A DNA stretch of 59,551 nt, from positions 1 through 59,551 of the forward strand of contig JAFQYG010000007.1 in assembly GCA_017406565.1 (NCBI GenBank), given 5' to 3'. The notes beneath the pieces were generated by a model, which did not search any database, was not told the origin of the DNA, and saw only the letters and a program-made list of their open reading frames with translations. The translations under genes were made by a program, and so were the position numbers. The stretch is from Candidatus Saccharimonadota bacterium (lineage in GTDB: Bacteria; Patescibacteriota; Saccharimonadia; Saccharimonadales; Saccharimonadaceae). Shown here piece after piece: positions 1 through 59,551 of the stretch (within the stretch, counting starts at the first letter, position 1; every line of letters starts with the position of its first letter).

Positions 1-486
1 ATCATTGTCTAATGGAAGGCCTGAATAGTTAGACCAATTAGTGCCACTATCTTCTGAATAGCTATAGCCCCAAGTATTGTCTGTAGTGAGATTTGATAGA
101 CTAGCATTAGTAGCAATACTGGAGAACTTATAGGCTGAGTTAGTTTGATTGACTAAGTCTGTATTAGTAGTCTTTGTACCAGAAGTTGCAGTTAGCACAT
201 AGCCTTGTGAAGCATTAGTAGCTACATTGACATTAATGACATTAGAGTCTGAGACTGAGCCTGGGGAGAGATTATTAATGAGTAGGTCTCCCGAAAGATT
301 AAGTGAGATGGTAGGGTTGAAGGTGAAGCCGACTTCGGCGTTGGAAGAGTAAGTGAGGGCGGAAGAATTGTCGCTAGAATAAAAAAGTACACTTAAAAAA
401 CTTATGGTTATAATTGTTATACTTAAGAGTATGATTTTTTTCGCCCCTGTAATATTGGGATGTATGTTATAACAATTCCTTAACAT
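1..486 (-). CDS. Surface protein, N-terminal part (gene runs off the left edge)
   Basis: The minus frame is open from an ATG at 486 to base 1, giving 162 residues with no stop; the rest lies outside the window. The start MLRNCYNIHPN leads into a hydrophobic segment (about residues 17-37) with basic residues before it, which is a signal peptide or N-terminal anchor. A Ser/Thr/Asn-rich extracellular domain follows. Its phrases ASQGYVLTA, DNTWGYSYS and YSGLPLDND match the order GYTLSAY, DNTWGVAL, VGLPTDI in the FISUMP surface protein at 32234-33886, so the two share an N-terminal module. Role inferred as a cell-surface protein; no catalytic motif is visible. Confidence 0.7.
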   Translation of the reverse strand, partial: MLRNCYNIHPNITGAKKIILLSITIITISFLSVLFYSSDNSSALTYSSNAEVGFTFNPTISLNLSGDLLINNLSPGSVSDSNVINVNVATNASQGYVLTATSGTKTTNTDLVNQTNSAYKFSSIATNASLSNLTTDNTWGYSYSEDSGTNWSNYSGLPLDND

Positions 487-664
487 GATTTTACTAATTA
501 CCAATAAACCTTTTTTATATTTTAACATAAGTTAAATAGTTTTAGCAACTATTATTAATGGGGATTAGAACAGTTTTTACAATAAATGTTTATGTTTTTA
601 TAATTTTTTTCGTTTTTTGTAAAAAGTATGTTACAATAGTAATCAGGAATTGATAATTTCGTAG

Positions 665-693
665 TTGACAGTATAGCAAAACTATGATATTAT
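665..693 (+). promoter_or_regulatory. Promoter of the HARE-HTH regulator gene
   Basis: TTGACA at 665-670, a 17-base spacer and TATTAT at 688-693, preceded by TG one base upstream (extended -10). This is a near-consensus housekeeping promoter about 45 bases before the ATG at 741. The gene reading the other way starts at 486, so 487-740 is a divergent intergenic region. Confidence 0.75.
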
Positions 694-740
694 AGTACAA
701 ATTGTTAATATTAATAGGGGTGGTACAAGGAAAGGTACTG

Positions 741-1769
741 ATGGAGCAGAATGCGGAAATTCTAAAAAATGCAATTGCCGGAAGCCTAAATATCATTGAA
801 CAGGACCGTGAAAAAGAAATCGTTTCGCGTCGTTTTGGACTTAGTGGACCAAAAGAAACCCTTGAACAAATTGGCGAAATGTTGTCAATTACACGCGAAC
901 GTGTTAGACAGCTTGAAAAAGCAATTTTGATCCGTCTCCAAATTTCCGCTGAGGAGAACCAAATACCTGAAATTGCACCAGCTGAGAAACTATTAATCCG
1001 TAATTTGACTGAAATGGGTCGGGTAGCTAGATTAGCTGATCTAGCTGACAAAGTTTATGGACGTGCTACTACCGCCAATGAGCGAACTGGTATCTATTTT
1101 ATCGCAACCTTTTCTAAAGGTCTTACTGTAGTTGAAGAAAATGATCGCTACCATGCAGCTGTTGGTATTTCTGAGTATGGGGATAGCAGAAAAATTCGCG
1201 AACGTGTCGATGAAATTGTCAAAGTAATCAAAGAGAACAAAAAACCGATGACACTCGATGAGCTTGACAGTAAATTAAATTATGAACACCCTGACCATAT
1301 TAAAGCAGTAGCGTCAATTTCAAAGCTATTAGCCACTTTAAATGGTGTGTGGGGTCTAGCAAAATGGCCTTCAGTCAACCCGAAGAACATTCGTGATAAG
1401 ATTTTCGTGATTTTGGAAGCACATAAGGAACCAATGCATTTTTCAGAGATTGCGCGTGAAATTAAAGAATCTAATTTTAAGCGCAAAAATGTTACTGTAC
1501 AGGCAATCCATAACGAATTGATTAAGGATTCGAGATTCGTACTGATCGGGCGTGGTATTTATGCGTTGAGTTCATGGGGATATAAGAAGGGAACTATCTC
1601 AGACATTATTACTCAGATTTTAGAAAAGTCTGAAACTCCTCTCACCCGTGAAGAAATCGTCAAGCAGGTGCTGAGAGTACGCAAGGTAAAAGAAACTACT
1701 ATTTTATTGAATTTACAAAATAAAAAACTGTTTAAGAAAGTCGACAAAAATCTATATACTTTAGCATAA
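741..1769 (+). CDS. Sigma-70 region-4-like / HARE-HTH regulatory protein
   Basis: 342 residues. Residues 20-67 carry a sigma-70 region 4 helix-turn-helix (GLSGPKETLEQIGEML, then TRERVRQLEKAIL), the motif that contacts -35 DNA in sigma factors. The middle and C-terminal parts hold winged-helix repeats. One, about residues 215-280 (PMHFSEIAREI ... GRGIYALSSWG), fits HARE-HTH, a module shared with RNA polymerase delta subunits. No sigma region 2 is present, so it is not a complete sigma factor. I start at 741 because AAGGAAAGG lies just upstream; an in-frame ATG at 702 has no ribosome-binding site. Likely a transcription factor or RNA polymerase accessory protein. It precedes the ATPase gene at 1791 on the same strand. 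Confidence 0.75.
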   Translation: MEQNAEILKNAIAGSLNIIEQDREKEIVSRRFGLSGPKETLEQIGEMLSITRERVRQLEKAILIRLQISAEENQIPEIAPAEKLLIRNLTEMGRVARLADLADKVYGRATTANERTGIYFIATFSKGLTVVEENDRYHAAVGISEYGDSRKIRERVDEIVKVIKENKKPMTLDELDSKLNYEHPDHIKAVASISKLLATLNGVWGLAKWPSVNPKNIRDKIFVILEAHKEPMHFSEIAREIKESNFKRKNVTVQAIHNELIKDSRFVLIGRGIYALSSWGYKKGTISDIITQILEKSETPLTREEIVKQVLRVRKVKETTILLNLQNKKLFKKVDKNLYTLA

Positions 1770-1778
1770 CTATTATGA

Positions 1779-1790
1779 TAAAATAGAGTT
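1779..1790 (+). promoter_or_regulatory. Extended -10 box immediately before the ATPase gene (leaderless start)
   Basis: TG-A-TAAAAT ends at 1784, six bases before the ATG at 1791. RNA polymerase would initiate at or next to the start codon, giving an mRNA without a ribosome-binding site. No Shine-Dalgarno sequence is visible. One of about eleven genes in the window with this arrangement. Confidence 0.55.
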
Positions 1791-4769
1791 ATGGAAGCGA
1801 TTATACATTTTATTCTTATGCCGATATTTTGGATGCCCGTAGTGGCTATTTTGGCGTTTCTCACATATCGTAATTACAAGAAATTGAATTCTCTTAAAGT
1901 GCTAAATGTAGACTCTGTGCTTTTGATGTTAGAAATCCCACGCACAAACGATAAACAAGAACTTGCGGCAGAACAGATGTTTGCTTCACTACATGGAATC
2001 TTGAGGGATAAACAAGAATTAAAAAACTCAGGTGGCGTACAGGAGCATCTATCTTTCGAGATCGTATCAACTGCTGGGCAAATCAGATTTTACGTATGGG
2101 TGCCAAAAGTTCTACAAAGCTTCGTAGAAGGGCAAATCTATTCACAATATCCGACGGTACAAATCTACAAGATGAACGAGGATTATGTAGATAATCGCGA
2201 GAAATATCCTGTGGCCTATATGACCGAGTTAGGCTTAGTTGAGGATGAAGCTCTACCGATTAAGACATTTGAGAGTTTTGAAGTAGATCCATTGGCTGGT
2301 ATTACTGGTACTTTGGCGAAACTTAGTCCTGACCGTTCGGAAGAGTTATGGATTCAAATTTTAGCCAGACCGATTCCAGATGATTGGCATAAGAATACTA
2401 CTGATCGCTGGATCAGACGCATTAAGACTGGTACCAAGTCACTCTTTTCGGGTTCGGGGATTGATTGGACTTGGATAATAGAGGCTCTAGCGGCACTCTT
2501 TAGACCACCAGCTGGTGGGACTAATTCCGAAGTAGTAGTTGAGTTATCTGAACGTGATAAGACAAGAATTGCAAAAGCTGAGGAGAAAGCGACTAAGCTT
2601 GGGTATGAAGTGAAGGTGCGTTTAGCATATCTCGGGCAAAACGACACCGATGCAAAACTCAATATGCAGGCTTTGGTTGGAACATTTAAACAGTTTAATT
2701 CTACCAATTTGAATGGTTTTAAACAGATTGGGGGGAGTTTTAATAAGGTAGATTTGGCTTCTTATAAAATGCGCCAGTTTAGTAATCGCGGTTTTATTTT
2801 GAATATTTCAGAGTTAGCATCGGTGTATCATTTACCTCATACATCGGTAGAAACGCCAAACATCGTCTGGGCTTCATCTAAAACGGCGGAACCACCTTCT
2901 ACTCTACCAGTTTTGACAGGTGAAACCGCCAACGATGAAAATATTTCAGCCTTTGGTTTGACTAATTTCCGCGGGATTAACCATCAATTTGGCTTATTGC
3001 GCCGCGATCGTTCACGTCACGTCTATATTATTGGTCAGACAGGGGCAGGGAAGAGTGGACTTTTGGAATTATTGGCTTTGTCAGACGTATTTTACAACCA
3101 AGGATATTGTATTATCGATCCACATGGGGACTTTGCAATTAATAACTTAAAATTTATCCCTGAATCGCGGATAAAAGATGTGGTTTATTTTAACCCGGCA
3201 GACACTGCGTTCCCTGTTGCGTTTAACCCACTTGAGGTGTCCGACCCAGCCAAAAAGCCTAATATTTGTTCTGAAGTGATTGGCGTATTAAAACGGATGT
3301 TTGGCGATTCGTGGGGTCCTAGGTTGGAGCATATCTTGCGTTATACCCTGCTAGCGTTATTGGATCGTCCAGAAACTACGCTACTAGATATTTCTCGTCT
3401 TTTAACTGATAAAGAATTCCGCAAAGAGACCTTGGAATATTGTAAGGATGTTACGGTTTTGCAATTCTGGAAACACGAATTTGGCCAATGGAATGATAAA
3501 CAAGTAAATGAATCAATTGCTCCGGTGCTAAATAAGGTGGGGGCATTTACAGCTAACCCGATTATCCGCAATATTATTGGCCAGCCAAAATCATCATTCG
3601 ATATTCGTAAAATTATGGATGAAGGTAAAATTCTGGTAGTTAATTTGTCTAAAGGTTTGATTGGTGAGGATAATGCTGGGATATTAGGCGCCTTCCTGGT
3701 AACTAAGGTGCAGCTTGCGGCGATGTCGCGTTCGGATATTCCTGATGTGGCGGATAGGCGTCCATTCTACTTATATGTAGACGAGTTCCAGAATTTTGCG
3801 ACCGATTCATTCGCAGTAATTCTGTCTGAGGCTCGGAAATATGGCTTGAATCTCACAGTGGCTAACCAGTATGTAGCGCAGATGACGGATACAGTGCGTG
3901 ATGCGGTATTTGGCAACGTTGGAACGACGATTTCATTTAGGGTGTCGGCCGAAGATGCGCCAGTTTTAGCTAAACAATTTGAGCCGACCTTCGATGATTC
4001 TGATATTATTCAACTTAACAACCGTCATTTTGTGATTTCGATGATTATTAATGGCGAGAAAGTCCCAGCGTTTTCAGCCACTACTCTTTCGTTACCCGAA
4101 ACGCCTAAGGATAATTTTGAAGCAATTGTGGCTCATTCTAGGGAGTATTATGCTCGTCCTAAGCTCGAAGTTGAGGCTGATATTCGTGATACTATTGAGC
4201 AATCAGAAAAATTCAAGAAGATTTTATCTGATTCAGGTCGACAGGAGCCTAAACTCGTGATTGACACTGATGATAAGCCTGTATTCAAACCCGCAGGGAA
4301 CAACAGACGTTTTATTGACACGTCAAATAAGCCCGAACAAAAACCGAACAGGAATTATTCGACACCACAAGCTGATTTGAAGCGTTCTGGATTAAGTCCA
4401 AATGCGGCTGAAGGTAAAGAACGTCTAGGTCTTAAAGATTTAGCTCGAATGGTAGCGGAAAATGGAGAGGGAAATGTTGAATTTGTTAAGCCAGAGCAAA
4501 AAGGGAAAAACAAACACAAAAAAGGGAAACATAACAAAAAATCTCATAAATCTACCCCTGTAGTTCCCTCTGTTAATAAGGATGAAAAACCTTCTGATTC
4601 TAACCAACCTATCTCCCCTGTTAAACCAGAGGTGGAATATCAGGAAAAATCATCTGTTTCGATCAAACCTTCACATGATAAATTACCCCTGTCTACCCCT
4701 GTAAATCGAGCGGATCATTACGCCGAAAAAGATAATTCGGTAGACGGATTCTTGGCTATAAAGCATTAG
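1791..4769 (+). CDS. Type IV secretion / VirD4-TraG-type ATPase with N-terminal membrane segment
   Basis: 992 residues. A hydrophobic helix lies at residues 7-25. Residues about 30-380 form a large N-terminal region typical of CPR conjugation-type ATPases. The ATPase domain follows: Walker A GQTGAGKS at 415-422, then IIDPHGDF, and Walker B YLYVDEFQNFA with D664-E665. This resembles the HerA/VirD4/TraG family of DNA-pumping ATPases. The last about 200 residues are low-complexity and Lys-rich, including KGKNKHKKGKHNKKSHK, probably disordered and nucleic-acid binding. Likely a membrane-anchored hexameric ATPase that moves DNA or protein. No other secretion genes adjoin it, so the substrate is unknown. 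Reads as leaderless from a -10 box six bases upstream. Confidence 0.75.
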   Translation: MEAIIHFILMPIFWMPVVAILAFLTYRNYKKLNSLKVLNVDSVLLMLEIPRTNDKQELAAEQMFASLHGILRDKQELKNSGGVQEHLSFEIVSTAGQIRFYVWVPKVLQSFVEGQIYSQYPTVQIYKMNEDYVDNREKYPVAYMTELGLVEDEALPIKTFESFEVDPLAGITGTLAKLSPDRSEELWIQILARPIPDDWHKNTTDRWIRRIKTGTKSLFSGSGIDWTWIIEALAALFRPPAGGTNSEVVVELSERDKTRIAKAEEKATKLGYEVKVRLAYLGQNDTDAKLNMQALVGTFKQFNSTNLNGFKQIGGSFNKVDLASYKMRQFSNRGFILNISELASVYHLPHTSVETPNIVWASSKTAEPPSTLPVLTGETANDENISAFGLTNFRGINHQFGLLRRDRSRHVYIIGQTGAGKSGLLELLALSDVFYNQGYCIIDPHGDFAINNLKFIPESRIKDVVYFNPADTAFPVAFNPLEVSDPAKKPNICSEVIGVLKRMFGDSWGPRLEHILRYTLLALLDRPETTLLDISRLLTDKEFRKETLEYCKDVTVLQFWKHEFGQWNDKQVNESIAPVLNKVGAFTANPIIRNIIGQPKSSFDIRKIMDEGKILVVNLSKGLIGEDNAGILGAFLVTKVQLAAMSRSDIPDVADRRPFYLYVDEFQNFATDSFAVILSEARKYGLNLTVANQYVAQMTDTVRDAVFGNVGTTISFRVSAEDAPVLAKQFEPTFDDSDIIQLNNRHFVISMIINGEKVPAFSATTLSLPETPKDNFEAIVAHSREYYARPKLEVEADIRDTIEQSEKFKKILSDSGRQEPKLVIDTDDKPVFKPAGNNRRFIDTSNKPEQKPNRNYSTPQADLKRSGLSPNAAEGKERLGLKDLARMVAENGEGNVEFVKPEQKGKNKHKKGKHNKKSHKSTPVVPSVNKDEKPSDSNQPISPVKPEVEYQEKSSVSIKPSHDKLPLSTPVNRADHYAEKDNSVDGFLAIKH

Positions 4770-5026
4770 AAAATAAAAAAATAACGACCAGGCGGGAATT
4801 ATTAAATAAAAGACGGGAATTAAAAACCATAAATAGCTGGGCTTTGGCTGAATTATGGATTTTTGGCGTGAAGTCTGAATCATGATATTTCTATAAGTCT
4901 AATGTCGCACAATATAGATTTTAAGACATAAGCACTTTGGATTTAAGACGGTTAAGTTATCGTCTTTTAAGGTTAAGTTTTGGCTAGTGGGTGGGAATTA
5001 CGCTATAATATTGTTTATTTGTGTAA
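4770..5026. other. Intergenic region, no gene seen
   Basis: AT-rich spacer after the ATPase gene. A small hairpin sits near 4945-4970 (AAGACG paired with CGTCTT), without a clear T-run. TATAAT at 5004-5009 with TTGGCT about 18 bases upstream could start a transcript into the inverted-repeat element at 5027. No credible ORF. Confidence 0.4.
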
Positions 5027-5257
5027 CTCACTATGTATATTCACGAGCTGGACTTGGGCAGTTGTAATCTCCATAAAATCCGTCAGACGTTCGCGCTTTA
5101 TGCCTGATTACTTTTATTATTTGTTACGTTATCAGACCTAGCCTAGTTTGCTACAATTAATCCATAAATTACTCAGGATGAGCGCTCACGTAACTGGGAT
5201 TTTATAGATATTACAACGGGCCAAATCTATTTTATGCTCGTGAATATACATATTGAG
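5027..5257. repeat. 231-bp long imperfect inverted repeat (MITE-like or structured RNA)
   Basis: The ends, 5027-5048 and 5236-5257, are inverted copies of 22 bases with one mismatch (core TATGTATATTCACGAGC). Two further paired blocks lie inside in nested order: 5062-5081 with 5197-5216 (TTGTAAT..C.ATAAAATCC) and 5087-5097 with 5181-5191 (ACGT..GCGCT). Together they fold into one long interrupted hairpin with an apical loop of about 80 bases. No T-run follows on either strand and no ORF is inside. It could be a non-autonomous transposable element or a stable RNA. The element at 17767-17928 has the same architecture but a different sequence. Confidence 0.65.
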
Positions 5258-5507
5258 CTACCCCTATAACCCCTATTTTTTACAGGTTTTTGAGCGGATT
5301 TTGGGCCAAATTTGCGAATTTGACATTTCCCCGTTTTTATTTCCCTTTTTGCTTCCCTTCCCTGTAATTTTGCATATTTTGGGCTGGGTTTGGTTTAATT
5401 CTAAGAAAAAAGTTAGAACAAAAACCGAACAAAAATAGGGCATTATTAGAATCGTTTTTGACAGGGGTGGACCTCTGTTGTTTTAGCGTATGATTCCCCT
5501 TTTTTCG
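5258..5507. other. Intergenic region with a small palindrome, no gene seen
   Basis: Contains pyrimidine-rich sequence with three TTCCCT copies near 5341-5362. An interrupted palindrome ACAGGGGTGGACCTCTGT lies near 5461-5478. It could act as a weak terminator for the ftsQ-like gene that ends at 5508. A 61-codon open frame here has no ribosome-binding site and no recognisable sequence. Confidence 0.4.
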
Positions 5508-6161
5508 TTATTTCCAGTAGGCTTTGCCTGGGGTACGTACATCGAGATATTCGAAATCGGTAACCTCTTGGGAACTGAGATAGCGGATAAGTCGATCGGC
5601 ATCTTCAACTGATACAGCGGAGCCACGATCGATAGTCATTTTAATGTAGCCGTTATGGCCTTCGAGATAAAAGTAGACCATACGGATGGAGCCATTGGGG
5701 ATAATTACCTTGGTGGGGTTATAACCTAAGGCTTTAAAATCGACTTCAGCTTGGCCAATATAGGAATTCATTCGGTTGGTAATTTTGCCACCAGTAGAAG
5801 CATTTTCGTCGAGAATTTCAACTGTGGGCTGATAATCGGTATAGTCTTCAATGACTACTTCGTTAATCGGCTCGCCTTTTTGGCTATTGATAAAATTAAA
5901 GCAAAGAATGACTAGGATAATTGCTAATATTGCAAAACCAATCACGGTAAAGGATACGCGCATGGTTTTTTTCTTTTTGTCTTTTTTACGTGCGGCGGCG
6001 CGTTCGTTTTTGGTTTCCAGACGTTCCCTTTTTTCGCCAATAGTTCGACCGGACACAATGGTGGATTTGCGATGCATTCTACGCCTAGCTAATTCTGGGC
6101 GAGCTCTATCGTTCCCTTCTTCTAACACCGTCGCTTGCTCGTGCTTTTCTTTATGAGACAT
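5508..6161 (-). CDS. ftsQ: FtsQ/DivIB-like division protein
   Basis: 217 residues. A long basic cytoplasmic tail (residues 1-68, many Arg and Lys) leads to one membrane helix, about residues 69-89 (VSFTVIGFAILAIILVILCF), then an extracellular domain. The C-terminal FEYLDVRTPGKAYWK resembles the final strand of FtsQ/DivIB (a D-R-x-pGk-type ending). FtsQ bridges the FtsL/B complex and the septal synthase in division. The position at the end of the dcw cluster, overlapping murG by 11 bases, supports this. It is shorter than usual FtsQ (about 250-280) and the POTRA domain is not obvious, so the call leans on topology, ending and context. No ftsA or ftsZ follows. Confidence 0.6.
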   Translation of the reverse strand: MSHKEKHEQATVLEEGNDRARPELARRRMHRKSTIVSGRTIGEKRERLETKNERAAARKKDKKKKTMRVSFTVIGFAILAIILVILCFNFINSQKGEPINEVVIEDYTDYQPTVEILDENASTGGKITNRMNSYIGQAEVDFKALGYNPTKVIIPNGSIRMVYFYLEGHNGYIKMTIDRGSAVSVEDADRLIRYLSSQEVTDFEYLDVRTPGKAYWK

Positions 6162-7392
6162 TCTTCCCCGCCTCCTCTAAAATTATCTCGGCTAGGTTTT
6201 TAGCAGCATCGGAGCGAGCTTCCTTGGCGAGATTATCTGCCATATCGGCACGTAAGCGAGGAGATTTAACGAGATGACGAATCTCTTTAAGCAAAACTGT
6301 AGGATCGTTAACCATTTTGAGATCGTTCACGACAACGGCAGCTTTAGCTTTTTCAAGACGTTCGGCGTTTTTTGTTTGGTGACCACCTGGTAAACGAGCA
6401 AACGGTACTAAAATGGTGGCTTTTTTCAAACCAGCTAGCTCGGCGATAGTGGTGGCTCCAGCACGTGACACAACTACGTCGGCAGCGCCCATTAATTCGT
6501 CCATAGTAGTGTTGAATTCCCACATGCGGAAATTGGATTCGAGTGAAGCTTTATCCCAGTTTTCATAATCTTTAAGATCAATCATATTCTCATAATGCTT
6601 GCGTCCTGCAACTAAACCAACCGAGGTAAATTTGAGCAATTCTGGCAAAATGGTGCGGGTTGCTTCATTGAGATTTTCAGAGCCTTGAGAGCCGCCTGTG
6701 ATAATTACTAATGGTTTTTCTTCATTAAAAGAAAAAGCTTTTTTAAGGGAGAGTTGCTTGGTGCTGCTAACAGGTTTGAATTCTGAGCCTACTGGAATGC
6801 CGGTCCAAATATAGTTAGGGTGAGATTTTTGCGTTTCTTCTGGAATTGGACTACCAAAGGCAACTTTAGCGGCTTTTTTCATCAGCAAACGATTGGCAAG
6901 ACCAGCAACGACATCGGATTCGTGAATAATATATGGAATTTTGAAAAGTTTAGCAACTAACCCAACTGGCAAACAAACATAACCACCTTTTAGAAAGATA
7001 ACATCTGGACGATTTTGTTTATTAACTAAACGTGAAAATGCGGTAATTAACCCAGCCGAAAAACCAAGGAAGCCTAAAATATTACCGATTATTAAATCTT
7101 TAATAGTGATACCAATATGAACAAAATAATCTTTGAGATGCCAATTGGAATAACGGTGGAATTTCCCTGCTGGAATGCGACGGACGCGAATATAAGTAGT
7201 TTTTTTACGGCGAGCCTCTTCGCCCCATGCTACACCAATTTCAGTGGTAAGTTTAGTGACGTTTTTGTAATATTTAAAATCCGTCCAAAATTCAACCTCG
7301 GCACGAGGTTTTTTTTCTAGAATCTCACGAACTACGGCGACGGCTGGTGTAATGTGTCCCCCCGAGCCGCCCCCGACTACTAATATCTTCAT
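6151..7392 (-). CDS. murG: MurG, UDP-GlcNAc:lipid I N-acetylglucosaminyltransferase
   Basis: 413 residues, somewhat longer than typical MurG (about 360). It adds GlcNAc to lipid I to form lipid II on the inner membrane face. The N-terminus MKILVVGGGSGGHITPAVAV carries the diagnostic glycine-rich loop. The C-terminal half has GGSQGSENLN and the nucleotide-sugar signature AGATTIAELAG followed by PGGHQTKNAE. The extra length is in the N-terminal domain around residues 60-110. It overlaps ftsW upstream (68 bases) and the ftsQ-like gene downstream (11 bases), so the three are co-translated. Confidence 0.95.
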   Translation of the reverse strand: MKILVVGGGSGGHITPAVAVVREILEKKPRAEVEFWTDFKYYKNVTKLTTEIGVAWGEEARRKKTTYIRVRRIPAGKFHRYSNWHLKDYFVHIGITIKDLIIGNILGFLGFSAGLITAFSRLVNKQNRPDVIFLKGGYVCLPVGLVAKLFKIPYIIHESDVVAGLANRLLMKKAAKVAFGSPIPEETQKSHPNYIWTGIPVGSEFKPVSSTKQLSLKKAFSFNEEKPLVIITGGSQGSENLNEATRTILPELLKFTSVGLVAGRKHYENMIDLKDYENWDKASLESNFRMWEFNTTMDELMGAADVVVSRAGATTIAELAGLKKATILVPFARLPGGHQTKNAERLEKAKAAVVVNDLKMVNDPTVLLKEIRHLVKSPRLRADMADNLAKEARSDAAKNLAEIILEEAGKNVS

Positions 7393-8554
7393 TGTGGGTT
7401 GCCTCTCTACTAGTATAGCATGAAATCTGCAAAACTAGGCCAATAGCATAAGCTAAAAAGACCATACTGGTGCCACCATAGGATAACAATGGGAGTGTAA
7501 TACCTGTGACTGGGATAAGGCTTGTCATCGCCATAATATTCACCACAACTTGAGCTAAGGTCCAAGCAAATACCCCTACTACGATAAGACGATTTTCATT
7601 ATCACTGGTGCCTTCGGCTACTTTTAGCATGCGGGTAAGCATAGTGGCAAATACTACAAGAATCAAGAATAGGCCCAAAAAACCGAATGTTTCACCCATG
7701 ATAGCAAAGACGGAGTCGTTGATCGATTCTGGTAAATAACCGGTGGCCTGTACAGAATTACCGATGCCTACACCGGCTAATCCACCAGTACCAATAGCAA
7801 GCATAGCGTTTTCGACATGATAGGTTGAATCGGTTGATTCTCCACCGCTCAGAGTAGTAAGCCAAGCATCAATACGTTCCATACGGTGGCTAGAAGTGGC
7901 TACAGCACCAACTGCTACTGCCGTAACTAATGCAATCATAATAAGATACTGTTTAGCTGGAACACCGGATACGAGAAGCATACTAAAAATAATTGAAATC
8001 AATGCTACGCCAGTACCAAGGTCACCTTGAGCGATGACTACTAAGAATAATGATGCACCACAAACAATAAGTAGTGGTAGCCAAAACTCTTGCCATTTGC
8101 CGATAGAGCCTTCTTCCCTTCTACGAGTAAGAAAGTCGGCTAAATAAATAACCATTGCGAGTTTTAAAAATTCTGCCGGCTGGAAGCTAATTGAGCCAAC
8201 CTGAAACCAACGACATTCACCAAGTTCACATTTTGCTAACGGGCTGTGGATTAATGATAAAAACCAAAGCAGTGCCGACAAAGCTAATGTAACAATCATA
8301 AGGGGTTTAGCATATTTTTTGACGTACTTATACGGAATCCATTTAAAAGCCGCAAAGAAGGCTAAGAGTGATAAGCCGACTGCGCGAAGCTGGCCTAAAA
8401 AGAAATAATTTGAATCATAATCACTACCGTAAGTGCTGTTTAGAACATTAGCACGCATAGGGCCGATAGCATAAATGATAATTAAGCCCAACGCCATTAG
8501 TCCCAATGTCGAGAATAGTATTACTAAGTCCGATTTATGCTTGCGGACTTTCAT
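7325..8554 (-). CDS. ftsW: FtsW/RodA-type SEDS peptidoglycan polymerase
   Basis: About 409 residues from the ATG at 8554 (MKVRKHKSDLVILFS). This start lies just after the mraY stop; the longer frame inside mraY has no support. Ten or so hydrophobic segments fit the SEDS fold. The conserved stretches QPAEFLKLAMVIYLA, GDLGTG, YHVENAMLAIGTGG and PLLSYGGTSM are visible. SEDS proteins polymerise glycan strands from lipid II together with a class B PBP, here the neighbour at 9587-11389. The C-terminal tail is Arg/Ser-rich and cytoplasmic. Long overlap with murG indicates translational coupling. Confidence 0.93.
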   Translation of the reverse strand: MKVRKHKSDLVILFSTLGLMALGLIIIYAIGPMRANVLNSTYGSDYDSNYFFLGQLRAVGLSLLAFFAAFKWIPYKYVKKYAKPLMIVTLALSALLWFLSLIHSPLAKCELGECRWFQVGSISFQPAEFLKLAMVIYLADFLTRRREEGSIGKWQEFWLPLLIVCGASLFLVVIAQGDLGTGVALISIIFSMLLVSGVPAKQYLIMIALVTAVAVGAVATSSHRMERIDAWLTTLSGGESTDSTYHVENAMLAIGTGGLAGVGIGNSVQATGYLPESINDSVFAIMGETFGFLGLFLILVVFATMLTRMLKVAEGTSDNENRLIVVGVFAWTLAQVVVNIMAMTSLIPVTGITLPLLSYGGTSMVFLAYAIGLVLQISCYTSREATHNEDISSRGRLGGTHYTSRRRSS

Positions 8555-8556
8555 TT

Positions 8557-9579
8557 TTAGATAGCACCCCCAGTAGCGGCAATAAAGATACCCATGATAG
8601 CGCAGACACCGGCGATAATCCAAAAACGCATGACAATTTTAGCCTCACCCCAACCCTTGGCTTCTAGATGGTGATGGAGCGGTGCAGAAATGAAAATTTT
8701 TCTGTGGAGAAATTTCTTAGAAGCTAATTGCAATAAGCTTGAGCCAGCTTCGACTACGAACGGTAATCCAATTACTGGGAGCAATAAGAACGAATTAGTC
8801 ATCATAGACACAACACCAAGGCCAGCACCAAGTGCAAATGAACCAGTGTCTCCCATCATAAAACGAGCTGGAGGTACATTAAACCAAATATAAGAAAGAA
8901 GCCAACCAACAACAGTAAGACAAAAGCCGAATAGTAGCATATGGCCTTGGAACAAAGCAATAACACCAAAGGCACCATAAGACATCATGGCGAGACCACC
9001 AGATAGACCGTCGAGTCCATCAGAAATATTGACCGCGTTGCTAGTAGCAACCACAGCGAAAGCGAAAATAATAGTAGTCCAAAAGGCACCAATGCTGAAA
9101 TCGCCGACGAATGGCACTAGGATGTCAGTCCAACCAAGCCTAGAGGAAAAGAACCAGCCGAGTGCAAGCCCGACTACAGAAATTAGAAAGAATTTTACTG
9201 GCCCACGGAGCCCTGCTGCACCTCTCCCAGAGCCGAAGATATTAATTACATCATCAATCACACCGACGAGCGCACCACCCAAAAAACCGACTAACGGTAA
9301 CCAGGTTTGGCCTCGATCTAAATTAAAAATCCAAGTAATGGCTGTAACAGAAACTACTCCAATTAATCCCGCCATAGTTGGAAAAACGTGTTTAAATTTA
9401 TGAGCATGGAGCTTAGTCATAACTGGCAGCGATTTGCCATCTACAGTGGTTTTTTTCTGTTTTTTCCAGAATTTATACTTATACGCAAAATGTGTGTAAA
9501 AAGGTGTCAACACCATAGAAAGTAGAAAACAACCAACTGCTAGGAGAAGTCCGTAAAAAATTTCGTCATTTAAATTCAT
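8557..9579 (-). CDS. mraY: MraY, phospho-N-acetylmuramoyl-pentapeptide transferase
   Basis: 340 residues, a polytopic membrane enzyme that makes lipid I from UDP-MurNAc-pentapeptide and undecaprenyl phosphate. Family motifs are clear: GVIDDVINIFG (Asp pair), NAVNISDGLDGLSGGLAMM (catalytic Asp motif), MMGDTGSFALGAGLG and the C-terminal HHHLEAKGW. Length is normal. It lies between the PBP gene and ftsW, separated by a few bases on each side, within the dcw operon. Confidence 0.95.
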   Translation of the reverse strand: MNLNDEIFYGLLLAVGCFLLSMVLTPFYTHFAYKYKFWKKQKKTTVDGKSLPVMTKLHAHKFKHVFPTMAGLIGVVSVTAITWIFNLDRGQTWLPLVGFLGGALVGVIDDVINIFGSGRGAAGLRGPVKFFLISVVGLALGWFFSSRLGWTDILVPFVGDFSIGAFWTTIIFAFAVVATSNAVNISDGLDGLSGGLAMMSYGAFGVIALFQGHMLLFGFCLTVVGWLLSYIWFNVPPARFMMGDTGSFALGAGLGVVSMMTNSFLLLPVIGLPFVVEAGSSLLQLASKKFLHRKIFISAPLHHHLEAKGWGEAKIVMRFWIIAGVCAIMGIFIAATGGAI

Positions 9580-9586
9580 AACCTTA

Positions 9587-11389
9587 TTATATCACTCCTG
9601 GTTTAATTTTTAGATAATCGATAAGGAAATTCTCAATATCATCAAAGAGGTTACTAGCAATACCACCATCTAGATATCGCCCATCACCTAGCATTTTAAC
9701 CATAATGACATATTGTGGCATTTCTCCAGTGGGAGCAACAAAACCGATGTAGGTACCGACGGTTTCCGACATCGAATCGTCGTAAGCGCCGTTTTTAATA
9801 ACCTGAGCAGTACCGGATTTACCACCGATGTCATAACCTTGACGATCAATGCCGCCACGTTTTTTATAGCTACGGTTATTGATAAACATATCACGCATTG
9901 TTGCAGAGGTTTCGTCGCTTAAAATCTTATCTTCGATTCTTACCGGTAAGCCTTCTTCTTTTTCCTGTCTTGGAGTAATTTCACCATCTTCGTAGAAACC
10001 TTTGAGGATGGTTGGGGTACGCCAGGTGCCACCATTAACAACTGCAGAATAGGCAGTGGCGGTCTGTAGCATAGTAATATTTAAGTTCTGACCGAAGGTC
10101 ATATTAGCGTAGGTTGAGTCACGGCCTAAACCTTCATTGGGGTCTGGTATTACGCCTTCAGTTTCAGCTAATTCGACACCGGTAGGGTAATCGAGGCGGA
10201 ATTTATCATGATAATAATTATAAAGCTTTTCCCTTCCCTGTTGAGTAATCTGATTTGGATTACCACCGAGAAGCTTGAGTGCATGGATTGAACCAGTATT
10301 AAGCGACCAATATAGGGCAGTCTTCATGTCGAGCGTGCCATATAGGCTGGCGCGCTGTTCTGCATTTTGAATTTTCCAGCCGTCGACTATTTCGTAACCT
10401 TGATTAAAGTAAGTGGTATCTGCGGTCATCACTCCTTCGTTGATAGCTGCCGAAAATGCAAAACTCTTGCAAACTGAAGCTGGTTCATAAGGAACTTCTG
10501 TAATTTGATTCATATAAACTGAGGCGTCAGTAACATTACCGTAATTTGCTGGGTCGTAGTTCGGAAGATTTGCCATCACGAGTATTTCCCCGGTGTTAGG
10601 GTTCATAATCAGAGCCGAGGCGTGGTCAGCAGCAGTATTATCAATATGGCTTTGGACGATTTGCTCAACTTTACGCTCTAAGCCACGATCAATAGAAAGC
10701 ACAACATTTTTACCGTCTTTAGCGGGTATTTTAATATTGTCATTGCCGATAGACAAAGCAATTTTATTAACATCTGCGGTGGATTTCAGGAGACCGTCCT
10801 TACCAGATATTATTTCGCCCAGTGAAGATTCGATACCGTATTGGCCAACGCCATCAGCGTTAACAAACCCTAGTACACTCGAAGCTAATTCTCCTTCAGG
10901 ATATACTCTTTGGTTGGTCTTTTTGAAATAAACGGCAGCAAGATTTTGCTCGGCAAGTTTTTCAATAATTTCACGCGGAACATTTTTAGCAACAATAGAG
11001 TATCTTAAACCCTCTTGTTTATAAATTTCATCGAAATCTACTGCAATATAGTCTTTAGCGTAAGTTTCAAGAGCTTTTTTAATCTCTTCTTTGTCGGTGA
11101 CGGTAGGGTCAATTACAACTTGGTAAGTAGTTTGATTAAGGACAATCGCTACTGGTTCATCGTGGTCCATCATATAAATGTCGCCACGCTTGGCAGCGAT
11201 AGTTTCAAGCATGGTATGTTCTTCATCGGCACGTGCGGTCCAATAATCATGTTCGACAATTTGAATAAAAAAAAGCCTTATCGCAATAACTGCGAAAGAG
11301 CCAAGTACAACATACTTCAAAATTTTGATTCGGCGGTGAGGCGAACTGGTCGGATTGACAACTTGGTGCTGATAATTACTCCGTGGCAT
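9587..11389 (-). CDS. ftsI: Class B penicillin-binding protein (FtsI/PBP2-type transpeptidase)
   Basis: 600 residues. One N-terminal membrane anchor (residues about 26-45) is followed by a PBP dimerisation region and a transpeptidase domain. Catalytic triad motifs: S305-V-C-K308, S362-L-N364 and K524-S-G526 (GGKSGTAQV). The TGVELAETEG segment is typical. No PASTA repeats. It cross-links peptidoglycan, presumably with the FtsW encoded three genes away. It overlaps the ftsL-like gene by 14 bases. Whether it serves the septum or the side wall cannot be read from sequence; the dcw context favours the septum. Confidence 0.92.
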   Translation of the reverse strand: MPRSNYQHQVVNPTSSPHRRIKILKYVVLGSFAVIAIRLFFIQIVEHDYWTARADEEHTMLETIAAKRGDIYMMDHDEPVAIVLNQTTYQVVIDPTVTDKEEIKKALETYAKDYIAVDFDEIYKQEGLRYSIVAKNVPREIIEKLAEQNLAAVYFKKTNQRVYPEGELASSVLGFVNADGVGQYGIESSLGEIISGKDGLLKSTADVNKIALSIGNDNIKIPAKDGKNVVLSIDRGLERKVEQIVQSHIDNTAADHASALIMNPNTGEILVMANLPNYDPANYGNVTDASVYMNQITEVPYEPASVCKSFAFSAAINEGVMTADTTYFNQGYEIVDGWKIQNAEQRASLYGTLDMKTALYWSLNTGSIHALKLLGGNPNQITQQGREKLYNYYHDKFRLDYPTGVELAETEGVIPDPNEGLGRDSTYANMTFGQNLNITMLQTATAYSAVVNGGTWRTPTILKGFYEDGEITPRQEKEEGLPVRIEDKILSDETSATMRDMFINNRSYKKRGGIDRQGYDIGGKSGTAQVIKNGAYDDSMSETVGTYIGFVAPTGEMPQYVIMVKMLGDGRYLDGGIASNLFDDIENFLIDYLKIKPGVI

Positions 11390-11720
11390 AACCAGTTACC
11401 GTAGCATCTTCCATCGCCGCTGCAACGGTACTAGATTCTGCTGCAGCAACAGAATTCAAGCGAGCTTTTTCGACTGCGAGATCATCTAATTTTGCGTTCA
11501 TTTCAGTTATTTCTGTTTCGACGGAGGAAATTTCATAATCAAAACTGGTAGCTTTAGTGCTTTCTGCAACATAGATTAAACCAAAGATCAACGTCAACAT
11601 GCCAACGATAATGACTTGAGAGATGGAGCCTAAGCTTCTTTTGGTGTGACGGACTGTGTTTCGATTGCGGACAAAGGTAGCCGCGGGCGCACGTCTAGTG
11701 ACGTAGGTTTGGTTTTGCAT
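11376..11720 (-). CDS. ftsL: FtsL-like short bitopic division protein
   Basis: 114 residues: a basic cytoplasmic tail rich in Arg (1-28), one membrane helix (about 32-52, QVIIVGMLTLIFGLIYVAES), then a coiled-coil segment of heptad-like ISSVETEITEMNAKLDDLAVEKARL. This is the topology of FtsL/FtsB proteins that form a trimer with FtsQ. Sequence identity in this family is always weak, so the assignment rests on topology, size and position between rsmH and the PBP, the standard ftsL place. GAGGA precedes the ATG. Confidence 0.7.
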   Translation of the reverse strand: MQNQTYVTRRAPAATFVRNRNTVRHTKRSLGSISQVIIVGMLTLIFGLIYVAESTKATSFDYEISSVETEITEMNAKLDDLAVEKARLNSVAAAESSTVAAAMEDATVTGYATE

Positions 11721-11781
11721 GTTTTTCCTCGCTTGTTTGTTTTTGTTATTAATGTTTTATATTCTATTTATTTTTGTCTTA

Positions 11782-11945
11782 GACCGGGCGCTCTCGCAAG
11801 CAGAGCTATAAGTGACTTGCGAAGAGCTGTCCCGGGAAGGTCATACACTCACACTCTTCCGTGTGAACTCTATTTTGGTGGACCACACTCTGGTCCATAT
11901 CGCTAGCCCCGGAATCCTCCAGGTGTGGCTGTAGTCACCTGGAGG
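11782..11945 (-). ncRNA. Four-hairpin structured RNA inside the dcw operon (candidate)
   Basis: In transcript order on the minus strand: a 10-bp stem CCTCCAGGTG/CACCTGGAGG (11945-11916); TGGACCA/TGGTCCA (11897-11879); TCACAC/GTGTGA (11866-11849); and a long stem built from CCGGG/CCCGG and GCTC.TCGCAAG/CTTGCG.AGAGC (about 11842-11782). The GC content is well above the surroundings. It fills the gap between the 21-aa ORF and ftsL and has no T-run, so it is not a plain terminator. Possible roles: mRNA processing or stability element, attenuator, or a small RNA. No known family is recognised. Confidence 0.6.
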
Positions 11946-11955
11946 TTAAGGGAGA

Positions 11956-12021
11956 CTAACGGAAATTTACCTTAACGGTTTGTTTGCGCGATTTGTTCGC
12001 GACCATGATTTGTTTTGGCAT
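11956..12021 (-). CDS. 21-residue basic peptide between rsmH and ftsL
   Basis: ATG at 12021 with an ideal ribosome-binding site AGGAGG six bases upstream. The peptide begins MPKQIMVANKSRKQT and ends VKVNFR, then TAG. It has seven Lys/Arg among 21 residues and no hydrophobic segment. It starts about 35 bases after the rsmH stop and ends about 10 bases before the first hairpin of the structured RNA. The position suggests a leader peptide that could influence folding of the hairpins, or a real microprotein. No homologue is recognised. Confidence 0.5.
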   Translation of the reverse strand: MPKQIMVANKSRKQTVKVNFR

Positions 12022-12055
12022 GTTGTGCCTCCTTTTGTTTATTGTTTTTGTTTTA

Positions 12056-12934
12056 TCAATTCCGCCTTGCCGCTAGTCGTAACTTGGCGCTCCTAGCCCG
12101 CGGGTTGATAACTAACTCCACATTTTCCGCAGTGATGGGTTTTTTATTGATAATGCTTAGTTCTGATTCCTCGCCGTGATTTGATGCTTCCCTCATAAAA
12201 TCTTTTACTAACCGATCTTCTAAGCTATGGAAGGTAATGATTCCAAGTCGTCCGTTTTTGTTTAGTAGTTTCGGCAGAAGTGGCAAAGTTTTTTCGATTT
12301 GCCCCAATTCGTCGTTTACTACTATACGAACTGCTTGAAAGACTTGAGTAGCTGGGTGAATTCTAGAGTAGCCATGAATTCTGGTTTTGATTAAATCAGC
12401 AAGTTCTAGCGTACTCTTAATGGGGCGATGATGTACGATAACCCTAGCAAAGGCGTGTGCGCGACCATCGGGGATTTCACCGTATGTTTTGAAAATATCG
12501 ATTAATTCCCTTTCGCTAGTTTTATTAATAACATCATAAGCTGTGAGCTTTTGACGCCGATCCATCCGCATGTCGAGCGGCGCATCGTATCGAAACGAAA
12601 AACCGCGTTCTTCCATATCTAGCTGCGGAGAAGAAACTCCAAAATCTGCTAGTATCATATCGAAAGTCTTTCCACACTCTAAAAGCTGTAGCACTGCACT
12701 ATAAAAATCACTGTTAATATAATTGATAGAGGATGGGAATTTGCTTTTAAGATAATTAATCGCAAACTCATCTCGATCAATCAAATATGAATCCTTAAAT
12801 TGCTGTGTCACATCCAAAATTTTGCTAGCGTGCCCTCCGAAGCCGGCTGTCAAATCTAAATACGACTCTCCTGGCTTTGGAGATAGACCTGCTAAGACTT
12901 CAGATAGTAATACAGGATTATGTAGCTTCTCCAT
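12056..12934 (-). CDS. rsmH: RsmH, 16S rRNA m4C1402 methyltransferase
   Basis: 292 residues from the ATG at 12934 (MEKLHNPVLLSEVL), the usual RsmH start. The longer frame begins with a TTG that overlaps the -10 box. SAM-binding signature YLDLTAGFGGHA, then ILADFGVSSPQLD and the C-terminal GIITFHSLEDRLVKDF are diagnostic. The enzyme methylates C1402 in the decoding centre. It is the first gene of the dcw operon here; no mraZ lies upstream. ATTATA at 12941-12946 on the plus strand is a TATAAT box six bases before the ATG, so the mRNA is probably leaderless. Confidence 0.93.
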   Translation of the reverse strand: MEKLHNPVLLSEVLAGLSPKPGESYLDLTAGFGGHASKILDVTQQFKDSYLIDRDEFAINYLKSKFPSSINYINSDFYSAVLQLLECGKTFDMILADFGVSSPQLDMEERGFSFRYDAPLDMRMDRRQKLTAYDVINKTSERELIDIFKTYGEIPDGRAHAFARVIVHHRPIKSTLELADLIKTRIHGYSRIHPATQVFQAVRIVVNDELGQIEKTLPLLPKLLNKNGRLGIITFHSLEDRLVKDFMREASNHGEESELSIINKKPITAENVELVINPRARSAKLRLAARRN

Positions 12935-12940
12935 ATTTAT

Positions 12941-12966
12941 ATTATACAACGCTTGAGACCGTTCAA
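12941..12966 (-). promoter_or_regulatory. Promoter of the dcw operon (leaderless rsmH)
   Basis: TATAAT (minus strand) at 12946-12941, six bases upstream of the rsmH ATG. A weak TTGAAC lies 14 bases further upstream, a short spacer. No ribosome-binding site fits between the box and the ATG. Confidence 0.5.
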
Positions 12967-13047
12967 CTAGAAACTTCAGCGGGTTTGTTTCTGCTTTGAT
13001 TTTTGTTTGTTACACAATTAATCCACTACGATTGTTTTGATTTGCGC
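12967..13047. other. Intergenic spacer upstream of the dcw promoter
   Basis: T-rich on the plus strand. No ORF or strong hairpin seen. It may hold the start of the RNA candidate at 13048-13216. Confidence 0.3.
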
Positions 13048-13216
13048 ACGGCAGATCATAATAATCATAGCCGTTGAGAGACTTATTGTGTTTAGACCAT
13101 ATAGAGTTTTATTGGGAGGTGTGTTTTAGAGGAAGGAGCTCACGATTGTTTTTTCGCATCTCGCTTAATATTTAATGCGCGCGAAGCTCCTAGATGGTCG
13201 GTCTCAAACTTTTTTA
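13048..13216 (+). ncRNA. Candidate structured RNA with nested long-range stems
   Basis: ACGGC/GCCGT (13048-13052, 13070-13074) forms a small hairpin. Nested pairs follow: GAGAC (13078-13082) with GTCTC (13201-13205), GACCATATA (13095-13103) with TAGATGGTC (13191-13199, one mismatch), GGAGCT (13135-13140) with AGCTCC (13185-13190), and TTCGCAT with ATGCG inside. A run of six T follows at about 13210-13215, as in an intrinsic terminator on the plus strand. No ORF is present. The size and long-range closed shape suggest a housekeeping-size small RNA. I do not see RNase P or tmRNA signatures. 6S-like is possible but unproven. Confidence 0.5.
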
Positions 13217-13487
13217 AGGTACGATCTTTTGTTTAGCGTTTTTATTTTATATTCGCTGATTTAATTTTATGACATCTTTTTTAAAAATGCAAGTGCTTTT
13301 TTGGACTTTTTTTGATTGTTTAGTTTTGCACTAATTGTGGAAAACTTCCCTGTTATTTACCGAACACTTAGTCCATCAAAAACCGAACATAAGGGGTCTG
13401 AAAAACCGAACATGCCTACATTGACTTTTGTGGCTGGTTGTGGTATAATTAGAAGATAGTGTTATCTTTTGGTGAAAGGAGTGGGTT
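13217..13487. other. Intergenic region with promoter of the tandem small-protein operon
   Basis: Two copies of AAAAACCGAACAT lie near 13380-13412. TATAAT within TGTGGTATAAT at about 13440-13450 is a -10 box, followed by a short leader with AAAGGAG before the ATG at 13488. Nothing else recognised. Confidence 0.4.
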
Positions 13488-13823
13488 ATGGATAATACTC
13501 GTACATCTTATACTTTGTGTTGGGACAAATATGAGCAATTTCGTAAGGAATATTTACGTCTTGTAGATCAGGCACGTAAAGCTGGTGAAACACTGGCACA
13601 AAATGCGGACTCTGTTGAGTTAATCAAGCTTCAGGATAGTCTTGAGGGATTGCTTGAAGAGTCTTCTATACTCTCTGTTGCCGCAAGACAGCACCTTCAG
13701 AGTGCTACTACTTCATTGCTCTATGCAGTAACTTCTGCAATTTGTGATTCTTATTTGTTCGCTGCTGATAATGCAGCTGATTTTGAGTCGTATGCTATTC
13801 TAGATGATTTGGAGGTAATGTAA
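13488..13823 (+). CDS. Small helical protein, paralogue of its downstream neighbour
   Basis: 111 residues, predicted all-helical and soluble, acidic, with no signal peptide or membrane segment. It aligns with the next gene: here YEQFRKEYLRLVDQA then NADSVELIKLQDSLEGLLEE, there KAKYMTLVKGAE then YADLCDLTKINESLDAILME. The two are tandem duplicates in one operon. The ATG follows AAAGGAG. The stop and the next start share a base (TAATG), giving coupled translation. Function unknown; a helical bundle or adaptor role is only a guess. Confidence 0.65.
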   Translation: MDNTRTSYTLCWDKYEQFRKEYLRLVDQARKAGETLAQNADSVELIKLQDSLEGLLEESSILSVAARQHLQSATTSLLYAVTSAICDSYLFAADNAADFESYAILDDLEVM

Positions 13824-14113
13824 TGGAAAAACGTTCTGCAAAATACGAAGAGCTGATGGATGCTTTTAAGAATACTAAAGCTAAATATATGACTCTGGTA
13901 AAAGGCGCGGAGGCGTCTCATATGATGCTCGAACAGTACGCTGATCTCTGTGATTTGACAAAAATCAACGAAAGTTTAGATGCTATCCTGATGGAGGCAA
14001 AAGACAGACTGTCAGACTACGACGAGTATAACGAGGTGACAAGCGAAGCGATTTCACTGCTTAACTCCGTGAAAAGCGTCATTTACCTCTCGAGACATGT
14101 CTCTCGGAAATAA
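13823..14113 (+). CDS. Small helical protein, tandem paralogue
   Basis: 96 residues, helical and charged, paralogous to the preceding 111-residue protein over its first about 60 residues. It starts on the last base of the upstream stop codon (TAATG overlap), so the two are probably made in fixed ratio and could form a hetero-oligomer. The C-terminus SVKSVIYLSRHVSRK is basic. A strong terminator follows at 14124-14150. No known family recognised. Confidence 0.6.
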   Translation: MEKRSAKYEELMDAFKNTKAKYMTLVKGAEASHMMLEQYADLCDLTKINESLDAILMEAKDRLSDYDEYNEVTSEAISLLNSVKSVIYLSRHVSRK

Positions 14114-14123
14114 ACCCAACATT

Positions 14124-14150
14124 TAAAGCCGGCATTAGCCGGCTTTTAAA
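14124..14150 (+). terminator. Intrinsic terminator of the small helical protein operon
   Basis: AAAGCCGGC-ATTA-GCCGGCTTTT: a perfect stem with a four-base loop and a T-run. It is symmetric and could act on both strands. Confidence 0.85.
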
Positions 14151-14216
14151 TATCGTAATGCTATCCGATATTAGTTGACTGATATGGTATAATTATGAAA
14201 AATAAGTGAGGTAAAT

Positions 14217-15194
14217 ATGGAAAAAACTGATTTCGATGTATTCTTGTGGGCGAACGAAATTGATGAAGTAAAAAACAACGTCTCGGCGGAGTTGTTTTTA
14301 TTTAATAAAAACTATACACCGTATAAGATAAAGTATTCGGATAAACTGACTGGTGCGGTCAAATCGATGTTTATGCAAGAAGCGATACACTATATTATCG
14401 AAGAGGCGGATAAGGGACTGGAATGCCGTGAATATGAGAGGGCTGATGGTGAGGATAAAGTAATTTATCGTACTTCCCTGTCAAAGGTTGGGCGAGCGGA
14501 AACTTTAATCCATTTAATTGAAAATGAGTATAAAGATATTGATTACTTCACTGAAAATGAATATGATTTTAAGAAAGTAAAAGGTATTATTGCGAGATTT
14601 ACCTATCCTGGCGAAGAAGGTATGAAGGCATTTTATATTGCAAAAATACTGCCAGCTTCTTCGGCGCTCAAAGGTGCTTCATCATGGGAAATTAACGGTG
14701 AATCGTTTGAACCGTTTTCAGCTGAAATTGCTCTAAAAATGCCAGATGATAACCAAGTAGCGATTGTAGATGGTAATATTATAGTATTTAACCAGGCAAA
14801 ATTTGAGAATTTGTTCCAATACGACTACAAATCTCAAGTTATCGCCGAGGCTAAGGCAAAAGAATTGACTGAAAAATATAAGTTGTCGTTTGCAGAAGGT
14901 TTGACGCTTGATTCCCTCTTAGCGGATAAAAAACCGATTTTGAAGAAGGTGCAAGCGATGGACATTGCTGAAGAAATGCCGCAAGACAAGTTACTTGACT
15001 ATGCAGATGAAATGCAGTTAGAGTTGATGACGGATGACGATGGTTCAATTATTATTATGGACGACAAAGACCTCACGATGTTTGTGAATTTATTGAATGA
15101 AGATTATTATGTTTCGCCAGTAAATGGCAAACGATACGAAATTAAGTCCAAAAAATTACTCGGTGAGCCAGATGGCGAACCGCCGAGAGGCTAA
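14217..15194 (+). CDS. DUF4868 (KwaB-like) domain protein
   Basis: 325 residues, soluble. The central and C-terminal layout fits DUF4868, the family of KwaB from the Kiwa anti-phage system: residues about 180-200 (IIVFNQAKFENLFQYD), a helical middle (LTEKYKLSFAEGLTLDSLLADKKPILKKVQ) and the end YYVSPVNGKRYEIKSKK. In Kiwa, KwaB works with a membrane protein KwaA encoded beside it. No membrane-protein gene adjoins here, so a complete Kiwa system is not supported. Single DUF4868 genes also occur outside defence loci. TATAAT about 25 bases upstream and GAGG before the ATG. Confidence 0.65.
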   Translation: MEKTDFDVFLWANEIDEVKNNVSAELFLFNKNYTPYKIKYSDKLTGAVKSMFMQEAIHYIIEEADKGLECREYERADGEDKVIYRTSLSKVGRAETLIHLIENEYKDIDYFTENEYDFKKVKGIIARFTYPGEEGMKAFYIAKILPASSALKGASSWEINGESFEPFSAEIALKMPDDNQVAIVDGNIIVFNQAKFENLFQYDYKSQVIAEAKAKELTEKYKLSFAEGLTLDSLLADKKPILKKVQAMDIAEEMPQDKLLDYADEMQLELMTDDDGSIIIMDDKDLTMFVNLLNEDYYVSPVNGKRYEIKSKKLLGEPDGEPPRG

Positions 15195-15202
15195 TTAGCC
15201 GA

Positions 15203-15739
15203 TTAATTAGGAAGTTCGAAATAAGCCTCATTGACGAAATTGGATTCGCCGAGAGTTTTGAAGGTTTTTTCTAAATCTTGTCGAGCGGCAAAAACGGAAT
15301 CTTCGGGAGAAAGATCGGATTCGATTTTGGCATAATAACCAGATTTGCCATCGACTTTATCGAGGAAAATGAAGTTCCCTTCTCCCATTTTTAAATCTTG
15401 GCGACGACGGGAAACTTCAGCAATGGGCTTAAAGCCAAGTTGCAAGATGATGTTAACGATTTTTTCGTAATCTTTAATGACAGTTTCTTCGGCGATATCG
15501 ACGCCGGAATCTTCGATGTGACGTTTTAAAATAAAGCAATATTTGGCGGGCTTATCGACGGAGCGCATTTCGGTGCGCATGATAAGACGAGGAAAATTAG
15601 CATGCGGTTTATAATTGCGTGGTACATAAATACGGTCATGTTGCCAGTAAATCTGTGAAAAATCAAGGTCGATGTCTGATAATTTCTTCTCAAATTCATC
15701 GCGGTTTTTCAGTTTACACTTTACTATGACTTTTCTCAT
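15203..15739 (-). CDS. Divergent CYTH-domain protein
   Basis: 178 residues from the ATG at 15739 (MRKVIVKCKLKN). CYTH proteins (class IV adenylate cyclase, thiamine triphosphatase, tripolyphosphatase) bind triphosphates in a beta-tunnel. The pattern RLIMRTE, KYCFILKRHIED, AEETVIKDYEKI, EVSRRRQDLKMG, FIFLDKVDG and YAKIESDLSPED fits the later strands. The hallmark N-terminal ExExK is not there: the equivalent VIVKCKL has Lys for Glu. It may bind a different ligand or have lost catalysis. TATAAT seven bases before the ATG suggests leaderless expression; the longer frame from 15775 overlaps that promoter. Confidence 0.65.
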   Translation of the reverse strand: MRKVIVKCKLKNRDEFEKKLSDIDLDFSQIYWQHDRIYVPRNYKPHANFPRLIMRTEMRSVDKPAKYCFILKRHIEDSGVDIAEETVIKDYEKIVNIILQLGFKPIAEVSRRRQDLKMGEGNFIFLDKVDGKSGYYAKIESDLSPEDSVFAARQDLEKTFKTLGESNFVNEAYFELPN

Positions 15740-15768
15740 ACAATATATTATACCATATCTTGATAATG

Positions 15769-17394
15769 TTAGCAATCTATTCTGCGAAGGTCGATAATAC
15801 GGGCCTCAACAGACTTAACTCCATTAAAATCATTTTCAGAGAGTTTAACCAGGAGTTCAATTTGATCAAATTCGGGATCAATTTGGAGCCATTTTTCTGG
15901 AGCATAAAAAGCGATGGCTTTGAGATATTTTCCCTGTTTGTCACGGAGATCGAGTCTTAAGTGATTACGTTCGGCTCCCATGCGAGTAAGGCCAGTTACT
16001 TGGATATTTTTAAGATGAAAAATCGGTTCTTCGTTACCTGGCCCATACGGCTCTAATTGTTTTAACTCAGTTAGCAAATCGAGAGTGAGCTCAGAAAAAT
16101 CAGTAACTTCTAAGTCGGCGTGTTGTTTTAGATACTCTTTTTGATTGGTGAGATGGAGGCTACGATAGTATTCGTTAATTTGTTCACGAAAACTATAAAG
16201 TTTCTCGCCAGCAACTCGAACACCGGCAGCTCCGGCGTGGCCGCCGCCACCAATAATACTATCTTTAGTGAAATTGAGTGCATCGGCAAGATTAAAATCA
16301 CCAAAGCTACGACCTGAGCCCTTAAAAACATTATTGCCAACATCGGTGAGAACAAAAGCGGGTTTCATATATTGCTCAACTAAACGACCGGCAACAATGC
16401 CAAGTATGCCCTCATGCCAGTTGCCAGTTTCAATAATAACTGGATCGTCGCTGATTCCGCGTTGGGTGATTTCACGAGTAGCGGCAATTTGCTCGGTTTT
16501 GCGTTTTTTGTTCAATACTTCTAGTTTCTCGGCTAGAGGAGCGGCATCAATAGGTGTTTTGGCACGGAGGAGATTAAGGGCTAAATATGCAGTGTCGAGA
16601 CGACCAGCAGCATTGAGCCGTGGACCAATTTGAAAACCAATCGATTCAGAATTAATGCTTTTTACCCCTGATCTAAACATTAATTCAGCTAGGCCTGGAC
16701 GACGCGTTTTCGATAACACTTTGATGCCATAATAACCAAAAATACGATTCTCTCCTATTAAAGTCATGCTGTCACAGATGGTGCCAAGCAATACGAGATC
16801 AAGTAGCCATTTCTCTTGACCACTTTTGATGAGATTCTGCTTGGTGAGAGCTTGAGCAACTTTGAAAGCTACACCAACGCCTGCTAAGTTTTGAAGTTCT
16901 TCAGTAGGGTAGTCTTTACGGTGGGGATTGATTACTGCGATAGCGTTAGGCATCGTTTCAGCAGTTTCGTGGTGATCGGTAACAATGGTGTCAATCCCGA
17001 GAGTGTTCAACTCATCAATAATAGTGTGATTATGAGAGCCGCAGTCGACTGTTATAACTAGTGTTATCCCCTGTTCTTTGGCTTTAGTGATGAGTTTTGG
17101 GCTCATACCGTAACCATCAGCAAAACGATCTGGCAACATGATAATGATATTATCTGGGTTGACATTGGCGAGGATTAAGGTTTGCTCCATCACAGTACTA
17201 GCAGTGACGCCGTCAACGTCATAATCGCCATAAATGAGGATTTTTTCGGATTTTATGATGGCTTTTTTAATACGCGAAATAGCTTTGTCCATACTAAAAA
17301 GTAAAAATGGGTCTAAGCTGCCATCATATTTTGGATGTAAAAAATCTGTGGTAAAATGGCGATTTTTTAGTAGCTGTTCAAAAATTTTACTCAA
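15769..17394 (-). CDS. recJ: RecJ-type single-strand DNA exonuclease
   Basis: 541 residues, close to typical RecJ. DHH phosphoesterase motifs in order: YGDYDVDGVTAS, VITVDCGSHNH, IVTDHHETAE (the DHH triad), AGVGVAFKVAQ. The DHHA1 motif GGGGHAGAAGVR lies in the C-terminal half, followed by an OB-fold region. RecJ degrades 5' single-stranded ends in recombination and repair. The frame opens with TTG at 17394, with AACAGGGG about seven bases upstream as a possible binding site. No in-frame ATG occurs near the conserved N-terminus. It starts 12 bases after the wHTH gene, so the two are one operon. Confidence 0.9.
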   Translation of the reverse strand: MSKIFEQLLKNRHFTTDFLHPKYDGSLDPFLLFSMDKAISRIKKAIIKSEKILIYGDYDVDGVTASTVMEQTLILANVNPDNIIIMLPDRFADGYGMSPKLITKAKEQGITLVITVDCGSHNHTIIDELNTLGIDTIVTDHHETAETMPNAIAVINPHRKDYPTEELQNLAGVGVAFKVAQALTKQNLIKSGQEKWLLDLVLLGTICDSMTLIGENRIFGYYGIKVLSKTRRPGLAELMFRSGVKSINSESIGFQIGPRLNAAGRLDTAYLALNLLRAKTPIDAAPLAEKLEVLNKKRKTEQIAATREITQRGISDDPVIIETGNWHEGILGIVAGRLVEQYMKPAFVLTDVGNNVFKGSGRSFGDFNLADALNFTKDSIIGGGGHAGAAGVRVAGEKLYSFREQINEYYRSLHLTNQKEYLKQHADLEVTDFSELTLDLLTELKQLEPYGPGNEEPIFHLKNIQVTGLTRMGAERNHLRLDLRDKQGKYLKAIAFYAPEKWLQIDPEFDQIELLVKLSENDFNGVKSVEARIIDLRRIDC

Positions 17395-17406
17395 TTTATA
17401 CCCCTG

Positions 17407-17697
17407 TTAACCAATAGTTTTGGATGGCTTATTGCCTTTTTGACTTTTGATTACAATACTTTGCAATTCTTTCAAAATTGGGAAGCTTTTGTTAGTTTGG
17501 TAGATTTTGGTTTTACCTTTTTTAGTGACGATAAGAAAGTTACCTTCTGCCATGCGCTCCAGTTCTCTTTGGATGTTGCCTGGATCTTCTTTAATCAACT
17601 TAGCCAAACCCCTAACGTGAGTTTTGAAGTCTGGATACTTGGCAAAAACTACTAGTATTTTTCGACGCACCCTTGATGTAACAAATAATTCTAACAT
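17407..17697 (-). CDS. Winged helix-turn-helix transcriptional regulator
   Basis: 96 residues. Residues about 5-75 form a compact wHTH: VRRKILVVFAKYPDF, then the recognition region GLAKLIKEDPGNIQRELERM and the wing NFLIVTKKGKTKIYQT. It resembles small ArsR/MarR-like DNA-binding proteins without metal-binding cysteines. First gene of a two-gene unit with recJ, so it may regulate repair genes or itself. The divergent region up to priA holds the 162-bp inverted repeat element, a possible target. No ligand domain visible. Confidence 0.7.
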   Translation of the reverse strand: MLELFVTSRVRRKILVVFAKYPDFKTHVRGLAKLIKEDPGNIQRELERMAEGNFLIVTKKGKTKIYQTNKSFPILKELQSIVIKSQKGNKPSKTIG

Positions 17698-17766
17698 ATT
17701 ACCTCGCTTTAACTCTGATTATTATAGCATAGATTCTGTAAAAATTACAACAATATAATCTGAGTA

Positions 17767-17928
17767 TTATTTACCTCTGTATAAGTTCGCTCTTCGATCG
17801 CGTCATGTAATTATTGATATTTTTTCATACGGATTTTTTCGCTACACCCACCGCCCTCGCTCAAAAATCCTAAAAAATATCAATAATTATTTGGCTCGCT
17901 CTATGCTCACTTATACAGAGGTGAATAA
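17767..17928. repeat. 162-bp long inverted repeat between the wHTH-recJ operon and priA
   Basis: Three nested arm pairs: 17767-17785 with 17910-17928 (19 bp, one mismatch, core ACCTCTGTATAAG), 17808-17825 with 17872-17889 (18 bp, perfect, TAATTATTGATATTTTTT) and GGATTTTT (17831-17838) with AAAAATCC (17863-17870). The apex is GC-rich (CACCCACCGCCCTCGCTC). The whole folds into one long interrupted hairpin, with its right edge eight bases before the priA -10 box. Could be a MITE, a structured RNA or a regulatory cruciform. Same architecture as 5027-5257, different sequence. Confidence 0.65.
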
Positions 17929-17936
17929 CATCGTGA

Positions 17937-17948
17937 TATAATAGTTAT
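17937..17948 (+). promoter_or_regulatory. priA -10 box (leaderless start)
   Basis: TG-A-TATAAT at 17937-17942, exactly six bases before the ATG at 17949. No Shine-Dalgarno sequence. Confidence 0.6.
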
Positions 17949-19883
17949 ATGTTTTATGAGGTAATACCGGAGGGGAAAACAGAGGAGCTGACTTATAGTT
18001 TTGATGGTTCCCTACTTCCTGGTCAAATCGTGACGGTGCCGATAGGTAAACGTGTAGTGCCTGGTGTGATTCTTAAAAAAGTTGCGCAACCTGAATTTAA
18101 AACAAAAACAATTTTGAAAGTTTTGTATTCAAAGCCATTACCGCAACATTTGATGGAAGTTGTGCGATTTGTGCATGATTATTACTTGGTACCATCTGGA
18201 CAGACATTATCATTGATATTGCCGCGTGGAATAGAGAAAAAGCGACGAAAAACCGAACAAATGTTCGGAAAAATTAACAAGGATAAAATGGTTACGAAAT
18301 CGCCATTGATTCGCCTTAATACTGCCCAAAAAAATGCCCTAGAAGGCCTCCAAAAGGCTCCAGAAGCCACGAAACTGCTGTATGGCGTTACTGGTAGTGG
18401 TAAAACAAATATATACCTCAAAATGGCTGAAAATGCGTTAAAACGGCATTTATCGACCATAGTTTTAGTGCCTGAGATTGCTTTGACGAGTCAACTGGTC
18501 CAAGTTTTTGAGGAAGTGTTTGGGGAAAGAGTAGTTTTGATTCATTCTGGTCAAACTGAAATAGAAAGGCATTTAATCTTTGAGCGGGTGTTGGCAACGG
18601 AAGAGCCATTGATAATACTCGGGCCCAGATCAGCTTTATTTGCTCCTGTTTCTAATTTAGGGTTAATAATTATTGACGAAGAGCATGAGGGAACTTATTA
18701 TCAAGAAAATGCGCCAAAATATTCAGCAATCAGAGTGGCGAGTTTGATGGCAAAAACCACAGGCGCTTCCCTGATACTAGGATCAGCTACACCGACAGTG
18801 GAAGATTATTATTTGGCATCACGTCAAGGGGCAGTAATAGCTTTAACAAAGAAGGCGAAAACTGCGGCTGTGCAACCAGAAGTGAAGATAATCGATTTTA
18901 AAAAGAGGGAGAATTTCGGAAAAAATAAGTATTTTTCCAATTCCCTACTTTCTGCAATTTCAAACAATCTGGAAAAGGGGCGACAAACATTGATTTTTCA
19001 TAATCGACGGGGGTCAGCGCCACTAACAATCTGTGAAAGTTGCGGAGAAGAACTATTGTGTCCGAATTGTTATCTACCCCTGACGTTACATGCAGATAAC
19101 TATGTTTTACATTGCCATACGTGTGGTTTTTCCGAACCGGTGCCCTCTTCGTGCCCAAAGTGTGGAGCTCCTGGACTAATTCATAAAGGTTTTGGGACAA
19201 AATTGCTTGAATCTGAGTTAAAAAAGCTATTCCCCAGAGCCAAGGTACGACGTTTTGATGGCGATAACAAAAAAGGCGAGGGTCTAGAGGCGGTCTATTC
19301 TGAAGTGAGAGATGGCGAAATTGACATACTGGTTGGTACGCAGACACTAGCAAAGGGGCTAGATTTGCCAAAATTATCTACTGTGGGGATAGTACAGGCG
19401 GATGCGGGGTTGTCACTCCCTGATTATATGGCGGAAGAAAGGACTTTTCAGCTGCTAACACAGGTGATTGGTCGGGTAGGGCGAGGGCATTTGGAGGAGG
19501 CTGAGGTATTTATCCAGACATTCCGGCCAGAACACCCGGTATTAAAATTTGCGGCTAATGAAGACTATCTGGGGTTTTATAATTATATGATTGATCGAAG
19601 GAGAAAAGCAAAGTTCCCTCCTTTTAGATTTGTTGCAAAACTCACTATTACTATGAAAACGGAAGCAATAGTACTACGAAAAGTGAGAGAACTAGTTACT
19701 GTGCTCTCTCGAGATTCTGGGTTGATGGTATCGCCACCGCAGCCAGCTTTTCATGAGAGGACTAGTAGAGGATACACTTGGCAAATAGTTATCCGAGCTA
19801 AATCGCGAAAAACATTGCTTGAGGTATGTTCAAATATAGATAAAAATTTCCGCGTTTCCCTCGATCCGCCTGGGCTGTTGTAA
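17949..19883 (+). CDS. priA: PriA, primosomal replication-restart helicase
   Basis: 644 residues, slightly shorter than E. coli PriA (732). N-terminal 3'-DNA-binding domain (residues 1-100, TVPIGKRVVPGVI). Walker A GVTGSGKT at 146-153; helicase DEEH at 243-246; GSATPTVEDY. Zinc-binding insert with eight Cys from about residue 362 (CESCGEELLCPNC ... CHTCGF ... CPKCGAPG), then FGTKLLESEL, GTQTLAKGLD and QVIGRVGRG (motif VI). It reloads the replisome at stalled forks. The codons near 18250 contain CCGAACAAATGTTCGG, which resembles a LexA box but lies within the coding sequence. Confidence 0.95.
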   Translation: MFYEVIPEGKTEELTYSFDGSLLPGQIVTVPIGKRVVPGVILKKVAQPEFKTKTILKVLYSKPLPQHLMEVVRFVHDYYLVPSGQTLSLILPRGIEKKRRKTEQMFGKINKDKMVTKSPLIRLNTAQKNALEGLQKAPEATKLLYGVTGSGKTNIYLKMAENALKRHLSTIVLVPEIALTSQLVQVFEEVFGERVVLIHSGQTEIERHLIFERVLATEEPLIILGPRSALFAPVSNLGLIIIDEEHEGTYYQENAPKYSAIRVASLMAKTTGASLILGSATPTVEDYYLASRQGAVIALTKKAKTAAVQPEVKIIDFKKRENFGKNKYFSNSLLSAISNNLEKGRQTLIFHNRRGSAPLTICESCGEELLCPNCYLPLTLHADNYVLHCHTCGFSEPVPSSCPKCGAPGLIHKGFGTKLLESELKKLFPRAKVRRFDGDNKKGEGLEAVYSEVRDGEIDILVGTQTLAKGLDLPKLSTVGIVQADAGLSLPDYMAEERTFQLLTQVIGRVGRGHLEEAEVFIQTFRPEHPVLKFAANEDYLGFYNYMIDRRRKAKFPPFRFVAKLTITMKTEAIVLRKVRELVTVLSRDSGLMVSPPQPAFHERTSRGYTWQIVIRAKSRKTLLEVCSNIDKNFRVSLDPPGLL

Positions 19884-19884
19884 G

Positions 19885-20679
19885 TTAAGTTAATTTGAGA
19901 CTATCTACGATATCTGTGATTAGCTTCATATCTTCAATAACTTTGGCTTTTTCTTTTGCTTCATCAACAGGAAGAGCAGAATCTGGAGGTTCAAAGGAAT
20001 TATTGTGATCGTTAAGTCCAACGAACATTTTGTTGCCCATAAAATAAAGAGCGACTTTGTAGCAATATCTGTCAGCAAAGCGTTCGACAGCTTCGATAAA
20101 AGCAGGATCTAAGATGTAAAAGGCCTCAAAACCATCTTCGGCATAGGCATAAAATAACCTATTAAAACGTACTGATTCTGTTTCAATAGGGCTAAGTCCA
20201 GCTTCGATAATGGGCTTCTTAAAGAACTGATCTGCGATAGTCGGCAGGATGGCTACTCGGCGAAGGACTTTCTTATGAAATGTAAAGATTAAAAAACGAC
20301 CTTTAAACATAGTATCGGAACGAGTGTTTACTGCGACTGGATCAAATTCGTCGGCATAATCTTCGTATCGTTTTTTTAGAATTTCAACATCGGATTGAGT
20401 AAAGCTGATGCTTTTATATTTTGCGCTGACGAGATCATTAGCATAATAATCGTCGCCGACGTCAATTAATCCAGTACGTCTTAGAGTTTGGATATCAATG
20501 CCTTGATTATGGTCATATTCGATATTATTAAATATGGCCTGAAGTTGATATTGAACAAAATAGGCTTTGTAAGCTTTTTTATATTGCAAGTACATTTTTG
20601 ATCTCAAATGAGGATCTTTGATGTCTATGATCTTGTCGTTGTAAAATTGGCGACTTTCTTCTACATCTTTGAATTCCAT
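19885..20679 (-). CDS. DUF3137 domain protein
   Basis: 264 residues. The C-terminal half fits DUF3137: DTMFKGRFLIFTFHKK, VRFNRLFYAYAEDGFEAFYILDPAFIEAVERF, then VALYFMGNKMFVGLNDHNNSFEPP. Many DUF3137 proteins have N-terminal membrane helices and sit with LemA; here no clear membrane helix is seen and the N-terminal 90 residues are helical and charged. Function unknown. Convergent with priA, ending one base after its stop. Confidence 0.65.
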   Translation of the reverse strand: MEFKDVEESRQFYNDKIIDIKDPHLRSKMYLQYKKAYKAYFVQYQLQAIFNNIEYDHNQGIDIQTLRRTGLIDVGDDYYANDLVSAKYKSISFTQSDVEILKKRYEDYADEFDPVAVNTRSDTMFKGRFLIFTFHKKVLRRVAILPTIADQFFKKPIIEAGLSPIETESVRFNRLFYAYAEDGFEAFYILDPAFIEAVERFADRYCYKVALYFMGNKMFVGLNDHNNSFEPPDSALPVDEAKEKAKVIEDMKLITDIVDSLKLT

Positions 20680-20713
20680 ATTGTTATTTTATCATATTAA
20701 CGATGAATCAAGC

Positions 20714-20744
20714 ATTTTACAGAGGTAAAATATTGTGGTATAAT
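20714..20744 (+). promoter_or_regulatory. def-fmt promoter with an overlapping inverted repeat
   Basis: TTTACA at 20716-20721, 17-base spacer, TATAAT at 20739-20744, then six bases to the ATG at 20751 (leaderless). ATTTTAC-AGAG-GTAAAAT (20714-20731) is a perfect inverted repeat with a four-base centre that overlaps the -35 box, as an operator would. Confidence 0.65.
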
Positions 20745-20750
20745 AGATTT

Positions 20751-21323
20751 ATGAAAATCATTACGACGCCAGATGGACGCCTGAGGGAGAAATCGGAAAA
20801 AGTTCGAAAAATCGACGATGAAATTCGTGGAATTATTGCTGATATGCGCAAATTATCACTGGATTGGGAATCTAAACATCCCTATGAGCTATCAGCAGCG
20901 ATGGCAGCGCCTCAGATGGGGGTTTTGAAACGCATTATTATTATTCGTGATGATATGGAAGACAAGAAAAACGCTTCTTTTACAGCGCTGATTAACCCAG
21001 AGGTGATTAAGGCTGAGGGCAAAATCGAAAAAGATTATGAAGGATGCTTATCAGTTCCCTCAATATATGGGATGGTGCCACGTGCGACAAAAGTACGAGT
21101 AAAGGCTAAGTTGGAAGATGGAACAGAGGTACGAATTAAGGCAACGGATGAAATGGCGCGTACGCTTCTGCATGAAATTGACCATCTGAATGGAATACTA
21201 TTTATAGATCATATTAAAGGGGTAAAAGATGCATTTTATGAAATGAATGATAAGGGTGATCTGATCCCTGTCGATTATGATTCTAAGATTGCTAATAACA
21301 AAAAACTCTGGGGTGAGGATTAG
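20751..21323 (+). CDS. def: Peptide deformylase
   Basis: 190 residues from the ATG at 20751; the longer frame from 20703 overlaps the promoter. It removes the formyl group from nascent N-termini. Metal-site motifs: EGCLSVP with C99, and H141-E142-I-D-H145. The first motif G-x-G-x-A-A-P-Q is represented by AAMAAPQMGV, with Ala in place of the first Gly. The insertion PYELSA before it is common in CPR and plant-type enzymes. Paired with fmt six bases downstream. Confidence 0.93.
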   Translation: MKIITTPDGRLREKSEKVRKIDDEIRGIIADMRKLSLDWESKHPYELSAAMAAPQMGVLKRIIIIRDDMEDKKNASFTALINPEVIKAEGKIEKDYEGCLSVPSIYGMVPRATKVRVKAKLEDGTEVRIKATDEMARTLLHEIDHLNGILFIDHIKGVKDAFYEMNDKGDLIPVDYDSKIANNKKLWGED

Positions 21324-21328
21324 CTTAG

Positions 21329-22108
21329 ATGGCAGAAAAAGTAATTTTTCTTGGGAACGGACCTCTGGCAGATTATGCATTAGGGGTGATTGAACAGTCT
21401 TGTAAAGTAGTTTTTCATGCACGAACCAAAGAAGATTTAGTAAAGGTTTGTGAGATTAAGCGTGAAAATCCAGAGGCGCACGGAATACTAGCATCGTTTG
21501 GGGTGCTAATTAAATCTGATGTGCTAGAATTATTTGAGCCAGAAGGGATTTTAAACATTCATCCTTCCCTTTTACCACTTTACAGGGGTGCTTCACCTAT
21601 CGAGAGCGCTATACTAGCTGGTGATACTGATTTTTCGGTATCTGTAATGAAGCTAGTAAAAAAGATGGATGCTGGACCGATTTATTATCAAGAAACTTTG
21701 AAAGGGCTACCACTTTGTAAAAATGATATTTACAAAGAATTAGCTGAAACAGGGGCAAAATGGGTAGTTTCGCATCTGGATAATTTGTCAAAACCAATTT
21801 TACAAGATGACACTAAGGCAACATTTTGTGGGAAGTTAGAAAAATCTATGGGAGTTCTAACTCCAGAAACTGATACGGCAAAGCAAATATTTCGCAAAAT
21901 CGTGGCTTTTCAAGGGTTTCCAAAAGCAAAATATACGTTCTACGGCATAAATTGCATCATTTTAGAGGCGCATGTATTAAAGTCGGGTGAAAAGGCGGCT
22001 CTTTTAATTCCCTGTGCTGACGGAGCTGTAGTAGCGGTTGATAGACTACAGCCAGAGGGGCGCAAGGCGATGGATGCGAAAGCATTTTTGAATGGATATA
22101 AGAAATAA
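21329..22108 (+). CDS. fmt: Methionyl-tRNA formyltransferase (short form)
   Basis: 259 residues against the usual about 310. The catalytic domain is complete: GILASFGVLIKSDVL, the signature NIHPSLLPLYRGASPI with Asn and His of the active site, and VSVMKLVKKMDAGPI with the catalytic Asp. The C-terminal tRNA-binding domain is present but shortened. It formylates initiator Met-tRNA, and Def removes the formyl group later, so the two-gene operon is a functional unit. The start follows the def stop by five bases. Confidence 0.93.
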   Translation: MAEKVIFLGNGPLADYALGVIEQSCKVVFHARTKEDLVKVCEIKRENPEAHGILASFGVLIKSDVLELFEPEGILNIHPSLLPLYRGASPIESAILAGDTDFSVSVMKLVKKMDAGPIYYQETLKGLPLCKNDIYKELAETGAKWVVSHLDNLSKPILQDDTKATFCGKLEKSMGVLTPETDTAKQIFRKIVAFQGFPKAKYTFYGINCIILEAHVLKSGEKAALLIPCADGAVVAVDRLQPEGRKAMDAKAFLNGYKK

Positions 22109-22113
22109 TACGA

Positions 22114-23142
22114 TTACAGACTTGTTTTCTTGAGGCGGATAACCATGTCGACTTTGCGATTGGCGTAATACGAATATTCTTTTTTGTATTTGCCACCTTG
22201 AGAACCCCAAGAGTTAAAAATTGGGTTACCTTTTTTATTAAAGCCCATAAATACCATAATATGATTGCCATTATTGGGGTTCCAGCCCACGATATCACCG
22301 ACTTTTAGTGTATTCTTGAGTTGTTTAACTGATTTGTGAGGGTAAAAAACATCGAAAGTATTTTTATGCTTTTTGATGTGATCTTTAGCGGTTCCAGTAA
22401 GTTTGCCACTTTGACCAACCCAAACATATGTGTTTTTAGGAATAACACCAAGACGTTGCAACGAGGTTGACACATAAGTGATGCAGGTACCGGCGGTTTT
22501 AGACCTGCTAAAATCTGATTTATAATTAGCTCCGTATTTGGCATTTTTCATATAATCAAGTTGTTTTTTCATTGCATCGAACCACTTGCTAAGGTCTGTT
22601 TCTTTTGTTTTTTCAGTTTTCTTAGTTTTACTTGAAGACGAGGTGGAAGATTTTGTTTCTGTTTTTTTAGCCTCTTCATCAGCCTTGATTTGAGCTAATT
22701 CTTCATCAGAGATTGTACTGCAACTAGTATTATTCAAAAGACCACCTGGAAGTAAGAATTGAACTCCTGCGTAAAGTACCGCATATGCAATTAGACCAAT
22801 GACAATTTCAAGCATTCTGTTTTTAGCTTTCTTTGTTTGTTCTGTACTGTCTTTTGCAGTAAGATATTGAATACCCACAATAGTAACGCCGATAATAGCG
22901 AGAAGCCCTATACCAATAGAGAGAATATCAATGACGAGATTCAGAATAGTGTAAACTCCACATCCATTGTCGTCATCTTTGATATTACCAAAAAAATTCG
23001 TCTCTACTATATTTGAAGAGTCAGCAAAAACGTTTTGTTGGAATAATAATGGCAAGATTATTGCAAATGCAAAAACTATGATTGCAAAAACCTTAATGAT
23101 TTTACACTGACAGGATGCTTGGAGCTTAGTATTGTTGTGCAT
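22114..23142 (-). CDS. Secreted two-helix (VirB2-like) protein fused to a cysteine amidase-like domain
   Basis: 342 residues. Signal peptide at about 14-41 (VFAIIVFAFAIILPLL ... VFADSS). Two membrane helices (about 65-90 and 108-130) with a charged turn TAKDSTEQTKKAKNRM match the TrbC/VirB2 pilin-like layout seen in Saccharibacteria. After a Thr/Ser/Lys linker, residues about 190-340 form an NlpC/P60- or CHAP-like fold, with Cys in AGTCITYVSTSLQ and His in NGNHIMVFMG as the likely catalytic pair. A membrane-tethered wall peptidase is inferred. Last gene of a minus-strand group with a small membrane protein and DUF5663; convergent with fmt. Confidence 0.65.
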   Translation of the reverse strand: MHNNTKLQASCQCKIIKVFAIIVFAFAIILPLLFQQNVFADSSNIVETNFFGNIKDDDNGCGVYTILNLVIDILSIGIGLLAIIGVTIVGIQYLTAKDSTEQTKKAKNRMLEIVIGLIAYAVLYAGVQFLLPGGLLNNTSCSTISDEELAQIKADEEAKKTETKSSTSSSSKTKKTEKTKETDLSKWFDAMKKQLDYMKNAKYGANYKSDFSRSKTAGTCITYVSTSLQRLGVIPKNTYVWVGQSGKLTGTAKDHIKKHKNTFDVFYPHKSVKQLKNTLKVGDIVGWNPNNGNHIMVFMGFNKKGNPIFNSWGSQGGKYKKEYSYYANRKVDMVIRLKKTSL

Positions 23143-23191
23143 TATATCTTTATTATAACTTAAAATGATGTTTTATATAAATAGGGGTCTT

Positions 23192-23542
23192 TTACTGAAC
23201 TCCGTGAGTGATGAAAAAGATGATAACCCTAATAAGATATATAATGAACGCTGCTGCAATACTTTTAGCAATACTTTTGATTCTTTTTTCCTTTGGTGTT
23301 TTTACAATCGTAAATTGAGAAAAACTAAATACCATTAGAAGTGCACCAATAAACGACATAAAACCTGGTAATTCATCACAGAAATTTCCGCCCATGCATT
23401 CACCATCAAAAACCATCATGAGAAGGCTCATTGGCAAGGCAATTACAAATATGATTATTTGGAACACTAATAAAATATCTTCGGCTATACTTTTTTTATT
23501 CTCTTTTGGCATTTCTTGTAGTAATTGAGGCATTTTAAGCAT
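23192..23542 (-). CDS. Small three-helix membrane protein
   Basis: 116 residues with hydrophobic segments at about 25-45, 57-77 and 92-112. Two Cys lie in the first outer loop (GECMGGNFCDE), which could form a disulfide. Overlaps the DUF5663 gene upstream by eight bases and precedes the VirB2-like/amidase gene by 49 bases, so it may belong to the same surface assembly. No family recognised. A second ATG three codons in is an alternative start. Confidence 0.55.
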   Translation of the reverse strand: MLKMPQLLQEMPKENKKSIAEDILLVFQIIIFVIALPMSLLMMVFDGECMGGNFCDELPGFMSFIGALLMVFSFSQFTIVKTPKEKRIKSIAKSIAAAFIIYLIRVIIFFITHGVQ

Positions 23543-23834
23543 CTACTCCGACGAGACGAGCGCGATTAGCGCGGATTTCGTTTTTCATTTCTTCGATAGT
23601 GCGGTTAACGATCTCACGATAATCTGGGCGATTTTTTTCGAGCCATTTGGCGGCTTCTCTGGGGTCGGTAATCATATCAAATTCATTAAGCTGTGTTTCG
23701 GTGAGCCCTTTAGAAATACGTTCGCCAATGCGAATTTCAAGCTCTTCTTGAATATAAGCTAAGAATTTCTGTTTTTGGTCTTCTGGCATTGCCGAAAGGC
23801 CCATCTCTTGTAAAAATCTTTCGTCAAATTGCAT
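23535..23834 (-). CDS. DUF5663 family protein
   Basis: 99 residues, helical and acidic. The pattern FLQEMGLSAMPEDQKQKFL, ELEIRIGERISKGLTE, LNEFDMI, then WLEKNRPDYREIV matches DUF5663, a family abundant in CPR genomes with no known function. A second member is at 42016-42315, also directly before a membrane-protein gene. The pairing suggests it accompanies envelope or secretion proteins. AAGGAGAA precedes the ATG. Confidence 0.7.
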   Translation of the reverse strand: MQFDERFLQEMGLSAMPEDQKQKFLAYIQEELEIRIGERISKGLTETQLNEFDMITDPREAAKWLEKNRPDYREIVNRTIEEMKNEIRANRARLVGVDA

Positions 23835-23876
23835 TGATAATTCTCCTTGTGATTATTATAGCACGCAACAAATAGA

Positions 23877-25643
23877 CTACAAAGTGCGTTTTTTGGATTC
23901 GCGGGTAAAGAAGACTAAACGATCATTAATTTGAAGGTCGATTTTGGATTTGGTCTTGAGTGCTAGGCCGCCAGTCTCACCGGCAATGAGTTCTTTGGCG
24001 TCAATCTTCTCTTTTTGGACGGAGGTGACCTCAGCTTCACCTAGAAATCTCTTATTGCGGATAATACGAACAAGGTAGCCTGGCTTAACGTTCCCAGTCA
24101 ATACTTCGCCACCAGCGATAATGCTGGTTTTTTCGGTGCGGAAGACACCGAGAACTTTGAGTTCGCCTTGGTCTTCTTCGACAATTTCGGCATCAAGTAG
24201 ATTTTCCATTTCATGTTTAGCGTCATCGAGTAATTCGTAAATAACTTTATAGGTACGAATCGGAACATTGTCACGCGCTGCCATTTTACTAATATTGATT
24301 GGAACGGAGACATTAAAACCATAAATGACGGTATTATCACCGGCAGCCATATAGACATCATTTTCGTTGATATCACCTACGCCAGTAGAAACAATATTGA
24401 GAGTAATTTCGCCTTTAGTATCGATTAGTTTTAGTGAATCTACCACAGAAGTGACTGAACCAAGTACGTCGCCTTTGATAATGACATTGAAGGTCTTAGT
24501 GTTATCAGCGACGTTCATCATGCGAAGAAGATCTGAACTGGTAACATTAGTATCGGCAGATTCAGAGGCGGCCGCTTGAGCATTGAGAAGCGACATTTTA
24601 CGAGCAGTTTTTTCATCTTTGACCTCAGTGAATCGGTCACCGAAGCTAGGTAATTCTTTGAAACCAGTAATGGTAACTGGGGTGGATGGAGTAGCTTTGC
24701 CTTTAGGTTTGCCTTTAAAATCCAACATAGTTCTGATTTTGCCATAGGTTGGGCCCGCTACGATGAATTCACCAGTTTTTAATTCTCCGCCGGTAACGAG
24801 TAAGTTAACTACGGAACCCTTACCGACCTCCATGTGGGATTCGATAACCAAACCTTCCGCTGGAATATCAACATCGGCTTTGAGCTCTTCAATGTCGGCA
24901 GTCAGAATAATCATATCAAGAAGCTTATCAAGATTTTGGTTGAACTTAGCGGAAATTGGTACCATTACAGTATCGCCGCCCCATTCTTCTGGCTGCAGAC
25001 CATGTTGAGAGAGATCTGCCATAGTACGATTAATATCAGCGCCGTCGCGGTCTATTTTGTTGATGGCAACGATAATTTTAGCATTGGCAGTTTTGGCGAA
25101 ATTAATCGCTTCGACTGTCTGAGGTTTAACACCGTCATCTGCTGCGACCACAATTACTACAATATCAGTAAGCATAGCGCCGTGTTGACGAATTGCCGCA
25201 AAAGCTTCGTGCCCTGGGGTATCAAGAAAAGTGATGAGTCTATCGTTGTGTTTTAGCTGATATGCTGAAATATGCTGAGTAATGCCACCAGCTTCGTCTT
25301 CGACGGTTTTCTTATTCAATAGGGTATCAAGAAGAGTAGTTTTGCCATGGTCAACGTGGCCCATAACTGCAACAACTGGAGGGCGAGATACGGCTTTGTC
25401 AGATAATTCCCTGCGGAAATCGGAAGTTTTAGTAGAAGTATTTTTACGTTCCAATTTAACATTTTTGAGACCCAATTCATCGATAATAATACTGGCGGTT
25501 TCGAAATCTAGACGCTGATTAATGGTAGCAACGATACCGTTTTTGAAAAGAGTGCCAATTAATTCGGTCACAGAAAGGCCTAGGGCTTTAGAAAGCTCGT
25601 CTACAGTGATAGATCCAGCAATTTGGATTGTTTTTTCTTCCAT
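23877..25643 (-). CDS. infB: Translation initiation factor IF-2 (short N-terminus)
   Basis: 588 residues. The long N-terminal extension of other IF-2 proteins is missing; a short IF2N module (residues 1-55) leads straight into the GTPase domain: G1 GHVDHGKTTLLD, G3 DTPGHEAF, G4 INKIDRDG. Domains II to IV follow to the C-terminal TNDRLVFF-like end. It places initiator tRNA on the 30S subunit. AGGAAGGAG precedes the ATG at 25643. DUF5663 follows about 40 bases later. nusA and rbfA, common neighbours, are not here. Confidence 0.95.
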   Translation of the reverse strand: MEEKTIQIAGSITVDELSKALGLSVTELIGTLFKNGIVATINQRLDFETASIIIDELGLKNVKLERKNTSTKTSDFRRELSDKAVSRPPVVAVMGHVDHGKTTLLDTLLNKKTVEDEAGGITQHISAYQLKHNDRLITFLDTPGHEAFAAIRQHGAMLTDIVVIVVAADDGVKPQTVEAINFAKTANAKIIVAINKIDRDGADINRTMADLSQHGLQPEEWGGDTVMVPISAKFNQNLDKLLDMIILTADIEELKADVDIPAEGLVIESHMEVGKGSVVNLLVTGGELKTGEFIVAGPTYGKIRTMLDFKGKPKGKATPSTPVTITGFKELPSFGDRFTEVKDEKTARKMSLLNAQAAASESADTNVTSSDLLRMMNVADNTKTFNVIIKGDVLGSVTSVVDSLKLIDTKGEITLNIVSTGVGDINENDVYMAAGDNTVIYGFNVSVPINISKMAARDNVPIRTYKVIYELLDDAKHEMENLLDAEIVEEDQGELKVLGVFRTEKTSIIAGGEVLTGNVKPGYLVRIIRNKRFLGEAEVTSVQKEKIDAKELIAGETGGLALKTKSKIDLQINDRLVFFTRESKKRTL

Positions 25644-25724
25644 CCTTCTCCTTCCTGTAATTAATAAAAATAACGAAAAAAATTAATAACTCACTTAATT
25701 TTATCACATTTTGGGAAAATATGC

Positions 25725-25730
25725 TATAAT
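25725..25730 (+). promoter_or_regulatory. -10 box of tRNA-Asn
   Basis: TATAAT at 25725-25730, nine bases before the tRNA 5' end. The -35 region is weak. Confidence 0.55.
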
Positions 25731-25738
25731 AAGGGTAT

Positions 25739-25813
25739 TCCCCTGTAGCTCAATGGTGGAGCAAGAAGCTGTTAACTTCGAGGTTGCCAGTTCGAGTCTG
25801 GCCGGGGGAGCCA
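25739..25813 (+). tRNA. tRNA-Asn (GTT), CCA encoded
   Basis: 75 nt. Acceptor TCCCCTG pairs with CGGGGGA (one wobble), G discriminator and encoded CCA. Anticodon loop CTGTTAA gives GTT. T-arm GCCAG-TTCGAGT-CTGGC is standard. The 3' half overlaps the end of the serine recombinase gene on the other strand, so this is the integration site of the element to the right and the element supplies the tRNA 3' end. The gene stays intact. Confidence 0.95.
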
Positions 25814-27301
25814 ATTTGAAGTTTTTGACAACGTTGATAGCGTTTCGAAAGGCTCTAACAGATGAAAGTTGAGCCTTTTTTGATTTATTTCAAGGTTCGA
25901 AAATAATAGTTTCAAAATCTTGTTTTTTTGCTCTGGTTTCGAATTTTCAAATAGAACACGTGCCTTTGATGCTAATTCTAATAGATATGAACGGCTTACA
26001 TCGAAACTTCTGTCATTGTTTGTTAGTTCCATCAACTTATCGTCCAATTCACTGATTTCCGTTTCAATCCTTGTTGCAATTTTGTCATAGTCATCCACAG
26101 TAATACGACCACTCAACCTATCTTCATATAGGATTTCTTTCTTCTTGGTAGCACTTTCAATACTTTTGCGGACCTCTTCGATAGCATTACGGTAGTATAG
26201 TTGAATATTGTCGTGCTTTTTCTTCAAATCCTCTATCAACTCATCTATGATAGTCTGGCTTATACATATTTTATCTAGAACAGAGTAAACTTGCGACAGG
26301 ACTTCTGCTTCGGATGCGTGATTTCCACATTTTCCCTTTGCTTGCGAGCATTTTACATAGATATGCCCTTTTTTGTAATATGAACTCATACTGCATCCAC
26401 ACACCGCACACTTCAGTATCCCATTAAAAGCAAAGTGATACTTCGTGTCTGACTTATTCTTTGCCAGTTTGTCGCAACAGTTTCTTCTTGCTTGAACCTT
26501 ATCATATGTCATTTTGTCGATGATTGGTTCATACTTATGCTGGTATAGATTGCCATTGTATCGCATAACGCCGTAATAGAATGGGTTGTCCAATATGCCT
26601 TCTACAACACTTTTAGAAACAGGCTTTGGATGCTTTGTGTTGCTGGTCATCCCTTCGCTTCGCATTATCTTGGCAATACTTCTAAATGTTTCGCCCTTAA
26701 GCCTTAACTCGAAGATTTTTTCGATATACTTTCGTCGTTCCGGGTCTGGAACGATATCTTTTTTGCCGTCTGGTAAGTCAATGTTGATATACCCTATCGG
26801 TGCTTTACCAGGAAATTCGCCATCGTGAAGTTTTAGTTCAATCTTACGTTTTACATTGTCGGAAATTGCGGCCGAGTAGTATTCGCCGAATACCATTCCC
26901 ATACCTAGCCTAGTTTTGTCGCACGCAGGTGAGTTCTTATGAAACACCAAGCCATCGGATGGGAAATGTAGTTCCAGTTTTCCATCCTTTACCCTGTCTT
27001 TTAATATTCTTACTACTTCAGATGATGCATCACGAGTAAAACGGTCAATTTTATCAAAAACCACCACCATCTCACCTTCGAAGTGAGCAATTTCATCTAC
27101 TATTTCCTGAAATTTTCTGCGGTCTTCTTTATAGGCTGTTTCGTCGAAACTTTCCAGAGTAGCATCAAGACCAAGTTGCTCGGCATACTCTCTTAACCTT
27201 AATTCTTGAGCAGGTAGTGCATCAACCTGACTAGGGTCCGAAACACGTGCTATCAAGATTGCTTTCATACCTTTATAATTAGTTTTCTTATTTAGGTTCA
27301 T
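25772..27301 (-). CDS. Large serine recombinase (integrase)
   Basis: 509 residues. The N-terminal resolvase domain has catalytic Ser21 in ILIARVSDPSQ and Arg-rich FDKIDRFTRDA. A recombinase domain follows (about 165-260, RSIAKIMRSEGMTSN). A zinc ribbon (CAVCGCSMSSYYKKGHIYVKC) and a coiled-coil (about 360-430) come after. Serine integrases of this type cut and join att sites without homology. The start at 27301 has AAAAGGA upstream; a second ATG at 27268 has poor spacing. The last about 14 residues are encoded by tRNA-Asn antisense, so the native C-terminus was probably replaced on integration. Confidence 0.92.
   Translation of the reverse strand: MNLNKKTNYKGMKAILIARVSDPSQVDALPAQELRLREYAEQLGLDATLESFDETAYKEDRRKFQEIVDEIAHFEGEMVVVFDKIDRFTRDASSEVVRILKDRVKDGKLELHFPSDGLVFHKNSPACDKTRLGMGMVFGEYYSAAISDNVKRKIELKLHDGEFPGKAPIGYINIDLPDGKKDIVPDPERRKYIEKIFELRLKGETFRSIAKIMRSEGMTSNTKHPKPVSKSVVEGILDNPFYYGVMRYNGNLYQHKYEPIIDKMTYDKVQARRNCCDKLAKNKSDTKYHFAFNGILKCAVCGCSMSSYYKKGHIYVKCSQAKGKCGNHASEAEVLSQVYSVLDKICISQTIIDELIEDLKKKHDNIQLYYRNAIEEVRKSIESATKKKEILYEDRLSGRITVDDYDKIATRIETEISELDDKLMELTNNDRSFDVSRSYLLELASKARVLFENSKPEQKNKILKLLFSNLEINQKRLNFHLLEPFETLSTLSKTSNWLPRPDSNWQPRS
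25848..25881 (+). terminator. Terminator of tRNA-Asn, inside the recombinase gene
   Basis: AAAGGCTC paired with GAGCCTTT around a 15-base loop, then a T-run on the plus strand. It lies within the 3' coding part of the recombinase on the opposite strand, so the element brings the terminator for the tRNA it entered. Confidence 0.7.
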
Positions 27302-27361
27302 CCTTTTATTCCTTTTACTTACTTACTATTATATAACATTACTTAACAATATATACCAATA

Positions 27362-28376
27362 TTATAGCAGAAGAAAGTATTTTTTCATCTTGGTTGGCTC
27401 TTTTCTTTTTATCGCATCGCTTATTTTTATCAAAACTTTTAAGTTGCTATCCTCTGGCAGTGGAAGGATGCTCTTGGGTATTCGATACCAAGCCCTGTTT
27501 CCTAGCCGTTTTTCGATGAGATTTCTAGCATTTCTTCCGTCATCTGAACTAGACATAAGAGCGTAATAACCAAGACTAGCCAAAAGGTTCATAGGTCTAA
27601 CATTGTCGTTTGCCAATAATTTAACTAGGATGTTTTCGGGTTTACTAAAGTCCAACTGTGCCTTCGGAATTTTGCTTAAAATTTTTTGCCAATGATACTC
27701 TATTATTTTTCTTGAAATATCAGATGAAAACAACTTTCCAAATGTTAGGTCATCGGACGGTATGTTTACCTTTTCCAACATAGAACGTATCTGTTTCTTA
27801 CTATTTAGCCTTACCTCGATGCGAAGGACAGCCAATTTCGTGTTGGCATTAAAGGCATCGATAAGATTCTGCTGTATTAAACCATCTTTTTCATACGCTC
27901 TTTTTGGGCTTTTTATACTCTGTTTTAGGTCCTCAATCTTATCATAAAGTGCAATATCTAATCCGTTCGTGTGTATGTGAAAAATGGTTCCTCGAATAGT
28001 CTATCTTCGATACTTCCAGTTTTTCAATTTGACACGTGAATAGCCACAAAGATTTCATTTCCCTTAATACCCCGGATAAGGTCTTTAAGACAACCGGAAA
28101 ATCCTCATCCGTCAATTCATCGAAATTATTATTAAACACTAATTTTGGGATGGAAAACTCAACTGCAAGTTGGTATGACTTACCACCACCTCGCACTGGT
28201 CTTTCGATGTAGGTGAGTCTTGGGTAATACTTCCCGGTTTCCTTCATTTTTGCCGTTGGATTGTATATGCCCTGTATCACGCCCTTTGCTCTTTCCCTGA
28301 AAAGTTGGAAGTCTAGGTCGCTTCCTCTCAATGGTTTAGACAAGTTCATAGTCAGTTTTACCGTATCTATCATCAT
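27362..28376 (-). pseudogene. Rolling-circle-type replication protein (phage gpII/X-like), frameshifted
   Basis: Two frames make one protein. The upstream part (ATG at 28376, MMIDTVKLTMNLSKP) has the gpII/X-like signature FSIPKLVFNNNFDELT, then KIDYSRNHF. It runs into a stop at 27942. The downstream part continues in another frame with no start codon of its own: HTNGLDIALYDKIEDL, then LAVLRIEVRLNSKK, the conserved Rep C-terminal region. Removing one base from the A5 run at about 27980-27984 (T5 in the gene) restores a single frame of about 337 residues. Either a disabled replicase, programmed slippage or a sequencing error. Overlaps the SpoVG-family gene by about 40 bases. Confidence 0.7.
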
Positions 28377-28638
28377 TACTTCTTTCAAATAATTCACTGC
28401 ATTTTCTGATAATTGCCTCTTCAATCTGCTTTGCACAAATCGAATTTATGGGGTGAAAAACGTTAAAGGGCTTCGTGCCTACTCGCTTTGTCGGATAAAG
28501 AATCCTATAAGAGCCGTCAAGGCGTGTGTAGACGGCGATTGAGCCTAGATATATGTTATTATCAATTACAACGCTTGCGAACGCTACAAGCCCATCCTGT
28601 GGCTTCACAGGGCATATTTTTACTTCACCTACTTTCAT
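28336..28638 (-). CDS. SpoVG-family protein
   Basis: 100 residues from the ATG at 28638 (MKVGEVKICPVKPQDG). The SpoVG fold is visible: a beta-rich N-terminus KAVxSVxxD-like stretch (GLVAFASVVIDNNIYLGSIAVY), RILYPTKR and the strongly conserved HPINS (VFHPINSICAKQIEEAI). SpoVG proteins bind nucleic acid, and relatives ride on plasmids and phages. Here it precedes Rep with overlapping ends, suggesting a role in element replication or its control. AAGGCAAAG lies upstream of the ATG. Confidence 0.75.
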   Translation of the reverse strand: MKVGEVKICPVKPQDGLVAFASVVIDNNIYLGSIAVYTRLDGSYRILYPTKRVGTKPFNVFHPINSICAKQIEEAIIRKCSELFERSNDDRYGKTDYELV

Positions 28639-28747
28639 AATTCTTTGCCTTATTACTGTTTTCCTCGTCAAAATCCACTTCTATTAGAGCATCAAGAAGA
28701 GCGACCAGCCTTTCTTTTTGTTCTTTAGGTAATTCAGGATTTTTCAT
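28625..28747 (-). CDS. 40-residue acidic ORF before the SpoVG-family gene
   Basis: ATG at 28747, beginning MKNPELPKEQKERLVALLDA and ending with an acidic tail, stop at 28625. It overlaps the start of the SpoVG-family gene by 14 bases. TATATT lies six bases upstream of the ATG, the leaderless spacing used elsewhere in this window. Predicted helical. Small regulators in this position are common on plasmids. No family recognised; the call rests on the overlap and promoter spacing. Confidence 0.4.
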   Translation of the reverse strand: MKNPELPKEQKERLVALLDALIEVDFDEENSNKAKNYESR

Positions 28748-28820
28748 AGCCCAAATATACAAAAATAGACTCTGCACAATTTCATACAGAGTTTACAGAG
28801 ATAAAATCGCCGGTTTTGTT

Positions 28821-29717
28821 TTATTTGAATAATTTGGGGTTCAAAATATAGGTGTTTTTACCGCTCTGAATAATCAACTTGTCGCCTCGGTTCATCACTT
28901 CCATAAATCGATTGTTAATATTGCGAACTGATTGATATACCTTATTCTGAAATTTTCTGCGTTCTTTCTTGCTCAACTCAAACCAACCTATCGTTGGATT
29001 ACATCTATGGTAAAAATCAATTACTTCGTAGGCGTGTGTTTTACCAAAGTTCTTTCTACTAAAAAATGTATACAGTATAACCGATGCTATTCCGCCTCTA
29101 AACTTGATATATTTTCCATCAACCTCTAGGGTGGAGTGGCTATTATCGATAAAACCTATGCTAGTTATTTTTGCCGGTATAGAATAACCTTCTTTGAGCG
29201 AGGTAATCTCTGCCAGAATTGCTTTCTGGTTTTCCTTAATATTTGATACCTCTGCCATAATTTCAATGTTGGCAGAGTTTTTGTATATTATGCCATCAGC
29301 ATCGTTCCGCTCTTCCACTTCGGCAGACATAGAAACCAAACAGGATGCCCCATCTTTTATTGATTCTATTTTTGAAATATCCTTCGCAGTGCCATCTTCT
29401 ATCTCATAAACTGATATGACCTTATTCAGCGTGATTGCAAAATCAGCGTCGGGTTTCTGGGATGTTGTGATGTCGAATTTTAAACCATTAAGGTATTCTG
29501 AAAGGCGAATCCATAATTCTTGTGTTGGCAGTAATGAAGTTTGAATGGTTTTAGCGATTTTATCATAATCAGATGAAATTTTTGCGTTTGCAAAGTATTT
29601 GTTTTGAACTTCAGCAATAGCCTGAAAAACACGTTGGAGTTTAGAAAATTGGGCAGGTATTTCGCTCAACTGATTGTTGTCCTCTGGTTGTGGGTTTACA
29701 TCTTTCGAATCTGTCAT
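28821..29717 (-). CDS. Unknown protein with C-terminal DNA-binding-like region
   Basis: 298 residues, no signal or membrane segment. The N-terminal half is helical (KLQRVFQAIAEVQNKYF). The middle has low-complexity helix. The C-terminal 100 residues contain VILYTFFSRKNFGKTHAYEVIDFYHR, then ERRKFQNKVYQSVRNINNRFMEV and a beta pair KLIIQSGKNTYILN. These resemble a winged-helix response-regulator-type DNA-binding domain, so a transcription factor or replication partner is possible. GAGGAA precedes the ATG. Divergent from the excisionase-like gene; the 42-base gap holds the promoter of that gene. Confidence 0.5.
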   Translation of the reverse strand: MTDSKDVNPQPEDNNQLSEIPAQFSKLQRVFQAIAEVQNKYFANAKISSDYDKIAKTIQTSLLPTQELWIRLSEYLNGLKFDITTSQKPDADFAITLNKVISVYEIEDGTAKDISKIESIKDGASCLVSMSAEVEERNDADGIIYKNSANIEIMAEVSNIKENQKAILAEITSLKEGYSIPAKITSIGFIDNSHSTLEVDGKYIKFRGGIASVILYTFFSRKNFGKTHAYEVIDFYHRCNPTIGWFELSKKERRKFQNKVYQSVRNINNRFMEVMNRGDKLIIQSGKNTYILNPKLFK

Positions 29718-29747
29718 TAAATTCCTCGTAGTCTTTGATAATTATTG

Positions 29748-29759
29748 TATAATAAAAGT
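29748..29759 (+). promoter_or_regulatory. -10 box of the excisionase-like gene (leaderless)
   Basis: TATAAT at 29748-29753 and six bases to the ATG at 29760. This cargo gene has the same arrangement as the chromosomal genes, so the element fits host expression signals. Confidence 0.6.
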
Positions 29760-29951
29760 ATGAAAAGTGAGAAAGATTTACCTGAATATCTTACCCTACA
29801 AGAGGTAAGTCGGATGCTGAAAGTTCATCCGAACACGCTTCGGGCGTGGGATAAAAACGGCACTTTAAAGGCGGTCAGAATTGGTGTAAAACGTATCAGA
29901 AGATACCAAAGAACCGATGTTGAAAATTTCATTTCAAAATCAATGTTATAA
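29760..29951 (+). CDS. Excisionase-like / MerR-type small HTH protein
   Basis: 63 residues. YLTLQEVSRMLKVHPNTLRAWDKNGTLKAVRIG followed by RRYQRTDVENFI is the compact wHTH of excisionases and MerR-like regulators (helix-turn-helix_17 type). As a partner of the serine recombinase it could set the direction of recombination. As the gene just upstream of the methyltransferase it could control the restriction-modification pair. Both roles are inference. The frame starting at 29745 begins inside the TATAAT box, so 29760 is chosen. Confidence 0.75.
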   Translation: MKSEKDLPEYLTLQEVSRMLKVHPNTLRAWDKNGTLKAVRIGVKRIRRYQRTDVENFISKSML

Positions 29952-29994
29952 TTGAAATATTAACAATTTAAAACATAAGGAAAAGCAAAGCCAT

Positions 29995-30975
29995 ATGAAA
30001 ATAGTATCACTATTTACAGGGGCAGGAGGCTTGGACCTTGGTTTCGAAAAGGCTGGTTTTACCGTCATTTGGGCAAATGAGTTTGATAGTAAAATCTGGG
30101 AAACCTTCGAGCATAACTTCCCCCACGTCAAACTAGATAGAAGAAGTATAACTGATGTTTCGGTCGATGAAATCCCAGATTGCGATGGTATGATTGGCGG
30201 ACCACCTTGCCAGAGTTGGAGCGAGGCAGGTGCTGGTCGTGGGATAAACGACGAGCGTGGTCAACTATTTTACGACTATATCCGCATTATTAAAACAAAA
30301 CAGCCAAAGTTCTTCCTCGTAGAAAACGTTTCCGGAATAATTAGTTCCAGACACAAGAAATCATTTGAGGGATTTTTGAAAGAATTTGCTGGCTGTGGCT
30401 ATGAGATTAGTTGGAAGTTGGTCAACGCAAACGATTACGGTGTTCCGGAGGACCGTGAGAGGGTCATTATTGTTGGTTTCAGGAGGGATTTAAAAAAGAA
30501 ATTTGAGTTCCCAAAGCCGTTGAAGAAAAAACCAACACTAAAGGATGCTATTGGCGACTTGCCAGAGCCAATTCCGGCATTGGAAAAGAATAAGACCAAC
30601 GGTAAACTCAAAATATTAAACCACGAGTATATGATTGGCGGTTTTTCACCTATATATATGTCGAGAAATAGGGTTAGAGGATGGGATGAACCATCGTTTA
30701 CGATACAGGCTGGCGGTAGACAAGCCCCAATTCATCCAAAAGCACCGAAGATGGTAAAGGTTGGCAAAGACAAGATGAAATTCGTGGAAGGACACGAGGA
30801 TGAGTATAGGCGTTTAAGTGTTAGGGAGTGTGCCAGAATACAAACTTTCCCTGATAAATATGAGTTTCTCTACACTGATATTGCGAATGCTTACAAGATG
30901 ATTGGGAATGCCGTTCCAGTGAACTTGGCATTTGAATTAGCAAAAAAAATAAAGGAGGACCTAGGTGAAAAATAA
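29995..30975 (+). CDS. C5-cytosine DNA methyltransferase, HaeIII-type (predicted GGCC)
   Basis: 326 residues, complete. Motif [19 protein letters not shown]; motif [10 protein letters not shown] with catalytic C72; motif VI VENV with E110; motif [18 protein letters not shown]; motif [17 protein letters not shown]. The target region ([29 protein letters not shown]) closely resembles M.HaeIII as I recall it, which modifies GGCC. The pairing with a GGCC-type endonuclease supports this. The transcript probably comes from the promoter at 29748. The downstream endonuclease gene overlaps by 11 bases. Confidence 0.9.
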
Positions 30976-31822
30976 TAACGTTAATATTCTATCTGCTTTT
31001 GCAAACTTGGTCATCGGCAGGCAAACTTCCCTTTCTAATGCCTCTAAATCCCACAATACGATGAATAGGATGGGCGAAGGGTTAGAAGAATATGTAAAAG
31101 ATTTATTCTGCAATTCTTTTAATTTGTCCGGCGAAGATAAAATAGTCAAACATAGCCAGCATTTTTCCTACACCGGAAACCAAAACAATCCGCCAGACAT
31201 TATGTTGCGTGGTGGTGATGCTATTGAGGTCAAAAAGATTGAAAGTCAGAACTCGCAACTAGCCCTTAATAGTTCTTACCCAAAAGATGTCCTTCATTCG
31301 GATGACCCAAGAATCAACGAGAGATGTAAGTCTTGTGAGGAATGGGATGAGAAAGATATGTTCTACATCGTTGGGCATATTAACGGCGATGGTAGTGCTA
31401 AAAGCCTAGAACATATGTGGATGGTTCAGGGTAAATGTTATGCGGCCAACAGAGAGATTTATACCGAAATCAGTAATACTATCTCTTATGGCATAAATAA
31501 TATCCCAGATGTCGAATTTGCCGAAACAAATGAACTTGCTAGGATTAACAAAGTTGACCCATTGGGTATTACTTATCTTCGAGTGCGTGGTATGTGGGGT
31601 ATCGATAATCCTACGAGCGTATTCCAATACCTATCGCAATCCAAAGATAAAATGGCAAACCTATTATTGTTAACTGAAAAATATAATTCTTTCCCGGAAG
31701 AAAGTAGGAATCAAATTGAGGATTTAGCCAGAGATGGCAAGTTAATAATATCGGATGTCAAAATCAAGGACCCGAATAACCCGGCAGATTTGCTCGAAGC
31801 AAAGTTGCTTTCTTTAGAGTAG
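30965..31822 (+). CDS. Type II restriction endonuclease, NgoPII family (predicted GGCC)
   Basis: 285 residues with a GTG start at 30965 set by AGGAGG six bases upstream. NgoPII-type features: [47 protein letters not shown] (PD...ExK nuclease core: D in PPDIML, E-V-K in AIEVKK), [19 protein letters not shown] and [17 protein letters not shown]. NgoPII cuts GGCC, matching the neighbouring methyltransferase. Order methyltransferase then endonuclease, with an 11-base overlap, limits nuclease production until modification starts. Recognition sequence is inferred from family resemblance. Confidence 0.88.
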
Positions 31823-31825
31823 TTG

Positions 31826-32062
31826 CTAATCAAGCCCTAGTTCAATGCTAGCATCGTATCCCTGGACAATATCTATTACCTTTTCTGCAATCTTTATGTC
31901 TTTTTTCGATTGCTTAACATAGTTGTAAGCAATTCGTTGTATTATTGAGAAACCAGAATCATTGTAGTTATCAAAATCTGATTCCTTCATAAGTGAAAAT
32001 TGTTTTACCCAATATGCTACTTCTTTTTTCATCTTTACTTTATGGTTAATCTCGTTTTCCAT
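31826..32062 (-). CDS. Small helical protein at the end of the element
   Basis: 78 residues, charged, helical, no membrane segment (VAYWVKQFSLMKESDF, SIIQRIAYNYVKQSKKDIKIAEKVIDIV). AGGAAAGG lies 13 bases before the ATG at 32062; a GTG one codon earlier is also possible. Convergent with the endonuclease, with four bases between stops. Not recognised. It may be cargo of the element or the first gene past it. Confidence 0.45.
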   Translation of the reverse strand: MENEINHKVKMKKEVAYWVKQFSLMKESDFDNYNDSGFSIIQRIAYNYVKQSKKDIKIAEKVIDIVQGYDASIELGLD

Positions 32063-32166
32063 CACTTGATAATCCTTTCCTGTTGATATAATATTACTTT
32101 TACTTCCTCGAGTTTTTCCGGGTCATATGAGAATAAGGCTGTTCGAAATGTGTCCGCCAAAGGGAG

Positions 32167-32208
32167 CCAAAACAGGCACGTGAACCCCCCTTCATGTGCC
32201 TATTTTGG
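32167..32208. terminator. Long symmetric hairpin between the element and the FISUMP gene
   Basis: CCAAAA and AGGCACGTGAA pair with TTCATGTGCCT and TTTTGG around a C-run loop, about 17 bp with one wobble and one bulge. It lies just after the FISUMP stop and terminates that gene, possibly on both strands. Its left foot overlaps the GGGAGCCAA att candidate. Confidence 0.7.
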
Positions 32209-32233
32209 TATAGGACCGATAGAACTGTATGTG

Positions 32234-33886
32234 CTAACGAGCTACGCAACGGACAGAATGACCATAATAGCGGTGGCCCCAAACTGTGTCTAGGTAACCA
32301 TCTACGGCATAATCTACACCCCAGCCATTATCCGCATCCTTTATTTCTGATGCCCAAAAGCTACCGTCACTACCGAGATAAGTCAATACACCGCCGTCAA
32401 AATATCCGGTAATCGGTAACAGGAGTGGACTTAGCCACATTGCGTCATCACCGCTTTTTGAGGTTGTGGTATATCCATATTCTCCCCACATATCAAAGAA
32501 ATCATTCCTGCCTGGCAAAGTCCAATTCGCTGGGCAAATCGATTGGTTGGATGATGTTTCGCTCTCACTATACACGGAAGCATCGTTAGTAGCATTAGTT
32601 GCTGCAAAATTGTAATAATTTCCCAAGTGATACTGTGGTATACCAGTATTGTTAATATAATTTGCAAATGGATTCTTAGATTCATCACAATTGAATTTTT
32701 TCGTTACACTATCCCATGTACAATCGTAAAAGTATGCATCCCAATCAGACCAATCGCTGAGATTGCCATTCCAATAATAATCGTCTGGATCGTAAGATGT
32801 CGGGGCGGTATCAGAGTGTACCCAGTCATCTCCGCTGGTAACAGTGCTATTAGCTGGTTGCCAAGTTGCGTTTGCCGGTAAATCGGTGTCTTCACTTGTA
32901 TATATGACATTTGCTTTTAAATCTAAATCTAGGTTTTGCATCATCCAAATTCTACCATCCCTCATCTTGGATACCGTATAAACTTTGCTGTCTCTTTTGT
33001 CTACGGCCTCCACTGGAGTATCTACTTCTAAATCATTTCCCCATTCGGTTACGTTTTGTAGATAAAGAACTGAGGGGTTTGCAACAGCTATATAGTGGAT
33101 GGTCGCACCAGTATAAGTACCATAATCTAAATCTGGAGTAACATAAGTTGCAAAATAGAGATTAGTAGTATCTCCTGCCGTTGTGGCTTCTGTAGTTTCT
33201 TTAATAGTCATTGGATTGCTAATATCGGTAGGAAGCCCCACAAAAACTTCACTTTCTTGATCAGCAGGGCTCGTTAATGCAACGCCCCAAGTATTGTCAG
33301 CTAATTTGGTTGTAGAAGTCGAAGGGGTGAGACTAGAGACTTGGTCTGCAGATGCTTCTGACACTAGGTCAGCATTTTCTACATAAGCACTGAGGGTGTA
33401 GCCAGCTTCTGTGGCCGAATTGACGGTCACCGTACTAGTAGCCATAGCATATACTGGTTCATCGGTGAGCTCTACATTAATATCTACATCGTTTGTAGAG
33501 ATTGAAATGGTATTAGAATTATTTGTCCCAACATCAGCATGAGCAGAAAAGTGACTGTCATTTGATTTTAAAAATCCAAAAACAGTAAAGGCAGTTAATA
33601 ATAGCATTAGCCCGGTTGTCATGGTTAAGAAGTGCCGATTTGATTTATCAGAAGATGATTTTTTCACCTTTTTCATTCTGTTGTGATATATAGCTGCGAC
33701 TACAATAGCAAATATCGTTATTAATAAAATAGCTACTATCCCGCCAATAACAGGTGTTACTACACCGCCATTATAGTTATCCGTAGTAATCGTACCAGTA
33801 TTCGGTGTAACTGCAGAATCGTCTCCGCCAGTATCTGGTACTACTGGATCTTCTGGTTTAATAACATTTACAGTGATTTGGTTCAT
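32234..33886 (-). CDS. FISUMP-domain surface protein with an unusual N-terminus
   Basis: 550 residues from the ATG at 33886 (MNQITVNVIKPEDP; AAAGGG upstream). Residues 1-90 read like a cell-wall sorting tail: TPNTG, a hydrophobic helix (VVTPVIGGIVAILLITIFAI) and a basic stop HNRMKKVKK. A second hydrophobic segment (TTGLMLLLTAFTVFGFL) then acts as signal peptide, followed by an extracellular part shared with the gene at 1-486. The C-terminal half is a FISUMP domain: KVYTVSKMRDGRIWMMQNLD, CPANWTLPGRNDF, FWASE and GHSVRCVA. Likely a surface adhesin. The N-terminus could be a relic of a fused upstream gene. Confidence 0.75.
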   Translation of the reverse strand: MNQITVNVIKPEDPVVPDTGGDDSAVTPNTGTITTDNYNGGVVTPVIGGIVAILLITIFAIVVAAIYHNRMKKVKKSSSDKSNRHFLTMTTGLMLLLTAFTVFGFLKSNDSHFSAHADVGTNNSNTISISTNDVDINVELTDEPVYAMATSTVTVNSATEAGYTLSAYVENADLVSEASADQVSSLTPSTSTTKLADNTWGVALTSPADQESEVFVGLPTDISNPMTIKETTEATTAGDTTNLYFATYVTPDLDYGTYTGATIHYIAVANPSVLYLQNVTEWGNDLEVDTPVEAVDKRDSKVYTVSKMRDGRIWMMQNLDLDLKANVIYTSEDTDLPANATWQPANSTVTSGDDWVHSDTAPTSYDPDDYYWNGNLSDWSDWDAYFYDCTWDSVTKKFNCDESKNPFANYINNTGIPQYHLGNYYNFAATNATNDASVYSESETSSNQSICPANWTLPGRNDFFDMWGEYGYTTTSKSGDDAMWLSPLLLPITGYFDGGVLTYLGSDGSFWASEIKDADNGWGVDYAVDGYLDTVWGHRYYGHSVRCVAR

Positions 33887-34009
33887 AAAAATTAATCCCT
33901 TTCTATTTTGCAAGTTCAAAAAGTACTTCTATGAATTGCAAAACCCTTCTTTATATGACCTATCATTATGCTTATGATTATATATCATAAATAAAAGTGA
34001 AGTCAAGCA

Positions 34010-34498
34010 TTAGTTTCCGAGGATAATTCTAAATAATCCGAGTGAGGCAGCTAACATGATGAGGCCAGCGGTGAGAACGCCAGCGATAATAGCCACCATG
34101 GTCTTTTTAAAATCTAGGTTAAGGATAGAGGCAGCGAGAGTACCGGTCCAAGCGCCTGTGCCTGGCAGGGGGATAGCAACAAAGAGAAATAATGCAAAAT
34201 AAGTGCCGTAGTTCCCTGCTTTTTTGAGGAGTTTTTGACCGCCTTTTTCACCTTTTTTAAGACAGAAATTGCAAAATTGTTTGAATGGTTTCCATTTTTG
34301 TTTACTACCCCAATTAAGTATTTTACGAGCGAAGAAAAAGATAAATGGGACAGGAATAATATTACCAATAATAGCGATAATTAGAATAAGCCATTCTGGA
34401 AGTCCGATGTTCATACCAATTGCAATCGGAATAGCTCCACGTAATTCAATAAGTGGAATCATCGAAATTATAATAATAATAAATAGTTTCCAAAACAT
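34010..34498 (-). CDS. Small multi-drug export (Sm_multidrug_ex) family membrane protein
   Basis: 162 residues with four to five membrane segments. The family motifs PLIELRGAIPIAIGMN near the N-terminus and FVAIPLPGTGAWTGTLAAS in the middle are clear; the latter is a re-entrant loop like that of DedA/SNARE-associated proteins. The name of the family is historical and the substrate is unknown. It stands alone, divergent from the HerA-like gene. Confidence 0.8.
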   Translation of the reverse strand: MFWKLFIIIIISMIPLIELRGAIPIAIGMNIGLPEWLILIIAIIGNIIPVPFIFFFARKILNWGSKQKWKPFKQFCNFCLKKGEKGGQKLLKKAGNYGTYFALFLFVAIPLPGTGAWTGTLAASILNLDFKKTMVAIIAGVLTAGLIMLAASLGLFRIILGN

Positions 34499-34565
34499 AA
34501 TCTTATTCTAGCATGAAAAATAGGTAATTTTTTTAATAAATGATAAAATAGAAAAAAGGAGTTTT

Positions 34566-36182
34566 ATGTTAGCAAACGAAAAAATTCTTGTAGGAAAAAG
34601 CGATGAGGGCAAAGAATTGGTAATTTTGCCACAGATGGCGAATCGCCACGGAATTATTACAGGGGCTTCTGGCTCTGGTAAAACTATCACTTTGAAAGTG
34701 ATGGCGGAAAGTTTTTCCGATGCAGGAGTACCGGTATTCTTGGCTGACGTGAAGGGCGATTTGGCGGGTACAGCAGTCAAAGGCGATATTAATGAGAATA
34801 TCCAAAAACGTTTGGATAAGATAAAAGTAAAGGATTTCGAAGCAAAAGCGTTCCCTGTGCGTTTTTGGGATTTGTTCGGTGAAAATGGACATCCTTTGCG
34901 TGCAACCGTGGAATCTATTGGCCCAGAAGTGTTATCAATTATGTTGGGGCTTTCTGAGGCCCAAGAAGGTAATTTGGCAATTGCTTTTGCAATCGCTAAG
35001 GATGAAAATCTTGCTTTGATTGACCTTAAAGATTTGAGGGCGGTTTTACAATATGTGAGCGAAAACAAGGATAAGTTTTCAACCAAATATGGCAACGTAA
35101 CTACTCAAAGTATTGGCGTGATTCAACGATCACTTTTGACCTTGGAAAATCAAGGGGCTGATCATTTCTTTGGTCAACCAGCACTTGATATTAATGATTT
35201 CTTTGCTAAAGAAGGTGAGCGTGGAGTAATTAATATCTTACATGCGGTGACTTTGTTTGAAAGTCCAGACATGTATGCAGCGTTTTTGCTTTGGTTACTT
35301 AGTACTTTATTCTACACTTCGCCAGAAGTTGGCGATTTAGATAAACCGAAGCTGGTCTTCTTCTTTGATGAAGCGCATTTGCTGTTTAATGGTATGCCGA
35401 TGTATCGATTAAAACGTATCACCCAAGTGGTAAAATTAATACGTTCACGCGGAATTGGGCTTTACTTTATTTCACAGAGTCCAACTGATATCCCTGATGA
35501 AATTTTGGCACAATTGGGTAACAGAGTACAGCATTCTTTACGAGCTTATACTCCTTCTGAACAAAAGGCCGTGAAAGCTGCAGCCGGAGCGTTTAGAGTG
35601 AACCCAAAATTTGATACAGAAAAAGCAATCTTGGAACTCGGAACGGGTGAAGCATTGATTTCTTTCCAAGATGAAAAAGGTGCGCCAGAAATAGTCGAAC
35701 GCGCCACTATTTTACCGCCGCAAAGTTTGATGGGGGCAATTGACGGAATCACGCGCAACAAAGTAATTAATTCTAGTGCGCTTTGTGGTAAGTACGATGA
35801 AGTCATCGATGCAGAATCTGCAGCTGAAGTATTACAGCAAATGGCCGATACGAAGGCGGCCGAAGAAAATGCTAGGGTAGAGGCTGAAGCAGCAGAAAAA
35901 CAGAAGATTGCGGCAGAGAAAGCAGCAGAAAAAGCTGCGGATGAACAAGCAAAATTAGCTGAAAAAGAACGTATTGCTGCACAAAAGGCAGCGGAAAAAG
36001 CGGAGGCTGAGCGAATTAAAGCTGAAGAAAGACGACGAATCGCGGCAGAAAAAGAGGCTAAAAAAGCTAAGGAAAAGGCGCAAAAAACAAAAGATAGATT
36101 AATCGGTAATATTGCAGGTTCGGTTGGAAGCACGTTGGGACGTAAAATTACTGATAAGATTTTTAAGGATATTTTTAAATAA
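34566..36182 (+). CDS. HerA-like / DUF853 (YjgR-type) ATPase
   Basis: 538 residues. Walker A GASGSGKT near residue 37, VFLADVKGDLAG, Walker B VFFFDEAHLLFNG and the RSRGIGLYFISQSPTDIPDEIL segment identify a HerA/FtsK-superfamily ATPase of the DUF853 type. The last about 130 residues form an Ala/Glu/Lys coiled coil (AAEKAAEKAADEQAKLAEKE), then a hydrophobic-poor end. Such proteins are hexameric; physiological role unresolved. AAAGGAG precedes the ATG and TAAAAT lies about 20 bases upstream. The glycosyltransferase gene starts three bases after its stop. Confidence 0.85.
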   Translation: MLANEKILVGKSDEGKELVILPQMANRHGIITGASGSGKTITLKVMAESFSDAGVPVFLADVKGDLAGTAVKGDINENIQKRLDKIKVKDFEAKAFPVRFWDLFGENGHPLRATVESIGPEVLSIMLGLSEAQEGNLAIAFAIAKDENLALIDLKDLRAVLQYVSENKDKFSTKYGNVTTQSIGVIQRSLLTLENQGADHFFGQPALDINDFFAKEGERGVINILHAVTLFESPDMYAAFLLWLLSTLFYTSPEVGDLDKPKLVFFFDEAHLLFNGMPMYRLKRITQVVKLIRSRGIGLYFISQSPTDIPDEILAQLGNRVQHSLRAYTPSEQKAVKAAAGAFRVNPKFDTEKAILELGTGEALISFQDEKGAPEIVERATILPPQSLMGAIDGITRNKVINSSALCGKYDEVIDAESAAEVLQQMADTKAAEENARVEAEAAEKQKIAAEKAAEKAADEQAKLAEKERIAAQKAAEKAEAERIKAEERRRIAAEKEAKKAKEKAQKTKDRLIGNIAGSVGSTLGRKITDKIFKDIFK

Positions 36183-36185
36183 TCC

Positions 36186-37115
36186 ATGAAGCTATCAATA
36201 ATTATTCCTGTATATAATTCAAGCAAGTATCTAGAAAGATGCATTGATTCTGTGCTTGATTCCTTAGGCACAATTAATGGTGAAATACTGCTGGTCGATA
36301 ATTATTCAACCGATGATTCCCTATCTCTTTTAAAAAAATATGCAAAAAAATATCCAAAAATTATCTCTGTTTTTCGTTGTAAAACTAAGGGCGCGGCAGC
36401 GGTGAGAAATTATGGTTTTAAAAAATCACAGGGTAGGTATGTTTGGTTTATTGATGCAGATGATTATATTACTACTGATGCGATTCCTAAATTATTAAAA
36501 ACTGCTGACGATAACGATGCTGATATCGTAATGATGGGAGCAGAGAGAATATACGGCAACGAAGATAGAAATTATCTATCCCCTGTTTCACCAGATGAGC
36601 CTAACTATAAGAGTCGTTTCGTAAGATATGGGATGGGGCCGTGGCAGGTGTTAGTTAGACGAGAATGGTGGCAGAGGTGTGGTTTTTCTTTTAAGGAAGG
36701 ATTTATCCATGAAGATATGGAAATGATGTCTTCTTTAATTCTTTTTACCGACAATTTTGCCTGCGTGGATGAGCCTCTTTATTATTATTGTCAAAATACT
36801 GGTTCGGTATTGCATAATAGAAAATTCAATAAACATATTTTTGATATTTTCCCAGCGCTCGAGGGTCTATATCAAAGATTCAAAGATGCTGGAGCAGAAA
36901 AAGAATACCATGATGAGCTAGAATGGTTCTTTATCTGGAATTTGTTAATAGACTCTGCTAAAGATTTTGCACAGTTTCCTGAGGGGCGCGTCGGTTTTGC
37001 GAGGTCACGCGAAATGTTAAAACGTTATTTCCCTGATTGGCGAAAAAACCAATTTCTTAAGACAAAACCATTAAAACTCAGAGTCCGGGTGAGGATGAAT
37101 TATTATACAAAGTAA
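36186..37115 (+). CDS. Family 2 glycosyltransferase
   Basis: 309 residues. GT-A fold start MKLSIIIPVYNSSKYLERCIDSV, LVDNYSTDDSL, then the metal-binding DxD as WFIDADDYI and a later FIHEDMEMM that places the catalytic base. It transfers sugars from nucleotide-sugar donors, here probably to surface glycans or teichoic-type polymers. No transmembrane helix. It follows the HerA-like ATPase by three bases, though a functional link is not obvious. Confidence 0.88.
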   Translation: MKLSIIIPVYNSSKYLERCIDSVLDSLGTINGEILLVDNYSTDDSLSLLKKYAKKYPKIISVFRCKTKGAAAVRNYGFKKSQGRYVWFIDADDYITTDAIPKLLKTADDNDADIVMMGAERIYGNEDRNYLSPVSPDEPNYKSRFVRYGMGPWQVLVRREWWQRCGFSFKEGFIHEDMEMMSSLILFTDNFACVDEPLYYYCQNTGSVLHNRKFNKHIFDIFPALEGLYQRFKDAGAEKEYHDELEWFFIWNLLIDSAKDFAQFPEGRVGFARSREMLKRYFPDWRKNQFLKTKPLKLRVRVRMNYYTK

Positions 37116-37116
37116 T

Positions 37117-38826
37117 TTATTTCTTGTTTTGTTCTTCTTTTTCGAGTTCGCGGAAAGCAACTTTGCCTACTTTGGTTTGTGGTAATTTATCGCGAAATTC
37201 ATAGGCGGCAGGAAGAGCATAGATTGGAATATTGCGTTCAAGTAATTCCCTGATTTCACGTTCTAGACGTTTCCCTGGTCGATAACCCGGCTTTAATACG
37301 ATGAAGGCTTTTGGTACTTGACCTTTATAGTGATGATCTATACCAATGACTGTGGAAGTAAGAACAGCTTCATGAGAGTTGATAATTGACTCAAGATGAG
37401 TAGGATAGATATTGTAACCAGACGAAATGATGATGCGTTTTAAACGCTGAGCAAAATAGACTAAACCATCTTCACCTATATAGCCGATATCGCCAGTATG
37501 AAGCCAAACCTTACCATCGTCATGAAGACGAATAGCTTGGGCGGTTTCAGCATCGTCACCAAGATACCCCATCATAACAAGTGGGCCAGCGATACAGATT
37601 TCGCCTTCACCGCCAGTAGGAAGTTCTTTAAAGGTGTCATTTTTGATGATTTTAAAGTCAGTATCTGGGAATGGCACACCAATGATGCCGTCATTGAAAG
37701 TAGATTCTGGAGAGAGACAAACAGCGCCAGAACCTTCAGTTAGACCATAGCCAACACGAATTTTAGCATCAGAACCATGGCTCTTAAGGAATTCGTTAAC
37801 TTTGTCTCTTAGAGTCTGATTGAGGGCGTCGCCACCACAAATGACTGCTGTAACAGATTTTAAGTCATCATATTTTAATTTAGTGTTGATTAGAGCTTCG
37901 AACAAAGTCGGCACGCCAACGATAAAATTGGGCTCATTTTTTCTAATAATCTCTGCAAATTGCTTGTGTGAGAAGGCTGGAATAAGAATACAGCCCATAC
38001 CTTTGCAGAGAGGAGTATGAATACAAATACCTAAACCAAAACAATGGAAGATTGGTAAAATTGAAAGCACGGTGGCCCCTGGGACGATTTGACGTATCAT
38101 AGTGCCATCGCAGATGGATTCTGCGTTGATATTGCGGTTTGAGAGCAAAACAGCCTTAGGAGCGCCTGTAGTGCCACCAGAATACATAATAACTGCAGGA
38201 TCATCACCACTACGTTCTTCGTGATAATTGCCCTGGTAAAAATAAGAATTGGCAATAAAATCTTCCCAAAGAACAACACGACTGTCGTTAGAAGGGAGGC
38301 GAACCTTTTTAACGTGAAGAGTATTGTAGAGTTTTTTCTTGAGAAATCCAAGACCGTCAGATGGACGGACTACGATAATACGCTCTAGTTGCGCTGTATC
38401 ACGAAGACGGTATACCTTATCAAAGACAGCATCGATAACAAGAACATATTTGGATTCGGCAACTTTGATATAGTATTCTAGCTCTTTTTCTGATGACAGT
38501 GGGTGAACCATGTTGCAGATAGCGCCAACCATATTAACAGCGTACACCATAGTGATTCCCTCTGGGGTATTTGGCATACAGATAGTTACTCTATCACCTT
38601 CTTTTACGCCATAATTCTTAAGGGCGCGAGCTGTTTTTTCAATTTTTTTAACAAAATTTTTATAGGTAACCTTGTGACCGTAGTAAGTATAGGCGGTATT
38701 ATCAGGCCATTTTTCGGCAGATTGCATAACCATGTCGACCATGGAACAATCTGGATATTCAATATGTGTGGGTATACCCTCTTCCTCATAGAATTCGGAC
38801 CAAGGGCTCTTATTACTTTTTTTCAC
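37117..38826 (-). CDS. Acyl-CoA synthetase / AMP-binding enzyme
   Basis: 569 residues, a full-length ANL enzyme. P-loop-like MYSGGTTGAPKAVLLSNRN, the A5 region RVGYGLTEGSGAVCLSP, GEICIAGPLVMMGYLGD, WLHTGDIGYIGEDGLVYFAQRLKRIIISSGYNIYP and the catalytic Lys in LPQTKVGKVAFREL. It activates a carboxylic acid, probably a fatty acid, as acyl-AMP and then acyl-CoA. De novo fatty acid synthesis is usually absent in Saccharibacteria, so scavenging of host-derived fatty acids is a reasonable inference. Convergent with the glycosyltransferase. Confidence 0.88.
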   Translation of the reverse strand: MKKSNKSPWSEFYEEEGIPTHIEYPDCSMVDMVMQSAEKWPDNTAYTYYGHKVTYKNFVKKIEKTARALKNYGVKEGDRVTICMPNTPEGITMVYAVNMVGAICNMVHPLSSEKELEYYIKVAESKYVLVIDAVFDKVYRLRDTAQLERIIVVRPSDGLGFLKKKLYNTLHVKKVRLPSNDSRVVLWEDFIANSYFYQGNYHEERSGDDPAVIMYSGGTTGAPKAVLLSNRNINAESICDGTMIRQIVPGATVLSILPIFHCFGLGICIHTPLCKGMGCILIPAFSHKQFAEIIRKNEPNFIVGVPTLFEALINTKLKYDDLKSVTAVICGGDALNQTLRDKVNEFLKSHGSDAKIRVGYGLTEGSGAVCLSPESTFNDGIIGVPFPDTDFKIIKNDTFKELPTGGEGEICIAGPLVMMGYLGDDAETAQAIRLHDDGKVWLHTGDIGYIGEDGLVYFAQRLKRIIISSGYNIYPTHLESIINSHEAVLTSTVIGIDHHYKGQVPKAFIVLKPGYRPGKRLEREIRELLERNIPIYALPAAYEFRDKLPQTKVGKVAFRELEKEEQNKK

Positions 38827-38875
38827 TAAAAACTCCTTATGATAATTGTATCATATTTGAGTCTTTTGGTGAAGT

Positions 38876-41800
38876 CTAGCGTTGTTCAGGGGCAACGTTT
38901 TCACGGAGCCATACTCTGAGAGCTTGGCCGACGGTTGAATTACCCAGGCTAAGTTCGTATTGGAGAACATCGCGTTTGGTGTCTTCATCTAGAGAGTCCC
39001 ACCAATCGTTAATACGTAAATCATTTTCTTCATTTATGCCGGTTTCGTCTGTCATGATCCGAACTCCTTCTTCGCCTACCCTATCGCCAAATTCTTCGGC
39101 GATAAAGCCAGCTAGAGTGTTGGTTTCGGGAGTTGCATTATTTCCTTCGGCTTCTTCTGGGTTGATTCCACGTTCTTCAGCGATTCGCTTTGCAGCTTCT
39201 AATTGATCATTGATTGCTCCACCAGAAATTTCGGTAGATGTAGGTTCAACTGATTCGGGCGTATCAGATGGGTTGTTGATGCCCCTCTCTTCAGCGATTC
39301 GCTTTGCAGCTTCTAATTGATCATTGATTGCCCCACCAGAAATTTCGGTAGATGTAGGTTCAACTGATTCGGGCGTATCAGATGGGTTGTTGATACCCCT
39401 CTCTTCAGCGATTCGCTTTGCAGCTTCTAATTGATCATTGATTGCCCCACCAGAAATTTCGGTAGATGTAGGTTCAACTGATTCGGGCGGTGTTACTGGT
39501 TCCGCATTTTGAGGTGGTGTTTCAGGGGATGGAGTGGTTGGCTCTGTCTCTTGAGTAGGAGAATCTACCTCTATACGAGAACGCTCTGCACCGACTCCAC
39601 CAATTACTCCGCCAATAGCACCAGCACCAGCCGTTGCAGTAGCACGTGCGATAAAATTCATAAAGGCATTCGGTACGTAGTCGGTTACTGTTCTAGTGAT
39701 GGTATCGTAAATTGGTCCACCAGGTGTAATATGTGATGGGATGAGTCCTTGCCTGGCCCACTCTTCGGCAACTTCCCTCATATAGCTTTGTGCCACATCT
39801 GGCCATTCACTAATTGGCCCTGGATAGGTATGAGCAAAATCACCAACTTGGCCATTATAGCCCGCTGTTATACTATTGCTTCCTGGTACCATACTATATT
39901 TTGCGTCGATGTTATGCGCAATGTCGAGAGCCTGTTGTAAGTCATCTGGGTTACCGCCCATTTGAGTGAAACTGTCATACATGCCGCCGCCCCTTGCGAC
40001 ATCGACGTTATCGTAAAGATCTATCTCGACTTTATCTGGTTCGGTACCAACGCGTACTTTATCAGTAACTTCATGAGTATCGACGTTGTTAATTTGGACT
40101 CCGCTCATGAGACCACCAAGAGCAGCACCAATACCGGCTGATAAGGCTGTACGCTTACGATTACTGCTTAAATCTTGATCTTTGGCATCAGAATATTGCT
40201 CAAGTAGCCAATTAGCGACATTAGATGTATCAGCGTCTTGACTATCTATGCTTTCTAACTGAGCCTTAATTTCTTCTTCACTAACAAACCCGCGTACAGC
40301 GCTATTTTTGGAGTTTTGACGTGACATTAAGCCACCCATTAGAGCGCCTTTACCAGCACCTAATGCCACACCGCCAGCAGTATAACTGAGACCGACAGAC
40401 ATGGTGCCGGCAGCAATACCTGTAGCAAGACCAACGCCTGTAAATGCAAGACCAGCAGCTGCAGCTGCAATTAGAGCACCTTTAAGAACTTTATTATTAA
40501 TAACTTTGTTTACGAATTTACGACAAATAGTACCATTATCCAAAGCATCAATAGTAGCATCTTCTAGTTTTGCTGCTTCTTCAAGATAGTTGTTTAAGAA
40601 TTCTGCGTTGACATTGGCTTCTAATTCTTTAATCATATCGCCATATTCAGCGCGAAGTGTCTTTTCAGCTTCTTCGTTAAGACGAGCTTTTTCGGCATCG
40701 ACTTCTTCTTGAGTTTTAGTCGTATTATTTGGATCTCCACCGACAAATTCAAGAAGTTGAGTCTGAATTTGTTGATTCAACTCATCGACTCTTTCTTGGA
40801 GTTTTCCAGATAATTCGCTTTTGCCAGCGTTAAATGTAGCTTCGGATTTTAACTTCAAAGATTCATCTAACAGCTTAGCATATTCGTCTCTAACTCTGAT
40901 GAAATCAGCACGATTTTTAGCTCCAACGATAATTCGGCGATTCTTAGCATATAGTTCAGCTAATTCTGGTAACATTTTATCTATTTTATCTTCAACTTCT
41001 TTGAGACGCTCGGCTTTATCTTCATCGATGGTGTCTTCGATATTCTTAAGTGTGCCTTCGCCGAGATCAACTTTGTTACCGTTTTCTTCTGTTTCTTCAG
41101 AATCTGTAGCTTCCTTGTCACCATCATCTGAGGCTTCGGCAACTTCCGCATCTGTATCTTTAACTAGAGCTTCAGCAGCTTCTGAAATATCGCCTTCATC
41201 TGGTTCTACGATATATTCTATATCAATTCCGTCTGATTCCTCGTTGTTTTCTGCAGTATTGCCATCTTCTGGCGTTTCGTCGTCTTTTGAGGGATCAACT
41301 GCTTCTGAAGCTTCTGATTTGCTATTTTGCCCACTGGCGTTGCGCTTGTAAATAGTCCAGTTTTCAATGGGTTCGTCATAGCCTTCATCAACACCATATG
41401 TTTCAGCATAATAATTCTCACCGGGCCAATCTTCGCCAGTGAGGCGCTTAAATTCGGCTTCTTTCGAAGCGCCCGAGGCAATTTGAAATCTGGCGAATAC
41501 TTCGCCTTTATCAATGGTTTCTGGTCGGGTTTCCAACGAAGAATTTGAAGTCGGAGTTTCGGTAGGATAAGCCCTTTCGCGTACTTCTTTGCGGTATTGT
41601 TCGGCTTTTTCTTCTGTAATGCGGCCACTTCTTAACATGTCATCAATATTGAGGAGATCGTTTTCGAGTTGTCGTTGAGCGGGATCGTCAATTTTTTCTT
41701 TATCTCCAATTGGTGAGTCTCCGTTCATCGCTATCTCTACAGCAGTACGAAGTTTGGCCATTTTTTCTTCTTCACCAGAAGAAGCGTCGGCTGCTTCAGT

Positions 41801-42013
41801 ATTTTTGGCGTTTTCATAAGCTTCTTCTGCTTTTCTGCGGTATTCTAAGGCTTTTTCTGGAGAAATAGTGCCAAATCTTGCCGCATTATCGATTTCAAGA
41901 AGTTTATCATCAAGTGAATCTTTGGAAGCATCATATCCAGAAAGGATATCCCATTTATTAGGGTCGTGACTATTTTGTTCGTTTGAGTTTGATATTTTTT
42001 CGCTTGGATTCAT
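38876..42013 (-). CDS. 1045-residue acidic membrane protein with three identical 38-residue repeats
   Basis: Two degenerate N-terminal repeats (residues about 35-70 and 110-150, pattern D.LL.ID...R.G.I...KA..YR.....AY) are followed by a long acidic stretch (200-330) and coiled coil (330-490). A Gly/Ala-rich hydrophobic region (about 510-570) may be two or more membrane segments; another such region is at 770-800. Residues about 850-955 hold three copies of PESVEPTSTEISGGAINDQL plus 18 more residues. The C-terminus is again acidic. Not recognised. It directly follows the DUF5663 gene at 42016, and its size and composition suggest a surface or envelope scaffold. Confidence 0.6.
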   Translation of the reverse strand: MNPSEKISNSNEQNSHDPNKWDILSGYDASKDSLDDKLLEIDNAARFGTISPEKALEYRRKAEEAYENAKNTEAADASSGEEEKMAKLRTAVEIAMNGDSPIGDKEKIDDPAQRQLENDLLNIDDMLRSGRITEEKAEQYRKEVRERAYPTETPTSNSSLETRPETIDKGEVFARFQIASGASKEAEFKRLTGEDWPGENYYAETYGVDEGYDEPIENWTIYKRNASGQNSKSEASEAVDPSKDDETPEDGNTAENNEESDGIDIEYIVEPDEGDISEAAEALVKDTDAEVAEASDDGDKEATDSEETEENGNKVDLGEGTLKNIEDTIDEDKAERLKEVEDKIDKMLPELAELYAKNRRIIVGAKNRADFIRVRDEYAKLLDESLKLKSEATFNAGKSELSGKLQERVDELNQQIQTQLLEFVGGDPNNTTKTQEEVDAEKARLNEEAEKTLRAEYGDMIKELEANVNAEFLNNYLEEAAKLEDATIDALDNGTICRKFVNKVINNKVLKGALIAAAAAGLAFTGVGLATGIAAGTMSVGLSYTAGGVALGAGKGALMGGLMSRQNSKNSAVRGFVSEEEIKAQLESIDSQDADTSNVANWLLEQYSDAKDQDLSSNRKRTALSAGIGAALGGLMSGVQINNVDTHEVTDKVRVGTEPDKVEIDLYDNVDVARGGGMYDSFTQMGGNPDDLQQALDIAHNIDAKYSMVPGSNSITAGYNGQVGDFAHTYPGPISEWPDVAQSYMREVAEEWARQGLIPSHITPGGPIYDTITRTVTDYVPNAFMNFIARATATAGAGAIGGVIGGVGAERSRIEVDSPTQETEPTTPSPETPPQNAEPVTPPESVEPTSTEISGGAINDQLEAAKRIAEERGINNPSDTPESVEPTSTEISGGAINDQLEAAKRIAEERGINNPSDTPESVEPTSTEISGGAINDQLEAAKRIAEERGINPEEAEGNNATPETNTLAGFIAEEFGDRVGEEGVRIMTDETGINEENDLRINDWWDSLDEDTKRDVLQYELSLGNSTVGQALRVWLRENVAPEQR
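39161..39487 (-). repeat. Three tandem 114-bp coding repeats
   Basis: Units at 39487-39374, 39373-39260 and 39259-39161 (the last slightly shortened). They are nearly identical at the DNA level, with only a few third-position changes, so the expansion is recent. Each encodes 38 residues, PESVEPTSTEISGGAINDQL, then EAAKRIAEERGINNPSDT. Copy number probably varies between strains. Confidence 0.9.
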
Positions 42014-42015
42014 TT

Positions 42016-42315
42016 TTACCCCACTACTGCTGCTTTATGTTGCATAATATCATCTTTGATTTCAGCGAGGACTTCGGTAACAATTTCTTGAAAATTTGGA
42101 ATATTAGTGTTGAGCCAGTTAGCAGCTTCTTGTTCATCGGTGATACTACCAAATTGTTCGGCTTGCTCGTCGGTAACAATATCTGATAATCTGGTAATTA
42201 ACTTTTTTTCTGCAAGGTTTTCGATGCCAGCAATTAGTTTAGCTTTGACATCTTCGGGAGCATTATTAATTCCGATTGCGGTCAGGAATTCTGCATTATT
42301 TGCTATGTCGAACAT
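42016..42315 (-). CDS. DUF5663-like protein, second copy
   Basis: 99 residues, the same length as the member at 23535-23834, with matching order: AEFLTAIGINNAPEDVKAKL, LSDIVTDEQAEQFGSI and NWLNTNIPNFQEIVTEV. It lacks the conserved RxGERIS piece. The gene starts an operon with the 1045-residue protein, separated by two bases. AAGGAG precedes the ATG and a strong promoter lies at 42359-42387. Confidence 0.65.
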   Translation of the reverse strand: MFDIANNAEFLTAIGINNAPEDVKAKLIAGIENLAEKKLITRLSDIVTDEQAEQFGSITDEQEAANWLNTNIPNFQEIVTEVLAEIKDDIMQHKAAVVG

Positions 42316-42358
42316 TTAGTTTCTCCTTTTTTAATTTGTATGACACTTTCTATTTTTA

Positions 42359-42387
42359 ATGATAATGCTTATCTTTAATCTTGTCAA
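42359..42387 (-). promoter_or_regulatory. Promoter of the DUF5663-1045 aa operon
   Basis: On the minus strand TTGACA (42387-42382), a 17-base spacer and TATCAT (42364-42359), about 45 bases before the ATG at 42315. Confidence 0.7.
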
Positions 42388-42399
42388 TAGTATGAACAT

Positions 42400-42430
42400 A
42401 AAAAATAGCCCTGCTAAAAGGGCTATTTTT
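42400..42430 (-). terminator. rpsA terminator
   Basis: AAAATAGCCC-TGCTAAAA-GGGCTATTTTT: 10-bp stem with A and T tracts on both sides, just after the rpsA stop at 42440. Likely active on both strands. Confidence 0.85.
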
Positions 42431-42439
42431 AATTATTAG

Positions 42440-43507
42440 TTATTTAGTGATAGATAAAGAAATCTTGCGATTGTCTTTGTCGATATCGAGTACCTTGAAG
42501 TTTTTACGTTCGTTTAAGGTAAAGATTTTCTCTGGATCGACGTCGGAACCTTCACCAAGTTCAGAGACGTGCACTAGAGCCTCCACTGCTGGGCTAATTT
42601 GGACGAAAGCGCCAAATGGAGTAATCCTAGTGATAGTTCCCTCGACTTTAGAACCCTTCTTTAGATTCTCTACTTCAGAAAGCCAAGGATCTTCGACTAA
42701 TTGTTTCATCGAGAGTGACAAACGTTCCTTGTCAATAGCAATGATTTTGGCTTCAACTGTGTCGCCAACTTTAACGTAATCAGATGGATTGTTGACACGT
42801 TCCCAGGATATTTCTGAGATATGAATGAGACCTTCGATGCCATCAACATTAACAAAGACACCAAAATCTACTACACCGGTGACTACGCCTTTAACTACGT
42901 CACCAATTTTGAGTTCAGCAAAGCGTTCAGCGAGACCGTCTTTGATAGCTTCTTTCTCAGAGAAAATAAGCTTGTTCTCACGCTTGCTAGCATCCAAAAT
43001 GCGTACTTTCATTGGTTTACCTACTAGAGAGTTGAGGCGTTGTAATATTTCATCTTTGTCTGATGAGCCAACGCGTGGATAATGCTCAGCTGATAGTTGT
43101 GAAACCGGCATGAACCCGCGGATGCCTTCGTATTCTACTAGTAGACCACCTCTATTAGCATCAAATGGAGTGATCTCAACGATTTCTCCCGCTTCGAGTT
43201 TAGCAGTGATTTCATCCCAGCCTTTATCTTTGACGGCTTTTCTGAGAGAGAGTAAAACATACCCGTCTTTCATCTCAGATTCGATTACTGAGGTAGTGAC
43301 TTCGTCACCGACGTTCAGATTACGTGCGAAAGAAGCTTCGCGACGTGGAACCAAACCGACGCCTTGGGCACCGAGATCAATTAGTATTTCGTGTTTTTTG
43401 ACAGACAATACCGTACCTTTTACGGTGTCACCTGTATTGACTTTTTTGAATGCATCTCCGTTTTCCTCTAGGAGTGCATCCATAGTTAGTTTTGTGGCTT
43501 TTGCCAT
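42440..43507 (-). CDS. rpsA: Ribosomal protein S1
   Basis: 355 residues from the ATG at 43507 (MAKATKLTMDALLEEN); the earlier ATG at 43540 lies inside the leader hairpin. Four S1 OB-fold repeats at about 20-90, 105-175, 190-265 and 275-350, against six in E. coli, a short form common outside Proteobacteria. Repeat 3 shows the typical DFGVFVNVDGIEGLIHISEISWERV. S1 brings mRNA to the 30S subunit, of interest since many genes here look leaderless and leaderless mRNAs need little or no S1. GGAAGG lies about 13 bases upstream. An unusual leader hairpin is described separately. Confidence 0.92.
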   Translation of the reverse strand: MAKATKLTMDALLEENGDAFKKVNTGDTVKGTVLSVKKHEILIDLGAQGVGLVPRREASFARNLNVGDEVTTSVIESEMKDGYVLLSLRKAVKDKGWDEITAKLEAGEIVEITPFDANRGGLLVEYEGIRGFMPVSQLSAEHYPRVGSSDKDEILQRLNSLVGKPMKVRILDASKRENKLIFSEKEAIKDGLAERFAELKIGDVVKGVVTGVVDFGVFVNVDGIEGLIHISEISWERVNNPSDYVKVGDTVEAKIIAIDKERLSLSMKQLVEDPWLSEVENLKKGSKVEGTITRITPFGAFVQISPAVEALVHVSELGEGSDVDPEKIFTLNERKNFKVLDIDKDNRKISLSITK

Positions 43508-43526
43508 AGTAAATAATATTCCTTCC

Positions 43527-43602
43527 TTAGGCCCATTCATAGATTTCTCGACAATTCCATCACTTCTCGATGGATATCGGGATAGCTATGAATGAGCCTA
43601 AA
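43527..43602 (-). promoter_or_regulatory. Long leader hairpin of rpsA mRNA
   Basis: In the rpsA 5' leader, TTAGGCTCATTCATAG (43602-43586 region) pairs with CTATGAATGGGCCTAA (43542-43527) and an inner CCCGATATCCATC pairs with GATGGAATTGTCGAG, around a seven-base loop. Overall a near-continuous stem of about 30 bp with a few mismatches. The ribosome-binding site GGAAGG begins right after the stem. S1 is known to repress its own translation in E. coli through leader structure, so this is a candidate autoregulatory element, or an RNase III-type site. Confidence 0.6.
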
Positions 43603-43611
43603 CTATTGATA

Positions 43612-43640
43612 ATTATAGCAAAAAAGTATGATATAATCAA
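43612..43640 (-). promoter_or_regulatory. rpsA promoter, overlapping a divergent promoter
   Basis: Minus strand: TTGATT (43640-43635), 17-base spacer, TATAAT (43617-43612), with initiation predicted just before the leader hairpin. The plus-strand TATAAT of the ROK gene lies at 43632-43637, inside the same interval, so the two promoters overlap and could compete. Confidence 0.7.
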
Positions 43641-43643
43641 GAT

Positions 43644-44417
43644 ATGTATTTAGGTATAGACATCGGAGGAACAAAAACATTAATCGCCCTCTTTACCAAG
43701 CGAGGGAGAGTGATCAGGAGAAAGAAGTTCCGCACCCCACAGGGTTCAAATACTTTCATCCAAGAGCTTGAAAACAATTTAAAGAGATTCGCTAAGTTTA
43801 AAGTGCGAAGTGTAGTAGTGGCAATACCGGGGCTTGTACAAAAAAATTATTCAGTTAAATTTGGTAATCGCAAATGGGACAATATTGATATTTTTACCCC
43901 TGTAAAAAACTTGTTCGACTGCCCAATTTGGTTTGAAAACGATGCTAACTTAGCAGCGCTTTTTGAGTCGTATAGGTTGCCTGGTAAGACAGTTTTCTTG
44001 ACATTTTCAACTGGTATTGGTGGAGGCGTAGCAGAAAAGAATCATATTTTGCCAGAGTCTAATCAATTTGAGCCTGGTCATAAACTCTATCAGTATAATG
44101 GTGAAGTGAAAGAGTGGGAAGATATCGCAGCAGCAAGTGCAATCGAAAACTATTATCATGTCGATAGAGCTACCGACCTTAGGAAGAAGCCTGTACTCGA
44201 GGATATAGCCAAGCGTATCTATCTTGGCTTACCAGATGTGGTCAAGGAATATCACCCCGATACTATTGTTCTAGGTGGCCCGATGGGTAAGATTTTTAAA
44301 CTATATGTTAAGTATCTACCTAATGATTTAGGTGTAAAATACCGGAGACCAAAACGCCCAAATGAATCAGTAATTTATGGATGTTATATCTACGCTAAGC
44401 AAAAGGAGCGGGAGTAA
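43644..44417 (+). CDS. ROK-family sugar kinase
   Basis: 257 residues, shorter than most ROK kinases (about 300). Phosphate-binding start MYLGIDIGGTKTLIALF, the catalytic Asp in WFENDANLAALFE, STGIGGGVAEK and a later ATP-binding region VLGGPMGKIF. The His in FEPGHKLYQ occupies the ExGH position, but the CxCGxxGC zinc loop is missing, so this is a divergent ROK. A glucokinase-like role is likely; sugar specificity is unknown. A TATAAT box (43632-43637) six bases before the ATG indicates leaderless mRNA. Confidence 0.82.
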   Translation: MYLGIDIGGTKTLIALFTKRGRVIRRKKFRTPQGSNTFIQELENNLKRFAKFKVRSVVVAIPGLVQKNYSVKFGNRKWDNIDIFTPVKNLFDCPIWFENDANLAALFESYRLPGKTVFLTFSTGIGGGVAEKNHILPESNQFEPGHKLYQYNGEVKEWEDIAAASAIENYYHVDRATDLRKKPVLEDIAKRIYLGLPDVVKEYHPDTIVLGGPMGKIFKLYVKYLPNDLGVKYRRPKRPNESVIYGCYIYAKQKERE

Positions 44418-44429
44418 TTCCCTTTTTCT

Positions 44430-44834
44430 ATGGATCAGACCTTCTTAGAGAGGCTAAAAGCAGATTACTCTGATTTTAAATTCCGTGAAGGTAAGAAATT
44501 TGCCTTTCGACCGCCAAAAACTATCATTTTGGCGCCAGGAGAGCCATTTTCAGAGCTTTTGACGTTACATGAGGTGTCTCATGCTATTTTAAAGCACAAG
44601 GACTTTAGAATGGACGTAGAGCGCCTTAAAATGGAAAATTCAGCGTGGGAGAAGGCAAAAGAATTAGCGAAAAAGTATGAGATTGAGGTGGACGAGGATT
44701 TGATCCAGGACGAATTAGATACTTATAGAGATTGGTTGCACCAAAAATCGCGTTGTCCAGTTTGCGGATTAACTAGGTTTCAAACACCTGATTCCCTGTA
44801 TCATTGTCCAAGATGTGAAGAATTTGCTAAATAA
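44430..44834 (+). CDS. Small HEXXH protein with C-terminal zinc ribbon
   Basis: 134 residues. LTLHEVSHAILKHKDFRMD contains HEVSH, a zinc-peptidase-type motif as in ImmA/IrrE-like or WLM-type proteins. The C-terminal CPVCGL (residues about 110-115) and CPRCEEF (125-131) form a zinc ribbon. The N-terminal FRPPKTIILAP is a beta strand. Small soluble metallopeptidase or metal-binding adaptor; substrate unknown. It follows the ROK gene by 12 bases on the same strand. Confidence 0.6.
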   Translation: MDQTFLERLKADYSDFKFREGKKFAFRPPKTIILAPGEPFSELLTLHEVSHAILKHKDFRMDVERLKMENSAWEKAKELAKKYEIEVDEDLIQDELDTYRDWLHQKSRCPVCGLTRFQTPDSLYHCPRCEEFAK

Positions 44835-44835
44835 A

Positions 44836-44887
44836 AATAACACCATTTTCGGATGGATTGCTCCAATTCCTTCAATGATGTTATTTT
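44836..44887. terminator. Convergent terminator
   Basis: AATAAC.CCATT (44836) pairs with AATGATGTTATT (ending 44885), followed by T on the plus side and preceded by A on the minus side. It lies between the HEXXH gene and the KGG gene, which converge. Confidence 0.65.
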
Positions 44888-44893
44888 GTCGGC

Positions 44894-45094
44894 TTAAGCC
44901 TTTTTAGCTGGGCCACGGCGAGAGATACGACCGCCCTTAGCACCAGCAACGCGAGCTAACGCAGGGTTAGCAGCGAAACCACCGGTGTGACCATTTTGGC
45001 CACCTTTTTTACCAATACGGGCATAGAATTCTTTACCGTATTTAGCTTTATTCGTTGCAGCAGCTTTCATGCCACCAGCTTTAGTTCCAGCCAT
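44894..45094 (-). CDS. KGG-repeat stress-type protein
   Basis: 66 residues, very basic and Gly/Ala-rich, with KGG-type repeats: AGGMKAAATNKAKYG, FYARIGKKGGQNGHTGG, ARVAGAKGGRISRRG. KGG/GsiB-like small proteins are usually general-stress, hydrophilin-like or nucleic-acid binding. A near-perfect promoter (45165-45193) and AGGAG suggest strong expression. Basic charge would suit DNA or RNA compaction, which is inference. Confidence 0.75.
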   Translation of the reverse strand: MAGTKAGGMKAAATNKAKYGKEFYARIGKKGGQNGHTGGFAANPALARVAGAKGGRISRRGPAKKA

Positions 45095-45164
45095 TCTAGA
45101 ACTCCTGTTCTGCCCACCAAATTCTTAAATTAATAACACCACCCTTTTAAGAGTGAATACCTTA

Positions 45165-45193
45165 ATTATAGCATAGTGCTTAGGGTTTGTCAA
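45165..45193 (-). promoter_or_regulatory. Consensus promoter of the KGG gene
   Basis: TTGACA (45193-45188), exactly 17 bases, TATAAT (45170-45165) on the minus strand. The most canonical promoter in the window. The leader to the ATG at 45094 is about 65 bases. Confidence 0.85.
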
Positions 45194-45282
45194 TATGCTA
45201 ATTCTAAAAAATATGTTTTAATATTTTTATAAAACCCGAACAAACAAAACATAAGTTTTGAACAATTTGTGGAAAAAAGTTG

Positions 45283-45311
45283 TTGACATTATGCATTTTG
45301 TGATATAAAAT
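45283..45311 (+). promoter_or_regulatory. Promoter of the two-hairpin small transcript
   Basis: TTGACA at 45283-45288, 17-base spacer, TAAAAT at 45306-45311, with an overlapping TG-A-TATAAA. Confidence 0.65.
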
Positions 45312-45317
45312 TGAATT

Positions 45318-45400
45318 AGTTTTAAGTAGATTAAACTGCGAGGCTACTTAAAATCACATGTATGACCTGGGAAAAGCGCCTCAAATGGGGCGTTTTTCCT
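45318..45400 (+). ncRNA. Candidate about 80-nt small RNA or attenuator before the GH30 gene
   Basis: After the promoter at 45283, a 10-bp hairpin TTTTAAGTAG/CTACTTAAAA (45320-45353) is followed by an intrinsic terminator: GGGAAAAGCGCC (45369-45380) with GGGCGTTTTTCC (45388-45399). Transcription would end about 20 bases before the GH30 coding sequence, which has its own TATAAT at 45405-45410. This is either a free-standing small RNA or an attenuator or riboswitch-type leader of the glycosidase gene. The ligand, if any, is unknown. Confidence 0.55.
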
Positions 45401-45420
45401 ATGTTATAATTATGACTATT

Positions 45421-46656
45421 ATGACTACCGAAATATTGATTAAAAATGATGTCGAACTGGGTGTTTGGCAAGGGATCGGTGGTGCTATTACTGAAGCGAC
45501 TGCATATAATTACTCAAAATTGAAACCTAAGAAGAGACAGAAGTTCTTAAATGCTTATTATGGTAAAAATGGCTTAGATTATCGTTGGGGTAGAATTAGT
45601 ATTGGCAGTAATGATTTTTGTCTTGAACCCTATGAATATACTAAGAAAGCAGATTTCAGTGATTTTTCTATCAAACATGACAAAAAATGGCTTTTACCGA
45701 TGCTGAAAGACGTTTTAAAGCAAAAAGAGTTATGCTTAGTCGCATCACCGTGGTCACCGCCAAAATGTTTGAAAATATCGCTTGGAGAGCATTTTTACAG
45801 TACTCTCAAGCCGTGGCATTATGATAATTATGCAAAATATATCCGTAAATGGTTAGAGGCTTATGAAAATGAAGGGATAAAAATTAGTTTTGTTACGCCA
45901 CAAAATGAACCAAAGGCGATTCAAATTTGGGAGTCTTGCAAATATTCGTATCGGGCGCAGAAAAAACTCGCTTATAAGTACTTAGTAAAGGAATTAGCGG
46001 GTTGTAATACAAAAATTTTACTCTGGGATCATAATAAAGAAATGTTAGAAAAAGTAGCCGATAAGCTATTTAATGGTAAATATGCTACGGAATATGGCTA
46101 CAAAGAAAAAATTGCCGGACTATGCTATCACTGGTATGATGGAACTTTTCCGGAGCAAATGTGGCGAGTGCGCCAAAAATATCCAGATATTATGATGCTA
46201 AGTTCGGAGATGTGTTGTGGCTTTTCATCCTATAATGAGCAAGAGTGGCAAAACGACGCAAAGATGTACCTAAGAGAATTATTCGCCGATATTAATACTG
46301 GAGCAAGTGCTTGGATAGACTGGAATATGCTTTTATCATGGCAAGGTGGCCCAAGCTATTGTAAAAACTACGTAAAAAGTCCTGTTATTTTAAACGAAAC
46401 AGAGGATGATTTTATCTTAACACCAATTTATTACGCCCTAAAAAAAGTGGCTGAATTATTCCCTGCTGATAGTAAGGTAGTACGATGTGAATATAAGTCG
46501 GATGATGTCGTAGCGATAGCCAGAAAAACAAAATCCGGTTGCAAGGTGGTTGTAGCGAATATATCTAATCAAGAACAAAAAGTTAGAATAAAACTTGGAA
46601 AAAGGAGCGAGGAAGTTGTTTTAAAAGAGTCTGATATTTTTAGTGTTCATATCTGA
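45421..46656 (+). CDS. Family GH30-like glycosidase
   Basis: 411 residues. N-terminal GVWQGIGGAITEATAYNY is the GH30 start. Acid/base E163 in VTPQNEPKAIQ and nucleophile E263 in MMLSSEMCCGF lie at the ends of barrel strands 4 and 7. The C-terminal part (VVRCEYKSDDVVAIA to the end) is the side beta-structure. No signal peptide, so it acts inside the cell or is exported by another route. GH30 includes beta-glucosidase and glucosylceramidase activities; specificity is not readable. ATG at 45421 is favoured; another ATG lies at 45412, one base after TATAAT. Confidence 0.82.
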   Translation: MTTEILIKNDVELGVWQGIGGAITEATAYNYSKLKPKKRQKFLNAYYGKNGLDYRWGRISIGSNDFCLEPYEYTKKADFSDFSIKHDKKWLLPMLKDVLKQKELCLVASPWSPPKCLKISLGEHFYSTLKPWHYDNYAKYIRKWLEAYENEGIKISFVTPQNEPKAIQIWESCKYSYRAQKKLAYKYLVKELAGCNTKILLWDHNKEMLEKVADKLFNGKYATEYGYKEKIAGLCYHWYDGTFPEQMWRVRQKYPDIMMLSSEMCCGFSSYNEQEWQNDAKMYLRELFADINTGASAWIDWNMLLSWQGGPSYCKNYVKSPVILNETEDDFILTPIYYALKKVAELFPADSKVVRCEYKSDDVVAIARKTKSGCKVVVANISNQEQKVRIKLGKRSEEVVLKESDIFSVHI

Positions 46657-46754
46657 AAAATGATTATACCTGAGTCGAGAGACAACAATAGTTTGCGGAA
46701 GACGTGTTTTGCATAACCCTAGAACTGGCAAGGTACTTAACAGAAATTTACCAC

Positions 46755-46781
46755 TAAAAAATCGGCCAAAATGCCGAATTT
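46755..46781 (-). terminator. Terminator of the tRNA pair
   Basis: Minus strand: TCGGC-ATTTTG-GCCGA then a T6 run, ten bases after the tRNA-Ile 3' end. Confidence 0.75.
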
Positions 46782-46790
46782 TATATAATC

Positions 46791-46867
46791 TGGTGGGGTT
46801 ATGTGGACTTGAACCACAGACCTCGTCATTATCAGTGACGCGCTCTAACCAGCTGAGCTATAACCCC
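46791..46867 (-). tRNA. tRNA-Ile (GAT), CCA encoded
   Basis: 77 nt on the minus strand. Acceptor GGGGTTA pairs with TAACCCC. D-arm GCTC-AGCTGGTTA-GAGC with the standard GG. Anticodon loop CTGATAA gives GAT. T-arm GTGG-TTCAAGT-CCAC standard. The Ile-Ala pair is usually in the 16S-23S spacer; here it is isolated from rRNA genes in this window. Confidence 0.95.
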
Positions 46868-46885
46868 AAATGTGTTAAATAAATA

Positions 46886-46962
46886 TGGTGGAGTAACAGG
46901 GACTCTAACCCTGGACCTCCGCCTTGCAAAGGCGGCGCTCTAAACAGCTGAGCTATTACCCC
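46886..46962 (-). tRNA. tRNA-Ala (TGC) with an atypical D-loop/T-loop pair
   Basis: 77 nt with encoded CCA. Acceptor GGGGTAA pairs with TTACTCC (one wobble). Anticodon loop TTTGCAA gives TGC. The D-loop reads AGCTGTTTA where G19 is expected (T seen), and the T-loop reads TTAGAGT where C56 is expected (A seen). The two changes are complementary and would keep a tertiary pair as U19-A56. All other stems are intact, so it looks functional. Confidence 0.9.
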
Positions 46963-47043
46963 ATGGTTTTATTTTACCTAATTTTTCAAAAAAGTCAACC
47001 TTGGTAAGAGATGTTTAAACTTAAAATGGGGGGTGTTTTAGAA

Positions 47044-47532
47044 TCATCGTCGTTGATTACACGGAACATCAATAGTATTAGTCCGGTAAACTATGTCGTA
47101 ACTTGATAAATCCATAGGTATCGAATCAAGGTACTGCTTTGCTGCGGCAGTGTTTTTTTCCGATTCACAACTATCTACAGAAACTACTATTCCCTTTTCT
47201 GCAGCGGTATTTTCTTCAACTGCCCAATACTCTACTACAAAATAGTCTCCATCAATATTTCTTTTATAATCGTATTCTGAGTAGGGCAAATAATCGGAAA
47301 GGGTATATTCATGCTCTTCGTTATATTCTGTGCTTACTGACAAATTTTGACCATCTGTAGTGGAAGTAGAGTCAGAGCTGTCGGAATTATCTCTGGGTTG
47401 ACTACCTGATAACCATAAAACTACGCATACTAAAAAACCAATAATAATTACTAGGCCAAGTCCTAAAGCTATCTTTTCTTTGGAAGATAGATTGTTCATT
47501 AGATTGCGCAATGGGTTAGGGTTACGTTCCAT
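47044..47532 (-). CDS. Small bitopic membrane protein, paralogue of the next gene upstream
   Basis: 162 residues. One membrane helix (about 21-43, ALGLGLVIIIGFLVCVVLWL), a Ser/Asp/Thr linker, then an extracellular domain: YTLSDYLPYSEYDY, a conserved Cys in VSVDSCESEKNTAAAKQYLDSIPMD, and SYDIVYRTNTIDVPC. The same layout recurs in the C-terminal part of the 263-residue protein and in the PEGA protein at 51490. Its ATG follows the upstream stop directly, with GGAGG in the end of that gene. Function unknown, envelope-located. Confidence 0.65.
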   Translation of the reverse strand: MERNPNPLRNLMNNLSSKEKIALGLGLVIIIGFLVCVVLWLSGSQPRDNSDSSDSTSTTDGQNLSVSTEYNEEHEYTLSDYLPYSEYDYKRNIDGDYFVVEYWAVEENTAAEKGIVVSVDSCESEKNTAAAKQYLDSIPMDLSSYDIVYRTNTIDVPCNQRR

Positions 47533-48324
47533 TTATTGATCCTCCGCACATATTACATCTATACCATCTTTTATTACGTAGTTTATTTGGTATTTCTCAA
47601 TTTTTGGAATGGTCTGGAGATAAGTATTGGCTTTTTTCTTGTTTTCTTCAACATTACATGGGCTAAGCGAAACCGTAATAGTATGAGTGTATTCATCGCC
47701 ATCAATATAAACATCTGAGCCTATATCATCATAATCAGCATTATTGATTGAATCAATTTGATATGGCAAGTATAGAGATAAGTCATAGGAATTGCGGTAC
47801 GTTCCTTGACAAAATGAGTTTGGATATTTTGCTTCTGAAACTGGTAAACAATCTACAATAGGCGTATTGTAAAAGTTTTTTTCCCAACTAAGAATAATTT
47901 TATATGACTGTTTAATAGAATCAATATCAATAATGAAGCTTACCTGATGAGATGTGTTGCCGGTGTCTTCGATCACACGACTGTCTTCTGTGTATGATTC
48001 TTCTCGAACTACTGCATCGTTGATTATACTTCTATCTAAATTTTCGTCTGTAGCAGAAACTACTTTCCAAAGCTCTTGTTCATATAGTTCTATTTCGGCT
48101 TGAGGAATATCTTTTAGAATACCTCTGTCGTCTAATGTACCGACGTGATCTTTCGGTTTAGATAGAATGCTATTTGCTACAGATATTATTATAATGATCA
48201 GTAACACTTGCAGGATGATTATTATTGTTATTTTTTGTTTACGAGATAGATTTTGTACCAAGGCTTTTAAACCTGATGAAGCTCTACTATGATTATAATT
48301 ATCCGTAGAATAGTCTTGATACAT
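47533..48324 (-). CDS. Bitopic membrane protein, paralogous family
   Basis: 263 residues. One helix (about 32-53, ITIIIILQVLLIIIIISVAN) and an extracellular part. The C-terminal segment (SLYLPYQID, VSLSPCNVEENKKKANTYLQTIPKIEKYQINYVIKDGIDVIC) repeats the pattern of the 162-residue neighbour, including two Cys that may form a disulfide. Starts three bases after the wall hydrolase stop. It probably works in the same surface complex as the hydrolase. Confidence 0.65.
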   Translation of the reverse strand: MYQDYSTDNYNHSRASSGLKALVQNLSRKQKITIIIILQVLLIIIIISVANSILSKPKDHVGTLDDRGILKDIPQAEIELYEQELWKVVSATDENLDRSIINDAVVREESYTEDSRVIEDTGNTSHQVSFIIDIDSIKQSYKIILSWEKNFYNTPIVDCLPVSEAKYPNSFCQGTYRNSYDLSLYLPYQIDSINNADYDDIGSDVYIDGDEYTHTITVSLSPCNVEENKKKANTYLQTIPKIEKYQINYVIKDGIDVICAEDQ

Positions 48325-48326
48325 TT

Positions 48327-51300
48327 TTAAATCCCTCCGTTTATATAAGCGTTTACGTCGATGAATTTATGATACTGGCCAGAAGTAAAGTTACTAATTG
48401 GTAGTGTTCTGATTTGGCCAGAAGTGCCACACCATGCGGCCTCACCAAATATAACCTGATTACCATTGATGCCGAGTATTACTCCTGTATGGCCTTCGGA
48501 ACTACTGCTTAGTCCTTCCGCATGCCTGACGCTAAAGATTGAATAAGCAACCGGCACATTACTTTCTTTCAAATTTGGAAATTTACCTTTATTTGCATTA
48601 TAGAAATTATCTGCAATATCTCCACCGTTGCCTAAGAAGTTAATACTCATACCTTTAAGATACTTGTGAATAAACCATTTGGAAAAATTAACACAGTTCC
48701 TATGGAGGTCACCGTTACAAGCATAACCCATTCCTGATATTTTAGCTAAATCAGCATCGAGATAAGCATCTACTACTTTCTGTGCTTCTTCTTTGGTTTT
48801 AAAACCACCTTCTACAATCGTACCGTCGCCACCATTGCTACCATTGTTATCTTCTTCAGGGCAAAGGTTGCATTCATTCCCGTTACTAGTAACGTTGCCA
48901 GTTTTGTTGTTTTTGTTTCTGTAAACTACTTCTTGGCCGTAAGGGTGATATTTGCTAATTCTACCATACCAGTCACCATGTGAAGCTTGTGCGGTTAGAG
49001 CTTCACCTTTTTCGCCTCTGAGGAAAATTGAAAAGTGTGATAGTTTCCCTCCTTTGTAATGGAAGATTACATCACCATCTTGAAGTTCGGATTCTTTAGT
49101 GCCATCAGTGTCTACTCTGTACCAACCATTTTCTCCCTCGTCTACCTCGGAAGGCACTATAGGAACTTTTCCTTGTCCGTTTTTGTGTTTTATGCGAGTA
49201 ACTAAACCTGAATATCTAAGCACGCCACCCACAAACACCCCACAGTCTTTGCCCATAGCTGTTTCACTAAAATTCGAGAATCCGTTGTCTTTTAATAACG
49301 TTTTCCAAACTTCCGGTTCTTTGGGGCCCCTAATCGTGGTTGTTGGATCTGTGCCTTCTGGCCAAGCAAAAAATCGTGCTACTGCTCCAATATTTTGGCT
49401 GTTCTGGACTGAAGAAGTTATAGTGCCAGTCGTTGAAGAAGTTTTAACCCCATCGGTAACCGATACACCGGCATTAGAGTTATTGGCATGCTTTGCACGA
49501 ATACGATATGTTTTACTGTTATAGCTTTTATGGTATTTAACAATGTGGCCAAAGGCAAAACTATGAAGCGAACCCTCAGCAACGTATAATTCACCAGTTG
49601 AATCCTCGACTACCATCCATGAGTGTTCTGCGCTAAGTAAAATATCACCCCCTTGCAATGATGACTTTTCGCCGTCCCATACAGTAACATCCCAGAGGTC
49701 ACTATGTTCCATAGCATGCTTCGCTTGCTCGTAGCCACCTACAGATGCAGTGGAAGTAAAACTTTTATCATAACCTGAATACCTTACTACCGTGGCAGTA
49801 AAACCACTACAGTATGCACCATATCTCCAGCTATATCTTCCATCCTGTGTGCCGTCAAAAAGACTAGTTTGTTTCCATAGATTTGCTTTTACCCAAGCTT
49901 TTTGAAATTCGAGGTTACCAGAGCCGGTACCGGGAAATTCAGTAGTTTGCCCAGGAGAAGTTAAGACAGACTCTAGTACTTTTCCTCTTGCTAATGTATA
50001 TTTTTCCTTGTCTGTCCCAAGTGGCCAAGCAAGAGCGGCACCTGTAGCATTAATATTCTTGCTCCCTTCAAAATTTGCGTCGCAAGAAGGTTTGCTACTG
50101 CCACCGCCTTTGGCACGATAAATCCACTGGTGATCATATTTTTTCCATTTGCCGCTAACAGCTTTAGTTATACGGCCCCAATTATCATTAGTATAACTAG
50201 CTTCTGCACGATAGAGCTTGCCATCTATTTCCGTAACTATCCACCAATGCTGACCAGTGCCGCTGCTTCTTCCTTTACCATAAACAATATCACCCGCTCT
50301 GAGTTTTGAAGTATCACCATCGTCCCATTCTATAAATTCCCATAGTTCAGGGTGTTTTTGAATATATGAATTAGTTTTGCCATAGTTTTTATCATAACCA
50401 GAGTATTTGACTACTGTTTCAACGAAATCTCCACAATCTGGCTGGTAAGTGTGGCCATGCCCCGATAATCCTAATTCTTCAACCGCATTAGCATATGCCG
50501 GAAAACGTCCTGAACCTTCCTTGGTGTGGTACTTTGACGAATCTGTGCCTTTTGGCCAGGCTAATTGCGCAGCAGTGTCGCTGATCGCTTTAGCGCCTCC
50601 TGTAATATCGGAATCATTGGAAACGTTTCCATCGCTGGTATCTGGTGTGTCGAGATCGTCTGAGCCGCTATCATTAGCTGCGCCAACTCCATCACAAGTT
50701 AAAGCTTTGTATGCAGTAAAAGCGCCCCACTGCTGGTCTTTAGCGCCCGCATCATAACTGCCATCTCCAGTATATTTTCCTACCCAATTACTATCTACTT
50801 GCGAGCTATTCGGATCACGTCTAGCATCATATCTATTCATAACATAAGGAGAACCTTCACCCCTATTAGCTTCCTCATCGCTGAATCCCATTTTTTTGGC
50901 TCTTTCAATATACACGGGCGCCGTACCGTTGTATCTGAAGAACATTTTTTTGACTCCATCGTCAGAATTTAAATCTAAACCGGAGCCATAACTATCATGC
51001 ACTAATTTAGCAGCAATGTTGGTCTGACGCTGAAATTCTTCATTAGAGATTTTCCCAGCTGGGTAAAAGGAATTACCATTTTTACCACCATCAGTATAAG
51101 AATATAGTTGATATGCACCCTGGCCATTGCTAGGATTATCTTGAGCTAAACCATGCTCTCTAAGGTGCAGTACTGCTAAAATTTCCCAAGGAAAACCATA
51201 CTCTTTAGCGGCTTTTTCGTAAAATGGTTGGTGATGCCTTACGGCTTCCATTTGTGCGTCTGTAAACACTTGAGTTCCTGCGTAGTTTTTATTACTACCA

Positions 51301-51497
51301 CAGATTTCACTGCTAGACCCCCCTCCGCTTTCTGTACTACAAGGTTCATAAAATAGAATATTATTTTGTGAAAACAAAGCTTCATCCTCTTCAGTTAGTG
51401 AAGATTTGGCAAATGTAGTTTGAGATATCATGGCGCTCAAAGAAAAGACTACGGTGACCAAAAGCATTATTCTTGTTTTGCTTATTATATTACTCAT
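48327..51497 (-). CDS. Giant secreted multidomain peptidoglycan hydrolase
   Basis: 1056 residues. Signal peptide (1-31, MLLVTVVFSLSAMIS then TFA). Residues about 75-190 resemble a lysozyme/transglycosylase-type domain (FYEKAAKEYGFPWEILAVLHLREHG, GQGAYQLYSY). Three tandem NlpC/P60-like domains begin LAWPKGTD, LAWPLGTD and FAWPEGTD, with Cys near 355 (PDCGDF), 563 (YCSGF) and 752 (DCGVF) and later His in QHWWIV, EHSWMV and SHFSIF. A CHAP-type domain ends the protein (Cys near 932 in RNCVNFSKW, His in GHTGVILG). It could cut glycan and stem peptides, plausibly of the actinobacterial host. Overlaps the PEGA-domain gene by eight bases. Confidence 0.82.
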   Translation of the reverse strand: MSNIISKTRIMLLVTVVFSLSAMISQTTFAKSSLTEEDEALFSQNNILFYEPCSTESGGGSSSEICGSNKNYAGTQVFTDAQMEAVRHHQPFYEKAAKEYGFPWEILAVLHLREHGLAQDNPSNGQGAYQLYSYTDGGKNGNSFYPAGKISNEEFQRQTNIAAKLVHDSYGSGLDLNSDDGVKKMFFRYNGTAPVYIERAKKMGFSDEEANRGEGSPYVMNRYDARRDPNSSQVDSNWVGKYTGDGSYDAGAKDQQWGAFTAYKALTCDGVGAANDSGSDDLDTPDTSDGNVSNDSDITGGAKAISDTAAQLAWPKGTDSSKYHTKEGSGRFPAYANAVEELGLSGHGHTYQPDCGDFVETVVKYSGYDKNYGKTNSYIQKHPELWEFIEWDDGDTSKLRAGDIVYGKGRSSGTGQHWWIVTEIDGKLYRAEASYTNDNWGRITKAVSGKWKKYDHQWIYRAKGGGSSKPSCDANFEGSKNINATGAALAWPLGTDKEKYTLARGKVLESVLTSPGQTTEFPGTGSGNLEFQKAWVKANLWKQTSLFDGTQDGRYSWRYGAYCSGFTATVVRYSGYDKSFTSTASVGGYEQAKHAMEHSDLWDVTVWDGEKSSLQGGDILLSAEHSWMVVEDSTGELYVAEGSLHSFAFGHIVKYHKSYNSKTYRIRAKHANNSNAGVSVTDGVKTSSTTGTITSSVQNSQNIGAVARFFAWPEGTDPTTTIRGPKEPEVWKTLLKDNGFSNFSETAMGKDCGVFVGGVLRYSGLVTRIKHKNGQGKVPIVPSEVDEGENGWYRVDTDGTKESELQDGDVIFHYKGGKLSHFSIFLRGEKGEALTAQASHGDWYGRISKYHPYGQEVVYRNKNNKTGNVTSNGNECNLCPEEDNNGSNGGDGTIVEGGFKTKEEAQKVVDAYLDADLAKISGMGYACNGDLHRNCVNFSKWFIHKYLKGMSINFLGNGGDIADNFYNANKGKFPNLKESNVPVAYSIFSVRHAEGLSSSSEGHTGVILGINGNQVIFGEAAWCGTSGQIRTLPISNFTSGQYHKFIDVNAYINGGI

Positions 51498-52167
51498 GGT
51501 TGTCTAATCCCGATGTGTATAATGGTTCACATTTATATGTAATGTCATAGTCATCTAAGTTGTAGCCAAGTTCTTTTAGCTTGTCTTTAGCGGTTTGTTC
51601 ATTGCCTCCAGTGTTGTCCTCTATTATAAGGCAAACTGCTTTGTTACAATCATCACGAAGATCTTGTTGAATATTATACTGAACATATTCGCTAAAACCA
51701 TCAGTGTATGCGTCATAATCGAATGGAAGAATATCTATAATACTGATAGCTTTTTCATACTTAGCAATAAATGCCTTAGCAGCTTCGTCATCATCCAAAG
51801 CGACTTTGGTTAAAATATTGGCATCTTCTGGATGAGAATAGTAGTATTCATAACTACCATTTACGTCTAAAAGATAGCCCCATATTTTTGCAAATCCATC
51901 CTTTTCTAGAGTAATGTCATATTCTTTAGTTTGCATATTATCCATTGCAATCTTAACGTGATAATTGCCCGGTAATACATCGTGTTGTTTTTGATTATCA
52001 TACCGTCTTCCGTTTAGAGTGACTATAGCATCCTTTGGTGCTACAAGAATGTCTATTACTGCGGTCTTGGCGAAATGGATGATAATTGCAATCACAACAA
52101 TAGCCACAACTACTAAATTGAGAGTAATTATAGTAGCTATTTTGTGTCGTTTAATAAAATTAAGCAT
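51490..52167 (-). CDS. PEGA-like membrane protein of the hydrolase operon
   Basis: 225 residues. Membrane helix (about 11-33). A PEGA-type beta-domain (VDILVAPKDAIVTLNGRR ... LPGNYHVKIAMDN) follows, then a C-terminal segment (IDILPFDYDAY, CNKAVCLIIED, LKELGYNLDDYDITYKC) that matches the Cys-containing domain of the two small proteins at the far end of the operon. First gene of the unit. TACAAT lies seven bases before the ATG, so the operon mRNA may be leaderless. Probably a surface anchor or partner for the hydrolase. Confidence 0.65.
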   Translation of the reverse strand: MLNFIKRHKIATIITLNLVVVAIVVIAIIIHFAKTAVIDILVAPKDAIVTLNGRRYDNQKQHDVLPGNYHVKIAMDNMQTKEYDITLEKDGFAKIWGYLLDVNGSYEYYYSHPEDANILTKVALDDDEAAKAFIAKYEKAISIIDILPFDYDAYTDGFSEYVQYNIQQDLRDDCNKAVCLIIEDNTGGNEQTAKDKLKELGYNLDDYDITYKCEPLYTSGLDNHE

Positions 52168-52220
52168 TAATATTATTGTACCACAATAGAATGAATACTT
52201 TTTGTGATATAATTGTGGTT

Positions 52221-52454
52221 ATGGATTATTCTTTTAGTATCGGATGGTTATTTGGTGGTATCGCAATTGCGGTGGCAGGGGGTTTAATTGTAATTTTTTA
52301 TAAGCAGATTGCTGACAATTTAGCTAACGGGGTGTCTTCTTATGACCATGTTAAACTATTTGGTGTTATTACAATTATTGTGGGGTTAATTTGCACGGCC
52401 AATTTACATACTTTTGTACTAGGATGGTTAGTGAGTTTAATCTTTGGTCGATAG
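52221..52454 (+). CDS. Small membrane protein
   Basis: 77 residues from the ATG at 52221 (MDYSFSIGWLFGGIAIAVAGG); the longer frame upstream overlaps the promoter. Two hydrophobic helices (about 7-27 and 45-72) joined by a short polar loop. TG-A-TATAAT ends seven bases before the ATG. Divergent from the PEGA gene, with only about 50 bases between the starts. No family recognised. Confidence 0.6.
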   Translation: MDYSFSIGWLFGGIAIAVAGGLIVIFYKQIADNLANGVSSYDHVKLFGVITIIVGLICTANLHTFVLGWLVSLIFGR

Positions 52455-52455
52455 C

Positions 52456-53433
52456 TTAAGGGCGGAAATTATAGTATATTGTACCTGGTGTGAGGTTAGA
52501 GCCTCGTATGTTAGCCAGTTCGGGAATAGTAACAAATTCATAACCGTCTTGACGTAATGTATCAATGAGAGCAGGTACGGCATCTACTGTAGTTGGATAA
52601 ATATCGTGCATTAATATAACTGCCCCATCATGTATTTGATTTTTGGTAGTTGCGATAATAGAGTCGACGTTTTGGCTCTTCCAATCGAGTGTATCTACCG
52701 ACCATAGGATTATCGGCAAGTTAATTGCACTTCTTACGGCATCATTATAATTCCCATAGGGCGGACGTACTAACGTAAGGTCGTGGCCTAATATATTAGA
52801 GTAAACAGATTTTGCTTCATTAATATCGTCTTGCATGGCAGCGGCGGAGATACGAATTAAATTTTGATGGTACATTGTGTGACTAGCGGCAATGTGGCCT
52901 TCTTTTTCGATGCGTTTGGCGAGGTCAGGGTAAGTTCTCATCATACTTCCTAGCATAAAGAAAGTAGCAGGAACGTCTTTAGATTTTAGAATGTCTAGTA
53001 ATCTTGGCGTGGTTAACTCAGATGGACCATCATCGAAGGTGAGAGCAACTAATTTTTTGCCATTTAAGACTCTTTCGGTAACACGAACGTGTTTTGCCAT
53101 AGGAGCAATTTTAATTCTATTAGATTCATCGCTAGTGTGAGAGATAGTCAAATCACATAGATCAAGAACGACGATTATGCCAAATATTAATACTGCAAAA
53201 AGTTTTAACCAAGGAAAACGCGTGTCGAGGCGACGTAAAAACGAACCTTGTAGTTTTTTGGTTGTTACGATAGTAGTAGTTTTTTTGGTTGATGCAGAAG
53301 CGGATGTGAGGGCTTTTTTGCCTCTAGAACGAGAGCGTTTTCTGGCGTTTTCATTTTCAATATAAATAGTGATGGCATGAGCACCGGTACGTCGTTGGAT
53401 TTCTTTAGAGAATAACCTGTCGAGCAAATTCAT
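52456..53433 (-). CDS. Membrane-anchored polysaccharide deacetylase (NodB family)
   Basis: 325 residues. Basic N-terminus, one membrane helix (about 76-95), then the catalytic domain: VALTFDDGPSELTTPRLLD with the Asp-Asp pair, the metal-binding HxxxH as ASHTMYHQNL, PPYGNYN, and VILMHDIYPTT. It removes acetyl groups from surface glycans such as peptidoglycan GlcNAc, which would protect the wall from lysozyme and possibly from the hydrolase encoded nearby. It overlaps the SpoU gene by 29 bases, with AGGAA ten bases before the ATG. Confidence 0.88.
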   Translation of the reverse strand: MNLLDRLFSKEIQRRTGAHAITIYIENENARKRSRSRGKKALTSASASTKKTTTIVTTKKLQGSFLRRLDTRFPWLKLFAVLIFGIIVVLDLCDLTISHTSDESNRIKIAPMAKHVRVTERVLNGKKLVALTFDDGPSELTTPRLLDILKSKDVPATFFMLGSMMRTYPDLAKRIEKEGHIAASHTMYHQNLIRISAAAMQDDINEAKSVYSNILGHDLTLVRPPYGNYNDAVRSAINLPIILWSVDTLDWKSQNVDSIIATTKNQIHDGAVILMHDIYPTTVDAVPALIDTLRQDGYEFVTIPELANIRGSNLTPGTIYYNFRP

Positions 53434-53926
53434 ACATTGCTATTCCTGCGGCAACGCCGACATTAACTGAACGTGTAGAGCCAAAACTCTCAATATATCT
53501 AACATCATGAGATATATTGAGCAATTCTGGAGTGATACCATTATTCTCAGAGCCAAAGATTAACGTAGTATTTGGCTGAAAAATTTTTGAGTTCAAGGGT
53601 TTTGCGCGCTCTGTGTTATTTTCGATAGCTACTAATTCCCTATTTTCCTGTGTTTTTAAGAAGTCTTCAACCGTAGGATGATGCTCAATTTTAAGGTATT
53701 TATCAGTACACATAGCACCACGACGATTGTATTTTTTCTTACCGATAATATGGACTTTTTGAACATTAAAAGAGTTGGCAGTACGGACAATAGAGCCAAT
53801 ATTAAAATCGTGCTCAACATTTTCAATAGCAATCTCAAGCGGAGTACGTTTGGTTTCAAGTGCATCAAAAACTTGTTCATTCTCAAGACCTTTGTACTCA
53901 TCAATTAAATTTCTTGAATCGTCCAT
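53405..53926 (-). CDS. SpoU/TrmH-type RNA 2'-O-methyltransferase
   Basis: 173 residues, SPOUT fold with the trefoil knot: motif 1 NVEHDFNIGSIVRTANSFNV, motif 2 LIFGSENNGITPELL, motif 3 SVNVGVAAGIAMYEFAR. The length matches a short TrmL/TrmH-like enzyme that methylates ribose in tRNA or rRNA. TATAAT seven bases before the ATG suggests leaderless expression. Divergent from the MazG-like gene. Confidence 0.88.
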   Translation of the reverse strand: MDDSRNLIDEYKGLENEQVFDALETKRTPLEIAIENVEHDFNIGSIVRTANSFNVQKVHIIGKKKYNRRGAMCTDKYLKIEHHPTVEDFLKTQENRELVAIENNTERAKPLNSKIFQPNTTLIFGSENNGITPELLNISHDVRYIESFGSTRSVNVGVAAGIAMYEFARQVIL

Positions 53927-53974
53927 ATCTTAAATTATATCATGCTATAATAATATTAACCGATAAGGAGGTAA

Positions 53975-54316
53975 ATGGATTTTGATAAATATCAGCTTAG
54001 AGCTGCGAAATATGATTTATCGGAAAAAACTTCCGATTTGAAAGCTGTGGGTTTTATAGAGAAAGTACTCGGCTTAACCGGTGAAGCGGGTGAAGCAGCT
54101 GATAAAATAAAGAAAATTTTACGAGATAAAGATGGTGTGGTGTCAGAGGAAGATAAGGAGTTGATTGCTAAAGAATTGGGAGACACCTTGTGGTATATTG
54201 CAGCGATTTCGAGGTATTTAGACTTGCCATTGTCTGAGATAGCTGAGGGTAATATAGCCAAATTAGAAAATAGATTTCAGCGTAATAAAATACATGGCGA
54301 GGGGGATAAGCGATGA
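53975..54316 (+). CDS. MazG-like nucleotide pyrophosphohydrolase
   Basis: 113 residues. EKVLGLTGEAGEAADKIKK with the E-x-x-E metal-binding pattern, then KELGDTLWYIAAISRYL (E-x-x-D) and the family's final NIAKLENRFQ. Such enzymes hydrolyse non-canonical NTPs to monophosphate and pyrophosphate. AAGGAGG lies five bases before the ATG, in contrast with the leaderless neighbours. The last four bases overlap the next gene (ATGA). Confidence 0.85.
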   Translation: MDFDKYQLRAAKYDLSEKTSDLKAVGFIEKVLGLTGEAGEAADKIKKILRDKDGVVSEEDKELIAKELGDTLWYIAAISRYLDLPLSEIAEGNIAKLENRFQRNKIHGEGDKR

Positions 54317-55044
54317 GAATACTACAACTAAATATCTGGACCGGACGAATAAAGGGGGCGCTTTTGGATTTTTTGAAGAACAATAAGTTTGATGTAATCT
54401 GTTTACAAGAAGCTGTGTGGAGTATTCGAGATGATGTGCTTGAAAATTTTTGTGCAAGCGTTAGACAAATTAGTGGGGTGAGCGGTCTTTCTTATATTGC
54501 TGAAAGTTCAAATTGGGAGATGGGGTTTTTGGACAGTGATAGCGTTATTAAACAAGGCAATGTGGTGCTTTCACGCGAAGAAATAATTCAGAATAGAGTT
54601 GAAACTGTTTATGGCGGAAAAACAATCGTAAACAAGGCCGATGATTTTAGGGACCATGAGTATACTTTACAGATAATTAAACTTGCTAGTGGACTAAATA
54701 TAGTTAATCATCATGGTTATTGGCTGCCAACTCCGATGGGTGACGATACGACTGTAGCAGTGATGAGAAAAGTAGCAGAGTTTGTTAAAGAATTAAATGG
54801 ACCTTTGGTGATGTGTGGTGATTTAAATATTATTCATAATTCCCCGGCGATGCGCGAGTTGGATTTTCTAAGAGATTTAACCGAAGAATATGGAATAACT
54901 AATACTTTATCTGGTCTAAAATTTAACGGTGAAGTAGCTTGCGACCATATTTTGGTAAATGACAGGATAAAAGTTCGAGATTTTAGAGTGTTAGATGAAA
55001 TTGTTTCAGACCACAAAGGATTGATAGCGGAAATTGATTTTTAG
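54313..55044 (+). CDS. Endonuclease/exonuclease/phosphatase (EEP) family protein
   Basis: 243 residues. LNIWTGRIKGALLDFLKNN, CLQEAVWS (metal-binding Glu), NHHGYWLPTP, CGDLNIIHNSPAM (Asp-Asn) and the final SDHKGLIAEIDF (Asp-His) are the EEP catalytic motifs. Members cut DNA, sugar phosphates or phospholipids. No signal peptide, so an intracellular nuclease or phosphatase. Coupled to the MazG-like gene by a four-base overlap. Confidence 0.85.
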   Translation: MRILQLNIWTGRIKGALLDFLKNNKFDVICLQEAVWSIRDDVLENFCASVRQISGVSGLSYIAESSNWEMGFLDSDSVIKQGNVVLSREEIIQNRVETVYGGKTIVNKADDFRDHEYTLQIIKLASGLNIVNHHGYWLPTPMGDDTTVAVMRKVAEFVKELNGPLVMCGDLNIIHNSPAMRELDFLRDLTEEYGITNTLSGLKFNGEVACDHILVNDRIKVRDFRVLDEIVSDHKGLIAEIDF

Positions 55045-55061
55045 AGAATATACTCATATAT

Positions 55062-55088
55062 AAAAAAGCCCGGGTGGTTAGTCCGGGC
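55062..55088 (-). terminator. Terminator of the 124-residue protein gene
   Basis: Minus strand: GCCCGGACTAACCACCCGGGC then a T6 run. Two further small hairpins (GCCGC/GCGGC and CCC/GGG) lie between it and the stop codon at 55126. Confidence 0.8.
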
Positions 55089-55125
55089 AGAAAGGAGGGC
55101 GCCGCTAAGGGCGGCAAGCATATCC

Positions 55126-55500
55126 CTAACGGGAACTGCTTTTTATAATCGCAGATTTCCTCTCAAGGCAAATTTCACCTCGTTGAGTTTTACAGTTATA
55201 CCTTTTAATAGTAAAGGAGTACGGTAAATACTCTTCTGCAGGACCAAACCTCGCAAATAATTCTCCGCCAATTCGAAGATCGTCTTCGGATTCTTCTGCA
55301 TATCCAATCTCTTGGATAGTCAAAGTATTTATATCGAGTAGATAAGATATGCAGCTATCTGTAGTTGGTGGAGCAGAATATCCTACCACAACATCAAACT
55401 TTATGGGTATAACGACTTGATGCCTATTATAATTGAACGCGTCCAGTATCATGTCTTTATTTGGTCCTTTTACAATGGAATATGTTCTACTTTTTTTCAT
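55126..55500 (-). CDS. Hypothetical 124-residue protein
   Basis: 124 residues, no signal or membrane segment, mixed alpha/beta. Basic ends (MKKSRTYSIVKG and KRYNCKTQRGEICLERK) and an acidic middle (GYAEESEDDLRIGG). AGGAGACT lies upstream of the ATG at 55500. Lies between a converging EEP gene and the nucleosidase gene. Not recognised. The terminator after it supports it being expressed. Confidence 0.5.
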   Translation of the reverse strand: MKKSRTYSIVKGPNKDMILDAFNYNRHQVVIPIKFDVVVGYSAPPTTDSCISYLLDINTLTIQEIGYAEESEDDLRIGGELFARFGPAEEYLPYSFTIKRYNCKTQRGEICLERKSAIIKSSSR

Positions 55501-55637
55501 GTTCAGTCTCCTTTTAATGTGCTACCCATAGGTTTAAGAGAGTTATAATTAAACCCTAATCGGCTAATGTTTATAATTGTATCATACTTTTGTATTTTTG
55601 TCAATATATGGAGTGAGGTCGCCTTAGGCGACCTCTG

Positions 55638-56306
55638 TTAAATTAGTTTGACAATTAGTTTTACACATGATTTTGAGGCATCATGGACATAACGATCGAA
55701 GGCTTCAACATCTTCGTCTACACCGTCTGAGACTGCCTTTATTAAGGTGCATGGTATTCTGTTTCGATTGCAGGTTAAGACGATGCCCGCTGCTTCCATT
55801 TCACAAATATCCGCATTATACTCCCGACGCAATCTTCTTTTTGGTTCCCCTCCTGCAACGATAATATCGGCAGAGGCACAAGTGAACCTAGGGAGGTCTG
55901 CAGTGGCTGAATCTGGAATGGCTGGCAGTATTGGAGTATGGAACATGCCTAGCTTTGGATACTCTCCGACTCTAAAATGACTTCCGAACGAGATATCGAA
56001 GCCATAGTGAACAACTTTTTCAACTATGCCGATTTTCATAGCTGAGCAGTCTTCGGAGAGACCACCAACTACACCATAATTGATAATTTTATCTACCTGA
56101 AAGTTATCAATTAGATATTGGGTGCTAGATGCCGATGAAATTTCACCTACTCCACCTAGAATTAGGTAGACGTATTTTTCTGAATTTATTTTCCACAACG
56201 ATACATCGTAAGCGTTTAATCCTATATGACGCATATCTGGTTGCCCAAACACTTCAAAAAAAGGTCTTCTTTCCTTCTCGGTCGCAACGACAATGCCAAT
56301 CTTCAT
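55638..56306 (-). CDS. MTA/SAH nucleosidase (phosphorylase superfamily)
   Basis: 222 residues from the ATG at 56306 (MKIGIVVATEKERRPFFEVF), set by the strong GGGGGG-type site upstream; the frame before it is spurious. Purine nucleoside phosphorylase fold: GGVGEISSAS, INYGVVGGLS, and the catalytic ICEMEAAGIVLTCNR with Glu-Met-Glu, then KAVSDGVDE with the Asp. It cleaves adenine from 5'-methylthioadenosine or S-adenosylhomocysteine, relieving inhibition of the methyltransferases encoded in the window. Confidence 0.85.
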   Translation of the reverse strand: MKIGIVVATEKERRPFFEVFGQPDMRHIGLNAYDVSLWKINSEKYVYLILGGVGEISSASSTQYLIDNFQVDKIINYGVVGGLSEDCSAMKIGIVEKVVHYGFDISFGSHFRVGEYPKLGMFHTPILPAIPDSATADLPRFTCASADIIVAGGEPKRRLRREYNADICEMEAAGIVLTCNRNRIPCTLIKAVSDGVDEDVEAFDRYVHDASKSCVKLIVKLI

Positions 56307-56466
56307 TATAATCCCCCCTTTTCTTATTAATGTACAAATAAAAATATTATAACACTTTTTTAATAAAATGTCCATAGTAACGGAGTATATTATTATCATA
56401 TTAACCAATAACATAATCCTTTTCAAAATGTGTTATAATTCAATTAAATAATAAGGAAGAAAAGAA

Positions 56467-56781
56467 ATGATTAAAAATCGAAATATTGTAGCAGTGTATT
56501 TATTAACAATATTTACCTTAGGTATATATAGTATATATTGGCAAGTCAAAACGAAAGAAGAGATAAAAAGCCTTGGCGCAGATATACCTACTGCGTGGCT
56601 TTTAATAGTGCCTATCGCTAATATTTATTGGTTATATAAATATGCCGAGGGCTATTCTTCTTATGTGAAGAAAGACAATAACGGAATTCTTTGGTTTATT
56701 GTTTTCTGGCTTATTCCGATAATAATGCCGGCAATTGTACAATCTGATTTGAATAAATTCGCTGGAAAAGAGACAAATTAG
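56467..56781 (+). CDS. DUF4234 membrane protein
   Basis: 104 residues, three hydrophobic segments (8-25, 42-60, 75-93). FTLGIYSIYWQVKTKEEIKSLG and IVPIANIYWLYKYAEGY with the final WLIPIIMPAIVQSDLNKF fit DUF4234. Function unknown. TATAAT about 25 bases upstream and AAGGAAG before the ATG. Confidence 0.8.
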   Translation: MIKNRNIVAVYLLTIFTLGIYSIYWQVKTKEEIKSLGADIPTAWLLIVPIANIYWLYKYAEGYSSYVKKDNNGILWFIVFWLIPIIMPAIVQSDLNKFAGKETN

Positions 56782-56845
56782 CCTAAGTTGATACTACTGT
56801 GGCAGAGGGTTAATTGATAAAAATTGGTGGGCGATAAAATTTGAA

Positions 56846-57727
56846 CTATTGTTTTTTGCGCACCATATGCTGTACACCTTCAGAGCCATCTGGGTAATTC
56901 GGGAATTTATCACCAGATGGTTGAAATCCAAGCTTATCGTATAATTTTCGTGCTCCTGGATGGCTATCTAATACGTCGAGGTGCGCTTCAGTGTATTCTG
57001 GTTTGTCCATGACCGCTTTCATCAATCTACCACCAATGCCATTTGACCTATATTCTTCTCGAACCCCGACAAATTCGATTTCGACTGCACCATCTGGCAA
57101 TTCTGCATCTGTGATTTTTTTCATGTATCCTTCGTTAGCCCTGTCAAAGTTATCCGGTAGCTCTAGCCCAGTCGATTCAAATTTCTTCCTAACTGCCTCT
57201 GTGTCCCAGGGTGTACAATTACTGTCCCTATAAACTACAACACCGACAACGTTGCCTTCTTCATCTTTAGCGACTAAAGTTTTGTCGTAGGAAAAAAGAG
57301 CATTCGGATCATCGGAAAAGATTTCTTTAGCAAAGACTTTAGCTTTTTCTTTATCTTGGAATAAATCTGGGAAAATGTATTGGTCTACTAGAAAGAGTGC
57401 TTCAGCAACTTGTTCAAAATTATCATTAGGAGAAAGATTTGATATTTCAACGCCTAATTTATATTCGTGTTCTTTGGCGGTTTCTAGACTTCGTGTTTTC
57501 TCTTCCCTTGCTCGCTTGGCGGCTTCGGGATCGAATTTTATTCCATTTATGAGACTGTCAAAGGTTGTCTCTTCGGGATTATATTCTTCGTCTTTTTCAT
57601 CAAAGTTGTAGCCATTATCCCAATTTCTACCATCTTTGTTAACTAAAGAATTAGACATGCCGTCTGGTAACTCTTGGTTCCATTCTGGGTTGCTACTTGG
57701 AATGTAGTTTTTTTCTGGACTTTTCAT
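56846..57727 (-). CDS. GNAT-type N-acetyltransferase with an N-terminal extension
   Basis: 293 residues. The C-terminal about 150 residues are a GNAT domain: motif A VGVREEYRSNGIGGRLMKAV binds acetyl-CoA, followed by HLDVLDSHPGARKLYDKLGFQPSG. The first about 85 residues are polar, acidic and probably disordered (DEKDEEYNPEETTFDSL). Acceptor unknown. AGGAGG lies before the ATG and TATAAT upstream of that. Between it and the next gene upstream are a terminator and one copy of a 50-bp repeat. Confidence 0.8.
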   Translation of the reverse strand: MKSPEKNYIPSSNPEWNQELPDGMSNSLVNKDGRNWDNGYNFDEKDEEYNPEETTFDSLINGIKFDPEAAKRAREEKTRSLETAKEHEYKLGVEISNLSPNDNFEQVAEALFLVDQYIFPDLFQDKEKAKVFAKEIFSDDPNALFSYDKTLVAKDEEGNVVGVVVYRDSNCTPWDTEAVRKKFESTGLELPDNFDRANEGYMKKITDAELPDGAVEIEFVGVREEYRSNGIGGRLMKAVMDKPEYTEAHLDVLDSHPGARKLYDKLGFQPSGDKFPNYPDGSEGVQHMVRKKQ

Positions 57728-57751
57728 TTTCCTCCTATTTTTTATTATAAC

Positions 57752-57776
57752 AAAAAACTCCCTTTCGGGAGTTTTG
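57752..57776 (-). terminator. Terminator upstream of the GNAT gene
   Basis: AAAACTCCC-TTTC-GGGAGTTTT with T-runs on both sides. Ends the transcript of the metalloprotease-like gene. Confidence 0.8.
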
Positions 57777-57823
57777 TTTTAACAACTTAGTTGTGCAATT
57801 ATCATTTCAGTGTAAAGCTTAAG
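57774..57823. repeat. 50-bp direct repeat, copy 1
   Basis: Identical over 50 bases to 59264-59313 (core AACAACTTAGTTGTGCAATT). Both copies sit next to an intrinsic terminator and a TATAAT box. Copy 2 is the 3' flank of the 16S gene; copy 1 lies after the metalloprotease-like gene. Confidence 0.85.
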
Positions 57824-57864
57824 ATTGCGCTTTAATCTCAGATTTAAAGAGTGCTTTCTCAGCA

Positions 57865-59226
57865 TCATCGCCCATAGCTAGCTAGAAATGCAGCACCACA
57901 ATAGAGCCAAATGTCTTTTTCTCCTGTAGCTTGAATAACTTTATCTGTGAACGAATCGAATATTGATGATTCGTCAGTAGAGTAAGCTTCAATAAAATCA
58001 TCCCAACCAAGCTCCCCACCGCTTAACCTAATAATAAACTCTACCATGTTTTGTTCTCCTTCGTACGAAGAGTGTTGGTTTTTCTCGTCGTTTGTTATTA
58101 CTCGTGCGATATACTCACAACATCCTTCCTGCATGGCTCTTATGGCTGATTTTAGACATCGATAGCTATCAAACGACTTCTGTGACTTGCCTGGCGAGTA
58201 GGTTGGGCGGTTATTAGGATTCATTGTTTTATATCTTCCTTCATCTTCTTCAGAGAGTTTTAATTGATTACCCTCGATACATGCATGCGTTAATTCATGA
58301 TTGAAAATATGGGATGTGCCTTCATTCAAGTCTTCGGGGTCAACAACTATTTTTTCTCCATCAAAATATCCCGCACAGCCGATGCCGATTGTTTCGAAAC
58401 CATCACTGAGAAAGGCTGGGATTTCATCTATTATGTTAATCTTTTCAAGACAACTATTTGGTAACTGTCTACTCTTAACTAGTTCCTTCAGACGTTCTTT
58501 ATATGTTTGTTTTAATAGCGGAACTTTTTCGGAATAATCTGCCTCAGCAATTGCGTGAAAATGATTGTGCCAGCGGAGAAATTTCCTGAATGCCTCTGTA
58601 CCTAAAGTATAATCTCCAGAATCATCTTTATTCAATAAGACAGTAAAGAAGTCTATTTCTCCGTTTTTCGTATTCTTCTTCATCATCTCTAAATCATCTG
58701 GCAGGCTCCACATATTAAGGATTTTGTTAATCTTTTTCTTTTGTTTTTGATTAAGCGATTCCAGTTTCTCCCTATAGTATTCTGGGTCAATTACTCTTAA
58801 TCGGTCAAGATCGCGTGTCGTTTCATTTTTAATTCTATCCGCCATATCTGAAGCTCGTATGTTTGTAATATCTCGTACACCTAGTACATGTTTGACATAG
58901 CCAACAATCTTTTGTGGTGCATCTTCTTCCCACTCTATAAGATCCTTTTCTCTAAGGCTAATATCTAAAACTTTATTTCTATTTTTAGCTAGGCTCGATG
59001 AGTGTGCCCTGCTTTGGTCATATTGATTAAGTGCATCCAGGTAACTTAGATCATCATATAGTGCTGCTTTTCCCAGGGTATGGATGTTTTTAGAAGTAAT
59101 ATGTTTAAGGTCGTAACCATTAATTATTTCTTGGTTGTTTACGTTGAGTACTTTATTGCCACGTGAATAATCCTTGGTGCGATTCTCGTTCTCATAATTT
59201 AGAGATGGTTTATTATGATTATTCAT
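57865..59226 (-). CDS. Putative metalloprotease-like protein (HEXXH)
   Basis: 453 residues from the ATG at 59226 (MNNHNKPSLNYENENR); TATAAT is six bases upstream, and the longer frame starts inside it. No signal peptide. The N-terminal about 200 residues are helical and charged. About two thirds in, HIFNHELTHACIEGNQL supplies HELTH, a zinc-protease motif, preceded by GYFDGEKIVVDPED, which resembles a strand before the active site. A later IRAMQEGCCEYIARVI could give the third ligand Glu, as in gluzincins. No family is recognised with certainty. It sits between two copies of a 50-bp repeat, next to 16S rRNA. Confidence 0.6.
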   Translation of the reverse strand: MNNHNKPSLNYENENRTKDYSRGNKVLNVNNQEIINGYDLKHITSKNIHTLGKAALYDDLSYLDALNQYDQSRAHSSSLAKNRNKVLDISLREKDLIEWEEDAPQKIVGYVKHVLGVRDITNIRASDMADRIKNETTRDLDRLRVIDPEYYREKLESLNQKQKKKINKILNMWSLPDDLEMMKKNTKNGEIDFFTVLLNKDDSGDYTLGTEAFRKFLRWHNHFHAIAEADYSEKVPLLKQTYKERLKELVKSRQLPNSCLEKINIIDEIPAFLSDGFETIGIGCAGYFDGEKIVVDPEDLNEGTSHIFNHELTHACIEGNQLKLSEEDEGRYKTMNPNNRPTYSPGKSQKSFDSYRCLKSAIRAMQEGCCEYIARVITNDEKNQHSSYEGEQNMVEFIIRLSGGELGWDDFIEAYSTDESSIFDSFTDKVIQATGEKDIWLYCGAAFLASYGR

Positions 59227-59239
59227 ATTTCTATTATAA

Positions 59240-59266
59240 CAAAAATCCACCTGTGAAGGCGGATTG
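59240..59266 (-). terminator. Terminator downstream of 16S rRNA
   Basis: Minus strand: AATCCGCCT-TCAC-AGGTGGATT with T5. Nine-bp stem with one wobble. It separates the 16S transcript from the protein gene at 59226. Confidence 0.8.
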
Positions 59267-59313
59267 TTTTAACAACTTAGTTGTGCAATTATCATTTCAG
59301 TGTAAAGCTTAAG
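59264..59313. repeat. 50-bp direct repeat, copy 2
   Basis: Identical to 57774-57823. Located about 110 bases after the 16S 3' end. The region 59314-59423 between holds two hairpins (CTGGT/ACCAG and GTTATGATT/AATCATAAC) and no tRNA. Confidence 0.85.
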
Positions 59314-59423
59314 GTTACGTCTGGTAAAACCAGAGTTGTTATGATTCAAGCTTGCAAATCATAACACGTATTCGACCTTGCTACCTGCGACTTTACAGTT
59401 TCAGGCGCATAATTCCTTCTCAA

Positions 59424-59551
59424 GAAAGGAGGTAATCCATCCACACGTTCTCGTACGGATGCCTTGTTACGACTTAACCCCAATCATCTCCCCCACCTTA
59501 GGCCGACGAATCGGACTTCGGGTGTTGGTGACTCTCATGGTTTGACGGGCG
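59424..59551 (-). rRNA. rrs: 16S rRNA, 3' end (gene extends beyond the window)
   Basis: Minus strand reads CGCCCGTCAAACCATGAGAG, then AACACCCGAAGTCCGA, AGTCGTAACAAGGCATCCGT and finally GTGTGGATGGATTACCTCCTTTCT. This is the 16S decoding-site helix 44 and anti-Shine-Dalgarno. CCCGTCAAACCATG and GGCATCCGTA differ from most bacteria and match Saccharibacteria as I know them. The anti-SD CCTCC fits the AGGAGG sites seen here. No 23S follows in the downstream direction. Confidence 0.95.

Follow-up and report, generated by a model that had tools for sequence, protein, structure and literature searches.

The hexamer AGGGAA (TTCCCT on the other strand) is very probably the KOPS equivalent, that is the FtsK-orienting polar sequence, of this Saccharibacteria lineage. 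The window, meaning the whole stretch of 59,551 nucleotides analyzed here, is contig C7 of a host genome of 815,352 bases in 7 contigs. In the proposed mechanism, copies along both chromosome arms would point 5'-AGGGAA-3' toward one dif, located here at 4902-4929. FtsK, the DNA pump of the septum, would bind AGGGAA through its gamma domains, which would load the motor in that direction; it would pump each arm toward dif, and a Xer recombinase would resolve chromosome dimers there.

A polar hexamer and the dif-like site on which it converges

The preliminary description of the window counted 48 TTCCCT and 7 AGGGAA by eye, and these counts are exact; first-order Markov expectations per strand are 15.9 and 15.5. 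TTCCCT has the largest strand skew among all hexamers of the window (z 5.5), and the runner-up, TCCCTG (z 4.0), overlaps it. The same description was right that a control hexamer lacks such a bias (CTCCCT 5, AGGGAG 10), on the base following TTCCCT (G 19, T 15, C 10, A 4), and in placing three AGGGAA (4468, 4502, 4523) inside the Lys/Gly-rich tail of gene 1791-4769. Among 18 one-letter variants of TTCCCT in the window, TTCCCC (10:2) and TCCCCT (6:2) are clearly co-skewed, and the rest little or not at all. Genome-wide there are 148 forward and 236 reverse copies (384 in 815 kb), arranged in long runs on one strand, with a cluster in C4 at 22-27 kb departing locally from this layout. Over 612 kb of co-oriented stretches AGGGAA and TTCCCT stand at 295:35, first among hexamers by z and ratio, a rank that is partly circular because the stretches were turned by the word itself; the dif-based tests are free of this circularity. 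Part of the word maps rests on non-overlapping matches, so that overlapping copies, of which the window has two (5358 and 10234), go uncounted there.

The word converges on a candidate dif of 28 bp, composed of two inverted 11-bp arms and a 6-bp centre. The features of this region are:

4902..4929, + strand: dif-like site ATGTCGCACAA-TATAGA-TTTTAAGACAT (11-6-11), where the word converges
1588..4528, + strand: left arm, six AGGGAA (1588, 3047, 4295, 4468, 4502, 4523) pointing right to dif
5341..57508, - strand: right arm, 46 TTCCCT on the + strand (AGGGAA on the - strand) pointing left to dif
3210..3215, + strand: exception, TTCCCT left of dif and pointing away; another at 4564-4569
18688..18693, + strand: exception, the sole AGGGAA right of dif
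1791..4769, + strand: gene adjoining dif, VirD4/TraD-like ATPase, with Pfam TrwB_AAD_bind, DUF87, TraG-D_C and T4SS-DNA_transf above cut-offs

AGGGAA points to the dif-like site in 52 of the 55 window words, and six of the seven plus-strand AGGGAA lie left of the site, on the opposite side from the bulk of TTCCCT. Three right-arm TTCCCT are packed into the intergenic stretch 5341-5363. On the dif-oriented axis of the window AGGGAA is the top hexamer (z 6.6; next z 4.2), and its density peaks at the site: the window and the relative G201 both reach 4.0 per kb in the nearest 1 kb, falling beyond 20 kb to 0.34-0.90 (window) and 0.28-0.57 (G201), and beyond 40 kb to 0.34 and 0.28-0.46, respectively. 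The site was first spotted by eye through comparison of two convergence points. It matches the dif pattern at 21 of 21 fixed positions, where three random 800-kb sequences reach 16 at best, and is present once in the host genome. Four dif strings used as queries (E. coli, B. subtilis and two generic ones) returned nothing convincing in the host genome. NCBIfam matches of the adjoining ATPase gene all fall under cut-off; the dif of G201 is likewise flanked by a homologue of this VirD4/TraD-like ATPase (blastn of G201 C2 against C7).

Independence from genes and conservation in relatives

As the preliminary description proposed, the bias does not depend on gene direction, the word being over-represented and polar in genes of both orientations and outside genes. 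Codon use, which it had raised as a possible source, leaves the bias standing in a codon shuffle that preserves every protein and the codon set of each gene. In the window, genes that face away from dif carry 17 words where 2.1 are expected (0 of 500 shuffles as high), and such genes across the genome carry 70 where 26.2 are expected (0 of 100 as high). Away-pointing words in dif-facing genes are hardly depleted (20 against 27.1 expected; 10 of 100 shuffles give 20 or fewer). In principle mutational strand bias, the orientation of genes or codon use could have produced the word as a by-product, as AGGGAA lies on the G-rich strand in C1 to C5 and most genes are co-directional in most contigs. 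The codon shuffle refutes this explanation. Polarity is also just as strong where the word's own strand is C-rich by its four-fold sites, in C7 and at 13-133 kb of C6: genes facing away hold 31 words (5.1 expected), genes along the word 81 (25.0 expected), and the ratio outside genes is 15:0. In the window and G201, the variants AGGGAG, AGGGAC, AGGGAT and ACGGAA do not track AGGGAA, and GGGGAA (47:10), AGGGGA (31:10) and AAGGAA (141:53) do so partly. We give the by-product explanation practically no weight.

The dif pattern is conserved, being present in 105 of 113 genus genomes with none in the reversed control; exactly one copy is found in 99 of the 113, at least two in 6, and none in 8. With two mismatches allowed, the order-wide pattern is found in 236 of 244 genomes (reversed control 32 of 244). 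In 1.5-kb flanks of the 29 loci retrieved from other genus genomes, a set that leaves aside the host's own locus, 211 words point toward dif and 21 away, with all 29 loci positive. Split by context, the toward:away ratio is 80:5 in intergenic DNA, 112:14 in dif-facing genes and 19:2 in genes of the opposite orientation. These 29 loci are related to one another; 131 of 210 of their words have no close counterpart elsewhere, and the remainder may be shared by descent. In other families, 59 words point toward dif and 7 away at 28 of the 30 returned loci (two at contig ends, L170 and L172, were dropped), with 21 loci toward, 4 equal and 3 against. Sampled stretches of contig C2 of G201 hold 107 words toward dif and 6 away. 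An untargeted pattern scan placed dif-like sites in G106 (342091) and G167 (216443), at or near their word switches. Three genomes of other genera (G106, G138, G167) carry a weaker word, 144:49 in called genes, and there GCGGGG and GGTGAG outrank AGGGAA; this ranking left aside the origin-spanning stretches of G138 and G167. A masked G167 stretch was dropped, and the dif position of G138 was assumed, since its sampled stretches contain no site.

The preliminary description had also offered a DNA-uptake word as an option. AGGGAA is short and frequent, as such a word would be, and this group carries competence genes. Uptake words require neither a fixed strand over hundreds of kb nor a switch at dif, and this option is rejected because the orientation of AGGGAA is constant across hundreds of kb; its probability is negligible.

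GC skew, the divergent pole and other possible readers of the word

The expectation that the word switches strand at origin and terminus was borne out in part: the switch is sharp at dif, a second sharp switch lies away from dnaA, and none is found at the dnaA locus of the host genome. The second switch is 62 kb from dnaA in G201 and would be ~21 kb from it in the host, if C5 and C6 abut. In two single-contig relatives, dif and the GC-skew terminus are ~16-20% of the genome apart, dif being at 342 kb and the skew terminus at 515-550 kb in G106, and at 216 kb and 20-50 kb in G167. No GC-skew switch is seen at the dif of G201, and the host contig extends only 4.9 kb left of dif, too short to place its GC-skew terminus. 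AGGGAA as a leading-strand mark of GC-skew replication was considered and dropped because skew and word disagree in C6 (13-133 kb), C7 and most of the G201 stretches that were sampled, and partly so in G106 and G167.

These relatives bear on the Chi-type option of the preliminary description, in which AGGGAA would be read by a RecBCD/AddAB-like helicase-nuclease and oriented by replication forks. Like Chi, AGGGAA is a short, frequent and polar G-rich word that mostly runs in the same direction as genes, and the genome encodes one long PDDEXK_1 nuclease-domain protein of the RecB/AddAB kind (open frame of 1,095 aa), a candidate for such an enzyme. Chi nevertheless fits worse because, where dif and the GC-skew terminus lie apart, polarity tracks dif, an argument that assumes GC skew to represent fork direction. 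In three G106 stretches from dif to the skew terminus all 15 words point to dif, as do 8 of 10 in G167. G106 stands at 55:13 on the ori-dif axis against 40:28 on the ori-skew axis, and G167 at 66:31 against 61:36, a weak contrast. The density maximum at dif also speaks against Chi, which we consider less likely than KOPS and improbable in itself.

Word density is also high at the opposite, divergent switch (3.0 per kb in G000 and 4.0 per kb in G201). In both genomes this pole sits between genes that are valS-like and femAB-like by eye, and has a short promoter-like stretch common to both. Examined as a candidate origin, it yielded no DnaA-box cluster in an exact-box scan, which found none in any host stretch, the dnaA locus included; a single TTATCCACA occurs at the pole of G201 only. 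Rfam matches in the two 20-kb pole stretches comprise only four tRNAs, several kb off. A second dense, sharp pole is unexplained by FtsK alone, and could suggest an AIMS-like polar word of other function, with a reader such as a condensin loader or terminus organiser; the AIMS description, a strand-biased word with a gradient, fits. A KOPS is the simplest explanation for a word that converges on dif where FtsK gamma is encoded, and we know of no other reader protein for such a word. We regard an AIMS-like word as very unlikely.

The KOPS reading is supported by the way the word changes strand at the candidate dif, both here and in relatives, and AGGGAA is over-represented, polar, independent of gene direction and denser toward dif in a genome with FtsK gamma. 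An FtsK with a gamma domain is encoded by the host (E 5e-115 against a solved FtsK), and FtsK_gamma is found in 107 of 113 genus genomes, with a score of 31-43 bits in almost every member. Its DNA-reading helix is altered in the two genus members compared, which lack the YNRAAR of P. aeruginosa, YNRAARMIEAMEM there aligning opposite HGFVAGLAIWLEE here. Two tyrosine recombinases of Xer type are encoded, at C6:43 kb and C2:238 kb, both above the NCBIfam XerA-type cut-off and under the XerC/XerD equivalog cut-offs. The C2:238 kb gene is flanked by genes that are hsdS-like by eye. Reading of AGGGAA by this FtsK and Xer recombination at the dif-like site are predicted.

Known systems and significance

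Compared with the KOPS of E. coli and P. aeruginosa (GGGNAGGG), AGGGAA shares polarity to dif on both arms, greater density near dif, an FtsK gamma and an AGGG core. It differs in being a hexamer, in its second dense divergent pole, and in a dif that two relatives carry away from the GC-skew terminus. Because KOPS sequences are known to differ from lineage to lineage, the mismatch to GGGNAGGG bars the E. coli type only. The SRS of B. subtilis, GAGAAGGG, which acts with SpoIIIE/SftA, is likewise a G-rich polar word toward dif, but an octamer of other sequence. The frequency here (384 in 815 kb) is about six times the KOPS frequency of 1 per 13 kb quoted in PMC5357621. Lactococcus lactis, in part as described there, has an A-rich heptamer KOPS with XerS/difSL; it likewise pairs a diverged FtsK gamma with a word of its own lineage, and differs in its word and in difSL, the dif here being a standard 28-bp 11-6-11 site. 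AIMS, defined in PMC5993296 as octamers on the leading strand, share strand bias and a gradient toward the terminus. The present word is a hexamer whose axis runs to dif and not to the GC-skew terminus; gradient and polarity are seen for it, and the leading strand is ambiguous where the skew and dif axes part. In surveyed Proteobacteria and Firmicutes, dif and the GC-skew terminus are 0-1.39% of the genome apart at one sigma, with outliers <3% (PMC3025954), in contrast to the distant dif of the two Saccharibacteria relatives.

A broader reading, held tentatively and at slightly less than even weight, is that the segregation axis of Saccharibacteria (dif, KOPS word and most genes) is uncoupled from the GC-skew replication axis. 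Dif would lie some third of the way round from dnaA (about 32%, against about 50% for the GC-skew terminus), and part of one arm would therefore be copied one way and pumped the other. Skew in the window's genus would be tied neither to dif nor to the dnaA locus, the divergent pole would be a second specialised site, and FtsK gamma would have re-written its reading helix together with the word.

A literature search covering few subscription papers found no earlier KOPS word or dif site for Saccharibacteria, and nothing on AGGGAA with FtsK or on Saccharibacteria with XerC and FtsK. The candidate KOPS word and dif site are apparently the first for this group, and word polarity offers a practical aid for orienting contigs of such genomes. 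They also provide a testable case of an FtsK reading helix co-evolving with its word, and a dif far from the GC-skew terminus makes possible a direct test of whether replication forks end at dif.

Polarity of AGGGAA and its relation to genes

The preliminary description had put TTCCCT and its reverse complement AGGGAA (hereafter the word) at about 48 and 7 copies in the window; the exact count is 48 vs 7, and its tally of the base following TTCCCT (G 19, T 15) was reproduced on recount, as was the lack of such bias in its control pair CTCCCT/AGGGAG (5/10). No other hexamer of the window is as strand-skewed as TTCCCT, for which a first-order model predicts ~16 per strand. Across the seven contigs of the host genome (815,352 bases, the window being contig C7), TTCCCT occurs 148 times forward and 236 times in reverse, in long one-strand runs whose strand differs between contigs. 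With the contigs turned by TTCCCT/AGGGAA itself, 612 kb of host stretches gave AGGGAA:TTCCCT of 295:35, the top hexamer by z and by ratio; because this turning relied on the word, a dif-like site was taken as the independent landmark for later tests. Seven-letter extensions are polar with any of several bases on either flank, so AGGGAA is treated as six letters; its one-letter variants are less polar in the window and in G201 (a genome of the same genus in 3 contigs, studied in sampled stretches), the nearest being GGGGAA.

As had been claimed, the bias holds in genes of both orientations: minority-strand genes of the host follow the regional word orientation and not their own strand. Synonymous codons were permuted within each gene, leaving protein and codon usage unchanged. 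Oppositely facing genes carry 70 properly oriented words vs 26.2 expected across the host genome (attained in 0/100 shuffles) and 17 vs 2.1 in the window (0/500), while genes along the arm carry 191 vs 102.2, their improperly oriented words being barely depleted (20 vs 27.1). Outside called genes, the ratio of properly to improperly oriented words is 38:4 genome-wide, with 6:0 for the window. The orientation of AGGGAA is not a gene effect.

A dif-like site where the words converge

The word changes orientation at the following places.

Host C6 (stretch L012), TTCCCT run ending at 12514 and AGGGAA run beginning at 13274: divergent switch, from the word map
Host C7, ~4.5 kb: convergent switch, from the word map
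G201 C2, ~87 kb: convergent switch, aligning with host C7 at ~4 kb
G201 C3, 102964-103304 (stretch L117): divergent switch, from the word map

The host and G201 convergence points share a 28-bp site, recognized by eye, with 11-6-11 architecture, ATGTCGCACAA-TATAGA-TTTTAAGACAT (window 4902-4929). Scanning the host and sampled relatives returned four matches at 20-21 of 21 positions, the next best reaching 17 and random sequence 16; two of the four arose unprompted in two genera outside that of the host (G106:342091 and G167:216443), the others being the sites already recognized in the host and G201. The sampled stretches of G138, from another genus, gave no match, and an order-wide search allowing two mismatches found one in that genome (place unlisted). 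With one mismatch allowed, the site is present in 105 of 113 genus genomes, all at least 90% complete; 99 of these 105 carry a single copy, and the reversed control pattern matched none. With two allowed, 236 of the 244 genomes taken from the order have it, against 32 for the reversed control. One exact 26-base form occurs in 21 stretches of a named genome collection, every title being Candidatus Saccharibacteria and 12 referring to gut samples of goat, sheep, roe deer, yak or water buffalo. Additional near-dif sites, GTCGCACAA-n6-TTGTACGAC, number nine in G158 and six in G182, with two inverted pairs ~1.3 kb apart in G158; these resemble mobile dif modules or Xer-using elements.

In the window 52 words point toward dif and 3 away, AGGGAA being the top hexamer on this axis (z 6.6; runner-up 4.2), and G201 C2 gives 107 and 6. 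Both have 4.0 words per kb less than 1 kb from dif; at 1-40 kb the density is 0.5-2.0 (window) and 0.5-1.5 (G201), and farther out 0.34 and 0.28-0.46, respectively. Among the matches listed, the 29 dif loci of 3 kb from the genus, besides the host's own, hold 211 words toward dif and 21 away (2.67 per kb), and all 29 are positive; toward:away is 80:5 outside genes, 19:2 in genes facing away and 112:14 in genes facing dif, and for 131 of 210 words no other locus holds a close counterpart. The 28 whole loci among 30 listed from other families hold 59 toward and 7 away (0.79 per kb), 21 being positive, 4 equal and 3 negative.

We consider it very probable that AGGGAA is the KOPS-type FtsK-orienting word of this lineage. 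Several observations count against this reading. The divergent switches of host C6 and G201 C3 form a pole as sharp and dense as the switch at dif, at 3-4 words per kb out to 1 kb. A local convergent cluster in polysaccharide-like genes (by eye) of the host (C4:22000-27000; 5 AGGGAA and 6 TTCCCT) yielded no dif-like site. In three genomes of other genera AGGGAA is weaker and is outranked by GCGGGG and GGTGAG, the dif place of G138 being assumed. That the word is a Chi-type recombination signal appears improbable; a RecB/AddAB-type nuclease protein is encoded in the host, so absence of the enzyme is no argument against it.

Word axis, GC skew and dnaA

Two single-contig genomes place dif away from the GC-skew terminus. 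G106 (1,081,308 bases) has dnaA at 367 and dif at 342 kb, its skew having one sign in the 495-515 kb stretch and the opposite one at 550-570 kb; G167 (971,550 bases) has dnaA at 507.7 kb and dif at 216 kb, with the skew flip between 20 and 50 kb. The gap is ~16-20% of the genome, the usual distance reported in a passage of PMC3025954 being 0-1.39% in Proteobacteria and Firmicutes. In three stretches of the dif-to-terminus gap, the words keep to the dif axis (15:0 in G106; 8:2 in G167). Over all sampled stretches, G106 gives 55:13 on the dif axis vs 40:28 on the skew axis, and G167 a weak contrast of 66:31 vs 61:36. In the genus of the window, four-fold-site GC skew is for the most part very pronounced (0.16 to 0.8), and its axis disagrees with the word axis in the host, G201 and G186 (same genus); no skew flip was found at dif in G201. 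GC skew is described, in a part of PMC5993296, as less robust than pentamer counts for locating replication breakpoints.

Assuming closed circles, the distance from dnaA to dif is 30-34% of the circumference, measured in the direction in which dnaA is transcribed, in the four of nine single-contig genomes with both places listed:

G106: 31.6%
G167: 30.0%
G058 (another family): 33.0%
G164: ~34% (rounded length)

Host C5, ~7750 (stretch L011): dnaA locus, recF-dnaN-dnaA / rpmH-rnpA-yidC-jag by eye, dnaA by Pfam

This host locus has the classical oriC arrangement and bears a TTTTCCACA; neither GC skew nor the word switches there. The divergent switch, flanked in the host and G201 by valS-like and femAB-like genes (by eye), lies 62 kb from dnaA in G201 and would lie ~21 kb away in the host, provided that C5 and C6 abut. 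In G186 all 14 bins of a 554-kb contig, taken from seven sampled stretches, share a single orientation, so its arms are unequal, a further point against the KOPS reading. Either GC skew or dif may mark the end of replication.

FtsK, recombinases and the proposed working

The host encodes an FtsK with gamma domain (C6:28 kb), as do 107 of the 113 genus genomes, and its motor aligns well with the solved P. aeruginosa FtsK (2iut). Across the host, G138 and G240 (host genus), the P. aeruginosa stretch QRKLKIGYNRAARMIEAMEM corresponds to QTWLGKGHGFVAGLAIWLEE, QRRLRIGYARAARIIEEME and QTYLSKGHGYVSRLAIWLEE, respectively. A passage of PMC5052618 assigns contacts with both KOPS DNA and XerD to the loop of helices 2 and 3 and the ends of these helices; we read the altered stretch as this surface. 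Two tyrosine recombinases (C6:43 kb and C2) both pass the NCBIfam XerA-type cut-off but not the XerC and XerD ones. The C6 protein is the likelier dif recombinase, since the other sits between two genes resembling hsdS specificity subunits by eye (C2:237-240.5 kb, stretch L191), an arrangement like that of invertible type I restriction loci.

A literature search, with most subscription papers out of reach, found no paper on a KOPS word or dif site of Saccharibacteria. The AGGGAA system most likely works like KOPS; the word differs from the E. coli KOPS sequence, and strict identity hinges on FtsK binding. KOPS systems, as outlined in parts of PMC5357621 and PMC5052618, combine FtsK gamma, oriented pumping to dif and Xer dimer resolution. 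The host has the word, its axis, a dif-like site, FtsK with gamma and Xer-type recombinases; by analogy, FtsK gamma would bind AGGGAA and load the pump there in the direction of dif, the site at which Xer recombination would resolve dimers.

Follow-up and report, generated by a model that had tools for sequence, protein, structure and literature searches.

Gene organization of the locus

The stretch of DNA analysed here (the window, 59,551 nucleotides) belongs to a saccharibacterial genome of 815 kb in 7 contigs, 97% complete, whose relatives are named Candidatus Saccharibacteria and are mostly MAGs from rumen and gut. On its minus strand, at 48327..51497 (ATG at 51497, stop ending at 48327), lies the gene of a giant wall hydrolase of 1056 aa, for which the open reading frame, the catalytic residues and the structural model give the order lysozyme, three NlpC/P60 domains and CHAP. 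A signal peptide is predicted at residues 1 to about 30 (51408..51497, minus strand), with a putative cleavage site between TFA and K; it is seen in the sequence and as a helix at residues 7–24 of the model. The A-x-A type site is kept across the giant orthologues, so that export, a property of VirB1-like hydrolases, is predicted here too. Apart from the signal peptide no transmembrane helix was found, either in the sequence or in the AlphaFold model. The motif FSQNNILFYEP follows (residues 42–52, 51342..51374, minus strand), and the corresponding pattern F-x-Q-N-N-I-x-F-Y-x-P stands directly after the signal peptide in many related hydrolases, irrespective of the catalytic modules behind it. 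Its strict form is present in 58 of 108 family hydrolases and a looser version in many more; our guess is that it acts as a sorting or docking signal.

The giant is flanked by three single-TM proteins, also on the minus strand: m3 upstream (51490..52167), with a weak PEGA-like middle region, and m2 (47533..48324) and m1 (47044..47532) downstream. The gene of m3 overlaps that of the giant by 8 bp and the gaps on the other side are 2 and 0 bp, a geometry which makes m3–giant–m2–m1 an operon. The three proteins end in a common domain of ca. 85 aa, a single profile matching residues 67–156 of m1, 171–256 of m2 and 132–219 of m3. The earlier note had grouped the giant with related membrane proteins in one operon, which the tight spacing and the common C-terminal domain bear out; it had also described their shared extracellular domain as Cys-bearing, and here the domain stands while the cysteine is not conserved in the family. 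Over the loci examined this domain was found in 88 stretches, and the extracellular X domain that m2 carries in addition has 31 matches by profile. A promoter and terminator scan gave a signal no different from the shuffled expectation and was uninformative.

VirB8 proteins are binding partners of VirB1 proteins in Gram-positive T4SS (PMC12857230), and for this reason m2 was examined as a possible VirB8, which would have an NTF2-like extracellular fold. Its model (pLDDT 77) gave no significant Foldseek match, and TraM (4ec6) appeared only at Z 4.0 and rmsd 5.6 Å, amid unrelated folds. We therefore do not claim m2 as the missing VirB8.

A polysaccharide deacetylase gene (52456–53433) adjoins the operon in the giant clade. 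Self-protection against the lysozyme was considered as its role and rejected, since the same gene stands without the operon in three relatives (G001, G009 and G017); the deacetylase looks rather like an insertion site than a functional partner. Beside the operon there is also a GH30-type glycosidase gene (45358–46656, plus strand) without an obvious signal peptide; a gene sharing its N-terminus occupies the same place in a relative's locus (L061, 9909–11132). Elsewhere in the window, at 38876–42013 (minus strand), a 1045-aa protein carries, towards its C-terminus, a tandem repeat in three nearly identical copies (ESVEPTSTEISGGAINDQLEAAKRIAEERGIN...), and the segment 25739–31822 resembles an integrated element bearing a restriction-modification pair: a serine recombinase gene overlaps tRNA-Asn, and further on there are a DNA cytosine methyltransferase and a possible restriction partner gene.

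Domain folds and catalytic residues

Pfam recognised very little in the giant, its sole match being NLPC_P60 at residues 749–837 with E 4.8e-4 and 20.5 bits, below the cut-off of 23, and NCBIfam left it unmatched. As the PF00877 gathering score was missed, we call its domains NlpC/P60-like by fold and residues only. In the giant's orthologues and paralogue the best E-values were 4.6e-9 for CHAP and 2.3e-6 for NLPC_P60, with CHAP scored in two of five relatives. A profile of the NlpC repeat matches each giant orthologue three times, which follows from its construction since it was seeded with these rows; more than 40 other hydrolases have a single match to it, mostly with E 1e-9 to 1e-25. For the lysozyme-like domain nothing credible was returned by Pfam (11 homologues) or by a PDB sequence search, and comparison of folds was therefore needed.

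An AlphaFold model built from a 32-row alignment (mean pLDDT 76.8, ca. 95 across most of the lysozyme domain and ca. 92 across CHAP) was compared with known structures by Foldseek and VIA-align. The lysozyme or lytic-transglycosylase-like domain (residues 61–285, 50643..51317, minus strand) aligns over residues 70–271 with MltF, MltE, MltC and goose-type lysozymes at Z 8.4–9.4; a Z of about 9 is middling for a helical domain, and the rows listed for this segment are only glycan-cutting enzymes of the lysozyme superfamily, one chitinase among them. NlpC/P60 domain B (residues 482–667, 49497..50054, minus strand) has a papain-like fold, residues 477–670 aligning with the NlpC/P60 structures 3h41 and 6b8c at Z 8.4–8.5 and rmsd 2.6 Å. 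Domains A (residues 302–466, 50100..50594, minus strand) and C (residues 700–864, 48906..49400, minus strand) are homologous to B by profile, and the Pfam match backs C. The CHAP domain (residues 897–1056, 48330..48809, minus strand) aligns over residues 905–1052 with 8ej5 (Z 11.8) and 5t1q (Z 11.4). Structure prediction of each domain, which the earlier note had proposed as a check, thus returned the expected folds for the lysozyme, NlpC/P60 B and CHAP domains.

The catalytic residues are well kept. In the lysozyme domain Glu114, Trp104 and Asn190 are each present in all of the 81 distinct homologues compared. For the peptidases the candidate residues are Cys355, His417 and Glu432 in A, Cys563, His625 and Glu641 in B, Cys752, His821 and Gln837 in C, and Cys935, His1003 and Glu1019 in CHAP. 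Over the family the NlpC cysteine is kept in 80 of 80 and the histidine in 75 of 80 (four gaps, one Tyr), Cys935 and His1003 of CHAP are both present in 28 of 28, and the third position varies among E, Q, S, H and D. Orthologues of 46–66% identity retain the Cys/His pair in each of the four peptidase domains. Missing catalytic residues had been named beforehand as an outcome that would count against the claim of one exported protein with five putative wall-cutting domains; none is missing, and that claim is confirmed by the reading frame, the signal peptide, the folds and the residues. From sequence and model we infer that the giant is a catalytically competent peptidoglycan hydrolase. A different use of the same domains, in which some of them bind the wall and do not cut it, has been proposed for inactive VirB1 homologues of Gram-positive conjugation systems (PMC12857230). 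Three NlpC copies would provide multivalency for such an adhesin and the variable third catalytic position would fit it, yet the preservation of Cys and His in four peptidase domains, together with Glu in the lysozyme domain, makes this explanation very improbable.

A hydrolase family linked to virB4

The lysozyme domain was found at 80 loci in a scan of the genome collection, nearly all of them in Saccharibacteria. An intact ORF is present at 78 of them, and at 34 of these a co-directional virB4 lies upstream within four genes, a placement whose chance we estimate at <1% from about 850 genes per genome; it is missing from the other 44, some of them cut by contig ends. At 46 of the 78, a neighbouring gene encodes the C-terminal domain common to m1–m3. 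In the genus the genes usually run VirB6, PrgI, TraE, VirB4, hydrolase, membrane protein and DnaJ. The virB4-linked hydrolases are often two-domain proteins, and by our own profiles the architectures are lysozyme–NlpC (43), lysozyme with another or no recognised partner (23) and lysozyme–CHAP (9). The five-domain form was found only in the window and three further genomes (loci L061, L062 and L064), and some relatives, e.g., G004, are missing the lysozyme domain. The earlier note had suggested a machine for host-wall invasion or feeding; the common position of the family at the virB4 locus points to a more specific mechanism.

This distribution also bears on whether the giant might be simply an autolysin of its own wall, working in division, daughter-cell separation or growth, with no role in a type IV secretion system (T4SS) or towards a host. 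Genes of the same window read as mraY, murG, ftsW and a PBP, indicating that the organism makes its own peptidoglycan, and work of the giant on its own wall is therefore conceivable. Enzymes of the NlpC/P60 and CHAP types can serve the own wall, and PcsB and SagA are among the fold matches. However, 34 of 78 loci place the family after virB4, the domain content is patchy and changes fast within one genus, unlike that of conserved division autolysins, and the lysozyme domain can be missing altogether. We regard a purely autolytic role as unlikely, although work on the own wall is the chief competitor of the reading favoured below.

Probable relocation and growth of the giant gene

In the window's genome virB4 is on contig C5 and the giant operon on contig C7, with no T4SS gene adjoining the operon, so that the link of the giant to the T4SS is drawn from its relatives. 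By profile searches, on which all genome-wide counts given here rest, the giant carries the sole lysozyme domain of its genome in the window's organism (G000) and in G060, G061 and G062. In the giant-bearing genomes virB4 is directly followed by dnaJ, except for the window's genome, where an unrelated surface-type protein of 663 aa, encoded on the opposite strand (L060, 10832–12823, minus), stands between the two genes, at the position of the relatives' hydrolase. The deacetylase locus is seen without the giant operon in the three relatives already mentioned. In a tree of the domain the four giants fall within a supported clade of 42 rows (99/95) with 22 virB4-linked members, and virB4-linked rows branch deeper as well.

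Being the sole copy in genomes whose virB4 locus has no hydrolase, the giant most probably represents a relocated and domain-enriched VirB1-like hydrolase that would open the wall for the T4SS, a reading to which we assign a probability of about 0.6. Most simply, a virB4-linked hydrolase would have been transferred together with a membrane partner and enlarged, in the direction that the sequences suggest; duplication followed by loss, in place of relocation, is equally possible. The ancestor would have been a lysozyme–NlpC (or lysozyme–CHAP) protein encoded directly downstream of virB4, as in many Saccharibacteria. In the lineage of the window, the gene and its membrane-protein partners would have moved beside the polysaccharide deacetylase gene, and further NlpC/P60 and CHAP domains would have been gained. 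The protein would cross the membrane by Sec and may be held near the cell surface by m1–m3, to which it presumably binds. There the lysozyme domain would cut glycan strands, while the three NlpC/P60 domains and CHAP would cut peptide bonds, and the wall would be opened where the T4SS passes, the cell's own first and the neighbour's perhaps at the contact site. We infer from gene position and sequence both the functional coupling to the T4SS and the wall that would be cut.

Exchangeable cutters and pilin fusions

A second, syntenic operon is present in the same genome on contig C2 (L005, 9489–13783), with an m3-like gene, a hydrolase of 828 aa, and m2-like and m1-like genes. In this hydrolase an N-terminal phage-tail lysozyme (PF18013) replaces the SLT-like domain and there are two NlpC domains versus three in the giant. 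The exchange of cutting modules is wider than these two paralogues: over 57 related hydrolases Pfam recognised CHAP in 14, phage-tail lysozyme in 13, glucosaminidase in 8, a GDSL-type hydrolase in up to 5, amidase_2 in 2, VanY in 2 and a C39-like peptidase in 1.

T4SS_pilin has 12 matches in the window's genome, several in long proteins. Two of these pilins (L005, 17086–18189, and L006, 8314–9459) carry the NlpC/P60 family of the giant (profile E 1.4e-24 and 1.3e-12), independent evidence that this family works together with T4SS pilins. A literature search returned no paper coupling a pilin with a peptidoglycan hydrolase domain, and such pilins, carrying their own wall cutters, could be a separate find. 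Within the window and outside the operon, another T4SS pilin (22114..23142, minus strand), related to these two, has a C-terminal Cys/His domain which the giant's NlpC profile does not match. A T4SS_pilin domain is also fused to a C-terminal Cys/His domain at L171 (4077–5897), and pilin domains fused to long extracellular regions were seen on C2 (L170) and C6 (L171).

The swapping of glycan cutters between paralogues is what would be expected with varying targets, and it is one argument for the reading of the earlier note, a T4SS-independent enzyme secreted onto the host wall for entry or nutrients. Five cutters within one exported protein, the gene's place outside the virB4 locus and the epibiotic life of cultivated Saccharibacteria (PMC10633639) fit this as well. 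Nevertheless, nothing in the sequence points to a host, actinobacterial or other, or to a target, no host-adhesion domain was recognised in the giant, and the context of the family is a secretion machine; such an enzyme independent of the T4SS appears improbable to us. Host-wall attack by the giant as such is plausible, and its appeal comes from the cultivated Saccharibacteria, which live as epibionts and need their T4SS (PMC10633639).

Comparison with known systems

Gram-positive VirB1 proteins combine several domains, TraG being SLT plus CHAP and PrgK LytM plus muramidase plus CHAP (PMC12857230). Like TraG (pIP501), PrgK (pCF10) and Orf14 (Tn916), the giant is an exported multi-domain protein with a glycan cutter and a CHAP-type peptidase, and genes of its family sit with virB4, prgI and virB6. 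It differs from them in having five domains versus two or three, three of them NlpC/P60, a lysozyme domain that Pfam does not recognise and a gene outside the T4SS locus. Moreover, the known Gram-positive VirB1 proteins are membrane-anchored (PMC12857230), whereas the giant appears soluble and may be held by m1–m3. Among single-domain comparisons, domain B shares the fold and the Cys/His pair with the NlpC/P60 endopeptidases SagA and BCE_2878, although the giant stays below the Pfam gathering score and its third residue is Glu or Gln. Residues 905–1052, with Cys935 and His1003, have the fold of the CHAP domains of the endolysin LysK and the Andhra tail tip; unlike these, the CHAP of the giant is not phage-encoded and is part of a chromosomal five-domain protein.

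A saccharibacterial parallel is Southlabia epibionticum ML1, in which, according to PMC12102498 citing PMC10633639, homologues of a peptidase and a lysozyme directly after virB4 are reported as essential for epibiotic growth. The likeness, drawn from that description, lies in a T4SS-associated lysozyme or peptidase; there the genes belong to the T4SS locus, while in the window the cutters lie away from it, joined in a single five-domain protein. The T4SS of S. epibionticum has no recognised coupling protein (PMC10633639). The window contains at 1791–4769 (plus strand) a VirD4/TraD-like ATPase (TrwB_AAD_bind, E 1.9e-8), a possible coupling protein.

Lysozyme and peptidase genes after virB4 in one cultivated species and multi-domain VirB1 proteins were thus already known (PMC12102498, PMC10633639, PMC12857230). 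Against the literature searched, and as far as it shows, what is new is the combination of five domains, the place of its gene away from the T4SS locus, the pilin–NlpC fusions, the exchangeable cutters with shared membrane partners and the Pfam-invisible lysozyme family tied to virB4. One could go further and picture the T4SS as a host-aimed wall drill, in which exchangeable multi-blade hydrolases, the giant and its phage-lysozyme paralogue among them, a tethering family of membrane proteins and NlpC/P60 pilins would pierce the wall of the partner where the cells touch, with blades tuned to host wall chemistry, a speculative picture that we consider rather doubtful.

The role of the saccharibacterial T4SS has been described as completely unknown (PMC11665869), and in a recent survey most classes of Patescibacteria showed little association between VirB1 homologues and virB4, with other glycosidases suggested as possible substitutes (PMC12102498). 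The Pfam-invisible lysozyme domain that follows virB4 in many Saccharibacteria could be the missing enzyme of the VirB1 role, and the rapid shuffling of its companion domains would offer a sequence-based handle on whether this T4SS acts on the host wall.
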